A stretch of DNA of 64,000 bases from NCBI GenBank assembly GCA_963920765.1, contig OY987245.1:10184727-10248726 (forward strand). Reading direction: 5' to 3'. Below the pieces are notes generated by a model, which did no database searches, was not told the DNA's origin, and worked only from the letters and a program-made list of their open reading frames with translations. This DNA is from Ulota crispa (taxonomy: Eukaryota; Streptophyta; Bryopsida; Orthotrichales; Orthotrichaceae). Every line of letters begins with the position of its first letter. The first letter of the stretch is position 1. Both the position numbers and the translations under genes were made by a program. This document shows, piece after piece, positions 1-64,000 of the stretch.

Positions 1-254
1 GTATCAGGATTGACAGCGAAATTAAATATGCAATTAGGTCTTAACTTGTTATGGTGATAAACTCCTTAGGCATGTGTTTTTCCATATATAACTCTTGTAC
101 TTCAGTTTTATTCTCAACGTGGAACTGTCACTACTCTATTTGTTAGTTTGAAATTTTGAAAAGAGACATTTTTGGTAGCTACTAGCATACACTTCATGTC
201 AGAGATGTGTGGATATCAATTTAAGAGAACGTTTGAGTTTTGGATTGTTTGCAG

Positions 255-3200
255 GTAGCTGATGCCATAAGTGCATTCAGAGAAATTGAGGCGGTTTATC
301 AAATCAAGGGAAGCCATTTAGTATTTAATATCCTCATAGACTTATGTTGTAAACAGGGCAAGGTGAGCTGCACAACGTCATTCTCTCGTACGTCTAGAAT
401 TTTGGGAAATTATATGATAATTTCAAATATATATTGGCATGAATTTCCTGTGGGCACTCTGCTGCTTGCGGTGAATTTAATGAGGAGTATTTTTTTTTCT
501 TTGAATACTTAGTCAGTTATGAAGGGGTTTACTGACAGTTCTTTGCATATGTCCTTGAGCAGATCGTCACAATGCTTCTGGATAAACTTAGGCTGAGATA
601 TTTGAAATGAGTTTCAGTAATTATTTCGTGCATGCCGTGTTTCCAGATTTCGCAAGGCCTTGACTTCTTGGATGAAATGCAAGCAAGGAAGTTAGAATTA
701 TCTTCTTTTTCATTCAACCCATTTATTCGCGAATTTGGACGGTGGACAATGATTGATGAGGTGAGGTTCCACATTTTGGGGATTATTAATGTGTTCGGCA
801 GTTCATGTTGATTTGAAAGGTTATTCAAGGTACATAAGTAACATCTGGTTTGATCTTTCTGCACGGCAGGCGTTTGAAATGAAAGCGGCTATGCTGAGAT
901 TGGCAGTACAGCCAACTGTGGTGACATACAACTCACTTATAAGTGCTTGTGTTAAGATTGGTGATGTGAGTAAAAAGCCCGCCCAAGTCTATCCATGCTT
1001 GGCTTTCTCTGTATATTGGAGACTGGCTTAAGTGGAATTTTGTTTGCTGCTTACACACTCTGCTGCAAGCAACATGTTGATTCCATGTGTTAAGTACTAA
1101 TGCAATTGATTTTTCCGGTAATTGAATCAGTTAGAGAAAGCATCTAGCTTATTTCCCGAAATGAAGGAGCTGGGTGTGGATGCCAACACTCATTGCTACA
1201 ACCCTCTTATTATGGGCTTTGCCATGCAGGTTATTCTCGAACTGGTCTAGTGACCTTTTATAGCTGGATGTCTTTCCATACTATTAGACGATCTATGTTC
1301 TACATCTTGCTGTTTAATTTTTTTCTTATGTAGATTTTCATGCTCTGATTTTTCTTATGCTGAAACTGTGGGAACCAGGGACGTTTTGATCGAGCACTTG
1401 CACTTATGAAGGAAATGGATGGAGCAGGTGTGAAGCCAGATGTGAACACGTACCGCCTTCTCATATTTGCCTGCTCTCTTAGTAGAGATCAGGACCGGGC
1501 AGATCAGGTGACCAGCAAAAACTTTTGTTGATCTCTGCATTAAACTCTTTCCGAGAAAAAAAGACGACGTCTTTTTTTAGAGAACGCTATGTTAACTTTT
1601 AAAGATGTGCAACCATGATATGGTCTCTAAGAAGCTGCCTTACGGTGGGTTTTCATCGGTTTTCACAATCCATTTTTTTCTTTAAAAATAATATAAAATT
1701 CCAAAATGAAACATTTTAAATCTAAATCAACGCGGTCAAACTTTTCGTCTGTTGAAAACATCGCATATTTTTTAATATCATCTTAGTGTTAAAAATATAC
1801 CAGTTCAACAAAACATGTCAAAATTCAACAATTTAAAATAGAACTTTTGCTTATCACGACTGTTCAAAGCTTAAGAGATGTATATTGTAATACACTTCAG
1901 TTTTGTGTGCAAACCCTTGGTCCTTTAGGGGATAAGCTTAGCAGTAAGAGAGATACACGATATCAGTATATTGCAAATCAGTGAGGGCTAAATGATGCGC
2001 GTCAGGCTTCAACTCCTTAAATCTTCTAAAGCCATATTGTGAATTTGTAGCTTTTTGTAGAAATGCAAGAACGGGGGATAAGGCCAGACGAATCTATCTA
2101 CACTGTCATGATCATTGTCTCCTCCAAGTGTGGAAACGTTGATCGCGGTATCGAGGTAAGTGCATTTCAAATTGACTCACTCCTACAAGAACTATTTATG
2201 GCTCAATTTTGAATGTTCAATGAGAGATGCTTCTCTTGTTAAAGTGGTTTGATCATTACTTTGCTATAATTAGTCGTACAGGTACGTCCAAAACGAATAT
2301 CATTTCCACCAATCTCATAATGGCGTGAAATACATTGTAATTTTACGATTTTGAATTTTTTTGACTCCCAGATGATTAGAAGTTTAGAGGATAGCGGCAA
2401 AGCAGCTGGAGTTGAGGCCAAGAGTGCAGTTTTGCATGGACTTGCAGTATCTGGCCGCCTGGAGGAAGCCTCAGCTTTGTATGCAGTTTTCAAATCGGAA
2501 AACGTCCTACCACAATCATACGCAGTTGGCTCACTGTTGGTGCGTGGTGAATTCTTTTCTCTTTAACTGCTTTCCTGGATGATCCAGAGACCAATACACT
2601 TTATGAGTGTGCATGTGTGTCCACAATGTTCGCTGGCTCAGTTCACCAACACTTCAAATTGTTAGCAGGTTGTTTAAATAACTTTGTGACGCTTGGTTCA
2701 CAAGCTGGATAATTTGCTTATTTTGTAGAAGTTTATTTGTGTGCAATTATCAGCAACTGGTATTAATCTTTACTGTTACATTTCTTAAGAGATCACCTAC
2801 TACATTCACAAAGTCATCAATGGTAAATAAATGGTACTAGTTGTTAGAATAACAAAAATTTAATGTCCAGGACTTTACCATCACGCTACGTTAGGACCAC
2901 TTGCTTCATACTATCAATATTTCTAAATTAACTCAACACGAGGACAATATGAATATAATGCCTATTACCTTAACATTAAGAACCCTGTCAATCTAATTGG
3001 AGAGTCTATTGTGTACGGGACTGTTGCAGGATATTAGACATTTGATTGATTTGGCTCTTTGTTTATGTGGATGTATGCAGGCAGCGCTTGGGAAAGTGGG
3101 GGACTTGGACCGGATGTTTGAAGTGTTTGAGGATGCTCGAGGGGATAATACATGGAATTTCATGAATTTAAGGCAACGTGCTGAGCATCTTAACATCCGA

Positions 3201-6200
3201 TGTATAAATGCGGTTCTGGCTTGTATTCATTACAACCAACTCGGGTATGTCTATCTTATGACTTTGCAATCCTAAAATAATTAGTTTTATCCTTAGATAT
3301 CCTCATATCTTTCTTCTGTTTGTTAGCAAGTTCTTAATAATGGATTCTTTCAGAATCTACAGTGAGTATGGAGTCTCTCTCTTGCGTTGTGACAAATAAG
3401 GCAAACCTTCTCTTCGTTAATACTCAACTTTCATCTTGCGAGAGAGGCTGATAATCAATCTTCAGGATTAAAAATATGAATTTTAGGTACGCTGATCACC
3501 TTAAAATGTACGGCACGATCTCGACTTATTGGTGGTTTTTTCGAAATCACTATTGATGAATTCCTCCAGTAACTGACAATCGTTGAGTGACAACAGGCGG
3601 GCTATCAGTTTTTTGCGGAAGGTGAAGGAGGAGGGCATTGCTGACGAAGGAGTTCTATTTGACAAGGTGAGACACTATCCCATGCAAGAGTGCAGCTTTA
3701 GCTTGCCTCCATCTTTAGAGGCCTTTTGAGATGTATTTGGGACAGTTTACATGGTCTGAACAAGCCTTGAGGCCAAGATATTTTTTCCGTATTTTAAGAA
3801 ATCCAACAATTTAATTGGTCAAGAATTGAGAGTTGTCCTTAAGGTTTGTTTTATTTTATCTGGACTGCCATATAGAAAGAATTTTAACTTTTGATGATTA
3901 AAGGAGAAATTACAAATAGGGACATGAAAACGTAAAATATTACAGATAGGGGCACAGTTTCAAAATAATTACAAATAGGGGCACAGTTTAAAAAAAAACT
4001 GTGATTTTTTGTAGATTTTTTCTGGTTTGGACATTGGTTAATTTAGACACATCACATTAAATGTTTGCTATTTCTAAAAAACTTAAAGGTCTCTCCAAAT
4101 CAAGCCTAAATAAAGAAATTATAATAAAGGGGATGACGATTTTTGGAAACTTTTAAATTTTTTGGAAGTTAGTTAACATTTAATGTGATGTATCTAAATC
4201 AACCAATATCCAAACCAAAAAAGTCTACAAAAAAGCACATTTTTTTTTGAAATTGTGCCCCTGTTTGTAATATTTTATGTTTTCATGGCCCTATATGTAA
4301 TTTCCCCATGATTAAATGATATGGATACTTAATGGCAACGCTCTTTATGAGTGATCTTTCTTTTTGACCATTTGCGGAAAGCATTATCAATCAGACAAGA
4401 TCACTGAGCCTATATAACTTTTATTTTCTTGCCCTGTCCTATGGACTCTAAATGACCTCACTTCTTTGCTCATCCTGAAGTTTTGTCTAGAGATTTGTAC
4501 AGCGGCACTTAGTTCAGTTGTCAAAGCAGCTGCTTATTGAAATTCCATCTAAGAGGTTTGTGTGTTTTGCAGCATCTGTCGTCAGGAGAGGGCATTACTG
4601 ATTATTTGTATGGCATCCCTGGAAGTGATTTGATCCTATTTGTTGGTCCTATTGTAATGTGCAGATGTTTTTGCATATTTCTTCTGGAGGACAAGATGAA
4701 AATGAAATGCGCTGGTTAGATGTAAACGATGGTTTTGTCGTGATACACGCAATGCGCGAGCTGGGCTTGCGACCGTCACGCATGTCTCTGGAGGCTCTTT
4801 TGGATGGATGTGCTGCCTTGAACGATTCTGAACAAGCTCACCGGGTTCTCCAAGAAATGGAACGAGAGGGTCTGCAATTAAATATTTTCTCAATGATCAG
4901 GTACTGTTACACATCCAAATAGCCTTTTGATTTCCATCAAATGAGCAAAACATTCCCATTGAGCAGTTATATCTTTTAATTTCTTAATCATGCTTCTTCT
5001 CAACAGTGTCACTATTTCCTCAGTGCTATTATTAACCCCTAAATGCCGAAGGCCTTTTTTGAGCTTTTGGAAATTTGATCTAAACTGAACAAGAAGTCAA
5101 CATTTTGGTAAGTTGTATCAATTTTTTAAAAATGGTAACCGTACAAATTCAAACTAGATATGTTAGACATCACATAGGAAAAGAAAACACAGTCATACCA
5201 CTTGTGGATTGAAAGATTATAACGTTTGATCAAGAGGGTGTTAAAATTGCAAAATGACTTCAAGCCTTTCAATCCTCTTTTCACATGTCAAATCTAAAAT
5301 GTTGGTCACCAAAAAAATATGAGGTTAAAGGACATAACATACATAACTCCAATCCATTTACGACTTTTCAAAATCTATTTTACAAATTTTTTAAATGAAT
5401 TTCTAGTGTGAAATTTTCTCCAAGATCTAGTGTATTTGAGGCTCATTTTCATGAGCTCTCAATACTAAAAAAGTCAAGATTGCAATGGACACCCTTGCAC
5501 AAAATCTTGAATAGAAAGTTCACAATTGATAATTTTCCAAATTGGGTTTTTGATGCTAAAATTAGACTTCAAAAAAAATAATTCTAAAATAAAAAATAGT
5601 AAAAATAGCAGCTTAGTTAGGTTTCATTGAACTTCAAAATATTGTCTACACCAAAATGTGGTGCCTTGGGCATTTAGGGGTTAACATCCTCAATAGTGAT
5701 GCTTTTTTAATACAAAGCATTGCTACTATTATTACATTGCAGACTTAGAAAGTTTGTCTTTTATACCATTTGGCACTATTATTCCCATGAATTTGTTCTA
5801 ACGAAGGGATTTACATGAGGTCTATACAGTTGTACTCTCGAATGTGTTTGTTCTAAGGGAAAACATCAAAAATGTCCCTCCATTCTTTCAAGATATCAAA
5901 TATACCCCTATGTTATTTGAAATATCAAAAATACCCTTGGCTTTGTGTAAGAATATCCATTATACCCCTAGTTATCTTTGAGAATACCATCAATACCCTT
6001 ATTTTTTTGTGCCTCTTTACTGAATTAAAAAATATATATCAAACTGACAACAAAAACTACTATGTAATCACTGCAATGGTTTTGACCACAATGGACTTAC
6101 ATACAAACACCCTATATAGAGCTTAAAGAGCTTGCTTCCAAAATTTGGCTTGCATTCAATTTACATCTTGTTTTTGTACTTTCCATTATCATCCAAGTAT

Positions 6201-6830
6201 TTACAGAAATTTGCAAAAAGAGGCACAAGAGAGAAAGATACTTTTTATAGTTCAGATAATATAAGGGTATATTTGATATTTCATAATAATTGAAGGTCTC
6301 AAAGAACCAGGGGTATAATTGATATTCCTACTCAAAGCCAGGGATATTTTTGATATTTCAAATAATGTGGGGGTAAATTTTGATATTTTGAAAAAATTGA
6401 GGGTTATTTTTGATATTTTCCCTTGTTCTAATGAGTACTGACTTCCATAGCTGGTTACACTGAAACCTTTCATTAGTGCAGATTGAAAACTTTTAAGTCA
6501 TGTCCGTGGGCTCAGCTGCATTGCATGTAGATGTATCAAGTTCCTGAATTAAAGTCAAATTTGGTGACTCGGATGTGCAGGTTGTTTCGTGCATATGTAG
6601 CAGGAGAAGACGAAGAGAAAGCTCTGGACCTGCTTGACCAAATGACCGCAGAAGACTTGAAAGACTCCGACGTTCAGTTACTGCTTTTTCAGACATTGCA
6701 ACCCCATTATGTGGCAGCTGCGGATTCGCCTATTGCTGCGGAAGCGCTAGAAACGTTGCCAAGAGTTCGGAGAAAAGTAGATGAGTTGCTGGGAGGGGAT
6801 GTGATCCCTCATACCGACATGATTTTGTGA
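255..6830 (+). CDS. PPR (P-class pentatricopeptide repeat) protein, 3' part of gene
   Basis: The gene runs in from the left edge; 512 C-terminal residues are readable. Exons by GT..AG and phase: 255-362, 647-760, 870-965, 1131-1229, 1379-1507, 2051-2155, 2372-2539, 3081-3244, 3597-3666, 4665-4900, 6581-6830 (TGA at 6828). Most exons are about one 35-residue repeat long and in phase 0. The 3244/3597 and 4900/6581 junctions split codons and rejoin in frame. Helix-turn-helix repeats are typical, for example PTVVTYNSLISACVKIGD and VKPDVNTYRLLIFAC. There is no E/DYW tail, so it is P-class. Family knowledge: such proteins bind organellar RNA and affect its stability, processing or translation; the target here is unknown and the transit peptide lies outside the window. 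So many introns is unusual, as many plant PPR genes have few or none. The 4665 acceptor is the least certain border; a competing acceptor at 4573 leads into a stop. I do not recognise the orthologue. Confidence 0.9.
3902..4307. mobile_element. hAT-like MITE (family A) in PPR intron
   Basis: Long terminal inverted repeats of roughly 130-180 bp begin GGAGAAATTACAAATAGGG on the left, and the complement ends the element on the right (TGTAATTTCCCC). It is flanked by the 8-bp direct repeat ATGATTAA (3894-3901 and 4308-4315). An 8-bp duplication fits the hAT superfamily. There is no coding capacity. It sits in the intron between exons 3666 and 4665. A half copy lies at 27198-27330. Confidence 0.85.
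5032..5684. mobile_element. TTAA-flanked MITE (family D, 650-bp class), PPR intron
   Basis: Starts TTAACCCCTAAATGCC and ends GGGCATTTAGGGGTTAA. TTAA at both borders is read as the target duplication and CCCCTAAATG as the terminal inverted repeat. It is non-coding and AT-rich. Homologous copies lie at 22105-24244 (interrupted), 33777-34434 and 38105-38746 (opposite orientation). It occupies the large last intron of the PPR gene, and its interior at about 5212 provides the empty site for an insertion seen in the 22105 copy. Confidence 0.8.
5857..6422. mobile_element. Mutator-like MITE (family B), PPR intron
   Basis: An inverted-repeat element of 566 bp with ends GGGAAAA(C/T)ATCAAAAAT and the reverse complement ending TTTTCCC. 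It is flanked by a perfect 9-bp direct repeat TTGTTCTAA (5848-5856, 6423-6431). The arms carry a striking alternation of ATACCCCTA and GATATTTC-type words. A 9-bp duplication suggests Mutator-like ancestry. A copy of almost identical length lies at 41397-41960. No ORF. Confidence 0.85.
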
Positions 6831-8589
6831 AACCGTCGCTCTGGAGGTACTGTCATCTTTGCTGTCTCTGACCACATTAGAAGAAAAAATTGTAGTTTTG
6901 GTTCCTGAATTCCATTCATTTTCAAGTAGTTGACCATTCATACATTATAAAGATCTTGAGTCTGTGCCAAGAAGGTGTTTTTTTTGTCATGTATTGCATT
7001 TTTATCACACAAATGCAAAGTTCTCTAGGGGCTGTGCAGTAGTGCATACAGGGAATTAGGAGTCATGGAGGCCAAGTGACTGTGGAATTGGAATGTCTTT
7101 TTCATGTATTTCTAGTATGCCTAGAACTGATCTTGTGTGCTTAGTGAATTTTTTGACTCTCAAAGTGACTGTAAGGGATGAACTTCGTAATCTTCTTCCA
7201 ACGATCAAGCTGGTCGTAGTCCTTCGAATGTGCGAAATTAATGTTTGCAGGCACATAAAACAAGTAGAACAAAATTTTTTAAACAACTTTCTAGTGTAAA
7301 AGCAAAATGGCAAACTGCATACAAGCATGCACAAATATAGACATATCATAGAGATCTACTCTGTTTGACCCCTTCAGGTTTGAACTTTGACTACTCTCTC
7401 AATTGAAATGTTCTAAAATACACTACTGCAAAGCTCAATTTCTCTTTTTCTTTTTTTTTGCTTGTTTTCTTTTCTTTCTCTCTTTCTCGTCTTGCTGCTT
7501 GTATTATTTGTAATGCTCCACCACGCTTACAATCCTTGGCAAGTGTATTTTGCCGCCTAAAATCCAGATGAATATGCCATATTCTTCAACATCCATGAAC
7601 ATCTTTCTAGCTTTGAACCGCTTTCTAAAACACCATACCACCTCAACTCTTGCAAACGTCTCATAGATTTGGGTAGATTTGTAGCCACTTCAAAAGCTTT
7701 TAAATTTAATTTTATTACCAATTCTCCTTACCTTTGTGGTAAGAAGTTAGATGTGTGAGAAAGGTGCAAGTGAGGAATGAGTCTTTTTGGCCAGGACTTC
7801 AGGACATAACCATATAACATACAGCAACATATTGCAAATGAATGTAACAGAAACAAAGACAAAGAGCAGAGATTCTAAACTCCACTTGAAGCTAAATCTG
7901 AGCCCACAAAAGCATACAAATCTCCCATCTCTTTGTGACAGAAATTAAACTAAACAATTACAGACCACAGAGGTAAAAGTACTTGTACACAAAAGATAAA
8001 TTTTGCTGCAGAATGATGGAACCACCTTGTTAAAGGGAGGCAGTCAAGCACGAAGGATGAGCCCCAAAACTGCCATGCATCCCAAAGCTCCACTTAATCA
8101 GATGATCAACTCTTGTATATCCCCTCAATCAACAAGTACCTATTAACATACAATTGCTTTTAGAGCATCTATTGATAAAAACTTTGAACCTTCAGAAATT
8201 GTGCAAACGGTATCCAAATAACATATTCTTTGGTGCGTCAGAATCTTCTTTCATTTGCCAACAAGAACATGTAAGGATTTGACAAGTCTGATAAGAGTAG
8301 CTCCACCGCTTTCACTTCGAATAGAACACAAAAAGTTTCTTGAAGACATTGTGGGCCACTTGGAGTAGCATCTCCACTCCTTCCGGGGCACTTGCATTGC
8401 ACCTCCCTCACCTATCTATGTCAGTGCCCATGTAGCTCCCTCTCATCCCATCTGTGACAACAACGGTGGATTTGAGTGATTGCATGAGCTCTAGCATGGT
8501 CTCAAATGACCTACAAAATGACATGAACAAAACGTTGTAATGTCTCTCCACAAAGTGCGGAGACCAATAACAATGATGCAGTAGGAGCC
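6831..8589. other. Intergenic region, 3' flank of PPR gene
   Basis: The two flanking genes (PPR + and ZNF511-like -) converge here. Nothing coding is visible. A pyrimidine-rich stretch lies at 7440-7500. The 3' ends of both transcripts must lie here, but no polyadenylation site can be assigned with confidence. Confidence 0.5.
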
Positions 8590-8597
8590 TAGAGTGC

Positions 8598-8852
8598 GGG
8601 GAATGCTATACCATGAGCGGGGATCTAACAGCCATGAGCCATGAGCCTAGATTTTTTGTCAAAATACTAAATTTCACTTATGACTATACATAGGACCCTA
8701 TAATTGTGCATTTTAAATTTTCATCCCTTGAAAAATTTGCCATTTTTTTAGTTTTTCCATTGATTTTGAGCTCAAAATTGGTTCCAACTCACAAAATCTT
8801 GGCTCACCACTCATGGCTCACCGTTTTATGCTCACAAAATAGCATTGTCCCC
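8598..8852. mobile_element. hAT-like MITE (family J)
   Basis: Element of 255 bp with ends GGGGAATGCTAT and AGCATTGTCCCC, flanked by the perfect 8-bp duplication TAGAGTGC (8590-8597, 8853-8860). The interior is rich in the word TGAGC/GCTCA near both ends. Related copies lie at 55879-56110 and 59791-60054. It is about 110 bp beyond the stop codon of the ZNF511-like gene, so it may be transcribed in that 3' UTR. Confidence 0.88.
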
Positions 8853-8959
8853 TAGAGTGCAACTCCAGAAGTGTCACTTTCCGTTTGCAGTGGAGCGGCT
8901 CTAACACAACAAGTACGGTATCCAACCTGCAAAAAGTGGCAACTTTGGATGTCCTTACC

Positions 8960-11900
8960 TTATAATAAAGACGGTTGTGCTGCTGCTGCTGCCGGCACTG
9001 AAGGGTCGTCATTTCTTTGACCTCTCCCACGGCCTCTGCCACGGCCAGAGCCTCGAGGAGGCTTTGGCCCAAACGGCATACCCCGGCCTCGCCTGTGGCC
9101 GAAACTGAGCACCGCAGGAGCTGCATCCTCACCCCCTTGGGAGACAGTGCTCAACCTTGAAACTGCTGTCACTAATTCATCAACCTCCATTTCCCTGTCG
9201 TCGTTGGCCTGGACTCTCTGAAGTCAACGAAACACACAGATAAACAAGCCGGACAAGCAAAAGAAAGAAAAACAGAAATGAAATTGGTGCAAGAAGAAAC
9301 AAAAGGGATTGGCTCTTGTAGGATTTTGTGGTCTTCCATTTCATACATAGGTTAGCACCTACCAACGCACTGCTTATGGACAGACCTATAATACAGAATA
9401 AATTACACAACAATTTAGAAAAGGGAAAATTTCATGGATACCCCTAAAGTTTGCAATATTTACATAGATACCCCTGCTTTTTCAGAAATTACACAAATAC
9501 CCTTGGATCATAATATTTAGGCGTTCATTTGTTGTGCTCGTACTTCCTTCATGACCAATATTGAAGAAGTGAATGCGAATGAAACAAAAAAGAGAAGCAA
9601 CGTGCGCACAAAGGAAGAAGGGAAGTGACATGCACAACAAAACAAATGCCTGAAAATCTTGGTCCTGGTCCAAAGATATATGTGTAATTTCTGAAAAAGC
9701 AGGGGTATCTCTGTAAATATTGCAAACTTCAGGGGTATCCATGAAATCCTCCCTTTAGAAAATGGAATCTGCTACTACTGATATACGAAATTTCATTTCA
9801 AAAGTCCCGTTGCAAAAATGTTTGCAGCTGCCGCCTCCCTCCTTGTAGGTTTAGGGTTTCCTTGCAGAAAGACGACAAGCTAGTTTCTCCTTACACATGC
9901 ATATTTAACGAAACAATGTTTGTAAAGCATAGCTTAACCTCTCCTAAGAAACGTGGGTTTTTACAAAGAGTTGCTACTTTAGAACGACATACCGATTTGG
10001 TTGTAAAATTAAACACAACAATCCTTAAATGAAACAAAAGCCAAAGTTGTTACATGGTTTCACCTGTTGAGCAGCAGTTGCGTTCTCTGTGGCAAAACCT
10101 TGAGGCATTTGAGCCTCCAGCGACATGGTGGTCTGTGGGGGTGATGCATGCTTTGCCTTGAGGTTCTTCTTTGATTGCTTTTGTGTTGCTGCTGGGTCGC
10201 TGCTGCCTTGATGAGCTTTCTGTCGTTGCCGATGCTTTTGAGAGGAGTGTTTCTTCACATGAAAACGAAAGGAGCGAGGGAAGTGGTGCTTGTCCACTAA
10301 GTGCTGGTGTCTGCTTGGACCACTCAGGAACCGAGCTGAACAGCCTTCTACAAGACACTCGTACTGGAATTAGATGACAAAACACGAGTCAGTTAAAGCT
10401 TCGTCTGCGCATTTGGAGAGAAAAAAAAGCCGAAGCCATCGTGTTAAATTTAAGGGAAAATTTCATGGGTACCCCTGAAGTTTGCAATATTTGCATAGAT
10501 ACCCCTGCTTTTTCTGCTCTTTCAGAAATTTCACAAATACCCTTGGACCAAAATTTTCAGGCGTTTGTTTTGTTGTGCATGTCACTGCCTTCTCTCTTTG
10601 TGCGCACACTACTTCTTTCTTGTTGTGTGTGCGCACAAAGAAGGGAAGTGACATGCACAACTAAACAAACACCTGAAAATTTTGGTCCAAGGCTATTTGT
10701 GAAAGCAGGGGTATCTATGAAAATATGACAAACTTCAGGGGTATCCTTAAAATTTTCCCTAAAGTTGATACAACCAAAGAAAGGCACAGAAACAATGCAG
10801 ACTACCCGGCAAGCTAATGGCAACAAAGCTCAATCTGAAGTGTAACAGACCCTATTGCAAATATAAAAACAAAAAGGAAAACTTTATGGATGCCCCTGAA
10901 GTTTGCCATATTAGTATAGATACTCTTAGTTTTCCAGAAATTGCACAAATACTGTTGAACCATAATGTGCACACTATCTCCTCTGTGACCAATGTCAAAA
11001 CACGGAGTGCAAATGACAGAAAAGAAGCAACATGCATACAAAGGGAGAAAGAAGTGGCATGTACAATAGAACAAACGCCTAAAAATTATGGTCCAAGGGT
11101 ATTTCTGCAATTGTTGAAAAACCATGGGTACCTATACAAATATGGCAAACTTCAGGGGTATCCATAAAATTTTCCCAAAACACTGCATTATAGATTAAAC
11201 CCTAAAGGCCACATAGCCTAGTGGCTGTTCTGGCTTTGTCACAAACCCTAATTGCTCCTCTCCGTAGGACTTAAGCTCTATGAAGGACTTCCATTAGCAC
11301 CACGGACCAAGGGTGTAGAGCTTGGAGGAAGAAAATCTATAGAAAGCTTGATTTCCTCCTTCAAATCCACTAAATTGCTCAAAAGACAGAAGTGAAAAAA
11401 TCGAAAAAATAAAGAGAAGAATGTTGCAAATTCAGCAAGAAAGGGTTAAGTTATGGAATGGAAAAGTCAGGGGAGTTACCATAGGATAGTTACGAGCAAC
11501 TTTTGCTTGGAAAAACGAGTCATGGGTTTCAGATACATGAAGGTTGAGAAGACGTGTGGTAGGGAACACTCGGGTGCACACGGAGCATGTGGCTGAATGT
11601 CGAGACAAGTAATGCGACTCCAATTCTCCGATTCCTTTCAGCTTGATGCCACAGCCTGCAATTGGACAGAACAGTTGCCTGCCCATACAGAGAACAGAGA
11701 ATGTTTAGGAAAACAACACCAAGTGTGCCGTTTCAATGACCCCCATTGCAACAAACTCTTAGAGCATCCGCACCCTTGCACACAACCTGGCACCCTTGCA
11801 CACAACCTGGAGCTCTCAACAAAAGCAGGTGTCCAAGTGGGTGCATTCACAACCACGGGCGCTCGCTCAAATCTCTGATGCCCCACCCTTATCCTCAAGC

Positions 11901-13468
11901 ATGTACAAAAGAGAGCGTATCACGTAGGACATGTGTTGTTGAGCTTCAATTGTGGATCTCTTGTGTCAACTGATCAACAAGTTTTGATTGTCTTAGATTT
12001 GGGCGCATTAACAATTCATCAAACCTTGAACGTTCCAGTGTTTGACAGTGTTTGAGATACAACTGAACAAGCCAGTTGGTGGCACTTGAGGAGTGAAGTG
12101 GGCTAAGCGGAGCAGCGGCCACGCCAAGTGCTATTCAAGTGCTCTTGAGGGCTTGTTTAGAGTACAAGGGTGCGAATGCTCTTAGAGCATCTGCTCCCTT
12201 GCATGCAACTTGGAGCTCTCTCAAAAAGCAGATGTCTAGGGTGCATTCACAACCACAGGCGCTCGCTCAAATCTCAAATCTCCGATGTCCCACCCTTGCC
12301 CTCAAGCTTGCCCTCAAGCAAGTACAAGCAAGCAGCACTAAAAGCGTACCGCAGAAGACACGTGTCAAGCTTCAATTGCGGGCTTCTTGTGTCAACCAAC
12401 CAACAAGTTTCCATTGTCTAGGATTTGGGCATACTAACAATTCATCAACCCCTGAAACATTCTACTGTTCAAGATACAATTCCACTGTCTAGGATTTGGG
12501 CGCACTAACAATTCATTAAACACTAAAACGTTCTAGTGTTCAAGATACAATTGAACATTCCCTGCATTGGCGCATAGCGTCTGTAGTGAGGCGTGCCAAG
12601 CGGAGCAGCAACCATGCCAAATGCTGTTCAAGTGCTATTGAGGGCATGTTTAGAGTACAAGGGTGAGGATGCTCTTAGAGCGTCTGCACTCTTGCACGCA
12701 ATCTAGAGCTCTTCATGTGTCCAAGGTGCATTCACTAGCGCAGGCTTGCTCAAATCTCCAATGCCCCACTCTTGCCCTCAAGCAAGTACAAGCAAGCACT
12801 GAGCACGTATCGCAAAGGACATGTGTCAAGCTTCAATTGTGGGCCTCTTATGTTGACCAACCAACAAGTTTGGATTGTCCAGGATCGATTCATCAAACCC
12901 TGCACATTTAAGTGTTCAAGCTACAATTGAGCAAGCCCTGGCTAGCATAGGGCGATTGCGCACCTGTTGTGAGGCGCGCCAAGCAAAGCCAAGTGCTATT
13001 GAGGGCCTGTTTAGCGTACAAGGGTGCAGATGCTCTTAGACAGATAAACCCTTCTTCAAAACGAGAAGGTGTGGTAGAATGGATTACCAGAGCTGCTCTT
13101 CCTCTGATTGTACAATATGCTTCTTCTCCTCTTCGCTGATCTCCAACGAAATCTACCACCACACCCACGACGCAATCAGCAACCAACCTCACTCTCTCTC
13201 CTACACTTTGCATGAAAAAAATTCATACATTGCAAGTTTCAACACAGAATATGGAAGAGAGCTTCAAACCCTAATTGCTCACGAGGATGGGGAGAGAACC
13301 AGAGAGAGAGACGATCACCTGTTTGGCAAGAAGCTCTCGCTCCACATTACCAGCAGCGAAGAACGGCGAGTCCACTCGAAACGGACGCCGCACAGCCGCC
13401 CACGTTCCGAAACCAGACAATACTGCTGCTTTCACTGATTCGCCTTCTTCGTTTTGCTCCACCTCCAT
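8960..13468 (-). CDS. ZNF511-like C2H2 zinc finger protein
   Basis: Exons in transcript order: 13468-13319, 13152-13088, 11678-11480, 10363-10064, 9217-8960, giving 323 codons with all phases consistent. The ATG at 13468 is used because the upstream in-frame extension begins only with GTG. N-terminal PFRVDSPFFAAGNVERELL matches the ZNF511 region before the fingers. Finger 1 has C76, C81, H94, H99; finger 2 has C103, C106, H119, H124, followed by HDSFFQ; finger 3 has C141, C146, H159, H164 in YECLVEGC..HLVDKHHFPRSFRF, the family hallmark. The C-terminus is basic and Gln/Ser rich and ends with an RG-rich SFGHRRGRG stretch. Family knowledge: nuclear putative nucleic-acid binder, conserved in plants and animals, function poorly known. 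The 65-nt exon 13152-13088 was inferred because it alone restores phase. A further donor-like GTAAGG just after the stop suggests a 3' UTR intron. Three introns contain MITEs. Confidence 0.9.
9423..9753. mobile_element. Mutator-like MITE (family M), intron 4 of ZNF511-like gene
   Basis: Ends GGGAAAATTTCATGGATACC and, inverted, TTCATGGATACCCC; flanked by a perfect 9-bp duplication TTTAGAAAA (9414-9422, 9754-9762). 331 bp. It is the youngest looking of three copies in this gene. Ends resemble family B (GGGAAAA) but the interior differs. Confidence 0.87.
10454..10759. mobile_element. Mutator-like MITE (family M), intron 3 copy 1
   Basis: 306 bp with the same termini as the 9423 copy. The flanks TAAATTTAA and TAAAGTTGA agree at 7 of 9 positions, so the duplication has decayed. 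The interior also has palindromic GCGCACA/TGTGCGC words near 10600. Confidence 0.8.
10875..11176. mobile_element. Mutator-like MITE (family M), intron 3 copy 2
   Basis: About 302 bp, diverged, with ends AGGAAAACTTTATGGATGCC and TCCATAAAATTTTCCC. No convincing duplication remains (AAAACAAAA versus AAAACACTG). It lies only about 115 bp from the previous copy within the same intron. Confidence 0.75.
11760..13043. repeat. Head-to-tail array of three MITE-like units in ZNF511-like intron 2
   Basis: Three consecutive units (about 11760-12184, 12185-12677, 12678-13043) each open with AGAGCAT(C)(T/C)(G)C.CCCTTGCA and close with GTACAAGGGTGC.GATGCTCT. The closing and opening termini meet at GCTCTTAGAGC junctions. 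AGAGCATC termini are common in plant hAT-like and related MITEs (family knowledge). Shared interior words include AAGCTTCAATTGTGGG and TTTGGGCGCACTAACAATTC. No coding. Confidence 0.75.
13088..13152 (-). other. Short 65-nt internal exon 2 of ZNF511-like gene
   Basis: Entered separately because it is easily missed. Acceptor ends GGTGGTAG and donor begins GTAATC. It encodes ISLEISEEEKKHIVQSEEEQ, then L and two bases of a Trp codon. It starts in phase 0 after the KQ of exon 1 and its two leftover bases join the G of the next exon to give TGG (Trp), immediately before QLFCPIAGC. It supplies the spacer between the N-terminal motif and finger 1. Confidence 0.75.
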
Positions 13469-13582
13469 CGCAACAAAAGTCACAAAAGTCACAAAATATG
13501 TAAACCCTAAACCTCCGAGCAACACTGGTTCTAACGCCACGCAGCGTTAGCAGGATGTGCACATGCGTAGCTCGATTGCAGC

Positions 13583-14200
13583 ATCACTGACGAATTATGA
13601 TCAGATTCTGTCGTGCTTGGTTCCATGTCTCGAATTAGCTTACACCCGGAGTTTCAAACCCTTGCTAAAGGAATCAGTGCTTTGGCGCAGGCCAGGAACA
13701 AATCGCGACGAGGATTGAGTGTCGATACAGAAAGATTGGCCTTCGAAAGCCGAGCGCTAATTGAACTGGAAACGCAACGCATGGCGCTTCAGCAAGCTCG
13801 ATCGTTCCACAGAAATGCTCACGATTTTACCAACTACAAATGACGACAAGCTTAGAAAACGCTGATATCGGAGCATATACACTGACTTGAGATCAACACA
13901 AGCACTGACGAATCGTGATCAGATTCTGTCGTGCTTGGTTCCATGTCTCCAATTAGCTTACACCCCGAGTTCAAACCCTTGCTCAAGTCTCAGGGCTTTG
14001 GCAAACCGCGACGAGGATTGTGAGTGTCGATACAGAAAGATTGGCTTCTCAAAAGCCGAGCGATAATTGAATTGGAAACACACAAACGCATGGCACTTCA
14101 GCGAGCTCGATCGTTCCACAGAAATGCTCACGATTCTACCGACTACAAACGACGACAAGTTTGGAAAACAGCGATGGCAGAGCATCCGCACTAAACTTAA
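13583..14200 (+). repeat. 318-bp tandem duplication with small ORF, between divergent genes
   Basis: Two direct units start near 13583 and 13901 (anchor GATCAGATTCTGTCGTGCTT). In unit 1, ATG 13625 opens a 72-codon reading frame ending at 13843 (MSRISLHPEFQTLAK...FTNYK). In unit 2 the same frame is broken by a deletion and an early TGA. The peptide is not recognised. It could be a remnant of an exon, a uORF-bearing leader of the RRA-like gene, or chance. GC content is higher than in the intergenic DNA. Confidence 0.55.
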
Positions 14201-14785
14201 ACTTTCTGGAGTGATGAGCTCCAAGACGACGACGATGATGTGCAGATACTTGGACGAGCGCCATATCTTTCGTCGGGTGTTCGTTGCCTCCCTCGTCGTC
14301 TGGATCGCTTGCTCCACTCGGACACCATCAAATTCCGTATCAATCTCATCAATTCTTTAAAGAGTTTGAGCCAGAATGCCGAACCATGACCTTGCCCGTT
14401 TTCGAGGGTTCCACTGTACAGAACAGCGGGCAGTGCCGGTCGGAGACATGTACTTCTCTCGAACATTTCTCGCTCTTGAAAGTACCAGAAAAAAAACAGA
14501 AGAAAACAGAGTCGAGAGAGTAGGTTTGCGGCAGTTTGGCGAGAGTCTCGTTTGTGTCTCACCGCTTTTGTTCTGCCTTTTCTCTGATTTCATCGATCGT
14601 GTGTGTCAACACGGCTTTGTAGCTGATCTGATGCAATTTGGAGCGAGCATTTTGATTGTTTCACTCTGCTTGTTTGCTTGAACAGGAGATTAGAAGTGTC
14701 GAATGTTTCGGAGCAGTTAACGACGAGGTAGTCGATTTCTGTTGACGAAGCCTTGTGTAGTGAGACGATCGATCGACCGAGCGCG
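14201..14785 (+). promoter_or_regulatory. Presumed promoter and 5' leader of RRA-like gene
   Basis: This is upstream of the ATG at 14786. It includes purine-rich and CT-rich leader-like sequence (14476-14530). No clear TATA box was found. Short ORFs on both strands are not convincing as genes. Assigned by position only. Confidence 0.35.
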
Positions 14786-17700
14786 ATGATGAAGGGCAAG
14801 AAAGACGTGCTGGGACGTGCTGGAGCATCACGGAACAGCCAAATTCTGTACGCGGTTGCGACCGGGATCACGTTGGGCGCGTTCTGGGCTTGCTTTCGTT
14901 CTCACGGCTTTTTCCATGCTTCCACCATTTCGCCTCTCGTCTCCAGTCACCACACCACCAAGGTCAGAAACAAAATCAGATCCCTGAACATGCTTCCCGA
15001 TTGCTTTCAATTGGTCTCTCCGATCCGAGAATCATAGCATTTTGCAACAGCTCGTGTTAGTTGCGCATAATTCATAGCCTTTCCAGCAAGAATCACTCAC
15101 ATTACTTGACTAAGGAATTGGGCTAGGGTCTTGACGTGATCTGTTGTCGTGATTGCTTGATTGCTTGCTGCGATCTCAATACTTCAACTTAGGAGATGTG
15201 TAATAGCTTGTTAGATTCGCATTTTATCGATGTTTCTCATCAAGATGTCGCTCAAAACATTTGGCTGTAAATCGAGCAGAAAATTTTAGTTCGAGTGCAA
15301 CCATTCTTGGTTATGGCGTTCGAGGTTTGGTCAATTAGGGTTTGCTTTCTGATGTCAGAAACAAATTAGATCCCTAAAAACTGGTGCGATCCGAGAATCA
15401 TAGCATTTTGCAACAGCTCGTGTCAATTGCGCATTATTCATAGCCTTTTGAGCAAGAATCACTCACATTACTTGACTAAGGATTTGGCAAGAAATCTGAG
15501 AAGGATCTGTTGTCGTGATTGCTTGATTGCTTGCTGCGATCTCAATGCTTCAACTTAGGAAGTGTGTTATAGCTCGTTAGAATCGCATTTTATCGATGTT
15601 TCTCAACAGGATGTCGCTCAAATCATTTGGATGTAAATGGAGGAGAGAAATTTAGTTCGAATGCAACCATTCTTGGTTACTACGTTCGAGGTTTGGTCAA
15701 TTAGGGTTTGCTTCCTGATGCATGTTGGGTCTTGACGTAATCTGTTGTCGTGATTGCTTGCTTGCTGCGATCTCAATACTTTGATTTAGGAGGTGTGTTG
15801 TAGCTCGTTAGAATTACATTTTATCGATGTTTCTCAACAAGATGTTGCTCAAAACATTTGGATGTACATCGAGCAAAGAATTTTAGTTCGAGTGCAACCA
15901 TTCCTGGTTACCACGTTCGAGGTTTGGTCAATTAGGGTTTGCTTCCTATTGCATGTTGTTTTTCGCTCCTTTTTTTCAGCTGGTTGGTCAATTAGGGTAT
16001 GCTTCCTGATGCATTTTGTTTTCGCTCCTTTTTTTCAGCTGGATGGAGCCATTTTATCCATGGAAGCGAAAGTTGCGATGCTGGAGAGGGAGGTGAAGCG
16101 GTTGGAGAATGAGAACAAGGAACTTGGTTTGTACAAAATCAGGAGCGATGTCTTGGAGCAAGAGAAAACTGCTGCAATGAAGCAGTTGGAGGCGTTGTCA
16201 CCCTCGGTGAAGGTTGGACCTCCTGGCACTGTGAAAAGCATTCGGACAAACCAGAAAGTACTTGCGGATGAGTCGGTGAATCCCAAACTTTCTGCACTTC
16301 TGAAGAAGATCGCCATCAATGGCGAGCTCATCGTTGGTATCTCCAACAACAACGTCCGGGAAATGGTCAAGGTAAAAAGAAGCATTCACAGTCTCGTCAA
16401 CATCAGAAAAATTGTTCTATATCCAAGTTTTTCTCTTTTGCCGTTGTGATATAAAAATCTGAAATTTTTACTTTTTTTAGGTCCTCTTAATTTGTGATGA
16501 CAAGATGAATCTGTGAAATATGCATTTGACATGCATAGAACGAACTACCGTCAGTATTGAGCATATATGAGTTTTACTTCATTTCTGTCAAAGTGCTTAT
16601 ATCTCACTTTGGTTTTATTTATTCTTGTGATTTAGATACCTCCAATTGATCTGTATCCAAGTTTTTCTCTTTTGCCGTTGTGACGTCAAACATTGAAATA
16701 TTAAAACTTTTTTTGGGTCCTCTTGATTTGTGATGACAAGATGAATCTGTGAAACATGCATTTGACAGGCATAGAACGAAAACACCGTCAGAATCAAGCA
16801 TATATGAGTTTTTTACTTCATTTCTGTCAAATGCTTATATCTCACTTTGGTTTTGTTCATTCTTGTGATTTAGAAACCTCCAGTTGATGAAAAGCAAGGT
16901 TTTGATAGGGTTCTAGTTCTATGAGGTTATTGAAATTGTTATTATTGTTGCACTGTGTTTGAGTAGTTTTTTGTGACATTTTAGGGTGCATCTTCAGCAG
17001 AATTCTACAGTATTGGGTGATTGATTGTAATGCTGTTTTTTTTTTTGCTTCTCTTTGCGCACAGGTGTGGTTTGAGAGCATCAAGAGGGTGAACGTGACG
17101 AACTTCTTGGTGGTTGCACTAGACGATGATATAGAAAAATTCTGCAACGAGCATGATGTGCCTGTCTACAGACGAGACGCTACCGTTTCCAAGTCACAGG
17201 CTGACACCGGCGACAATCATGCTATCTCAGGTTAGCCCTAATTCCTGCGTTTTTTTCTGATAGTTTTGTGTACTTTAATAGGCATGCGTGATTATTGACT
17301 AGGTAATAGTTTCAAATATATTTGATTTAGAGACTGGGGTACTAACTCGCACATACGTTTGTAGTAAACATGGCCTTGGTTTCCATGCAAATGGCATTTT
17401 AACTGTCAGCCAAAAATTGTGATCCTCGTAAAGACTCATTTTTGATACCTTCGACATTTGCTCTACCTTCAAATCTGTCGCCAATGATTCTAAGTATGCT
17501 AAGAAAAACTTGTAGTTTTAGTTTTCTTGGTTGGAGCACTGCACTTCGACCCTTGACGGTAATTTTGTGCACTAAAAATTCAGATATTGCGTTGCAAATA
17601 CAATTCAAAAAGCTAGCGTTATAAGATCTAATCCTCCTCTAGTTAACCATCAAGACTCTATCATCTTCAAAATCTTGCATTAGCGTTACACAGGCTTCAC

Positions 17701-18570
17701 ATCATAACATTCTATAGCATCTGTTGACTATCCATTCTTTTCATCTGTAGTTGCACTGTGGTTGGCAAGTTGGCTAGTATCAACGCTTGCTAAACTCAAA
17801 GAAGAATGTTGGAAAATCGGAACGCCATGGATACCTTGATTTTTGCTTTATATCAGCGGTATTTGCAGCTGCTTTTTAAGCATGTTGTATTGGCTGTTTT
17901 GATGTCCAGATTTTGAAGTTTCGCAGCTTTTTTTTAAGCGTGTTGTATTGGCTGTATTTGATGTCCAGGTTTGAAGTTCCATTTGCTACGGGAGTTTTTG
18001 GTGCTGGGCTACGGAGTACTCCTCTCGGACGTGGACATAGTGTACCTCCAAAACCCGTTCAAGCATCTCCACAGGGACTGTGACGTGGAGAGCATGACGG
18101 ACGGGTTCGACAACGTGACGGCATACGGGTACGACGACGTGCAGGACGACGCGTCCATGGGATGGGCACGATACGCGCACACCATGCGCATCTGGGTGTT
18201 CAACTCGGGACTGTTCTACATCCGACCAACAGTGCCCTCCATCGAATTACTCGATCGAGTAACAGCCAAGCTGGCCAAGGAGAAGGCCTGGGACCAGGCC
18301 GTGTTCAACGAGGAGCTCTTTTATCCCTCGCACCCCGGCTACACAGGCCTGCACGCGTCCCGACGCGTCCTCGACTTCTACCAGTTCCTCAACAGCAAAG
18401 TGCTGTTCAAAATCCTCCGCAAACAGCCCAACTTCGCTGACTACAAACCTGTCACCGTTCACGTGAACTACCACCCTGACAAGTACGAGCGCATGCTTGC
18501 CATTGTCGACCACTACGTGAAGGGCAACTCCAACGCCTTGAAACGCTTTCCTGATGGCTCTGAATGGTGA
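14786..18570 (+). CDS. RRA: RRA-like extensin arabinosyltransferase (GT77)
   Basis: Exons 14786-14962, 16039-16371, 17065-17230, 17969-18570 give 425 residues, close to Arabidopsis RRA proteins. It is a type II Golgi protein: basic N-terminus, membrane anchor about residues 19-37 ([18 protein letters not shown]), coiled-coil stem about 60-112, then the GT77 domain. Matches to RRA include [35 protein letters not shown] with the nucleotide-sugar/metal DVD at 246-248, [35 protein letters not shown] and HVNYHPDK. Known role: RRA1-3 add the second, beta-1,2-linked arabinofuranose to hydroxyproline-linked arabinosides of extensins, after HPAT. Two adjacent ATGs open the frame; the first is taken. 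The last exon is strongly GC-rich compared with its introns. Introns 1 and 3 both have a duplicated 3' splice site exactly 59 nt upstream; only the downstream site keeps the frame. Confidence 0.95.
14968..15957 (+). repeat. Three tandem repeats in RRA-like intron 1
   Basis: Units of about 366 bp at about 14968-15350 and 15351-15718, plus a partial unit 15719-15957. Shared blocks: ATCATAGCATTTTGCAACAG, ATCTGTTGTCGTGATTGCTT and GAGGTTTGGTCAATTAGGGT. Units diverge by a few percent and small indels. Confidence 0.85.
15923..16042 (+). repeat. 59-bp duplication of the intron 1 3' splice site
   Basis: The block ending GCTCCTTTTTTTCAGCTGG occurs twice, with acceptors after 15979 and 16038. Use of the first adds 59 nt and reads LVGQLGYAS then stop; the second gives the in-frame exon. 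The upstream acceptor is therefore cryptic or used for non-productive splicing. Confidence 0.8.
16419..16888 (+). repeat. Tandem duplication (about 235 bp) in RRA-like intron 2
   Basis: Units 16419-16651 and 16652-16888 share ATCCAAGTTTTTCTCTTTTG, GATGACAAGATGAATCTGTG and GCATATATGAGTTTT. Divergence is roughly 10 percent. Non-coding. Confidence 0.85.
17865..17985 (+). repeat. 59-bp duplication of the intron 3 3' splice site
   Basis: The block GTTGTATTGGCTGT.TTTGATGTCCAG occurs twice, with acceptors after 17909 and 17968. Even the first codons downstream are copied (TTTGAAGTT). Only the downstream acceptor gives [10 protein letters not shown] in frame; the upstream one shifts frame to a TGA. 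Confidence 0.8.
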
Positions 18571-18676
18571 CTTTATCTGCTCAGGTTTCTTCTTCGGTGG
18601 TCGTCGTCCCGTAAAAAAGAGTTGCTGTCAGATATGAGGATTTAGACAGGACCGTGTTACTGCAATTGCAGCTCTG

Positions 18677-18913
18677 ATGTTCTAGTTCTTCACGTTTTCT
18701 GCAAGGATGTTCGAGTTCTGCGTATTTCCTGTAGAGATGTTTCAAGTTCTTCACGTTTTCTACAAGGATGTTCAAGTTCTTCATGTTTTCTGCAAGGATG
18801 TGCGAGTTCTGAACATTTCCTGCAGGGAGGTTCAAGTTCTTCACGTTTTCTGCAAGGGTGTTCGAGTTCTGCATATTTCCTGTAGGAATGTTCAAGCTCT
18901 TCACGTTTGCTGC
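18677..18913. repeat. About 30-bp minisatellite in RRA-like 3' flank
   Basis: Seven or so imperfect copies of a unit like TTCAAGTTCTTCACGTTTTC + TGCAAGGATG, alternating between CACGTTTTCTGCAAGG and GCATATTTCCTGTAGG versions. Because the period is a multiple of three, both strands read open with a 10-residue periodicity (NVKNLN... on the minus strand). It probably lies in the 3' UTR. Confidence 0.85.
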
Positions 18914-19194
18914 GTTTTTTTATTAGATAGGAAATTTAAAATATTGGTTCTGACACCGCATCTCTTCGATTACTACCTCTGTTGGAACTCTTTGTATGAT
19001 ATTGTTCGTATTGCCTTGACAAGTTTTTTTAAAATTTAAAATTTATTTATTTTTCTTTCACATGGTTGCTCTACTTTCCGTGGAACTTGGCTAGCAGGTT
19101 TGTTGTGCAACTACGGCATTGTGGTAATCTCTTCGAATTGCTGCCCTGGTGTTGTGCTCGGAGAGAACTCATGTAGTTGGAATAGCAGTTCCGT

Positions 19195-19640
19195 ATATCA
19201 GGGGTAGTCACACCTACTTCACCCCCATTTTCAATCTTCAAAGAATGAGGACGTGGCACTCTCTTTTTGATTTGCAGAAGTCCCATTCTTTGAAGATTGA
19301 GAAGTTTTTTTTTTCACCTTAAATGGGGAAATTGGGAGTGAAGAAGTTTTAGCATTTTAGCATGTAAAGCTTTTATTGATGCATGTCTCTTTTTTTCATC
19401 TCGTTCTTCTTGCATAATTCCTCCTTGTAGTTAAAGGCCTTGATTGAGTGTGTAAATGCAACCTGCTTTCTTACCACATCACCATTTTCAAGGTAGACTC
19501 ATTCTCCATTCTCCACCACCCTAAAAGGGGAGTTACACCTTCCATAAAGAAGTGCTCCCAACGACTCCTATTTCCATCCACAACTTCTCATTCTTCATAA
19601 AATTTCATTCTAGGAGAAGGTATAACTCTTATTGTTTGTC
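19195..19640. repeat. Dispersed repeat family F, copy 1
   Basis: Starts ATATCAGGGGTAGTCACACC and shares ordered blocks with 40405-40790, including TTGAAGATTGAGAAGTTTTT and CATTCTCCACCACCC. An internal hairpin is formed by TCTTCAAAGAATG and CATTCTTTGAAGA (about 19233-19297). No coding. Confidence 0.7.
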
Positions 19641-20106
19641 TAAGTTGAATTTCCATCTTCTTGCATGTATGTGGGTCGCATTTTGTGATTTGCACTATCG
19701 TGTGTCACAACTCATCATAGTAAAGGATTTGTAGTTTTTAGATTTACTAGTCCATGTAGGTGGGCACTTTTCTTTACCTATATTGTGGTGTTCTGCCTCA
19801 TATTGCCCAAGCAAACGTAAGTATGAAATAGTAAATAGAGCAATTTGTTGCATTCTATTGAATTGAATTGGCTTCTGGATATCTCAAAGGACTTGTCAAG
19901 GATGGATTCTCTTGACAAAAAAAACAGAGAAATACAATGCTTGTGATACAAGTATTTATTTGGTGACCTTATTGACAAAACCTCAAAAAGCTTTTCTAGT
20001 TGTTTTTTATTGTAGTTATATTTTGTTTTCGATGCTATCATCAATTGGGTAGCGTGTTTGTTTGCTGCAAAGTACTCCAGAATCAATTTTTATCACTGGT
20101 GCCATC
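19641..20106. other. Intergenic, no feature recognised
   Basis: AT-rich sequence with no ORF worth naming and no inverted repeat that I could pair. It may be the decayed continuation of repeat family F. Confidence 0.4.
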
Positions 20107-20605
20107 AGGGCGTGTCAAACCCTCAGTTTCCGGAGAACTTATCTTGAAATTCACCCAAAGTTATTGGGTGCTTGCTCGTATAGCAATCCACAAAATTGTC
20201 ACCCCTCACAAAGTTTTACAAATCACCTATTAATTATAGTTGTTTCCTAGCATAACTCCTTCCTTTTTTTCCCTATTCTATCATTCATCTCGTTCCCCAA
20301 CCCACACACTATCATGTCATATTTGTCATAGGCAAGTGCGCTCATTGTGGAAGTCAAGGTGGCACTTCCCTATGCACTTGTCAATGAGTAGTTGTTGCAC
20401 TAGGTCATCCTTTTGGAAGAGAGGGACCTCTATGAGATTACGTGATAACTTTTTGTACAAAGGGGCCATAACTTGTTTGAGTTATGTGCCAGCTCTTGAG
20501 GTGTCCAATATAATTATCAGACTTGATAACTTGCAAAAGTGATTGAATTATGGGGTGAAGTCACCCAAAGTTATTGGGTGAAAAACACCGAGGTTTGACA
20601 TCCCT
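20107..20605. mobile_element. Inverted-repeat element (about 500 bp)
   Basis: Ends AGGGCGTGTCAAACCCTCAG and the near complement CCGAGGTTTGACATCCCT. The palindromic block CACCCAAAGTTATTGGGTG occurs near both ends (about 20152 and 20563). No target duplication found. Non-coding. Confidence 0.6.
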
Positions 20606-21247
20606 ATTGTGGCGTTAGATACTGAAGGTTTTAAAATGCTTTGCATTGGATCGCAGAGTTGTTTTTTTTGGTTTTAAGTTTCTTTCTTACTTGGAGGTGG
20701 TCCCAAATTTTTTCGTAGCCTTGCAAACAGTGGTGCTGGGTTACTAATAGACTTACAAAAGCTCTAATGCATGCCAATTTAGAAACATTTTGAACACGGT
20801 TGCAACTCATTTCTTAAGTTGATAGAAGTCAATGTTTTAAAATGGTTTACTGGAAGAAATGTCTTAGTGGCATATCAAACTAGGCGGTTTCACTTAACAA
20901 TTTGACTATGTTTGATATGCTTCGTTTATAAAAATTTTACTTGTTACTACAAAAATAAAATCCGTCCTTTGGTGTCACTGCTTGGAGATATGTAGTGAGT
21001 TGTCTGTACCTATGGTCATGAATCTAATTGGGCCGCGTACTTATAGTTTATTTCAAATAAACGTGATTGTAAAAGAAGCACGTGATGTGTTTTTGAGTAA
21101 AAGAAGTCATTCCATTTTACAAACAATAAGACAATAATGGTCACATTCTCTCTAAGTTTGAGAATGAACTTTTTTAGTTTTACAAGCAAAGAATTTCATG
21201 TGTTTTTTTGACATATTGTACACGTGAAAGTCTAGTGGTTGTCACAT

Positions 21248-21578
21248 TAAGGTCGTGTGCTTGCAAACCGTTCACCCTAAGGGCTGAAACTCAATTTTGG
21301 GGAGGTGAAACTTTTTGAAATAATTTTCAGTAAATTTTCCTCAAAAGACAAGAGGAATTGGCATCTATCCCAAGTGTTTTCATATTTTATGGAGTTTTGT
21401 GGAATTAGTTATGAAATATTGAAGTGGAAAGGTCATAGGTGCTCTAAAATCATCCACCTTTCAAATGTTTGTTCCATGTACATTGTTGAAAGGCTATGAA
21501 TAAAACATGTACCAGCAGGGTACAACTAGGGAGGTGAGCAGTTTTAGAGCATGAGCGGAATATGGGCAGATTACCTTA
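21248..21578. mobile_element. MITE family G, copy 1
   Basis: 331 bp from TAAGGTCGTG to GATTACCTTA. It shares its interior (AAAAGACAAGAGGAATTGGC; GAAGTGGAAAGGTCATA) with copies at 31600, 32878 and 38920. Borders look like TA plus AGGTA termini, which would fit a TA-duplicating family. An open frame in the interior recurs in copies but is not constrained. Confidence 0.65.
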
Positions 21579-22113
21579 GACGGGATTTGGCACAAAAGGA
21601 CGGCACACCTATTGTCGCATTTTAGGTTTTTAATAGGATTATTAGCCTAAAAAAGAAGAATCAAATTATTAATTTTCATTTTAATATAGGATATCATGGT
21701 TGTTACTTTGAGCAAGATTTGGTTGTTGAACAACACAAGTGGACGCACAAAACCGATGGCATGGACAAGTGTGTCCATTCACTCTTGCATTATATGACAT
21801 TGGGGTTTCTGACTTCAAAAGGGAAGAATCAAATTCTAATTTTCATTTTTACTACAAGATATGGCTTTAAATCCATGTTGTGACTTCATGTTAGCAATAA
21901 TGAGTGTCACTAGCAGGTACAAAGTAAGTTTTTTTTATCATTTTTTGAAATCAATTATGAGTTGATTACATAGGACAAACATAAGCTCAATTGGGCACTT
22001 TGGGCAGTTGTGCGGTCCAATGTGACACCCATGGTTGTAACAAGGAGTGCAATAGAATAGGAAAGAAGCATCATGTTCAAAATTTTGAACCTTCCTAGAG
22101 GCCCTTAACCCCA

Positions 22114-22848
22114 GGGTGATTGCAAGAATGACCTATCTTGCTTTTTGTCCCCTTCACCTCCTCCGGGTGGTTTTTGGGTCTTATCTTTTGCGGTTTTAGT
22201 AATTTTAACCTAAAATTTCAATGTAAGGTGAACTTGAAAGTTGTTGACATTCCATGATTTTTTTGTTTTTTTTTAAATTATTTTACTATTTTTAAATAGT
22301 CCCCGATTGCATGTCTACCATGGCAATTTTGGTGGTTTTAAGTACTATTTTGGATTGAAAAAAGCAAATCTCATGCCACAAATCAAGGATGTTGTTCATT
22401 AGGAAGCATTCCATGGATATATAAATCGGTTTTACGAAACTCAAAAACTCTGCCCTGCACATTGTCTCAAAGTGGGCATCCTTTCTCCCTCCATTGGTGA
22501 AAGACAAAACCTTCTTTTGAAAAGCAGTTGCATCTGTTCAAGCTAGTGAGAGAGATAAAAATGGCCGTTTTTTGTTTTATTTTTTTGAATTTTTTTACTA
22601 CTTTCTAAAAAGCAAAAAGGAAATTGTCTTTTTATTGGTAATTTTTGTCCCTCTATTTTTGTGCATCAATTTTAGAATAAATTTTTCTAGTTCTAAGTTT
22701 TCACAAGAATGCTATTTTAAGTGCTTTACAAATTGTCCATTTTTTATTTTATTTATTTTTAAAAAATCAAAAATTCATGGTACTACCTAGTACTACCATT
22801 TTTTAAGGGTGTTTGGGACAAAATTGTCAAGTCATTCTTGCAATTCCC
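22114..22848. mobile_element. Harbinger-like MITE family E, copy 1 (nested)
   Basis: Starts GGGTGATTGCAAGAATGAC and ends GTCATTCTTGCAATTCCC. 735 bp; aligns along its length with copy 2 (GTCCCCTTCACCTCC; TACTACCTAGTACTACCA). It is inserted a few bases inside the left end of the host family D element; its duplication is obscured by a C-run. Confidence 0.75.
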
Positions 22849-23023
22849 CCCCCAAACCACCCTAGAATTTCTTGAGTTTCTAGAAAATTGATCTAATTTG
22901 AACAAAAAGCCAACATTTTCATAAGTTGTATTAATTTTTTTTGAATTGTAACTGTATAAAAACAAACTAGACATGTTAGAGATCACATTAAAAAAGAAAA
23001 CACAACAATATCTCTTTTGGATT

Positions 23024-23753
23024 GGGGTGATTGCAAGAAACACTTGTACTATTTTTTGTCCCCTTCACCTCCCGGAGGTGCTTTTTGGCTTGTAACTTTT
23101 GCGCAGCAAGTTCTTTTGAGCTAAAATTTTAGAAGGAGGCACGTGTCATAGTTACAGACCTTCCATAATTTTTGCGGTTTTTTTTAAATTATTTTACTAC
23201 TTTTGAACAGCCTCCAAATAGGTGTCTACCTTTGCCATTTTGGGGTTTTTAGTACTATTTTGGGTCCAAAATAACTTTTCTAGGGCTATAAATCAAGGAT
23301 TTTGTTTACGAAGCATGCTTACACGCATTTATAGAAGAGTTTTGCAAAATTATAAATTCCATGGCATCTACATTGTCTCAAAGTGGGCATCCTATCTCCC
23401 TCCATTGGCAAAATACAAAGAAATTCCTTAGCAAAGCAATTGTACCACGTAAATGTGATTAATGGGTTCTCAAATGGCCAATTTTTATTTTATTTTTTTG
23501 AATTATTTAACTATTTTCTAAAAAACAAGAAAGAAATTGGCTTTTTGTTGGTGATTTTGTTTTGCGCATAACTTTTAGAATAAATTTTTTCTAGATCTGA
23601 ACTTTCATGAATATGCTATTTTAAGTTCTTTACAAATTTTCCATATATATATATATATATATATAATTATTCCAAAAACTCATAGTACTACCTAGTACTA
23701 CCAATACTAAGGGTGTTTGAGACAAAACTGTGAAGTGTTTCTTGCAACTACCC
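23024..23753. mobile_element. Harbinger-like MITE family E, copy 2 (nested)
   Basis: 730 bp, starts GGGGTGATTGCAAGAAACAC and ends GTGTTTCTTGCAACTACCC. Flanked by ATT (23021-23023, 23754-23756). The intact relative at 5032-5684 has a single ATT at the same position (GTGGATTGAAAG), so it is the empty site and the 3-bp duplication is real. A 3-bp A/T duplication with G-rich termini suggests PIF/Harbinger. Confidence 0.82.
23643..23665. repeat. (AT)n microsatellite
   Basis: About 11 uninterrupted AT units within family E copy 2; the first copy lacks it at the corresponding place. Confidence 0.9.
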
Positions 23754-24286
23754 ATTGAAAGATTATAATGTTTGAACATGAGAGTATTAAAATTGCAAAA
23801 GTGATTTGAAGTCTTTCAATCTTCATTTCACATGTCAAATTTAAAAAGTTGGTCACCAAAAAATATGAGGTTAAAGGGCCTAACGTGCATAACCCCAATC
23901 AATTTATGACTTCTTAAAATTTGCTCTACATTTTTTTTTAATGAATTTCTGGTGTGATTTTTCTCAAAGATCTAGTGTATTTGAGGCTCATTCACAAGAG
24001 CCCTCAACAGTCAACACTACATAAAGTCAAGATTGCAAATGGACACCCTTGCACAAAATCTCAAATAGAAAATCATAATCAATCATTTGCAAAATCAGAT
24101 TGTTGAAACTATAGGTCTAAAACTAAACTTCAAAAAGATATTTTCAAAATACAAACTACTAAAAATCGTAATTTGGTAAGGTTTTATTTAACTTCAAAAA
24201 TTGGTCGAGGACACATTTTGTCCTCAAGGTGATTCTGGGGTTAAGATTTGACACTCTTAACATTTATTGAGCCTAGGCCGGGTACA

Positions 24287-25207
24287 TTAACCCCTAAAGG
24301 CCCAAGGAGCCCACTTTGGGCTGTATGAGAACTTGGGCAAGCTCTATTGATTTCATAGTTTGGAAATTTTTCATGAAACTTTTAGAATGGATGCTACTCA
24401 TCATAATCACCATGTGAAGCTTTATTTCATGTCATTCTAATAAGTAATGCAAAAGTTATAGAGTTTTTTCAATTTCAATGTCAAACCAAGCAGCAAAAAA
24501 TGTATTCTAAAATTTTTATTTTTATTTTTATATAATTGTATAGAATGAAACCTACTCAAAAAAATTTGAACCACTCAACTCCAAATAATGAAGTAAGAGT
24601 TAAAAAGAGTTTTACTTTGCAGGCAATGAAGGTAGGAAGAGGGTAGAAAAAACATATAAAGTTATCTTTTACTCTCAATTTTGAAAATTTTCAAATGAAA
24701 ATGAAAATTAAAGTTACTAATTGTCTATTAGAGCATTTTCACCATTGGGATTAACAATTTTCAAATTCTTCCAAAACTTATTAGCATATTAGTTATATCT
24801 TTCATTCATCAATACCTTTCACTTTACAATTTTTGTAAAAATGAATCCAAATTCTTTTTTGGTTAAATTTTTTTGTGTATGCTTTCAACCCATTTTCCAA
24901 CATAGTGCAAAAATTGCACAAGAAGTACAACATACATGTTTTTCTCTAAAAAGTTTGAAAAACAAAACTTCATCTTCTAGAAGGACTAGAAAAGCCTACA
25001 TTTTGAAATTTAGGCACATCGATCTTGCAATTGGTGGGGACATTCATTCTGAAATTTTGGGACAATGTACTTGTGCAAGTCAACCAAAGGATCATACGGT
25101 TGGATTTGAGAAAAAGTAAGTTTCAATGAAGATTTTGACCCTGGTTTGGGGACTAGTATTTTATTGTAGTTTTGGGCCTCCAAACACAAAAGAATTTTAG
25201 GGGTTAA
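24287..25207. mobile_element. TTAA-flanked MITE (family D', 920-bp class), copy 1
   Basis: Starts TTAACCCCTAAAGGCCCAAG and ends TTTTAGGGGTTAA. Homologous throughout to 61354-62264. It contains a 92-codon open frame (24841-25119) also open in the other copy, but the differences between them are mostly amino-acid changing, so it is not regarded as a gene. Confidence 0.8.
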
Positions 25208-25688
25208 AAAGTGTGTGAAGTGTCTCTACCTTGTATGGCTTTCCTATTGTACATCACAAAAACCATGTATATAAAATGGTAATCTAGTCTTGGTATAAAG
25301 GCCCTTTTCCACATGCACAATCTAAACAATACAAAAAAGTATTGCATTGATAAATATGTAGACGAACTCACTAGTCACTATCCAAGTAATTCACTCATGT
25401 ATAAAAATAGAGTAAAATAGAATTTATGGTTCTGTTGTACCTACATCTTTGTCCTATTGAGATGGCACATCAATATAATTTTCATGATTGCATTGAACTC
25501 AAAGGGTGGGTAGAAATAGGAGATTAGTGATTTGTTTTTTGCAATTAGTACTTGTCTTCGGATCCTTTTTGAGACTTCTAAAGGACCTCTTGGAGAGTTC
25601 AAAATTTTGTTAATGTATGTGCACAAAGGGATAAGGAAGTGATGTGCACAATAAAACAAACACCTTAAAATTATGGGGTGTTTACACA
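25208..25688. other. Intergenic with remnant of family M MITE
   Basis: Mostly featureless. At 25615-25675 the text AGGAAGTGATGTGCACAATA resembles the interior of the family M elements of 9423-11176, and 25985-26025 (TTGCAAACGTCAAGGGTATC) resembles their right end. A decayed copy thus seems split by the element at 25689-25974. Confidence 0.45.
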
Positions 25689-25974
25689 AACACCATATTC
25701 GTTAATTTGGGAAAAATGGTACATTTTGGAACTATCAAATTTTGAGGTGAAGGTTTTAGGTGATCACCTAAAATTGAGCTCAACGTTTTTTTTTTGTACA
25801 CGTGTCCTCACTCCTCACCTACAAGGAGGAATTTGCGAGGGAAAAAATCTTAGTGGCTCAAACTAAATTTGATGCCTTTGAATATGGTTTAAGGTGACTT
25901 TTTGGGTTTAAGGTGGAGTACAAAGTGGAACACTTGTTTTTCCCAAATTAACAAATATGGTGTTCACAACTTCT
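25689..25974. mobile_element. Inverted-repeat MITE family C, copy 1
   Basis: Ends AACACCATATTCGTTAATTT and the complement AAATTAACAAATATGGTGTT, with GGGAAAAA inside each. 286 bp; CACAA occurs at both borders. Related copies at 26024-26271 and 54592-54856. Confidence 0.7.
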
Positions 25975-26023
25975 AAAAAACCAAGAGCTTTTCTACAAAT
26001 ATTGCAAACGTCAAGGGTATCAT

Positions 26024-26271
26024 AACATAATATTTGTTAATTAGAAAAAAGTCCTAATTTTGGGAGTTTTGAATTTTTTTAAAGAGTTTTTAGGTGATTT
26101 AGCATAAATTTTATGATGATTTCTTAGAGACCTTACATCAATGATGAAATACCGTATAGAAATTGTCAAAAAAATCACTGTAAATTACCCAAATATTCTC
26201 ACAAATGCAAAATTTAATGTCTAAAACTCTATTTTGAAAAGGATTTTCCCAATTTAACAAATATTGTGTTT
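26024..26271. mobile_element. Inverted-repeat MITE family C, diverged copy
   Basis: Left end ACATAATATTTGTTAATTAG and right end CCCAATTTAACAAATATTGT. It directly follows the previous element. Non-coding. Confidence 0.55.
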
Positions 26272-28195
26272 CATCAAGGTTTCCATTGAAAGAACATCGT
26301 AGTGGATGTGATATTACCTCATAAGCGATACTAGGAAAGCTGACAACACAGCCAAAAAACTGACCTCGTTTATAAAGCATACTTGAATAGTTGAATATCC
26401 CAGAAACAATGAAAAAGTTATGTTGAAACAATCAGAGAAGCTTTTACAAAAAAATTATTAAGCACACGTTCACGCCAAACATTTGAAATAATAGTAATAA
26501 TGCAATCTTATTATAACCAGAGTAACAACAAAAATATTATTTGTTATTATTAATATTACTATTAAAATTATCATTATCACAGCATCGTGATTCTTATTGA
26601 TTCGTTTTGAGCACGGCCACCGGAGCCACGGAATTCAACACCCCTTGTAAACACGGTTATAGGCTCCCTAAACTACCCCAGAGTAAACGGCGGGATTGCC
26701 CAAACTACCGCAAGCTCCGATAACCAACCTGGCAAGTTCATTATTGAGTACTTTTACGACAAAAATCTCCGGCGAAGTTTAAGGAGGATTTTACCGCAAA
26801 CTTAGAGACACAGCTTCTTTTCTTAGAAAATCTCCGCTGTTTCTGGGCAGAGTCGTTGCAAACGGAAAGGATGATTGGGCCCTGGAGCGATATTGACGAT
26901 ATCTCTGTTCCTTCACTACAATTACAGGTTTTCGTTACAAACATTGACATCTAGATCTCAGCAAAAAGATTCGTACAACTATGTTTCTAGTACTTGACCT
27001 TTCCTAATAATCAGCGTTAAAAGCCCAGGCTGTCGTTAAGCAACTAGCACTAATTTCGCTAGCGCTTCTGTACTTTATAATAATTCTTTCAACTGACAAG
27101 GTTGAAAAAGGTTTTGTCCATCCGACATTTCGGACATGCATACACCAGTCGTAGCAAAAGTGTGTATGAGAGAGTGGCTCTTGCAAGAGAATTAATTGGG
27201 AAATTAGAAATAGAGGCATTACAACAAAATATATTACAAATATGGGTACAATTTCAAATTAAATATTTGCAAATAATTCTGGTTCAGACATTAGTTCATT
27301 TAGGATATATTCACATTCGGTGTTGAGAGGGGTATTAGTAATATGATTTCAGTCTAATAGTGTATCCAAATACATCTAATTTTCCTTCGTTTCTACTCCT
27401 CTTCACACCAAGTGCACATATTATCAGCGTCCGTTCACATATGGTGATAGTTGTGAAGGAAAATTCGATACATTTGGACATTTCTTCAGATGGAATTTGT
27501 ATTGTTAGTACTCCTCACTCCAAGTGTGAACATAGCTTTCGATATATCACATTCGTAGTTAGCCAACTTCCAAAAGACATATATTCATTTCTCCAACCAT
27601 TGCCATTTACTTGCCTCAAACATCATTGTTTCAGATGACTTTGATTTAACCTGTAATTTTTTCGGAAATTTATTATCAATTCGTATGTTGCATTACAATT
27701 TCCAATATTTGAATAGAAACAGAAACATTGTATACCTTTTACGAATTTTCCTATGATCTCCTCTTCGGCTCATTGTGAGTACTTCGAAATTTTACACTTC
27801 ACTGTGTTACTTTTCATTATCATGCGACGACTTCCAGTTTCATCCACATTATTTGTCAATTACGTTAAATGTACCATGCCAAACGTGCAACAAATATCAG
27901 TGTCATATAAATCATGAATTAGATAATAACAGGTACACGACTGCTTTCGTTGACAAGTCTGAAAAATACAAGGATATACAGAAAAGCTAGACACCCCGCC
28001 TCGTTTTTATTATTACTCCGAACAGTGGAGTGCAGAAATGCACGCGTGACAACGATACGTCATACTTGCCTCAGCACCGCACTAGCACAAAAATATCATA
28101 GTCCGTTCAACTCGTCTACAACCAATGCGATAACCCAACAGAAGCACAATCTTCTGCACCTTCTAGACAGGCATCGTAAGCTGAGGATTATATAG
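26272..28195. other. Intergenic, GC-richer island with possible first exon at 26871-26927
   Basis: From 26590 to 26930 the composition is that of unique DNA. ATG 26871 opens 19 codons (MIGPWSDIDDISVPSLQLQ) ended by an AG-GT junction at 26927/26928. I could not find a second exon, so this may be the start of a lost gene or chance. The stretch 27330-28195 has no recognisable gene and may contain the 3' end of the expansin transcript. Confidence 0.25.
27198..27330. repeat. Relict half of family A MITE
   Basis: GGGAAATTAGAAATAGAGGC followed by TATTACAAATATGGGTACAA parallels the left arm of the hAT-like element at 3902. The right arm is missing. Confidence 0.6.
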
Positions 28196-28315
28196 GGAGC
28201 GGGTGGAGAACCACCTCAGCAACCTCAAACAGATTCGAGGGAGCAAATAGATTAATATCCTAGTAGCGGGCGGGCGTCAACCCACGCCTCTGCTTCTAAA
28301 TAAAAACGATGATAT

Positions 28316-29570
28316 CTACGACGCAGCACTGCCCTCAAAAGTCTGTTGGAATCCCCAGTCAGCAGGAGCTGCATTCGTAGACAGAATAACAGAGCCATCA
28401 TCAAGGGTAGCACTGAACGACAAGCTCTGTCCAGGCAAAGTACTCTCCCCACTGAGTTGCCACATCTGTCCCCAATTACGCACCATACTGAACCACTCAG
28501 TATCCGAGCCTTTTACTTGCAGCTGCTGCACGTCACCTGCACCGCCAACGTTGGTCACTAAGATGAGCAAAAACCAAGGGTTGCCGTTGATCTGAAACCG
28601 CATGCCGCCAGACTTCACGCACGCTACCCGTCGATAGCTCACTGGAATAACACCGCCCTCTTCATTAGCAAGCGAGACGAACATCGGATACGCCAAGTCG
28701 AAATGCTGCTTGGGCGTGTCACACCATCCTCCGTCACTGCCTTGAGGACAGTAGTTCGTAGCAGTAACAGTGATGGACGGGGAGCCAGATAAGCAGTATT
28801 TGGAGCCTCCGGTTTCGCATGTTAATTGGAAGCATGCACCGCAGGTAAGACCGCTGTTGAACAATGCCGCGCTCAGTGCTGCAGTTGTAGTGCCGTATCC
28901 TGTTGAGTCCAAGTTTCCGTATCCACATGCTCCACCTGCATTCACCGTACATACTCAGTCACACTGCCATGCAGATGAATCAACTGCAACGTTATGCAAA
29001 TGCTACTGCAAGCTCTTCGTATTCGATGTCTATCATAAAATACCCCTCCAGCGACGTTCTGGTAACTAGTTATGCCAATGCATGTTTTCATTGTCAACTG
29101 CAATAATTACGTCAAATAAACACTACTGCAAGCTCTTTGTATCTGACGTCTAGAGCAAGGGCATAATATACCCATCCAGTGATGTCCTGGTGACTAGCAA
29201 TGCCAATACATGGTGACAGTGTCTACGGCAATATCTACGTCAAGGAAATGCTACTGCAAGCTCTTCGTTCATGATGTCAAGAGCAAGAGCATAATATACC
29301 CTTCCAATGACGTTCTGGTGACTAGTAATGCAAGATCACGGTTTCAGTGTCTAATACAAAAATGGAATGTAGAGTACAGGATGTAATGAGAGCATGAGAG
29401 CATGGATGTGTACCTTGAGTGCCGGAAGCGTCAGTGCCGCCATAGAATGTAGCGTGTGCCTCATTACTAACCCAAGCGGAAGCAGTGAAGCCAGCCTGTG
29501 CTGAACCCACCACTGCTGCTAATGCAAGCAGTACCAGCAAAGGTCCAGACGAGTTTCTCCGGTTCGCCAT
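28316..29570 (-). CDS. EXPA: Alpha-expansin
   Basis: Two exons, 29570-29414 and 28935-28316, give 258 residues; the intron splits the Gly codon of GTQ|GGACGYGNL. A signal peptide covers about residues 1-26 (LLVLLALAAVVGSAQA). The DPBB domain has YGGTDASGTQGGACGYGNL, eight or so cysteines (56, 84, 87, 92, 100, 115, 124, 158) and the expansin HFD motif at 130-132 (WCDTPKQHFDLA). The C-terminal CBM63 has FQINGNPWFLLILVTNVGGAGDV, RNWGQMWQL and WGFQQTF. Length and architecture are normal. Known role: secreted, non-hydrolytic, pH-dependent loosening of cellulose-xyloglucan contacts during wall growth. The ATG at 29570 is followed directly by the signal peptide; an in-frame extension upstream lacks one. 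Intron of 478 bp holds three tandem repeats. Subfamily within EXPA cannot be assigned. Confidence 0.97.
28990..29375. repeat. Three tandem repeats (about 120-127 bp) in expansin intron
   Basis: The anchor CTACTGCAAGCTCTT recurs at about 29003, 29123 and 29250, each followed by a CATAATATACCC-like block and GT(T/C)CTGGT.ACTAG. Together they fill nearly the whole intron. Confidence 0.85.
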
Positions 29571-29674
29571 CGCCAACCTCTCACGGTAATGTTGTGGTAG
29601 ATGGAGAGGAGCGAGACAACCGGACGGCAAGGATCAGAGAAGGACTGATGGTTGCCGAAGTGCGGCTGATGGGG

Positions 29675-29684
29675 ATATATAACT
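29675..29684 (-). promoter_or_regulatory. TATA box of expansin gene
   Basis: Reads TTATATATCC on the minus strand, about 105 bp upstream of the ATG, a normal spacing for a plant TATA box with a 5' UTR of about 75 bases. Confidence 0.6.
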
Positions 29685-30260
29685 TGTCAGTAGTAAGCAT
29701 AATCACGGCCACTGAAACGATCATCACCATTCTCGGTCCAACAACGGTTGCTAGTGGCGGCCTCCCTGGAATTGCGTCACCAATTCAGACAGAATTTTGA
29801 ATGAGAGTGCACACTTGCCGAGTACAGCGGGCGGCACGTCGACTTTTTTTATGGAAATCAGTGGTAAACTAATTTGTAAGAAATTAGGGGGTGACTTGTT
29901 GATGCTCGGCGGTAAGCTCCGGAGAATGCGAGAGGGGGAGGGCGTGGGTCCCGTGGTTTGCAGGAGCAGCCAGAGCAGATGCCAAAAAGGGTAAAGGGAG
30001 ATAGCGAAACATACGCTGACTTGGCTGGTTTTGTTGCATTTGAGTTGGGGTTGCGGAGAGTCGGGGTCGCACTTGTGGCCCCGAGGGGAGTGAGATTGAC
30101 AAGTGTTCGATGTGAATGGGCTGTGGATCAGCTGGTGCGATGCCTCGATGCCGCGGCTACCGTTCGGTGAAATCCGGCGATTAGTTGAGTGTACTTTTTG
30201 TAAGTGGAAAGTAATGAACATGACATGGATGAACTTGTGATAACGTTTGCTACGATCTTG
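29685..30260 (-). promoter_or_regulatory. Upstream region of expansin gene
   Basis: GC-richer unique DNA between the TATA box and the foldback element. A 177-codon open frame on the minus strand (29751-30284) has low-complexity Ser/Pro/His content, no recognisable domain, and overlaps the expected promoter. No specific element is claimed. Confidence 0.35.
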
Positions 30261-30876
30261 GGGCATCTGCAATGGACGGGGCAAGCAGGCCCGGTATACT
30301 ATGTCTGGTCAATGATTTTCAACATGATGTTTTTTTTTTAATAATCTGAAGGGCATTGAAAGAGTAACAATGTTTGCATTTGGACATTGACCAATTTAGA
30401 TACATCAAGTGTTAGCTAAGGTAGAAGCACCCAAATACTACACTTACGTCAGATGTGGTAATTGGGAGGGTCTTCTAAGAATCTGATGGCATGGGCTTGT
30501 TAGGAAATGGATACAGATGCAAGGAAAATTGTTTTTGGAATTTTCTGAGATCATATGAATAAATCATGAATTGTTAAAGATAAGTCCCCAGACTTGTCTA
30601 TTGTAGACACTAGACCCCTGAAAAAGCGACAACAAGAAGACCATGTCATGCGCATGTCACACCCAATCAAAAACTGCCACCTATACAATTTTTATTCCCT
30701 TATGTCAACTTGTGTGTTTGATTTGGGTGCATTTGTGTCTTGTTTGAGTGCATTCGTGTCCTGTTTGAGTGCAAATCTGTCTACTTTAGGTTTAATGTTA
30801 GATGTCGGAAAACGACTTGTGTTGCAATTGGATGCTCCTATCATAGAGGCCTCTCCAATCAAGTATTCAAGCTTAT

Positions 30877-31320
30877 AGCATCATCAATGTGTACATTGCG
30901 AACAAGATTCGGAAGTAGCCGGTCCTGCGTCACTCCCTGCCCCTTAAGTATGTAGTTTCTTTCACCAGCCGGATCCTCCCAATGTTGATGCAACTCCCTC
31001 AACAGATTCAAGCACAGTAGCAAATGAATTTAAGTACTTGCAAGTTGTTGCTAGGAAATTGCAAGCTATTGTAAGCTATCACAAGCAACGTGTCACTCCG
31101 TCAACAAATGCAGTGCGCACTGGGAAAACTAACTGGGCCACAAGAAAACGAGACAATATGCCGCTCTAGGAGGTGGCTTTAATGGGGACAGGTCCAATGT
31201 TTCCGTTTGGGTGGCGAGGTTAGAGCCCGAGAAATCCCTAAACTTCTCACTAAAGTGACTCCCACCAAGCAAAATGCAAGCCCGTCTCTTTTCGAGTGTA
31301 CACATTGATGATGCTCTTAT
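30877..31320. mobile_element. Nested inverted-repeat MITE
   Basis: Ends AGCATCATCAATGTGTACA and TGTACACATTGATGATGCT are perfect complements. 444 bp, inside the left extra segment of the foldback. The CTTAT near both borders may be part of a duplication. Non-coding. Confidence 0.7.
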
Positions 31321-31599
31321 AAAAGGAAGTTTCAGCCAATGGAATGGTATACTATCAAGACGTTGTTGTATTGTCCCTTTTGTTGAAATTTCCCCTTTTA
31401 GGCTTGTGATTTGGACAAGCCTCTAATTTTTTGGGAAGCTAACTAACATTTCATGGAATGTATATAAATGTCAACATTCAAATCCAAGGGCTCGATTTAC
31501 TGCACATACATTGATCTGGGCCCCGCCTCTGTCAGAGCTCCAAATAATAATATTCCGTGGCTGCCCCTGCCCAGGCCCCAGAACATCCCATATTGAAAC

Positions 31600-31930
31600 T
31601 AAGGTAAAAGGTTCACAAACCGACCATCTAAGGGCTGAAACTAAACTTTGGGGAGGTGGAACTTCTTGAAATATTTTTTGTAAGTTTTACTTGAAAGACA
31701 AGAGGAATTGGCATCTAGTCCAAGGTTTTTCATATTTTTTGGAGCTTTATGGACTTAGTTATGAAATTTTGAAGTGGAAAGGCCATAAGGCTCTAAACCT
31801 GCCCACCTCCTCAAATGTATGTGCACTGTACATTACTAAAAGGCTATGAAATAAGAACATGTACAGGCAAAGTTCATTTGGGGAGGTGAGCCATTGTAAT
31901 GCCCTAATGGAGTTTGAGCCTCCTACCTTA
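31600..31930. mobile_element. MITE family G, copy 2 (left foldback arm)
   Basis: From TAAGGTAAAAGGTTCACAAA to CCTCCTACCTTA, 331 bp, the same length as the 21248 copy. It was present before the arm was duplicated, because its mirror image lies in the other arm. Confidence 0.7.
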
Positions 31931-32877
31931 TTGTCCACCTTCATGGGCTCAACTAATGTCATCCATGCGCAGGATTAATAGTGCAAAACTTTTCAAGTTA
32001 CTCAATATTGGTGTTGTGTTATATTGTATTGCAAACTTATAGTGATTATAGTTGCTAGAAAAATCAATGAAAACATTACTTTGCACTAGTGAAAACATCT
32101 TGTGCTAATCATCGCTTTTTTGCTATTCTAAAATTGGTGTGGCTAATTGTTTTATAGTATTTTTTGAAAAATGTTAAATGTTTAGCCAACTTTTATACAC
32201 AAGTTTGGGAGTAAGAGCCCAGATTTCAAGGTTCCACTTGATGTCGCCTCATCCTACTAGTGCAATGTTCTAATTTCTCACAAAAGCATCATGAGATTTA
32301 ACTTTGATAAAAGCTTGAAAGCATCCAACTTTACATCTATAAAAACAAAAGTAGCTATCCTTGCTACTGAACCATTTTTGGTTAGAAAAAAAGCCAAGGC
32401 CACTTCATCCAAAATACATTCACTGCTTTGCACCTACATTCAAATGCAATAAGAATCTACACAAAAGAACATACTTTGTATAGTGACTTTAAAGAAAGTG
32501 AAAGTTCCAAATTACTAGGGACTCAATTTGCAAATTGTAAATTAGGGCACAGTATTTGTCAACTTTTTGTAGATTTGACCATGGTTTTTTTGTAGTGTCA
32601 AGACCTTTAAATTTTTTGCAAATCAAATCCCTAATAATTTGGAGCTTACACTTTCTTCAAAATCACTATACAAAGTATGTTTTTTGTGTAGATTCTTATT
32701 GCATTGGAATGTAGGTGCAAATTGCAAAGTAATGTTTTCATTGATTTTTCTAGCAACTATAATCACTATAAGTTTGCAATACAATATAACACAACACCAA
32801 TATTGAGTAACTTGAAAAGTTTTGCACTATTAATCCTGCGCGTGGATGACATTAGTTGAGCCCATGAAGGTGGACAA

Positions 32878-33209
32878 TAAGGTAGGAGGCTCGAACTCCA
32901 TTAGGGCATTACAATGGCTCACCTCCCCAAATGAACTTTGCCTGTACATGTTCTTATTTCATAGCCTTTTAGTAATGTACAGTGCACATACATTTGAGGA
33001 GGTGGGCAGGTTTAGAGCCTTATGGCCTTTCCACTTCAAAATTTCATAACTAAGTCCATAAAGCTCCAAAAAATATGAAAAACCTTGGACTAGATGCCAA
33101 TTCCTCTTGTCTTTCAAGTAAAACTTACAAAAAAATATTTCAAGAAGTTCCACATCCCCAAAGTTTAGTTTCAGCCCTTAGATGGTCGGTTTGTGAACCT
33201 TTTACCTTA
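32878..33209. mobile_element. MITE family G, copy 3 (right foldback arm)
   Basis: Inverted counterpart of 31600-31930 with only a few differences. The 67-codon open frame in it is the mirror image of the one in the left arm and is not taken as a gene. Confidence 0.7.
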
Positions 33210-33776
33210 GTTTCAATATGGGGTGCTCTGGGGCCTGGGCAGGGGCAGCCACGGAATATTATTATTTGGAGCTCTGATAGAGGCGGGGCCCAGATCGACG
33301 TATGTGCAGTAAACCGAGCCAAATCCAAGTATTCTTAGTTTTTCATTGTACTGTTTTCAATGCCCTTCAAATCATAAACAAAACATGTTGAAAATTTTGT
33401 CTACTAAAAAGCCATAATTATATAAATATATCGGGCCTGCTTGGCGGGTGCATTGCAGATGCCCTTACTTCATTTTGACACTGGCTGCCTTCGCCCTAAA
33501 CTAAGTCAAGGAAAAGATTGGATGAAATTGTCAAATCCCTCTCTGGGAAACAGTGAGGTCATCAGAGTTTCGATGGAAGTTGTTAATGTTACCTTCTTTT
33601 TGTTTACGTGGATAACCGTGCACAAGTGGGTGGTTTTTTACTTTTTGTTTCGTTCGTTGCATGCGTTTTACGGTGCTATTATGAGTTATCTATGAAAACA
33701 AATAAAATCCCCTACCAGGCTACCAGCCTCCCAATATCCTAGCTCCCAATAGAATAACATGGGTTTAATTATTGGA

Positions 33777-34434
33777 TTAACCCCTAAATGCCCAAGACCT
33801 TTTTGAGCTTCTTGGAATCTCCATGAAATGAACAATCAACCAATCTTTTCATAAATTTTATCAAGTTTTTTTGCAATGGTAACCAAATAAATTTAAACTA
33901 AACATGTTAGAGATTACATGGAAAAAGAAAACACCAAAACATCACTTATAGTTTGAAAGATTGTAATGTTTGAACATGAGGGTGTGAAAATTGCAAAAGT
34001 GACTTGAAGTCTTCCAATCCTCATTTCACATGTCACATCTAAAAAGTTGGTCACCAAAAAAATATGAGGTTTCATGTCATTAATCATTACATGTCTAACT
34101 TTGATCAATTTACGGCTTCATAAATCTACTCCTATATATTTTTTAAATGTATTTCTAATGTGGATTTTTCTCCAAGCTCTAGTGTACTTGAGGCTCATTT
34201 TCAAGATCTTCCAACACTACAGAACTCAAGATTGTAGTGGACACCCTTATACAAAATCTTGAGTAGAAAAATGATCAACATTCATTTTCAAAATCAAACC
34301 TTTGATGTTGAAACAAACTTCAAAAAAAAGTTATTTTGAAAAAAGTTACTAAACAAAATGATTTGATAAGGTTTTAGTCATCTTCAAAGTTATATAAACA
34401 TCCAAATCTGGTTGCTTGGGCATTTGGGGGTCAA
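33777..34434. mobile_element. TTAA-flanked MITE (family D, 650-bp class)
   Basis: Begins TTAACCCCTAAATGCCCAAG and ends GGGCATTTGGGGGTCAA, the right TTAA having mutated to TCAA. Aligns with 5032-5684 along its whole length. Confidence 0.78.
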
Positions 34435-35510
34435 TGTATGATGAACGTCAACTCAATATCATCAATTTGAGTAAAAAAATGCAAAAGTTACAAGATTACT
34501 TTTTTCCCACATTAATGAATATTGTGTTCTAGATAAATATCTAATAGCATGAATACAAAGAGAATTTAAAATAGGCATCCAAGCATGTAGAAAACTAGTA
34601 AAATGTGGGAAATGGAGGACATTAGGGAGAATAATAAATTTCACATTGAACTTAATGATTTTAACACCTTGTTCATGGGAACAAGGTGAAAGAGCTTTGT
34701 ATTTTTTATATGTCTACGTACATTTGTAAGAGTTTAGATTGAATTTGAGAAGTTTGAGTTCACACTTGAATTTTGAGGCCCTATTTCAGTTCAGGAATGC
34801 AATGAGGCGAGAAGAATGACCAACTCCAAACGAGGGTCAAATTCTTGCTTACCCTTGTCCTTATTTGTAAAATAGCAGGACTATGTCACCCTTGCCCCAC
34901 AGCAAGATGTTCCAGTCACTAAATCTAACATGCCTAAGGAAAAAATCGAGCCCTTCAAGAGCTCCCTAATGTTTGACAAACCAAACTATTATTTGGTTAG
35001 CATGAGTACATGCAAGAAAAATCACTCATATCTAATGCTATCTTGTATGAAGGATCTTGACCAAATGCACAATCTAAAACAATATAAAAGACATTGCACT
35101 CATAAAATATGTAAATGTATTCACTAGTCATTATTCAAGTCCTTCACTCATCTATTCAAATAGAGTAAAATAAAATTTATGATCCTATTTATATATTTGT
35201 ACCCATAGTTTTTGTTCAATTTGGGACAACATAACAATATAAATTTCATAACTGCATTGAATTCAAAGGGTGAGTAAAAACAAGGGATTAGTGATTTGTT
35301 TGTTATAATAAGTACATATCTTAAGACCTTTTTAGAGACTTTGGAGGGAGCTCTTGGAGGGCTCAAATTTTTCTCGATGAAGTTTAGTATAATCCTGGTA
35401 TAGTTTCCTAGGAAATGGCCTCTCGTGGATGGGCTTGGTATAATGCACATTGTTTTGCATGACCATCATAGAAGTGTAACTTTTTCACATGAGAAAACAT
35501 ATGAGAGCTT
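34435..35510. other. Intergenic, no gene recognised
   Basis: AT-rich sequence. The segment 35190-35350 resembles 25440-25610 (TTGAATTCAAAGGGTGAGTA; GATTAGTGATTTGTTTGTTA), so it is dispersed repeat DNA. No coding frame is credible. Confidence 0.45.
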
Positions 35511-36440
35511 TTAACCCCTAAAGGACCATTGTCCGTTCGGGGGACAAATGAGATTTCACGCAGGTACCTACGGTCTCAAATTTTGTTGTGATTTTTTGAA
35601 ACTTTTTTTGAAAATAGGAAAACACATTAGCTTTTGGGGAATATAATTTTTATTCCAATTGATGCCAAGGAGCAAAAGTTATGCCCAAATAAGCAAAAAC
35701 TTGGGAGGTCCGGGCAGCAAAAAAAAATTTACAAAAACTTGATTTTTTTATGAAAAAAATTTCCCTTGTAGATTACATCTTCATTTACATTTGAAGCTTT
35801 GATTCATTCCATTTGGACTAGTTATGAGAAAGTTATGGACAATCTTGTTTTTTGGGCACCTCAAGCATCCTCTTGAAAAAATAACTTGTAAACTTCATCT
35901 TTGAATGCAAATTTAACATTTTTGCAAAAAAAACTATTGAAAAGGGTGAAGATTGTCTGCTTGAACAATTTCACCATTGAGATTATTGTGTTTCAATTCC
36001 ATTGTAAGGTTATTAACAATATAAGATTTTGTTCAATCTCGTACCTTCTTCTATTTAATTTTTTTTTTAAGAATGAAAATTGAGTATTTTTTATTTTGGT
36101 TTTTTGCCAAAGATTCTCAACTCAATTCCCCTCCATAAAAAAATCAACCTCAAAACTCCATGGTGCAAAAATTTTAAGTTGAAAAAGTTCAAATTCAAAT
36201 AATCTAATTGTGCAAGGTGCAAAAAAGCTTGTTTTTTACACTTTAAACGCAAATATCTTGCAATTTGTGTGGTCAAAGTTTTTAAGTTTTGAATGACACA
36301 TTCTTATACAAGTCTAATACAAGATCCTATGATCCGATATGCAAAAAGACCAATTTTCAAACTTTTTTACTCTTTGCCGTAGAAGTGGCAGTTTTGAGTG
36401 TCTTTTGACATAATAAAGACCATGATCCTTTAGAGGTTAA
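35511..36440. mobile_element. TTAA-flanked element (930-bp class)
   Basis: TTAACCCCTAAAGGACCATT at the left and GATCCTTTAGAGGTTAA at the right. The interior GTCCGTTCGGGGGACAAATG resembles the 55-bp mini-element at 46744. Non-coding. Confidence 0.72.
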
Positions 36441-37217
36441 AAGTTTTCCATCTTGACAGTGGACTTTGGAATTTTGAATTCACATTTGAATTAATAAACC
36501 TAAAATTGGCCAACTCAGATATAGGGGCGTGTTCTTACTTGTAACGGCATTGTTTGTAAAAAAATATACGAACACTCCACCCTAGTCCCACAAAATTGTA
36601 TGTGCAATAAATCAAGTCTAGTGGATGGACTTGCAAGTGACTCCAAGCATTATAAAAAGCACGCTAAAAAGTGAAACTTTCTTCCCTGGAATGAGAAGCC
36701 TAGTTTTGGACCCCTTTTACTTTTAACAACAAGGATTTTTAAATATCGTAATAATCAACCCATTTTTGGCTACGTTGTTGATAAAGCATTAAAGGAAGAA
36801 TATCCAAAAAGCCAACCCTTATCATCACATCAAATGATAAGTAAGTTTCTATAGGAGAATGTTCAAAAGTAAACCAACATTTACTGGGCAATGCCCTCCA
36901 ACAAATATTCAACAATAACAACACTATGTTATGGCATTTGAAGAACTTTGCATGATATAGAACAAAACTGAAATTTTATTGTCTTGCAAATGCATCATCA
37001 ATTTTGGGTTCAAATGCAATCTCAAACAACTAAACAAGTTTACCAAATCTCAATTCCTAAAAACCAAAAACTCCACTTTTGGTGAACTATTTTGTATAAT
37101 ATTCTTGGTTTTTCATGAGAACTAATTTAATAACATTGTTGAGAAAAATTTAAGTTTTGATTGCATAGATAAGTAGGAAACACCCATACTCACATCTTCC
37201 TTGTTAAAAAATATATG
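36441..37217. other. Intergenic, no gene recognised
   Basis: AT-rich, without pairable inverted repeats or convincing frames. Confidence 0.45.
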
Positions 37218-38108
37218 TTAACCCCTAAAGGGCATGTACTTATAGCAAATCTGGTTTGAGTGATTTTTTAAAACTTTTGTAGAAGGTGAGGAATTTCAAG
37301 ACCTACTTGGGCATCTAATTTTTTCTTCATTCTAACATTTTATGAAGAAGTTATCAAGAATTTTCTGAAACTAGGCAAAAAAATAGCTTAAAAGGGCCTC
37401 TTCTATGTAAGTGGGTATTGACTCCAAAGAGGATCAACTCTTGTGGGCACAAGGTGTGGACGCTTGGGCAAAGGGGAGTGGATTGGAAGGTGTCTGTCTT
37501 GGAAGACTCCCAAACCTCCATTCCTTTTGCCTCTTGTAAAATTGGTGCTTCAATGTTTTGCATGGTTTGAGTATTTATTTTTTGATTACTTTTTTTCCCA
37601 AGTTGTAGTAGGATGAGGATCCTTGGTTTTTACTGTTTTGATCAATGAGCTTTGAATTTTTGAATTTTACATAAAGCCTCCAATGTTGCCGAGTGTATTT
37701 ACCATTTTCATGACCTTCCGGCATTCAAAGATTTTTTGAAGTATGTTGTACACCTCAGATTGATCTAAAAATTCTCTAGCATATACCTAATTGGGTCTTC
37801 TACATAGAGCAAATAAATATCAACTTTGTGTATAACAATTTTTTTGCTATAAGAGTAGTGAAAGGCTTCTGAATTTTTTGAGCAACAAGAAAAAAACTTT
37901 TATTGTCACTTCAAGTGTCAATATCTCACTCTGCTAAGTCTAGAATGAGCTGATTGTTTTCCCACAAGTACCTCATATAGTCTAGGGCAAGGCCTATGGT
38001 TGAATTTTCAAAAAAAGCTTGTTTTCCTACTTTTCTATCCATTCCCCCAAAAGTGACTGTTTTCAGTGATTTTCACAAAAAAAGAAGGCTTAGGCCTTTA
38101 GAGGTTAA
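37218..38108. mobile_element. TTAA-flanked element (890-940 bp class), copy 1
   Basis: TTAACCCCTAAAGGGCATGT to GGCCTTTAGAGGTTAA. It is homologous to 46802-47738 in opposite orientation (GGGCATCTAATTTTTTCTTC near one end). Its right TTAA is also the left TTAA of the next element. Confidence 0.76.
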
Positions 38109-38746
38109 CCCCTAAATGCCTACGGCACCAAATTTTGGTGTATGCAATACTCTGAAGTTCAATAAACCTAACTAAGTTACTATTTTTAGTGGTTTATGTT
38201 TTGGATGTATTCTTTGTGAAGTTTAATTTTAGGATCAACAATCTGATTTTGAAAATGATCAATTATGAGTTTTTTATTCAAGCTTTTGTGCAAGGGTCTT
38301 GAATTTCTCTAATGTTGAGAGCTCTTGGAAATGAGCCTCAAATACACTAGATCTAGGAGAAAATTTTACAAGAAAAATTCATTTGAAAAAATTGCAGAAG
38401 AGATTTTGAAAAGCTATAAAGTGATTGGGGTTATGCATGTTATTTTCGTTAACCTTATATTTTTTCGATGGTCATTTTTTTAAATCAAACATGTGAAAAG
38501 AGGATTCAAAGGCTTCAAGTCATTTTTGTAGTTTTAACACCCTCATGATTAAACATTATAATCTTTCAATCCATTAGTGATATTGTTGTGTTTTTTTTTC
38601 ATGTGTGACCTCTAACATATCTAGTTTGAATTTGTACAGTTACAATTCAAAAGAACTTGATACAACTTATTAAAGTGTTGCCTTTTTGTTTAATTCAAAA
38701 CAATTTTGTAAAAGCCCAAAAAAGGCCTCAGGCATTTAGGGGTTAA
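38105..38746. mobile_element. TTAA-flanked MITE (family D, 650-bp class), reversed
   Basis: TTAACCCCTAAATGCCTACG to CAGGCATTTAGGGGTTAA. Reverse complement aligns with 5032-5684. It abuts the preceding element through a single shared TTAA. Confidence 0.8.
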
Positions 38747-38919
38747 GTAACCAAAATGTGATCTTGTGCATCTAGTAATGCAAAGGGACAGTTGGAGTTT
38801 GCTAGACAACCAATTTTGGATTCTGAAATTGAAGGATCTACAACAGGAGAAGTTTTTGATTGCATTGGAAATCAACTAGTAAGACAATACGAAATGGCAG
38901 GTTTTTTTATCTCCTCAGT

Positions 38920-39245
38920 TAAGGTAGTCTGCTCATATTCCGCCCATGCTCTAATCCAGCCCACCTCCTCAAATGTACCTAGTACATGTCTTATTCATAG
39001 CCTTTCAACAATGTACACAAGACAAACATTTGAGAGGTGGGCGGTTTTAGAGCACCTATGACCTTTCCACTTCAAAATTTCATGACTAATTCCACAAAGC
39101 TCCAAAAAATATGAAAACACTTGGAATAGATGTCAATTCTTCTTGTCTTTCAAGGAAATTTGACTGAAAAATATTTCAAGAAGTTCTACCTCCCCAAAAT
39201 TTGGTTTCAGCCCTTAGATGGTCGGTTTTCAAGCCTTCTACCTTA
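38920..39245. mobile_element. MITE family G, copy 4
   Basis: TAAGGTAGTCTGCTC to GCCTTCTACCTTA, 326 bp, in the reverse orientation relative to the 21248 copy. It keeps the CAAATGTTTGTCTTGTGTAC-type block on its complementary strand. Confidence 0.7.
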
Positions 39246-39507
39246 GTACAAGTTTTATCTCAGTTGCTTTTTACAAAACAACATATTAATTGGTTGAAAG
39301 GTTTTATAATCATTTAAGAATTGGTGTAGAATTGGGTGATAATATATGGGCACTAGTATGACCTGTGTCACTATAGGACACACTTTGGAAAATAATCCAT
39401 TAAATTGCTCAAACTTGTCTCCAAAGGCCTTTTTCCATAGACGTATGAATAATTAAATGAGTCTCACCACAATATGTTATGAAGTTTGACAAAAGTCATA
39501 GGCACTC

Positions 39508-40250
39508 ATTGATCCAACAGGATGCAAAATCATTTCAATCCCAGCTACGCAAAACACTTCCCCTGCAAGAACACAATTCTTACTTTTTATTTGCACATTC
39601 CAATTTCAAACTTTACCCATGCAATAAAATATTTGTCTTTGTTTAACAAACATCCCCTTGCGTTAAAGCATTTTTTGTTTTGTACCCACAAAGATTTTTA
39701 CCCACACAATAAAAGGAACATCATTGTACTCTCACGCATAGGTAAAATATTGTTTATTTTGTACCTACACAATATTTTTGCCCACATAGTAATCATTCAC
39801 GCAATTTTTATATATTTTTTGTTTTTTACCCAAGCAATTTTTTTACACATGCCATTTTTTACTCATGCAATTTTTTACCCATGCAACCATTTTTTTCCAT
39901 AAGCAAATTTTTTTACCCGTAAATTTCCATTATGCTGCAACTAATACAAACCAACAAACAGTTTGATCTATTACATATACGCATAAATATATTATTTATT
40001 GTTTACCTACACAAGTATTTTACCCACATAGTAATCATTCATTTTAATATTTTTTTGTTTATTACCCACACATTTTTTTACACATGCTGTTTTTTACTTA
40101 TGCATTTATTTACCCATGCAGCGGGTTTTACATTTTTACCCTCAACTAATTTTTTACCCATGCCATTCGAGTTGTCAACTAATTTTTTAATCCATGCCAT
40201 TTGGGTTTTTCTTTTTCACAGGTGGAGTGACACGTATCCTAGATGTTAGA
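39508..40250. repeat. Degenerate TTTTACCCATGCAAT repeat element, copy 1
   Basis: A core of many loosely spaced copies of TTT(T)ACCCA(T/C)(G/A)CAAT lies between unique edges (GGATGCAAAATCATTTCAAT left; GACACGTATCCTAGATGTTA right). The left edge and core recur, inverted, at 49480-50095, so this is one dispersed element and not simple local slippage. Classification unknown. Confidence 0.65.
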
Positions 40251-40404
40251 CGGACAGACAAATCTCATCACCACGTTTACTATAAAAAAGAAAGGCAGAT
40301 CTATTATATACATAGATATACAGGTTTGGAACATGGATAGGGCATTTTGAGCGGGCAACAAGTGAGGATTTAGGTGCTCTAATTAATCCTTTTGCTTGTG
40401 CAGA

Positions 40405-40790
40405 ATATCAGGGGTAGTTACATGTTCTTCCCCACATTCTCAATTTTCAAAGAATAGGACGTGGCATTCTTTCCTTGATTTGTGGAGGTCCTATTATTTG
40501 GAGATTGAGAAGTTTTTTTTTTTTTTTGCCTTCAAAGGAGAAGAATAGTTTTGATCAGTGCATGTCATTTTTTCATCTGGTTCTTCTTGTTGTCACCCTC
40601 TTTGTAGTTGGATTATCTTGCTTGCTTATCACATCATCATTTTTCAAGTAAACTTATTCTCCATTGTCCACCACCCACAAAAGGGGAGTCACACCTTTAG
40701 GAATAAGTACTCCCATTAACTCCTATCACCACTCCAAAACTTCTTATTCTTTGTAGAAGTTTCATTTATGAAGAAGGTGGGACTACCACT
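40405..40790. repeat. Dispersed repeat family F, copy 2
   Basis: ATATCAGGGGTAGTTACATG onward aligns with 19195-19640, including TTTGGAGATTGAGAAG and ATTCTCCATTGTCCACCACC. No coding. Confidence 0.7.
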
Positions 40791-41396
40791 ATTCAAGGAA
40801 ATCTTTATGTTCCTACATTTGAATTTCTACTTTTTGTGTATTTGTGACTAGGTGCCAAAGATTATGAAAGACATATTGTTTAGGATGGGAACCAATATAC
40901 TTAAGTTCTCTTTGTTTTGTTTTGTGTAAAGTTTGCATTATTGTTATGAACTCTATTGTAAGAAATTGGGAAATTCTTGGTCTATATAAGGTAGAGCCGC
41001 CCATACCCAATCATTTAAGCTCCTACTAGACAGCACATTAGAGCACAAATGCGGCGCAAATTTTTCTTTGGTGGCTTCATACAAAATATTGCAACACAAA
41101 AAAAATTAGAATTTTTCATGCAAAATTGAGTTTTATACAAATTTTGAAGTGCAAAGTGTCTGGAACCCATACCCAATCACTAGACTCTCCTAATCCCAAT
41201 CATAGCCAAAACACTTCTTGCTCACTACTTCCTACCTTCTTTTGAGACACACATCATGACTCCATTTGTCTTAATCTTTAAAAGGGAAATTTTTTGCATT
41301 CCAAGGCTTAGAAATTGGTTAGCTGGACCCAAAACACCCTAGTGGTTGGGAATAGAACCGCGGTTCAGAATGGGTGTCTCTACCAGGATTAATTTA
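40791..41396. other. Intergenic, no gene recognised
   Basis: AT-rich with no inverted repeat or credible ORF. Confidence 0.45.
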
Positions 41397-41960
41397 GGGA
41401 AAATATCAAAATTACCCCTCAAGTCTTTCAAAATATCAAATATACCCCTGTATTATTTGAAATATAAAAAATACCCCTAGCTTTGTGTAGTAATACCAAT
41501 TATACCCCTAGTTCTTTGGGACCCTCAATAATTATGAAACATCAAATATACCCTTGTATTATTTGAATTATAAATATATTCCTAACTCTATTGTATGTAT
41601 TTTTGCAAATTTTTGTTAATACTTGGATGAATATAGAAAGTACAAAAACTAGATGTAAGTTGAAAGCATGCCAAATCTTGGAAGTAAGCTCTTTAAGCTC
41701 TAAATAGGGTGTTTGCATGTAAGTCTATTGTGGTCAAAACCATTGCAATGATTACATAGTAATTTTTGTTATCATTTTGATATTTAAAATATTACAATAA
41801 AGAGGCACAAAAAACTAGGGGTATTAATGATATTCTCAAAGATAAGTAGGGCTATAATTGATATTACTACACAGAGTCAGGGGTATTTTTGAAATTTCAA
41901 ATAATATAGGGGTATATTTGAAATTTTGAGAGTATTGAGGGATATGTTTGATATTTTCCC
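41397..41960. mobile_element. Mutator-like MITE family B, copy 2
   Basis: 564 bp, GGGAAAATATCAAAATTACC to GATATTTTCCC, against 566 bp for the copy at 5857. Flanks ATTAATTTA and TTTAATTTA differ only in the first base, consistent with an aged 9-bp duplication. Confidence 0.82.
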
Positions 41961-42593
41961 TTTAATTTATTGGCAAATTTTTGCCAAAACCTTACCTCAA
42001 AAGGCCACTGGCTACACATACATTAAAAAATTTGGGTGAAATGTTGGATGGAATTGCCATATCCCTCCTGAACCAAGAACCCAGCTCGCCAAATTTTGGA
42101 TGAAAGTAGCTTATATTAGTAGCTGTTTGGATGACCTTTTGCCTATCATTCAATATTTCCATTTCTAGCCAAGTTTTCCTTACCTGCGTGCATTCTGGGG
42201 TGCAGGTCGCTCTACCCTGGCAAAAACAAAAAATAAAACCCTGCTCTCTACCTTATGGTGAAAAGCTTTGCCATGCTCAGTTCCTCCCAATAATGCAATA
42301 AAAATCAACTTTTACAACCCATACCAGCAACTTTATGACATTACTGAATTCTACCCAGTGAAACGTTCAAATTAGGAAGTAACTTGCCTGTGCAAAAAGT
42401 GGTGCTGGAGGCAAAAAGAAACTGGAAGAGTGTTGAAAAATCACCGGTCCACTCCGGTGAAACGTAGAAAGTTATTGGGAGATTTCAAAACTCCCACTAA
42501 AACTCCTAGATCTCTCCCTCAATCAGTTTTAAAATTAAGTCCTTGGCCTTTGTATTAAATGTTTCCTTATGAATTCTCGGGAGGTTCCATGTT
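41961..42593. other. Intergenic, no gene recognised
   Basis: No coding frame. GGATGGAATTGCCATATCCC at 42049 resembles 33519 (GGATGAAATTGTCAAATCCC), indicating shared repeat DNA. Confidence 0.4.
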
Positions 42594-43395
42594 GAACCCA
42601 TGATACGAGGACAGGGTGAACTGACCGCCTCGTTGTCCCCAACCTGGATGAATGGGGTCACGAGCTCAGTCAACTGCTTTACTAGTTTGTGAGGTCAAAG
42701 TGAAAAAGCTCCACTTTTATATCTTAAGAAGGGATCTGATGTTTGTATCACATCCTTTTTACTATTTTACCACACCCATCATATATGCCTAATATTTATG
42801 ATATTATTGTAGGTGTGGACCATACGTAAAATATCACTAATATTAGAATATGATCTAACATAGAAGTCACACCTTCAACTCTATTTTTCAACTCCAAATT
42901 CCTCTCATAGTTACAATTAAAAGATCTAGTTTAATTTAGATTTTTGAATTAAAATTATGAACTAGATCTAGAGTTGAAAAGCAAAATTAAAATTGCAACT
43001 TCTATGTCAAGTACTTATATTTTCAATTTAGTGATGTTTTGTCTATGGTCCACACTTACTATATTATCAAAATTACTCACCATATGTATTATGTAAAGTA
43101 GAATAATAAAAAAAGGTGTTATACAAATATCAATTACCTTTCATCAAGAGGTTAAATTTGGGAATTTTGAATTCAGAGATCCTAATTTTGTTCACATTTG
43201 CTAAAAAGAATGCTGTTGAAAAATGCTAAAATAGGACAAATTATTACTATTAACTTTACATGTAAAGTTTTGAAACTTTTCCACCATGGCCAGTGAACAT
43301 GGATGTGCAGTGGCCAGAGCCCAAGCGCCATTCATCCAAGTTGAGGTGCAATGAGGGGTCATTTGACTCAGTTCACCCCGGCCATGAAACCAACC
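42594..43395. mobile_element. Nested pair of inverted-repeat elements
   Basis: Outer arms: CATTCATCCA-containing blocks, with GGGTGAACTGAC at 42616 answered by CAGTTCACCC at 43370. Inner element 42733-43141: GATGTTTGTATCACATCCTT answered by AAGGTGTTATACAAATATC. Non-coding. Confidence 0.6.
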
Positions 43396-43638
43396 ATGCT
43401 ACCCAGCATACCGTTTTTCTATTATAAATTCTGAAAAGTCAAAAAGAGGGTTCGGCAAGACTAGAAAAAGCCTCGCTTTAAATATACACAAATTAGCAAT
43501 GTTTTTGAATTATGCATGGATTGGGGCTTATGCTACATTTAACTCAGTACGAACTATTTGTATGTTTCTGGAGTTTCTATTTTTTGAAAATTGGAGATTT
43601 TATGGTATTTTGTCCAAATTTTTGTACATCTTTACGCT

Positions 43639-43992
43639 GGGCGTTTGTTATATGTACACGGGGGGGGTGAATTTTAGATATTAAGTTGAATTTGAAAATT
43701 TTGAATTCATATTTGGATTTAGAGATCCTAATTTTTCTAAATCACAAAGGAGGATTCAATTCAACAACACTCAATGGAAAAGTTTAGATTTTCTTGCAAA
43801 CAAGAGTAAAAGTAATAATATGCCCTCTAGCTAAGCTTTTCCATTGGACATTGTTCAACTGTATCCTCTTTTGGGGTTCTAAACTAAATCAAGTTCTCAA
43901 CAACCAAATGTGAATCCAAAATTTCCAAATTCAACTTATTGATGGTAAATACCTAAAATTAATCCCCCTTTGTGTACATATAACAAATGTCC
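43639..43992. mobile_element. Inverted-repeat MITE family K
   Basis: Ends GGGCGTTTGTTATATGTACA and TGTACATATAACAAATGTCC, with extended arms (AGTTGAATTTGAAAATTTTG versus CCAAATTCAACTT). Related inner sequence occurs at 60889-61146 and partly at 59150-59270. Confidence 0.7.
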
Positions 43993-45053
43993 AGTGTACA
44001 CATATCAATTCTCTTAAATTAATGGGACTTGCTTTTGCTCCATACCAAAACCTTCCCACATAGGCTTTGTGGGTATTGATTCTGGTTTCAATGTTTTTTC
44101 ACCAAAGGAAATCTTACCCGCTTGCACATATTAGTTTTTAGGACCCAAACTTGATCTGATTTGTCATAAATGACAAATAAGACGTTGCTAGGGTCTTAGA
44201 ACATATTTTACGTGAGCAAGATTTCTACGAGTGTTAATTGTGTATGGTTGTGATTCTCTTAGTTCAAACTCTCGTTTGTTTTTGATTGGGACTTTTGCAA
44301 TAACTTTTGCAATGAATCCTCTTTCATTTAGGTCAATTAAAGAAAACAAAACAAAAAAGTAAAAACCTTCTACCTCATAGAGCTTGAAAGCACAGCGGTT
44401 TGCAATGGCATGGTTACAGCTAACTCGACCAGCCGATTTTTATTGGGTGGTTGGTGCCACACAATTGCAAACTGTTGAGTTTAATACTTGCTAACAAATC
44501 TCAACTAACTATGTAGAACAAACTCATAGTAATCAGGGATGTGTTTGTTTAAATTCGGTATAGCATACTGTGCATGACAGTTATAACCAACAACTCCCAA
44601 ATTTGAGTGGTCACTCTATTGTGTAAAATAAAAATTATAAAAAATTATAAATTGTCCAGATGAAGCCTAGGTTTTGTTTTCTTATTGGTGGAATTGTTTT
44701 CAAGCTAGGGGTGTATGTGTTGTGCTTTTATAATTTTGCAGCAATATTTGTTGGTTATAATTTATATGCACTACTTTTAGCCAATTATTCACAATCCAAA
44801 GCTAGAAATAAGTTATGTCACAGGGCAAATAGAAAGTGAATGTATTTCCTAATACGTGGTTCTTGTGAATTGCAAGGGAAGAGCCCCCTATAGGGATTGC
44901 CAACAATTAGGGAATTTAGTTTTAAAGAATGTGCATGACACAAAAAAATCTCCAATCACAATTGGCTTGTATGACCCATAATTGTCTTTGTAGTCCAAAT
45001 TAATTAGATCAATGGTTTATTAACTATTGTTTGGAACTTCAGAAAACTACCCT
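43993..45053. other. Intergenic, no gene recognised
   Basis: AT-rich. No frame, RNA gene or pairable repeat was recognised. Confidence 0.45.
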
Positions 45054-45054
45054 G

Positions 45055-46013
45055 TTGACCCCTAAAGCCCGAAGGGTGTTACATAGAAAAATAAGACCAA
45101 ATCTGCCATTTTTTTTTATTATTTACATAAAATTCAAACTAAAAACTTTTTTCTGAGTTTCAACCATCCAGAAGTGTAATATACAAGTAAGGCAATGTGT
45201 GAAAAAAAGTTCAGCCCATTTGACCGCATAGATTGTAAGATTATAATGTTTGAAGTGAGAAAAACACAATTTTTTCATTCTTGCAAGACAAGGTTGGCAA
45301 ACTTTGAGCCCTCCTAAAGTAAATTTTTTTGCTCTACACAAAAAACCTTTATTTGACCATTCATAAATGTATGATGTTAGGTTCACTCATGAAAATTTTT
45401 AGGAGTAAATATAGAATCTAGCTTATTCTAGATCACCCTGCAATGCAAGGAGGTTCAATGAACTAGCAATACACTAGTCATTTTTTCATGATTTCTTGTG
45501 CAATGAAGAAGTCTTTTATTTGAAATCCAAATGGTGAACTTTGGAGGCAAACATTTGGAGTATGTGAAAAAAAACAATAAATTTAAAAATATGGATTGTT
45601 AAATAATAGAGCCTAAAGTTAGAAGAAACTATTTTTTCTTGAAACTATCCAAACATAGTTAACAAAGTTTTACTCCTCTTAAGATGTGATTTGCAAGCTC
45701 AACTTTTTTTTTTCTTGACAATTTTATACTATGTTTTGTTAGTCACATACATGCCAAGTTTCAAAAGTTGATGAGAGTTTTAGCATAAGATTCTCCAAAT
45801 ATGCTCAAATTGCCCAAGGTGCCCAAATTCTTTTGGGCAGCATAACTTTGTACTCAAGCATCTCATTGGAGTCTTTTTTTTAAACACAAAAGCTTTCATT
45901 TTGTGCACCTTACCTCCAAATTTCAAAATTATTCGCCAAATATTGACTTCATAGGAACCTATCCAAACTTTCAACCAACTATTGAACAAACTTTTGTGGT
46001 TTAGGGTTTAAAC
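45055..46013. mobile_element. Probable decayed TTAA-type element
   Basis: The left border TTGACCCCTAAAGCCCGAAG is clearly of the family D type. The right border (GGTTTAGGGTTTAA) is only approximate, so the extent is tentative. Non-coding. Confidence 0.45.
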
Positions 46014-46743
46014 AAAGCTAATACTGAATCCAAGGAAGTTTATTAAATTTCCTTTAATTGATCATATGATTCATATAAGTTTTGAAAACCTAGACAAAGA
46101 TGATAAAACATCCTTAACACAAAACATTGAACTCTTCATCCAACTTTGGAATAACCAAGAGGCTAGAAGAGGCGCTTCATACTATGTCCCATATCCCATT
46201 GAAATTGTAGAATTTGATTGGTATGAAGTCAAAAGTTGGGATTTGGCACTTCACACTTTGTTCCAAGACCCACATTAAGGTCATTGCATTTTGTTTATAT
46301 AGCAACACTTTTTGGAAATTTTGGCTCCAAAGAAGGTGGGACTTCACTCAAAATTTGGGTTGACCATTTTGCTAAACCCAATTGTAAGCCCAAGTCCCAC
46401 CAATAATTTTTGCATGAAATATTTATGACTTTCTTTAATACTTATTTGTGTTCTCCTTCAAATGTTGATATGGATTTTCTTTGTTAGATTAGTTATTTTT
46501 CATCTAGTATTTATTCAAAAATGATCATAAAAACACGGTCCATCAAGAAAAACAAAATATGACTTTAGTAACCCAAATTGCGACAAAATTCACAAACACA
46601 ATGTTAGGTCTCATGGTACCCTTCTCACAATTTTCATAAGAGCAACATGCAATGTCAACTTATGCAACTTTTGAAAATAATATTAAAATGTGTGAACACT
46701 TGCCACATCCTGTAGAGTGCAGCCATGGTGATGAGCATGGTGT
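46014..46743. other. Intergenic, no gene recognised
   Basis: An open frame of 70 codons at 46066 has no recognisable feature. The text GGACTTGGGTTGAAACTTGA near 56210 and GGCTTACAATTGGGTTTAGC (complement of 46372-46391) hint at a shared diverged repeat. Confidence 0.35.
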
Positions 46744-46798
46744 TGCCCCTAAAAGACCAACTATCCCCTTGGGGGACAATTGATTCTATAGGGGTTAA
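46744..46798. mobile_element. Minimal TTAA-type element (about 55 bp)
   Basis: Reads TTGCCCCTAAAAGACCAAC at the left and TATAGGGGTTAA at the right, with CCCCTTGGGGGACAA between. It appears to be little more than two termini of the 35511-type element and lies 3 bp from the next TTAA. Confidence 0.5.
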
Positions 46799-46801
46799 AC
46801 G

Positions 46802-47738
46802 TTAACCCCTAAAGGACCAAGCCTTTTTTTTTGCCAAAATCACCAAAAATTGCCACTTCTAGGAGGTTTAGTAAAAAGGGATTTTATGTTTTGTTTTTGG
46901 GAAATCTAACCGTAGGATCTTGCCCCAAACTAGAAGAGGTACTTGTGGGAAAAAAACTAGCTCATCCCAGATGGAGAGGAGTGAGATATTTACATTTAAA
47001 GTGAAAAAAAAGTTTTTTTTCATGTAGCCCAAAAATTTCAGAAGCCTCTGACCATTTTGATAACAAAAAATTACTTTACCCAAAGTTGCTTCTTTTTTTC
47101 CACGTATGAGATCAAGTTAGGTATGTGTGGGAGAATTTTCAAATCATTCACAACTATACAACACATGGGAAAAATTAGTAAATAAAAAGAGGTAGAGAAT
47201 GAGTCAAAACACTAAATTGTTAAGAATTTAATTAGTAAAATGAAAAATGTAAATCCCAACGGTCATAATGTTGTGATAATCAATCTACTTCCATTCACTA
47301 ATTTTTTTTCCAAAATATTGAAGTTTGAGTAAACTAAAGGTTTTCAGAGTTTATTTTAGAGTAGAGAATCCATAACTGCCCGCAAACAAAAACTCCTCAT
47401 AAATTTCATCTCAATGATTGAAATTTGATGATTAAAAGCTTCTCACGTATAAAAATATCTAAAGAACCAATTTCAAGTTTTAATATTTTTTAAATGTAAA
47501 TTTTAAAGAAGTTTTTGGGTTGCCTAGATGGGCAATCCTCCCCAAATTTTCATAAATTCATGCACAACTTCTTCATCAAATGTTGAATGGAATGAAAAAA
47601 AAAATTAGATGCCCACATAGATCTTTGAATTCCCCACCTTCAATAAAATTTTCAAAAAATCACACAAAGTAGTTTGGCCATAGGTACATGCCCAAAGTCT
47701 AACCTGTCCCCCAAAGGGATTGGTCCTTTAGGGGTTAA
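46802..47738. mobile_element. TTAA-flanked element (890-940 bp class), copy 2
   Basis: TTAACCCCTAAAGGACCAAG to GGTCCTTTAGGGGTTAA. Reverse complement aligns with 37218-38108. Non-coding. Confidence 0.78.
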
Positions 47739-47789
47739 TGACCCAATGACTTTTGTGTATGGGAAACTTGCACAAATTGGACGTGGGGG

Positions 47790-48108
47790 TGAGGTAGGAG
47801 CACCCATAAGCGTCAATCTAAGGGTTTTGAACATGATGAGTATTAATAGACAGGTAGCAAATTATAGGATCCTATTAGGAACAAAAAAATAATGATTTCG
47901 CACTTTTGAATGTATTATTTGGATATTGTGAGAAAAAGTTCTGAATTTTTAAAAAGCAAACTGCCATTGTACTCATAACCACTATCAAAATTTCATGTTC
48001 ACATGTTATACATTCTTGTCATTACATCTATTTACTTTCAAAAAAATTCCAAAATTTCAAAGGCTGACGGTTATGGGGACAGCGTTGCTTATGGGTGCTC
48101 CTACCTTA
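47790..48108. mobile_element. Inverted-repeat MITE with AGGTAGGAGC ends
   Basis: GAGGTAGGAGCACCCATAAGC at the left is matched by the complement GCTTATGGGTGCTCCTACCT at the right. The termini resemble family G (AGGTAGGAGG), but the interior is different. Confidence 0.65.
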
Positions 48109-48574
48109 CGGGACGTCGTGTGAAGCGCCGCTAATTGAAACAGAAATTCGCAACCTATTCGAGAAATCATGCTCGGAAATGTGTACGAAAATTTCGGTTC
48201 AAGCAACTCTAGACTTTGAGGCCCTTACACTCCTGTTAAGGGTAAATCAACCATCATCGGCCTTTAGTCAACCCTGAGTAGCACGTCCGTGCACGAGAAT
48301 TGCTCGACTCTTTGCCAAATCCGTTCAAACATGCAAGTTCACTCTACTGTACGTCTCCGGTCAGTGTTCGGGGAGAGATTTTAGCTTCACCGGCTGAAAT
48401 CTGGCAATTCCCATTTTCAACTGGATGTTGATTAAGACCATTGCCACTGCAAACCGCAAGGACAGACGGCAAACTTTGCTGTTGCGGGAAGGGAGCACTT
48501 TTGAGTTCCACTGCACCCAAGTGAAAGCTTTTCCGGATTTCTTGGGCAACGCTACAAGCTCCCGTTCACACTCA
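48109..48574. other. Unique, GC-richer stretch, no gene identified
   Basis: Composition resembles genic DNA (about 48115-48570), and both strands have 60-70 codon frames, but no domain is visible. Confidence 0.35.
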
Positions 48575-48700
48575 CTACTAGGAAACCATGGTCAAATCTT
48601 AAAAAAATTAACAAAGATTGTGATTCTACATTATATTGTAGGTTAGGTCACAATCTTTGTCAACTTTTTGTAGATTTGACCATGGTTTCCTTGGCGAGCA
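48575..48700. mobile_element. Small palindromic CACTA-like element
   Basis: CACTACTAGGAAACCATGGT at the left, and the complement ACCATGGTTTCCTTGG at the right, enclosing ACAAAGATTGTGA/TCACAATCTTTGT. The right half (GTCAACTTTTTGTAGATTTG) also forms the centre of the foldback at about 32550, where it ends in TTGTAGTG. Confidence 0.55.
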
Positions 48701-49479
48701 TGCTACTCTCCAGGTCTTTTGCGTTCACTTTACAACTCACAAGAGAGAACTCAAATATGTTGGGGGCTTGTTCTTGCTCATTTCTTTTCCCGGTGCTGGA
48801 GAGAAGAAACAACAAAGTAACGTGAGTGCGTGGTGGAAGAGATCCCAAAAAGATGGAGCTGGTATGTGAAGTGGCCCGCGTGGTAGCTTGTCAAATCTCT
48901 AGTCGCATTCAATGTTGCGGGAGAGTGGTGGCGATGCTTTAACATACATTAGTTATTTTATGAAAAGCTTCTAAATTTCTATTGTAATGTACTACAAAAC
49001 TGAGAAAAAGGACCAATTTTTTATCTAGTAGTTTCAGATTTCTACCTATTTTTTGTGATTTCAACTGACTAACAATACACTAATTGCTGGTTCTCCCTGA
49101 TCATTGTCTCCGGTGTTGAGAAGAGCCAGAAGAGTTCACGGTTCGATTCCAAAGGAAACCTCCAAGCAACGCGGAAATGCCAAGAGGGCAGGTCAATAGT
49201 CTCCGACTCTCGGACCAAGGTCCAAGAAATATTTGAGATTTTTAAGTTGATTCCCTTCAATTCCCTTATTAAACCGGTTTATCAAGGAAACATTTCAGCT
49301 ATTTTCTCTATTTTATACTATAAATAAATTTATAAAAGACTTTTAACCATTTTTTCAGCCAATGTTTATAAATTTCAAATGGTTTTTTCTCATTTCAAAC
49401 GGCTTGTTTTGAACTAGCCACCAGTTCTTCCTAGACCTTGTTTAGGACCAAACATGCTTAAAGCATGAAATTTATATAC
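48701..49479. other. Intergenic, no gene identified
   Basis: 48701-48870 and 49070-49260 have genic-looking composition without a recognisable product. The remainder is AT-rich. Confidence 0.35.
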
Positions 49480-50095
49480 ATAAAAATATGATTCATTGCA
49501 TGGCGATCCTTTTATTGCGATCATCTTACCACATGGGTAATTGAAGTTGCCTAGATAAAAACTTGCTTGGGTAAAAAAACTTGTGTAGGTAAAAACTTGC
49601 ATAAATAAAAACTTGTATAAGTAGAAATTTATGCTGGTAAAAACTTGCATAAGTAAAAATCTGTGCAGGTAAAAGTTTGCGTGAGAAAAAATGTATGGGT
49701 AAAAAATTGTATGTGTAAAAAAATGTGTGGGTAAATAATAAAAAAAGTAACAAAATTGCATTGGTAAAAAACAAAAATATATAAATTGATTGCATAAATA
49801 ATTACTACATGAGTATGTGGGTAAAAAATTTGTGTAGGTAAAAAATGAATAATATTTTTCTTTGTGAGAAAACAACAATATTCTTTTTATTGCATGGGTA
49901 AAAAACTCTATGGGTATAGAACGAAAAAATACTTTACTACAAGTGAATGTTTTGTAAACAAAAACAACTATTTTGCTGCATGGGTTAAGTTTGAAATTGG
50001 AGTGGACAATTAAAAAATAAGAACTATTTTCTTGCAGGAAAAATATTTTACGTAATTGGGCTTGAAATTATTTTGCATCCCATTGGACTTACTGG
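49480..50095. repeat. Degenerate GGGTAAAAA repeat element, copy 2 (inverted)
   Basis: Many loosely spaced ATTGCATGGGTAAAAA-like words; on the complementary strand it matches 39508-40250, including the edge at 50030-50095 (TTGCAGGAAAAATATTTTAC). Confidence 0.65.
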
Positions 50096-51663
50096 AATCT
50101 ATACTAGTCCAGATGTAACTTTGATTCTCCAGCAGAGAATTATGTAATGTGTTAAAAGGGTAATTATTCTGCACAGGCTGAATCTTTGCACCCCCTTCAA
50201 CGCTGGACCCAATTCTCCGACCTAGAAAAGAAAAACACACCATCATCATCACACCCATTGCAAGAAGCAGTTTCTGTCAATGAAGAAGCACTTGCATTCT
50301 GAAAACATGAATAAAATTGCAGAAAATGAAATCACATCGTCTATTGACCACGGTTGTTACTTTGGGCAAGATTTGGAAGAGGACAGGATAAGCGGGTGGA
50401 CGGTCCAAACCACAAAGACAGGCAATATGTCTCTCCAATGCTGCATATTAGGGTTTTTGACCTAAAATGGAATGAATCAAATTATTGTTTTTATCTTTAT
50501 TATGTCATTAGAAAAAAAATAAGCTCAAGAGAAGGCCCTCAAGGCAGGTGGTTAGAGGGGTCAAAGTATTTAAATGTAATATCTTTTTTCAAATAAAAAG
50601 ATATTAATGCCCTATATCCGCTTTAGTACTTCGTGAGGATAGTTTCTTTATACATTATCATATTCTTTTTGTTTGATGAGTGTCCTAGTTTGATTGAGAA
50701 TTCTAATAGTAGTTTATTCTTGTGTCTCACTGGAGGTCCTTGCATTTTTCATTGTCATGTTATAATATTATTTTACATCATCAAATCCTTTTGTCATGTA
50801 GCATGATACACTTGAATAGTTCACACAAGGAAGAGACCCTTGTGTAAATACCTTACCTACGCTTCTCCTACCTAAATAAATATGGTAATGTGTCAAGATT
50901 GGGAGACCTTCTCTTGAACTCAAATTTCCTTTAATGTGATATGACTTTAAATCTTCATGTTGGAAACCATGTGTGTAACCGACATGTACAAAATAAACTT
51001 TATTTATTTTACCATTTTCAGTTTTCTGAATTCAATTGTGAGTTGACTGAGCTTATGGAGCGGACGAGCAATTTGTCTAATGTGAAAACCATGCTATCGA
51101 CTTATTGTATAGAACGCCTGGATTCGGCCCAAAGTTTGACACATTGTAACTTGTAAGTTTGTCACCGGATGACTCCGAAGTCCAGACTCAAGACCAGGAA
51201 AGTCGGTTGCATCATTCACTTTCGAGTAATAACCTCAAATATGGTTTTCAAATTCCAACACTGAGCTATTCTCATTTGTGGACACTGCCCTATTTTGATA
51301 AATGATATATTTTTGCTAAATGATATGCTTTTGCTAAATCCAGCCACATTTATGAATACCGCTCTTGACGTGCAAATTACCCGTTTTGGATTGAGTGATT
51401 TCAAATTTTTACTTGGAGAGACAGGAATTCGGATGTGGCTTCGAGCATTATTTATGCACTTTTGAATCCAAAATGTAACAGCAACTGGGTGTTTGTGGCG
51501 CTCTGACGGATACTCTTAAATCTGTATCCCTGAGAGAGCCAACATGCATCAGATGAACAAATAGTTTCAAAATTACATTGTCTTCATTAACTTGGATGAA
51601 TTCATTTTCAACCAATTCTATTATAAAGAAAGATTTAAGCACCCTATGTATTTCTGGTACTTG
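50096..51663. other. Intergenic, dispersed repeat traces
   Basis: 50352-50480 resembles 21693-21850 (GTTGTTACTTTGGGCAAGAT; a nearby GACATTGGGG-type block), so a further dispersed repeat is present. No credible gene; frames such as 50941-51156 have no recognised domain. Confidence 0.35.
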
Positions 51664-51933
51664 TTAACCCTTAAGTGTCCACTGGGTGATTGCGGCTTGC
51701 CCATTCTGCACAAGTTACTAAGACCTAACATAATGCTTTTGAATTTTCTCACAATTTGGGTTACCTAAAAATATGAGTATATTTGATGAGATTGTTTTTT
51801 TGCCTTCAGATGAACCATGTGTTTACAATCACTTTTGAAAAAAAATCACATGAAAAACGACTTCTTTCTGTAATTCAAAATGTTTTTTCGGGGCCCAAAG
51901 GAAGAAACGTTTTCATGGGCAGTTAGGGGTTTA
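51664..51933. mobile_element. Short TTAA-type element
   Basis: TTAACCCTTAAGTGTCCACT to GCAGTTAGGGGTTTA, about 270 bp; the right target site has become TTTA. Non-coding. Confidence 0.55.
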
Positions 51934-52044
51934 TGGCAAGCCTCTCTAATTCACGTGTTGTCATAAATTATCAAATTAAGCTAATTTATGCATATTGTGA
52001 AAGTTAATTTCTGTTTTTGTCATAAATTACCAAGCTTATCTTTA

Positions 52045-52402
52045 TTATGCGCATATTGGATACCAAATTAATTGTGACAAGGTATGGAATTCCTTGCATT
52101 GTAATACCCCATCAAGCTTGAGGTTAGTCAACAATTTACAATGCTCATCCTTCAAAAGTTTAAGATCAGAGAAGTCAGATTCAACTATGGTCATATTAGG
52201 GAACATGGTGGGGTATGCCTCCATAAAAGTTGCATAGTGATTCAAAGTAGCTTTCAACAACCTTCCGAGCTTCATAGAACAAAGTTGCAATGTTGTCCCA
52301 ACCATCCAATGATACAATCAAAGCTAGTTCACTCAAATAGGCAACCTTGAGAGTACAAAATTCTTGCTCAATATCGGCAATGGCCTGCTCGTCCAATTGT
52401 GC
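52045..52402 (-). pseudogene. Frameshifted remnant of a coding exon, possibly transposase-derived
   Basis: Two overlapping minus-strand frames together read as one protein-like stretch. The first (from 52402) gives AIADIEQEFCTLKVAYLSEL...LVSLDGWDN, acidic and helical. After a frame change near 52235 the second gives TIVESDFSDLKLLKDEH and LDGVLQCKEFHTL, ending at 52045. The phrase VESDFS..K..KDE..LT...L.GVLQCK recalls, from memory only, C-terminal regions of hAT-like transposase relatives. That link is tentative. The shift means it is not functional as it stands. No start codon or further exons were found. Confidence 0.45.
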
Positions 52403-52798
52403 CAAAAAATTTACAGCATATTGATGTATCCGTAGTTTGTAAAGGAAAAATCAGCTTAATTTGTGCACTAGGCTGGAAGTTAATTTGTGCATCTATTTTA
52501 GAAAACGTAAATTACAGAGGCCTGACTTTATGGTGGTTACTTTGGAAATATTTCGTCCCAAATAAAATTACAAAAACTGAAATGGAATGAGTCGGGCACT
52601 CGGGCACTCGAGCAAGTCATGACAGGGAATTTGGCACGAAATTCGACACTGCAACCCATGGCGAATCCCGACCCGTGGCCCTTGACCACGAAGCAGTCAC
52701 CACTCACCAGACGTTAACTCTGGGCCACTCTAATTCCAAGTTCGGAGGAGACAACATTTTTCAATCTCAAAATCTTCAAAGCTCGAAGATATATTCAG

Positions 52799-53102
52799 CT
52801 ATTGGAGATACTGACAATTTTGATTGAACGTGCATAGACCGAGAGGAGAGTCAACTGAAGTCTCGGTGATTGCAGTCTGCCAGTTCCATAGCTTTGTCAA
52901 TACACCGCGTGCTCCTTCGATGCCTCTTTTCGCCCAAATACCCCGACTTTCTTCACAGATATCGACGTGATTGCCAAGCTTAAATCTACACCAACTCTCA
53001 TACAATTCTTCCACACGCTCTGGAACCTTATAAACCAAACACACACCCTCCTCATCCACCATTGAGTTGCAGTACTCTCCATGCACATCGTCGCTGTTCT
53101 CT
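52799..53102 (-). CDS. Orphan exon-like reading frame, unknown product
   Basis: A minus-strand frame of about 100 codons preceded by a long poly-T tract and AAAG, which would serve well as a 3' splice acceptor. It reads ENSDDVHGEYCNSMVDEEG, then VYKVPERVEELYESWCRFKL, and ends at a stop at 52799. Residue composition is protein-like (many Glu, Trp, Cys) and not that of the AT-rich background. It would be the last exon of a gene coming from the right, but no upstream exon was found before the divergent ORF at 53499. It could be a gene relic. Family not recognised. Confidence 0.35.
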
Positions 53103-53107
53103 TTCAC

Positions 53108-53128
53108 AAAAAAAAAAAAAAAAAAAAA
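53108..53128. repeat. Poly(A) tract of 21
   Basis: Uninterrupted A run on the plus strand. It may mark an old retroposition event or simply be the pyrimidine tract of an acceptor on the minus strand. Confidence 0.9.
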
Positions 53129-53498
53129 CAACGCGGAGTATTCCAAGTTCATACCAATTTGTTACCAGACAGTGTTCACAATAGGGGCTTCAAACATCAA
53201 CTTTTTAATGTGATGCAAGTTAGGAGTGAACTTCAGAAACTCACTTTTGAGCGACTCATCCTCCTCTCAGATGTTTTAGACACTCAAACCCCCTACTTGT
53301 CCCTTACTTGTGCATAAAACTCTAGTCCCAAACTCACGGGTGTGTCAGACTTTGGGCGTGCAAGTGAACAAAAATAATTCACTAGTGACCAGGGAACCTG
53401 TGAGGTGAGAAACTCGTAGGCCAGATTATATGTTTGAACCCCCCTAATCGTCGAGGTTGCAATAGCACTTGTGCTCCGAGATTGCAGTATCTTATCAC

Positions 53499-54146
53499 AT
53501 GGCGTCGACAAGTCGGGTGATTGTTCCAACCGCGGCGTATCTAGCAGCCGATTGGAATGTCAGAAGCCCTAGTAGCAACATGTTATCCTCGTCGATACGA
53601 AGAAGGCAAATCGTAACATTGCCGAGTTCCCAAAGCTTCCGAACGCTTCGCACGATCAAGAAATCGCCATGGCTGAACCGAACCCCATCGCGCATCGTCA
53701 TGAGAATCGGCGCTGTGCAGGGCGGCAATATTTTCATGTCCAACAATCAACCCCGGTGGAGCTTTGATAATTTCATGTCCAAAGACTTGCAAGAAGACGA
53801 TGTGCTGACAAAATCCGACAACGACCTTGAGGATGATTCGACATCGGCGATGGTGGATACCGTGAACGCCGTGCTGGCGGAGATTGTGGACGCCCAGAAG
53901 TGCAACAAGGAGACGGGTCGGACAAAGCCGCGTCCCATGAAGCGCCGCGCGCTCGTCGTGGCGCTGGCGTTGAGCGCGTTCCGAGGTCCTCTCGACGACG
54001 TCGACATCCGCCTGGGAACTCTGCGCCGCGCTCCGTCGACGTCGACGCGCCTGTCGCGCACTCCGTCCGCCACGGGATTCGCTCGCACGGCGCAATTGAT
54101 GTCGCAGCTCTCGTTCGGATCTCCTCACAACGCCGACATGCTCTAG
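53499..54146 (+). CDS. Intronless ORF, 215 residues, unknown function
   Basis: The first ATG (53499) lies in an open frame extending upstream without ATG. The 3' half is strongly GC-rich (CGC/GCG/TCG codons), unlike the neighbouring DNA, which supports coding. The N-terminal 50 residues are rich in Ser, Arg and Thr with few acids, a composition compatible with an organelle transit peptide (inference). Then an acidic segment LQEDDVLTKSDNDLEDD, a helical stretch TVNAVLAEIVDAQKCNKET, a basic RPMKRRALVVALALSAF and a Ser/Arg-rich tail. No known domain, no membrane helix of full length. A minus-strand frame of 202 codons over the same DNA is considered a shadow because the plus frame starts with a plausible ATG. 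Expression evidence would decide. Confidence 0.5.
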   Translation: MASTSRVIVPTAAYLAADWNVRSPSSNMLSSSIRRRQIVTLPSSQSFRTLRTIKKSPWLNRTPSRIVMRIGAVQGGNIFMSNNQPRWSFDNFMSKDLQEDDVLTKSDNDLEDDSTSAMVDTVNAVLAEIVDAQKCNKETGRTKPRPMKRRALVVALALSAFRGPLDDVDIRLGTLRRAPSTSTRLSRTPSATGFARTAQLMSQLSFGSPHNADML

Positions 54147-54236
54147 CAAATTGCAAGAGTATTTTCGAAGCTTGAGATCTACCGAGAGCACTTGTGGAGG
54201 CGATTGTCCAGAAGCCGCCCCCTTCAGAGCATCCTC

Positions 54237-55108
54237 AGAGCACCTCCAGCCTTTCTCGCCAAACGGGCAAGTCCCGTGCCCTGGCTAGCAAATTGAGGTC
54301 CAACTGGACTCTTCAAACTGATTTTTTTTGGCAAGCCTTTGTATTAGAGACATCAAGTTCTAGTGTCAATGTCAAATTTTTTAGCGCTTATTTGTTGCTT
54401 TTTTTTTGGAAGTTTTGAACACCATAGGGTGATGGCACGATCAAGGTACCTCAATATGGTCTCCTTGGACCTCCGGACAGGTCTCCCGTCTTGTGAGTTC
54501 GGATTATTTTTGTGTAGGGAAAAAATTGAACTTGCAAGTGATGAGATATTTTTCTTACGCTTTCCTTACGTTAAGACATTCATTTAGAAAGTGTTCCTTC
54601 CATATTAGGTAAATTGGGAAAAAGAGTACATTCTAGGACTTTCACTATTTCTATCATTTTGTAAAATTTAGCATATTACAAAAAAAAAAAACATGCAATT
54701 TCTTCCACAATATTGAAGTTTCAGTGATTGCTTGCAAGAATTTCAAATAATTTTCAACTTTGAGCTATAGCTATGCTTACATTTATTGTATGTAAGATTA
54801 AGGTGGAGTACAAAATGATACCTCCGTTTTTTCCAATTTACCTAATATGGTGTTTTTGTCTTTACTTCTCAAACAACAGAAGAAACAAGAATTGATTTTG
54901 TTTGCTAGCGAGCTTGATTCCACGTCTTGGGGAGCAAGCAAGAGGATTTCAATTTTAGTAAACTTGGGACTCCACCTTGAGTGAGTGGCATCTATATTTG
55001 GCGACAAAGGCTGGGTCTTGAGCCCGGAGCAACTCCCTGCACACAATATGCGGCACACCAAACCTTGCTTGGAGTGTTATGTTTGGAGTACAAGGCTGGA
55101 GATGCTCT
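54237..55108. mobile_element. AGAGCACCTCC-type inverted-repeat element with nested MITE
   Basis: Left end AGAGCACCTCCAGCCTT and right end AAGGCTGGAGATGCTCT are complementary. 872 bp, of which 54592-54856 is a nested family C MITE. It starts about 90 bp after the stop of the 53499 ORF, so it may contribute its 3' UTR. Confidence 0.68.
54592..54856. mobile_element. Inverted-repeat MITE family C, copy 2
   Basis: GTTCCTTCCATATTAGGTAA answered by TTACCTAATATGGTGTT; the interior TTAAGGTGGAGTACAAAATG matches 25907-25925 of copy 1. Confidence 0.7.
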
Positions 55109-55878
55109 CAATCTAGCAGCTATATGGACTATGTAACAACACTCGCATGGTAGCTTCCTACCTTATGAACTGCAAACGTGGTCCAATGCACTTTACATGT
55201 GGAATGTGATCATTGCAACAAAACCTAAGTCTCACTTAGTAGTTTTAGTGACTTTCAAGAGTTTTTCAAATTGCTTTGTATATTATTGTCATAGAAATGA
55301 TGACTACTTTGCAAGAGAAAAATAGAGAGCACATCAAAAAAGCTTGACAAAAATAAAATTTACATTTCTCTCTACCACTATGCATTCTACCACTATGCAT
55401 TGAGTTGGGGTGAACCAATGTGTCACCCGCATGATTGCTTGAGGGCACAGAACAAAACTTTGTAATTGCTATTGCCAAGCCTTGATGCAAGGTATGGATT
55501 GAGGATGCTCAACATCCAATTCAATGGTGAAATTGTAGATAGCACTACTTGCACGATAACTCTCGTACAAAATTCGTTCATTCTTTCAACGCATGCTTTG
55601 ATTGTCGGAGTCTTGCCCATTATCGTGAGCAGCCATAAAAAGGTCACTTGGATTTTTAGGGGGTGTTGAAGGTCGGTTACTAAATAAATTTGTACATCCT
55701 AGCTTCCTTTATGTATGGTAAGCATTTTTTATGGCATTGTGAAATTTATTGATTTAGCCCTTACAATACAGATACAGTCCAATGGGCTGGGTTTCCACAA
55801 AAAAGGCAAGAGTGCTACTTAGGGGAGGTTCACACTACGTTCTGCATTTCATATTTGCAAATCCCACCTGCAAGATGA
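55109..55878. other. Intergenic, no gene recognised
   Basis: A pair of overlapping frames (55423-55669) without domain. The direct repeat CTCTACCACTATGCATT occurs at 55371-55400. Nothing else recognised. Confidence 0.4.
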
Positions 55879-56110
55879 CACTATTTGCTGTGTAAAATGG
55901 TGAACCATGAGCGGGAATTTAAGAATTTGTGAGCAAGAATGGATTTCAACTCAAAACCAATGGAAAAAAACAACAAGTTTTTCAAGAGATAATAGTTTTA
56001 AATGTACAATTATAGGGCCCTACGTACATGAATATAGGTGGAATTTATTATTTTGACAAAAAAATCCACTGCTCATAGCTCACGGATCCCTGCTCATGAA
56101 AAAGCATTCT
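55879..56110. mobile_element. hAT-like MITE family J, copy 2
   Basis: Opposite orientation to 8598-8852; CTATTTGCTGTGTAAAATGG to CTCATGAAAAAGCATTC, with TTTTGACAAAAAAATCCACT shared. Borders degraded, no duplication visible. Confidence 0.7.
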
Positions 56111-56797
56111 TCAATCCTCACTTGCAAGGTCTTAGCTTTGTTGGGTTACCAAAGGGAAAAATGAGTACTCTAAAAAAGTCATGAATGTTTAATGTAAATG
56201 AATTGGTGGGACTTGGGTTGAAACTTGAATATAATAAAATGATCAACCTAAAGCTTGAGTGAAATCCCACCTTCTGTGGCACCAAAACTTCTAAAAAATA
56301 TTGCCATGTAAGCAAAATGGAATGAAGCAAACCTTGGGACTTGGGATGTAAGTTATTGAGTGTAGGTATTTATTTATCACCAATAGATTAAATTTATAAA
56401 TTATTTCATGTTTGGATTCAATGACCCCAATTTGGTATAGACTAGTGCCGAGGACACACATGCCAAAACAACTAATTTAGAACAGATGAAGAAGTAAATT
56501 ATAATTTTGGAAAACAGGGGGATGACCACTTTGCTCAAGGTTTCATATGTTATTCTACTAAAGATCACTTGTCCACCATTCACGGGTAGGAAGTTGGAGA
56601 CATTGGTTTATGAACACTCAAAATGGGCAGTTGAAAAAAACCAAAAAGTTGGCATAAACATTCCAAAAAGAACCTACTTTTACACAAAGAAGTAAATATT
56701 CCCTCCTATTTCTTACAAAATGGTTCTTTATTTTTGTGTGGCTTGGCCTGATTGAAGGTGGTAAAACTAAGTTAATAAAAATAAAAATAGGGCCAGA
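56111..56797. other. Intergenic, no gene recognised
   Basis: AT-rich with no named element. Confidence 0.4.
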
Positions 56798-57024
56798 CAT
56801 TAGGAGGGATCACAAGAATGGGTCCCTTCCCCAAAACCATGGGAATAGTTCCACATGGGCTGGCCAGCCTGGTCGAAGTTCGACCACGTCAGATGATACG
56901 ATTAAAAAAAAAATTAAAAAAAAAAAAAAAAAAAAGTATTTTCTGACGACCAGTAGGAGCTAGTTCCCAGCATTGGGAACAATCCAACTCACAACCCTTT
57001 GGAGGTCTCAATTTCTCCCTAATG
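56798..57024. mobile_element. MITE family L, copy 1
   Basis: CATTAGGAGGGATCACAAG to AATTTCTCCCTAATG; the interior TTCCACATGGGC and CTGACGACCAGTAGGAGC match the 60532 copy. A long A-rich tract lies in its middle. Confidence 0.6.
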
Positions 57025-57031
57025 AACCACT

Positions 57032-57433
57032 TAAGGTAGGAGGGCCGTAAACCAACCATCTAAGGGCTCATCCCCTTTTCAAGGTCTTTCGTGGATAAGA
57101 GGATTTTTAGATCATTTTTCAGACAAAGAGAAAGAGATGCGGAATGAAACACAAGTCGTTTCATATTTTTTGAAGCATTTTTGAGTTACTTATGAATTTT
57201 CAAAGAGCATGTGTCATAAGTCTCTATTTATGTACATAGACCTTTCAAAAACCGTTCACTTGCAAGTTGTGAAGAGATTTGAGAAATCAAGGAGGATGAT
57301 TGGCTCTTACAACTTTTCTCCCATGCATTCAATGATTGTAAGTGGATGATTTTAGAACCACCTCATTTTCATTTTGATGGAGTCTACATGGGCCGTTCAA
57401 AATGACCGCAAGCAATATGAGCCTCCTACCTTA
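57032..57433. mobile_element. MITE with AAGGTAGGAGG ends (family G-type)
   Basis: TTAAGGTAGGAGG at the left and CCTCCTACCTTA at the right are perfectly complementary. The left interior CCAACCATCTAAGGGCTCA matches family G; the rest diverges. 402 bp. Confidence 0.7.
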
Positions 57434-57445
57434 CTCTTCCCCTTG

Positions 57446-57694
57446 TTAACCCCTGAACGCCCAGAGTTGAAACAAAAGAAGCCTGACTTATATGCAATCA
57501 AACTGCCCCTGTGGAATGAAAAATACGATCCACAAGATCCGACCATATGGATTGTTAGTGGAAAGAGTCTCCATCATGCTGGACTTAATTGGAAGTCATT
57601 TCACCGGACGTGCAATGAGATTATAATGGTCAAAATCAAGTTGACCCAGCTTTTTGAGCGACAATATATTATCGCCCGGGCGCTCAAGGGTTAA
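57446..57694. mobile_element. Short TTAA-type element (249 bp)
   Basis: TTAACCCCTGAACGCCCAGA to CGGGCGCTCAAGGGTTAA. TTAA is intact on both sides. Non-coding. Confidence 0.7.
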
Positions 57695-57779
57695 GGAAAA
57701 AAAAGCTGAGCTTTTCCACCGTGGCTTCAAACACGTGTGTGCAATAGTACAAGCCTTGTCCAAGCCTATTCCAAGCCCC

Positions 57780-58419
57780 TTAACCCTTAAGCGCCCCAGC
57801 AACAAGATCTTGTCGTTGGGGCCCACAACTTTATCCCATTTTTTCTCATGATTTGTACGGTGAAAACAATCATGGCTAGTCCCCATCATCACAGAAGGTA
57901 GTCCTTTTTCAAATCCTACGGTCACTTTTTCTGGCCGGGGCTAGATGGCATGCTGCTTTGGTTGGGGCCTGCGCCTGACACCCTGCCCAGGCCCATGCCC
58001 CTGCTCAAACTTTTTCTCGCACCCCTGAACTCCAACCTTGCTTGTTCAGTTTTCAAAACTTGTAATTTGAGCCCCTTCACTTGATGTTGTGATCCCTTGA
58101 ACTTGGTTTGTAATTGGTTCTTTCACTGATGTGCTCATGAACTAGTTACTAACCAAGTTCAAGGGATCACAACAACAAGTGCAGGGGCTCAAATTACAAG
58201 TTTTGAAAACTGAACAAGCAAGGCTAGAGTTCAGGGGTGCGAGAAAAAGTTCGGGCATGGGCATGGGCCTGGGCAGGGTGTCAGGTGCGGGCCCCAACCA
58301 AAGCGACATGCCATCTAGCCCCGGCCACCATTTCTGGATGTAATTTTCCAAGCTGTGGTGGCCATTAAACCCCCATTTTCTCCTAAATCTTAAAATAACT
58401 CTGGCCGCTCACGGGTTAA
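57780..58419. mobile_element. TTAA-type element containing a nested palindrome
   Basis: TTAACCCTTAAGCGCCCCAG to GGCCGCTCACGGGTTAA; 394 bp of its 640 bp are the inserted palindrome at 57933. Confidence 0.7.
57933..58326. mobile_element. Near-perfect palindromic element, GC-rich
   Basis: Arms of about 170 bp start GGCCGGGGCTAGATGGCATG and end in its near-exact complement, around a spacer of about 45 bp. Flanks ACTTTTTCT and ACCATTTCT agree at 7 of 9 positions, suggesting a 9-bp duplication. It is much more GC-rich than its surroundings. Confidence 0.8.
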
Positions 58420-59019
58420 TTAGCATTTGTCACTGAAATACATTCCTCACTGTGCTGGAATTTCAAATCCATCCCTGTTTTGAACGATATTCATATTCTT
58501 CTACTCACATGTTTTGTAAACATGCTATATACTCCCATTTTCAGCAATATTTGAGGAAAAGCTGCCTGTGCCTGCCAGGTTGGCTCCGGTAACCCGGGCC
58601 TGTTTCTGGACAATCTAACTTAGAGCTCCTGATCGTGGGGGTACAGATTCGGTACACTGTGGTGGCTGATGAGGGGGGAATAGAAACGTGATCTTTTCTA
58701 ATTAGCTCAAGTAACTGAAAATCTGAAAGTAATGCTTGCTTTTGCTATAAAACTATTAAACCGGGCTCTGGTATTCACACTTCTTGTAGCAACGTTGGAA
58801 GTTCTTTTGCAATATGAAGTAGTTTTGCTAATTTTAGCCATATTGATGATCGCTGGTGATACCCATTTTGTTAATCTTGACTTACTTGGTTAATCTTTTC
58901 AAATTACCATGAGCCTCACTAAAGGAAGAAAGAGAATGGTTCAATTACGTAAGCTTCATGGACCTTCATGGCAAATTTTGTCATTGTGTCTTCTTTAGGA
59001 AGTAGACCCTATACAAATC
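58420..59019. other. Intergenic, no gene recognised
   Basis: No coding frame or pairable repeat recognised. Confidence 0.4.
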
Positions 59020-59790
59020 AACATTTTCTTGAAGAACACTAAACCTCACGCTAGATTTAATGACTTTGACAGTGTGTTTAATGACTTTGACAGTGTGTTT
59101 GTGCAAATAGGGTGAAAAAGTTTGTTTTTTATTTACAAACAATGATAAAAGTAAGGATTTGTCCCTATTTTGGAGTTGGTCAATTGTATCTCCTTTTGCA
59201 ATTTCTAAAAAGATTAGGGTCTAGTATCCAAATGTGAACTCCAAAGTTCCAAATTCAATTGCTTAATGGTGAATTTTTTGACTACTATGGGGAGCAAATT
59301 CAACTGCCCACTACCAAATTGATTATTTTTTCAGAAAAAATCAATTCGGCATCAGATTTTATAATTAAACAAGATTAGGCACTTTCAAAAAAAATTGTTA
59401 TTATTTGGCATTCAATCAAAAAAATTAGTAGAATTAAGTCTTTTTCTAAGCATCTTCCACTTTTTAAAATTAGTCCTTGGTAAGAAATTTGCAGTAGATT
59501 GAGCCCTCTTGGAATCAACCTTGACCTTCCATTGTTAGTTAAGCTTAATGACTTTTATAATATCAAACATTTCAAATTTTCATTTGTTTGATATTGGGCA
59601 TTTTTGAAGAATAATTTATAGAATAATTAGGCAAAATTTTGGAGAATTATTTTATGCCAAATCTACTATCAACCTACAGCACTTAAAATTTTCTAGCATG
59701 TGTTAGTTTTTTCACCTTATTCTTACAAACACATTGTCAAAGCCATTAATTAAGTCCAATGTGAAATTTAGTGTTCTTCAATATTCTAGA
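59020..59790. mobile_element. Inverted-repeat element (about 770 bp)
   Basis: CTTGAAGAACACTAAACCTC with ACTTTGACAGTGTGTTTGTG at the left, answered by CACAAACACACTGTC-like complement and TAGTGTTCTTCAATATTC at the right. The block AATGACTTTGACAGTGTGTTT is tandemly doubled at 59059-59100. The interior contains family K-like DNA. Confidence 0.6.
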
Positions 59791-60054
59791 CAACGCTATT
59801 TTGTGAGCGTAAAATGGTGAGCCTATGAGCAGTGAGCCAATATTTCATGAGCAAGAACCAACTTTGAGCCCAAAGTCAATGATTTTTTTTTATAAAAGCA
59901 ATTTTTTCAAAAGAAGAAAGCTTTAAATGCACATGTATATGGCCCTGTGTACATGACTCTCAACATAACTAAAGGTGAAATTGAGTATTTTGACAAAAAA
60001 TCTAGGCTCACAAATCACAGCTCATGAATTCTTGCTCATAATATAGCATTCCCC
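59791..60054. mobile_element. hAT-like MITE family J, copy 3
   Basis: CGCTATTTTGTGAGCGTAAA to CTCATAATATAGCATTCCCC; same orientation as copy 2. It abuts the previous element. Confidence 0.72.
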
Positions 60055-60498
60055 TTACCTTATAAAGAAAAAAAGTGAATCCTCTAGTCTCACAAAATCT
60101 TCTTCAAGTTCTATAATTATGTTGTTAAAACTTCAACTTGTTAAAGTTACATTGAACACAAACTTTGAATTCTGAAAGCAATACAAGTTTTAAAGAACTG
60201 CAAACTGCACTTGCAATACCCCAAAGTATCACAATACATTGTAACAAACTTTGTGTTGTTTTTCAAAAGTCAATTTTGTGACAAGTGAAAGCTTTAAATA
60301 AAGCATGATTCATTTGGGTACACTTTAATAGTAAGATGTTGTCGATCATGCTTGCACCCGCTAGCCATAAAGCTCATATGACAAGTTTTAGTCGTAAGTA
60401 GATGACAATCATTTTGAATGGTCCAGATTATTTAAATCATTGTAAACTTGGGAAAATCATAGAAAACATGCTTAACTTGAAAATCTCCTATTTACTTT
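60055..60498. other. Intergenic, no gene recognised
   Basis: AT-rich, nothing recognised. Confidence 0.4.
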
Positions 60499-60531
60499 GG
60501 GAATTGATATGTGTACCACACCCTTTGAACT

Positions 60532-60844
60532 CATTACAAGGGATTTGGACCTCCAAAGAGGCCCCTTCCCCCAAATCTATGGGAGTTTTGGAAACACCTT
60601 CCACATGGGCAGTGTGCTGCAGGCCAGGCTAGCACTATGTCAACCACATCAACCTGTATTATTTTATTATTTTATTTTTATTTTTTTAAAAATCAAAAAA
60701 AAAATTCAGAAATTTTCTTGTTTTTTTCTAAGATTTTTTTTTTTTTCATTTTTTTTTTAATTAAGTTTTTTGACAACCAGCAGGGGCCACAACATCAGGA
60801 ACAAAAAACTCACAACCCCTTTGGAGGTCCAAATCCCTTGTAAT
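60532..60844. mobile_element. MITE family L, copy 2 (nested)
   Basis: CATTACAAGGGATTTGGACC to GGTCCAAATCCCTTGTAATG, perfect terminal complement of at least 20 bp. T-rich tracts in the middle. Confidence 0.75.
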
Positions 60845-60888
60845 GACAATATAACACCCTAGGATAAATTTTAAATTTCTACCATAGA

Positions 60889-61146
60889 AAAGCTGAATTT
60901 GAGAATTTGGAATTTAGATTTGGACTTAGAGACCATGATTTAATCTAGAACCATAAAAAGGTTGCAATTCAACAACTCCCAATGAAAAATTTTAATTGGG
61001 GAGAAAAACATTTTTTTACTTTTGTTTGTAAAATAAGATAAACTTTTTCATTGGGTGTTGTTGAATTGCAACCTTTTTATGGTTCTAGATTAAATCATGG
61101 TCTCTAAGTCCAAATCTAAATTCCAAATTCTCAAATTCAGCTTTTT
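60889..61146. mobile_element. Near-perfect inner palindrome, family K-like
   Basis: Arms of about 110 bp (GCTGAATTTGAGAATTTGGA versus TCCAAATTCTCAAATTCAGC) around a short spacer with TTTTACTTTTGTTTG. Similar to 43680-43945. Confidence 0.78.
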
Positions 61147-61353
61147 GATCGTAGAAATCCAAAATTTACCCCGGGTGTGGTACAGTAGTTCAAAGGGTGT
61201 GGTACACATATCAATTCCCATTTACTTTTGCTCTCAAGATGAAATTTTATTCCTTTTTTCATCTCAAAGATCATCATGCTACGTAATGAGATAATTTTTT
61301 GTTCATAACGCAGGGAATTCCAAAATACAAACATACTAGAGAATCCTTGAGCA

Positions 61354-62264
61354 TTAACCCCTAAAGGCCCAAGGAACCCATTTTGGGCTTTATGAGAACT
61401 TAGGCAGGCTCTATTGACTTCACAATTTGGAAATTTTTCATGAAACTTTTAGGATGGATGCTACTCATCATAATCTACATGTGAAGCTTTATTTCATGTT
61501 GTTTGGATAAGTATTGCAAAAGCTAGAAGGTTTTTTCAATTTCAATGTCAAACCAGGCAGCAAAAATTGTATTCTAAATTTTTAAAGATTTTTTTTAAAG
61601 GATTGTATAGATTGATACCTACTCAAAAAAATCAAATCACTCAACTCCAAATAATGAGGTAAGAGTTACAAGGAGTGTTCTTTTGCAGGCAATGAAGGTA
61701 GGAAGAAGGTAGAAAAAGCACATAAAGTTATCTTTTACTCTCAATTTTGAAAATTTTCAAATGAAAGTTACTAATTGTTTGTTAGAGCATTCTCACCATT
61801 GGAATTAAAAAATTTCAAATTCTTCCAAAACTTATCAGCATATTAGTTATATCTTTCATTCATCAACACCTTTCACTTTACAATTTTTGTAAAAATGAAT
61901 CCAAATTTCTTTTTGGTTAAATATTTTTATATATGCTTTCAACCCATTTTCCAACATATTGCAAAAATTGCACAAGAAATACAACACATGTGTTTTTTTT
62001 TTCTAAAAAGTTTGAAAATCAAAACTTCACCTTTTGGAAGGATTATAAAAACTTACATTTTGAAGTTTTGGCACATTGATCTTGCAATTGGTGGGGATAT
62101 TCATTTTGAAATTTTGGGACAATGTACTTGTGCAAGTCAACCAAAAGATCCTATGGTTGGATTTGTTACGAAATAAGTTTCAATGAAGATTCTGACCCTG
62201 GATTGGGGACTAGTATTTTGAAGCAGTTTTGGGCCCCTAAACACAAAAGAATTTTAGGGGTTAA
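61354..62264. mobile_element. TTAA-flanked MITE (family D', 920-bp class), copy 2
   Basis: TTAACCCCTAAAGGCCCAAG to TTTTAGGGGTTAA, 911 bp against 921 bp in copy 1 at 24287. The two align end to end with roughly 10 percent difference. Confidence 0.82.
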
Positions 62265-63051
62265 ACAACTTCCAGTTCATTCAAAATATCTAATGTAGTA
62301 TGTTTTTTGAGGTGATATTCTCTGCGTTCAACCCTCATGGTTCTGTATAATTTCTTTAAGGATTTCATTGTATTGAACGGCTAACTAGTCTTGCAATATT
62401 CATATGTAACATGTGCATATAAGCTATAACAAAGTATAAAAAGGGCTGAAGTAATCTTGATAATAATACATTTAAACTTAATGCATCCGTGCCATATGTT
62501 TTACAAGATAATTGTCACAAACATAATCTACTCCATAATTATTTAAAAACAATATGATTTTCTGCAGAAAAAATTAGTGCTATATAGTAGGAAATTACAC
62601 ACTCAATCTTTCATCATATGCTCATACACCTCATGTTTAAAGATTTCAATATTTTTTACTTTTCCTACACCAAAATCATTGGCAATCTTAAGCAAAATAA
62701 CCTCATTCTTAACCAATCACAAACTTAAAATAAAATTGAGAATTGTCTAATCCTCGTTGTCGTTTCCCATGATAATTAAGGAATTATTGTATAGACGTAC
62801 CTTCTAGGCAACCCCAATACCAACTCTAGTCTAAAACACAAACAAGGCACTAAATTGTCCCTGGTTCCATCAAAACATTCTTTTGCAATTACAATTCTCA
62901 AATCAACCACGACTTCCAGTGTCAGCTTGCAACTTGAATTTCAGCAAAGTTTGAATTTTGTACAAAGTGACATGGCCTACTAAGTAATGCAAAAAACCAT
63001 AATTTACAGAATCAAACATCCAACATTGCATTTCTTTGCAACTTTAGCAAA
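62265..63051. other. Intergenic, no gene recognised
   Basis: AT-rich without credible frame, RNA gene or inverted repeat. Confidence 0.4.
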
Positions 63052-63054
63052 CAT

Positions 63055-63204
63055 CACTACAAGGGACCACTGTCAATTCGGACATTGTTCGTCAATTAGA
63101 ACCACTTGATTTGTACACTTTTTGTCAATTTGGACACTTTTTTGTCAATTGAGACATTTTAGTCAATTTGGACATCCCAATTAGGACATGTTTTCCTTGT
63201 AGTG
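63055..63204. mobile_element. 150-bp CACTA MITE
   Basis: CACTACAAGGGACCACTGTC to TTTTCCTTGTAGTG, flanked by CAT on both sides (63052-63054, 63205-63207): the canonical 3-bp duplication and CACTA ends. The interior is a short tandem repeat of GTCAATTTGGACACTTTT-like units. Confidence 0.85.
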
Positions 63205-63207
63205 CAT

Positions 63208-64000
63208 GCTAACAAGAAGCAATAAAATGGGATAAAACTACTCTAATTGCTTAAACTTTGGGCATGGTCAAAGGTTTTCTTGCATTGTTCAAGCTTCCCT
63301 TAAAGCATATTAGAAGCATGCAATAGAACTCCACCTCCAAATTTTGGATGGAAAGTGAACAATCAATGTTTAAACCCTTCAAAGATTTTGCCTCTTTTTT
63401 TTAGGTAATCAAAGTTAAATTAATCAAAATATATATAGCAAAGACTAATTTTCCTCCTGCAATTAGCAAATTGTCATATTAAATGATGACTTTCTATTTT
63501 CTTCAATTATATACATACAACACATTTACAGGACCTTCGAGCATCTCCCACAATACTTGCCAAATTTGATGCGTCAAAGAGAATACATTTTTATTTGAAG
63601 AGCTCTCCAAATTCTTGTTTTTCACCCTTGCTCTTCAACATGCCCCATATATAATCATTTGACCATTCACCAAAGAAAGTACAGGATAAAGTCACTAAAT
63701 TTAAAATAAGTAAGGTCTTGAAAAGTAACTAATTGACTCACTAGAATGGAATGCCACAAGAGTATTTTGAAGAGTCTAAAATTCAACTCTATGCACTTTA
63801 TGTTTTGGCTAATTGCACTAATAGCAATAATTATACTAAAATAAAGTTTGGGAATTTTAAAGCTAATGAATGTATCGAGCTTAGTGTATTGAACTTCGTA
63901 AGGATAGAAAAAAAAAAAGTCACTTTGTGGCAATTTTTTAACCATTAGAAGAGCTGTTTGTGTTAATTAAATATTAATTGAAAAGAAACTAGTTAAAACA
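63208..64000. other. Intergenic to window end, nothing recognised
   Basis: AT-rich sequence; opposing frames at 63667-63948 are low-complexity and have no domain. Confidence 0.4.

What the first reader, a model, noticed from the sequence alone, without database searches (positions are those of the whole stretch)
5032..62264. Abundant TTAA-specific (piggyBac-type) MITE system in a plant genome
At least ten elements in the window open with TTAACCC(C/T) and close with its complement: 5032, 22105, 24287, 33777, 35511, 37218, 38105, 46802, 57446, 57780, 61354, plus weaker ones at 45055, 46744 and 51664. The base before the left TTAA and after the right TTAA varies, while TTAA itself is nearly invariant (one TCAA, one TTTA and one TTGA/TTGC among decayed copies). 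That is what a TTAA target duplication predicts, and a CCCT-type terminus also fits known piggyBac ends. Class II TTAA elements are well known in animals, fungi and some protists but are not commonly reported as a major component of land-plant genomes.
Basis: partly seen in the sequence, partly recalled or inferred. Interest (0 to 1): 0.85.

Follow-up and report, generated by a model that had tools for sequence, protein, structure and literature searches.

The report
piggyBac transposon relics crowd moss genome
Short mobile DNA pieces of the piggyBac kind, best known from animals, occur in the thousands in this moss genome, together with decayed full-size copies that still show the enzyme gene which probably moved them.

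Summary
Confirmed. About a dozen elements in the window run from TTAA-CCC(C/T)T to its complement; TTAACCCY occurs 21 times against 5.3 expected. The host is a moss, judged by its expansin. In its 275-Mb assembly TTAACCCCTAAAKGCCC occurs 5,596 times, its reversed control 0 times. TTAA stands at both ends in 53 of 59 fetched copies, and the bases outside are random. The best-matching related sequences without the insertion show a single TTAA or a one-base variant. The assembly has 120 piggyBac transposase matches. Decayed 5-8 kb elements carry such a transposase between similar ends. One, PB4, has ends like family A; two 0.9-kb copies look like PB4 without its middle. PB3 matches family C at both ends. 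The catalytic D-D-D residues are recognisable. So these are piggyBac-superfamily, MITE-like elements: a known kind, unusual for host and abundance. Corrections: the host is a moss; several elements exceed usual MITE size; the 22105 element is interrupted by two copies of another transposon; one listed start is off by one base.

The parts
5032..5684 (+). Element A1 (family A, 653 bp), TTAA at both ends
   Evidence: as a genome query 34 of 41 rows run exactly from 1 to 653
22105..24244 (+). Element A2 (family A), interrupted by two copies of transposon X
   Evidence: A sequence resumes at 22850-23024 and 23754-24244; X copies at about 22114-22849 and 23025-23753
33777..34434 (+). Element A3 (family A, 658 bp), right TTAA decayed to TCAA
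38105..38746 (-). Element A4 (family A, 642 bp), sharing one TTAA with element C3
24287..25207 (+). Element B1 (family B, 921 bp)
   Evidence: as a genome query 37 of 40 rows run exactly from 1 to 921, all 91% identical or more
61354..62264 (+). Element B2 (family B, 911 bp), 88% identical to B1
46802..47738 (+). Element C1 (family C, 937 bp), inverted ends alike over 22 bp with two mismatches
   Evidence: terminal 469 bp 59% identical to one end of piggyBac element PB3
35511..36440 (+). Element C2 (family C, 930 bp); first 150 bp and last 220 bp match the left and right ends of piggyBac element PB3
37218..38108 (+). Element C3 (family C, 891 bp)
45055..46011 (+). Element F (957 bp), left TTAA decayed to TTGA; a 77% identical copy is nested in PB3
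46743..46798 (-). 56-bp remnant with C-like ends, left TTAA decayed to TTGC
51664..51933 (+). Weak 270-bp element, right end TTTA
57446..58419 (+). D-type ends (such as CCCTTAAGCGCCCC); one 974-bp element, or two adjacent ones (57446-57694, 57780-58419)
   Evidence: the ends resemble those of piggyBac element PB2

Best explanation
The repeats are non-autonomous members (long MITEs) of the piggyBac superfamily in a moss. A DDD transposase of the DDE_Tnp_1_7 family, made by autonomous elements of about 5-8 kb with similar TTAA-CCC(C/T)T ends, would cut them out and insert them at TTAA, duplicating that site. Shown here: the ends, the single TTAA (or one-base variant) at the best paralogous empty sites, transposase genes inside elements with matching ends, copies that look like one such element without its middle, and the catalytic residues. 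Inferred: that this transposase moved the window's families (supported for A by shared ends, for C by homology at both ends, for B and F by ends and kinship only), and that excision and insertion follow the known piggyBac chemistry.
For: TTAACCCY enrichment. Most genome copies run exactly from end to end: 37 of 40 rows for B, 34 of 41 for A. 53 of 59 loci have TTAA at both ends, with no preference in the ten bases outside. The seven best paralogous empty-site alignments (79% identity or more) carry one 4-base unit: TTAA in four, TTGA in two, TCAA in one. 120 PF13843 matches in the assembly, best E 1.3e-73. Of the eight transposase loci examined (of 120 matches), PB1, PB2, PB5, PB6 and PB8 lie between inverted TTAA-C-rich ends 5.0-6.0 kb apart. 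PB4 (5,746 bp) has ends identical over 15 bases after TTAA, with the transposase inside; its left and right ends match best the two different ends of family A (82-89% over 37-49 bp; 74-81% over 42-54 bp). PB3 (8,033 bp, with a nested F copy) matches family C at both ends. Queries running across PB4's borders match elsewhere up to the border: 35 of 39 non-self rows start within 3 bases of it, 39 of 39 end within 3 bases of it. Copies in L034 and L028 consist of the first ~290 bp and last ~585 bp of PB4. Catalytic motifs. PDB relatives are the piggyBac and piggyBat transposases, E 3e-13 to 4e-20.
Against: No intact autonomous element was shown: the eight best transposase matches carry 1-6 in-frame stops; 10 of 120 matches have none, but mostly cover only part of the domain. 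Families A and PB4 share only about 40-50 terminal bp directly, and the crosswise pairing of their ends also aligns, if less well (74-76%). L034/L028 could formally be read the other way round, PB4 being such a copy with 4.9 kb inserted. Judged by itself, the inverted-end match is weak for PB8 (13 of 100 random sequences as good) and modest for PB1 (3) and PB2 (2). PB7 showed no convincing ends. Of the 14 weaker empty-site alignments (62-77% identity) only 3 read TTAA. On sequence alone a 2-bp TA duplication inside a TTAA target gives the same filled and empty sites. Orthologous empty sites were not available.
Confidence: 0.95

Rival explanations
1. Another TTAA-duplicating superfamily (Kolobok or Sola, named from recall) moves these elements, and the piggyBac genes are bystanders.
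For: TTAA duplication alone is not unique to piggyBac (recalled). The genome was not searched for the other transposases.
Against: DDE_Tnp_1_7 transposases lie inside elements with similar ends, and MITE-like copies look like one of them without its middle.
Confidence: 0.03
2. Tc1/mariner-type (TA duplication) or PIF/Harbinger-type (TWA duplication) MITEs, with TTAA merely the preferred sequence around the target (duplication lengths recalled; also in PMC10004981, passage).
For: A TA duplication inside a TTAA target is formally indistinguishable on sequence. These are among the common plant MITE groups.
Against: TTAA is held at both ends in 53 of 59 loci. The transposase linked to the ends is piggyBac. 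A 3-bp duplication does not fit symmetric TTAA...TTAA ends.
Confidence: 0.02
3. The TTAACCCCTAAA similarity is chance, or telomere-like CCCTAAA sequence.
For: CCCTAAA is the usual plant telomere unit (recalled) and overlaps the end sequence.
Against: 5,596 exact 17-base ends against 0 in the reversed control; full-length copies with defined borders; single copies of the motif at element ends.
Confidence: 0.005

Closest known systems
piggyBac superfamily (DDE_Tnp_1_7, PF13843; solved relatives piggyBac 6X67/6X68 and piggyBat 9C0F)
   Same: TTAA target and duplication, C-rich inverted ends, DDE_Tnp_1_7 transposase with the three catalytic aspartates
   Different: Moss host. In a tree of 21 proteins the ten moss copies are spread over several branches of one supported group that otherwise holds four unnamed environmental proteins. 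The only organism-named relative in the two transposase searches is from the sea slug Elysia crispata, outside that group.
piggyBac-type MITEs of insects and other animals (recalled; an insect MITE paper, PMC9033116, seen in the listing only)
   Same: Short non-coding elements with TTAA and CCCT-type ends (recalled)
   Different: Here mostly 0.64-0.96 kb, in a land plant
Plant MITEs of the Tc1/Mariner, PIF/Harbinger, Mutator, hAT and CACTA superfamilies (PMC12550479, passages)
   Same: High-copy non-autonomous DNA elements
   Different: Different target duplication and different transposase (recalled)

Membership tests
piggyBac superfamily | Insertion at TTAA with duplication of TTAA | tested here: met
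   53 of 59 loci with TTAA at both ends; one TTAA or one-base variant in all 7 paralogous empty-site alignments of 79% identity or more; weaker ones mixed. A TA duplication inside TTAA is not formally excluded by sequence.
piggyBac superfamily | Terminal inverted repeats of the CCYT type (consensus recalled) | tested here: inconclusive
   CCCT at 51664, 57780 and both ends of PB5 and PB6; CCCC, one base off, in families A, B and C and PB4
piggyBac superfamily | DDE_Tnp_1_7 transposase encoded between those ends | tested here: met
   seven of eight loci examined (PB1-PB6, PB8), with the strength of the end match varying; PB7 not resolved
piggyBac superfamily | Catalytic D-D-D triad | tested here: met
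   all three aspartates in L001, L003, L004, L005 and L006 of eight loci; L002 has lost two, L007 and L008 one each
piggyBac superfamily | C-terminal cysteine-rich domain | tested here: inconclusive
   Cysteine-rich tail visible by eye in the PB4 reading frame; no Pfam zinc-domain match among five fragments at E 0.01
piggyBac superfamily | Seamless excision through TTAA hairpins (recalled) | not testable with these tools
   needs a biochemical assay
MITE | Short, high copy number, no transposase | tested here: met
   A to F 0.64-0.96 kb; 1,278 (B) and 5,340 (A) loose first-look candidates, 40 scored each; no PF13843 match listed inside the window. Larger than the typical 50-800 bp for B, C and F.
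MITE | Deletion derivative of, or end-sharing with, an autonomous element | tested here: met
   L034 and L028 copies look like PB4 without its middle; family C matches both ends of PB3; family A shares about 40-50 bp per end with PB4; B and F not resolved

The most novel reading that the evidence does not exclude
Mosses hold an old, diverse and hitherto unrecognised clade of piggyBac transposons that produced thousands of MITE-like copies and a considerable share of the DNA, partly by inserting into the TTAA ends of earlier copies; some open transposase copies may have become host genes.
Probability: 0.4. Interest if true: 0.65.

Novelty: new member of a known kind. Interest (0 to 1): 0.52.

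Why it matters
A 2025 survey of MITEs in 207 plant genomes names five superfamilies plus Micron (PMC12550479, passages) and does not contain the word piggyBac (0 occurrences in the listing); TTAA elements are likely to be missed or misfiled by such a scheme. A land plant rich in piggyBac copies lets one ask how the superfamily reached plants and whether moss genes arose from its transposases. piggyBac is a widely used genome-engineering tool, so natural plant relatives could also be of practical use.

Tried and rejected
The plain inverted-end score over all TTAA pairs is a weak test by itself: for PB1, PB2, PB5, PB6 and PB8, 3, 2, 0, 0 and 13 of 100 random (first-order Markov) sequences scored as high. 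PB3, PB4 and PB7 failed it in that call (6, 100 and 100 of 100), where the stretch was too short (PB3, PB4) or wrongly joined (PB4, PB7). PB4 and PB7 were first joined with their middle part reversed, on the wrong assumption that minus-strand loci are turned round. They were rejoined correctly. The PB4 end positions did not change; one search's matches to its ends lie outside the reversed part.

I first took 22105-24244 for a doubtful pair with poor inverted ends; it is a family A element broken by two X copies. TTAACCCT at 11449(-) found only a poor partner and was dropped. Autonomous partners of B and F were not found. The 14 control genomes gave 0 matches, but they are not named in the answer and I draw nothing from that.

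Literature searches without a hit on piggyBac in mosses or on TTAA MITEs as a large part of a land-plant genome: (ten searches of an open-access library that lacks most subscription papers; judged from listings). Searches were malformed and not answered. Papers seen as passages only: PMC6890710, PMC10619864 (the word there is 'piggybacking', not the transposon), PMC10004981, PMC10794571, PMC12550479, PMC7466625, PMC9247546.

The first two attempts to hand in this report were returned: one for a check against the calls, one because fields were missing. The check changed: in-frame stops of the eight best copies (1-6, not 1-8), the start of the 46743 remnant, the strength of the A-PB4 end match, the weaker empty-site alignments, the CCYT test (now inconclusive) and several counts.
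Full report
Observation. Of the two degraded starts, 45055 (TTGA) is exact and the TTGC start lies at 46743 rather than 46744. The motif occurs 21 times against 5.3 expected, and 0 of 100 shuffles reached 21. The six best inverted-end pairs in the window are six of these elements. Self-comparison sorts most of them into families: A (5032, 22105, 33777, 38105; about 650 bp), B (24287, 61354; about 915 bp, 88% alike), C (35511, 37218, 46802; about 890-940 bp, about 61-63% alike and about 59% alike to B) and F (45055). The pair starting at 22105 is a family A element broken by two copies of another transposon, X. The elements make up 14.8% of the window.

Host. Exon-sized reading frames include an expansin (28316-28954). 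Its best organism-named relatives, among the 120 of 1,126 hits listed, are mosses: Ceratodon purpureus 78% and Physcomitrium patens 74%; an unnamed protein is 87% identical. The window lies in a 275-Mb assembly of 157 contigs.

Genome-wide. A family A query gave 5,340 loose first-look candidates and a family B query 1,278; 40 were scored in each case. Apart from the queries themselves and one fragment, the rows are 90-93% identical; 34 of 41 rows (A) and 37 of 40 (B) run exactly from end to end. TTAACCCCTAAATGCCCAAGG occurs exactly 1,054 + 1,064 times and TTAACCCCTAAAKGCCC 2,800 + 2,796 times; the reversed patterns occur 0 times.

Target site. Of 60 fetched loci (two of them the window's own A1 and B1), 59 were read at both ends; 53 have TTAA on both sides, 56 on the left and 55 on the right, and the ten bases outside show no strong preference. 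53 of the 60 loci and 10 window elements were turned into joined flanks and compared with everything held. 21 alignments span the junction with enough sequence on both sides. Seven of them, from four insertions (L015, L034, L051, L055), are 79% identical or better. All seven have four bases where the filled site has two TTAA: four read TTAA, two TTGA, one TCAA; six of the seven have no gap within ten bases of it, and one has a 2-base gap four bases away. The remaining 14 are weaker (62-77% identity): three read TTAA, the others ATAA, TTGA, ACAT and other 4-mers, and one has a gap there. Nine of 112 intact TTAA sides abut another element-like end (0.4 expected from base frequencies), and A4 and C3 share one TTAA in the window. 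So the elements also seem to hit the TTAA ends of earlier copies.

Transposase. PF13843 (piggyBac DDE_Tnp_1_7) matches the assembly 120 times, best E 1.3e-73; 110 of the 120 matches have in-frame stops, and the eight best have 1-6. Of these eight, PB1, PB2, PB5, PB6 and PB8 lie between inverted TTAA-C-rich ends 5,027, 6,010, 5,586, 5,102 and 5,288 bp apart; against random sequences the match of the ends is good for PB5 and PB6, modest for PB1 and PB2 and weak for PB8. With more flank, PB4 spans 5,746 bp (C5:10867266-10873011, minus strand; ends identical over 15 bases after TTAA) and PB3 spans 8,033 bp including a nested F copy. PB7 was not resolved. The three aspartates of the VDE, DN and GVDxxDQ motifs are all present in five of eight loci. 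The only PDB matches are the piggyBat and piggyBac transposases. In a tree of 21 proteins the ten moss copies fall in one supported group with four unnamed environmental proteins, spread over several branches (four label changes needed, three forced by well-supported branches); the Elysia protein lies outside.

Link between small and large elements. PB4's left end matches one end of family A at 82-89% over 37-49 bp and its right end the other end at 74-81% over 42-54 bp; the crosswise pairing also aligns, at 74-76%. Queries running across PB4's borders match other genome places up to the border: at the left 35 of 39 non-self rows start within 3 bases of it, two more match the flank plus TTAA only, and two reach 9 and 17 bases across (40 of 443 candidates scored); at the right 39 of 39 end within 3 bases of it, 87-92% identical (40 of 1,550 scored). 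Copies in L034 and L028 consist of PB4's first ~290 bp and last ~585 bp, 59-75% identical, without the 4.9-kb middle; the left 100 bp of the L034 copy also match family A at 69%. Family C element C2 matches PB3's left end over 150 bp and its right end over 220 bp (63% and 62%). This is the usual relation between an autonomous DNA transposon and its MITEs.

How it works (inferred). The transposase would bind the C-rich ends, cut the element out, and join it to a new TTAA, which is thereby present on both sides. The small elements lack a transposase and would depend on that of the large copies. No intact large copy was shown, so present activity is unknown.

What is known. piggyBac is an established superfamily. 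In print I saw a trace in a fern (PMC6890710, 1,230 copies, 0.00% of the genome) and a mention of PiggyBac among angiosperm MITE superfamilies (PMC10004981). A 207-genome plant survey that includes four bryophytes has no such class (PMC12550479). My ten searches found no paper on piggyBac in a moss; the library is incomplete.

Verdict. It is a new member of a known kind, surprising mainly for its host and its abundance.

Noticed in passing
window 22114-22849 and 23025-23753; also L075 in the PB4 region (87-88% identical): Transposon X, about 735 bp, ends GGGTGATTGCAAGAA / GGGTAGTTGCAAGAA; X2 sits in A2 with a 4-bp duplication ATTG, judged against the other A copies. Superfamily not determined.
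   Followed up: partly
window 31489-33320: Very large inverted repeat, arms about 600 bp and 98% alike around a core of about 637 bp.
   Followed up: no
window 57932-58327, 60835-61197, 5855-6424 and 41396-41962: Long hairpins (foldback repeats); the last two are copies of each other at 85%.
   Followed up: no
G000 C1:1180709-1181995 (L086) and C8:19570986-19572215 (L087): piggyBac transposase matches in two pieces without in-frame stops in the matched parts; possible intron-bearing or domesticated copies.
   Followed up: no
G000 C2:36765124 / 36779670; C7:18203169 / 18223004; C10:676128 / 785346: Pairs of transposase copies with equal or nearly equal scores on opposite strands, suggesting inverted segmental duplications or assembly duplication.
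   Followed up: no
window 17962-18570: Exon of a nucleotide-diphospho-sugar transferase (PF03407, E 3e-34).
   Followed up: no
window 28980-29363 and 18663-18922: Short tandem arrays with 128-bp and 30-bp spacing.
   Followed up: no
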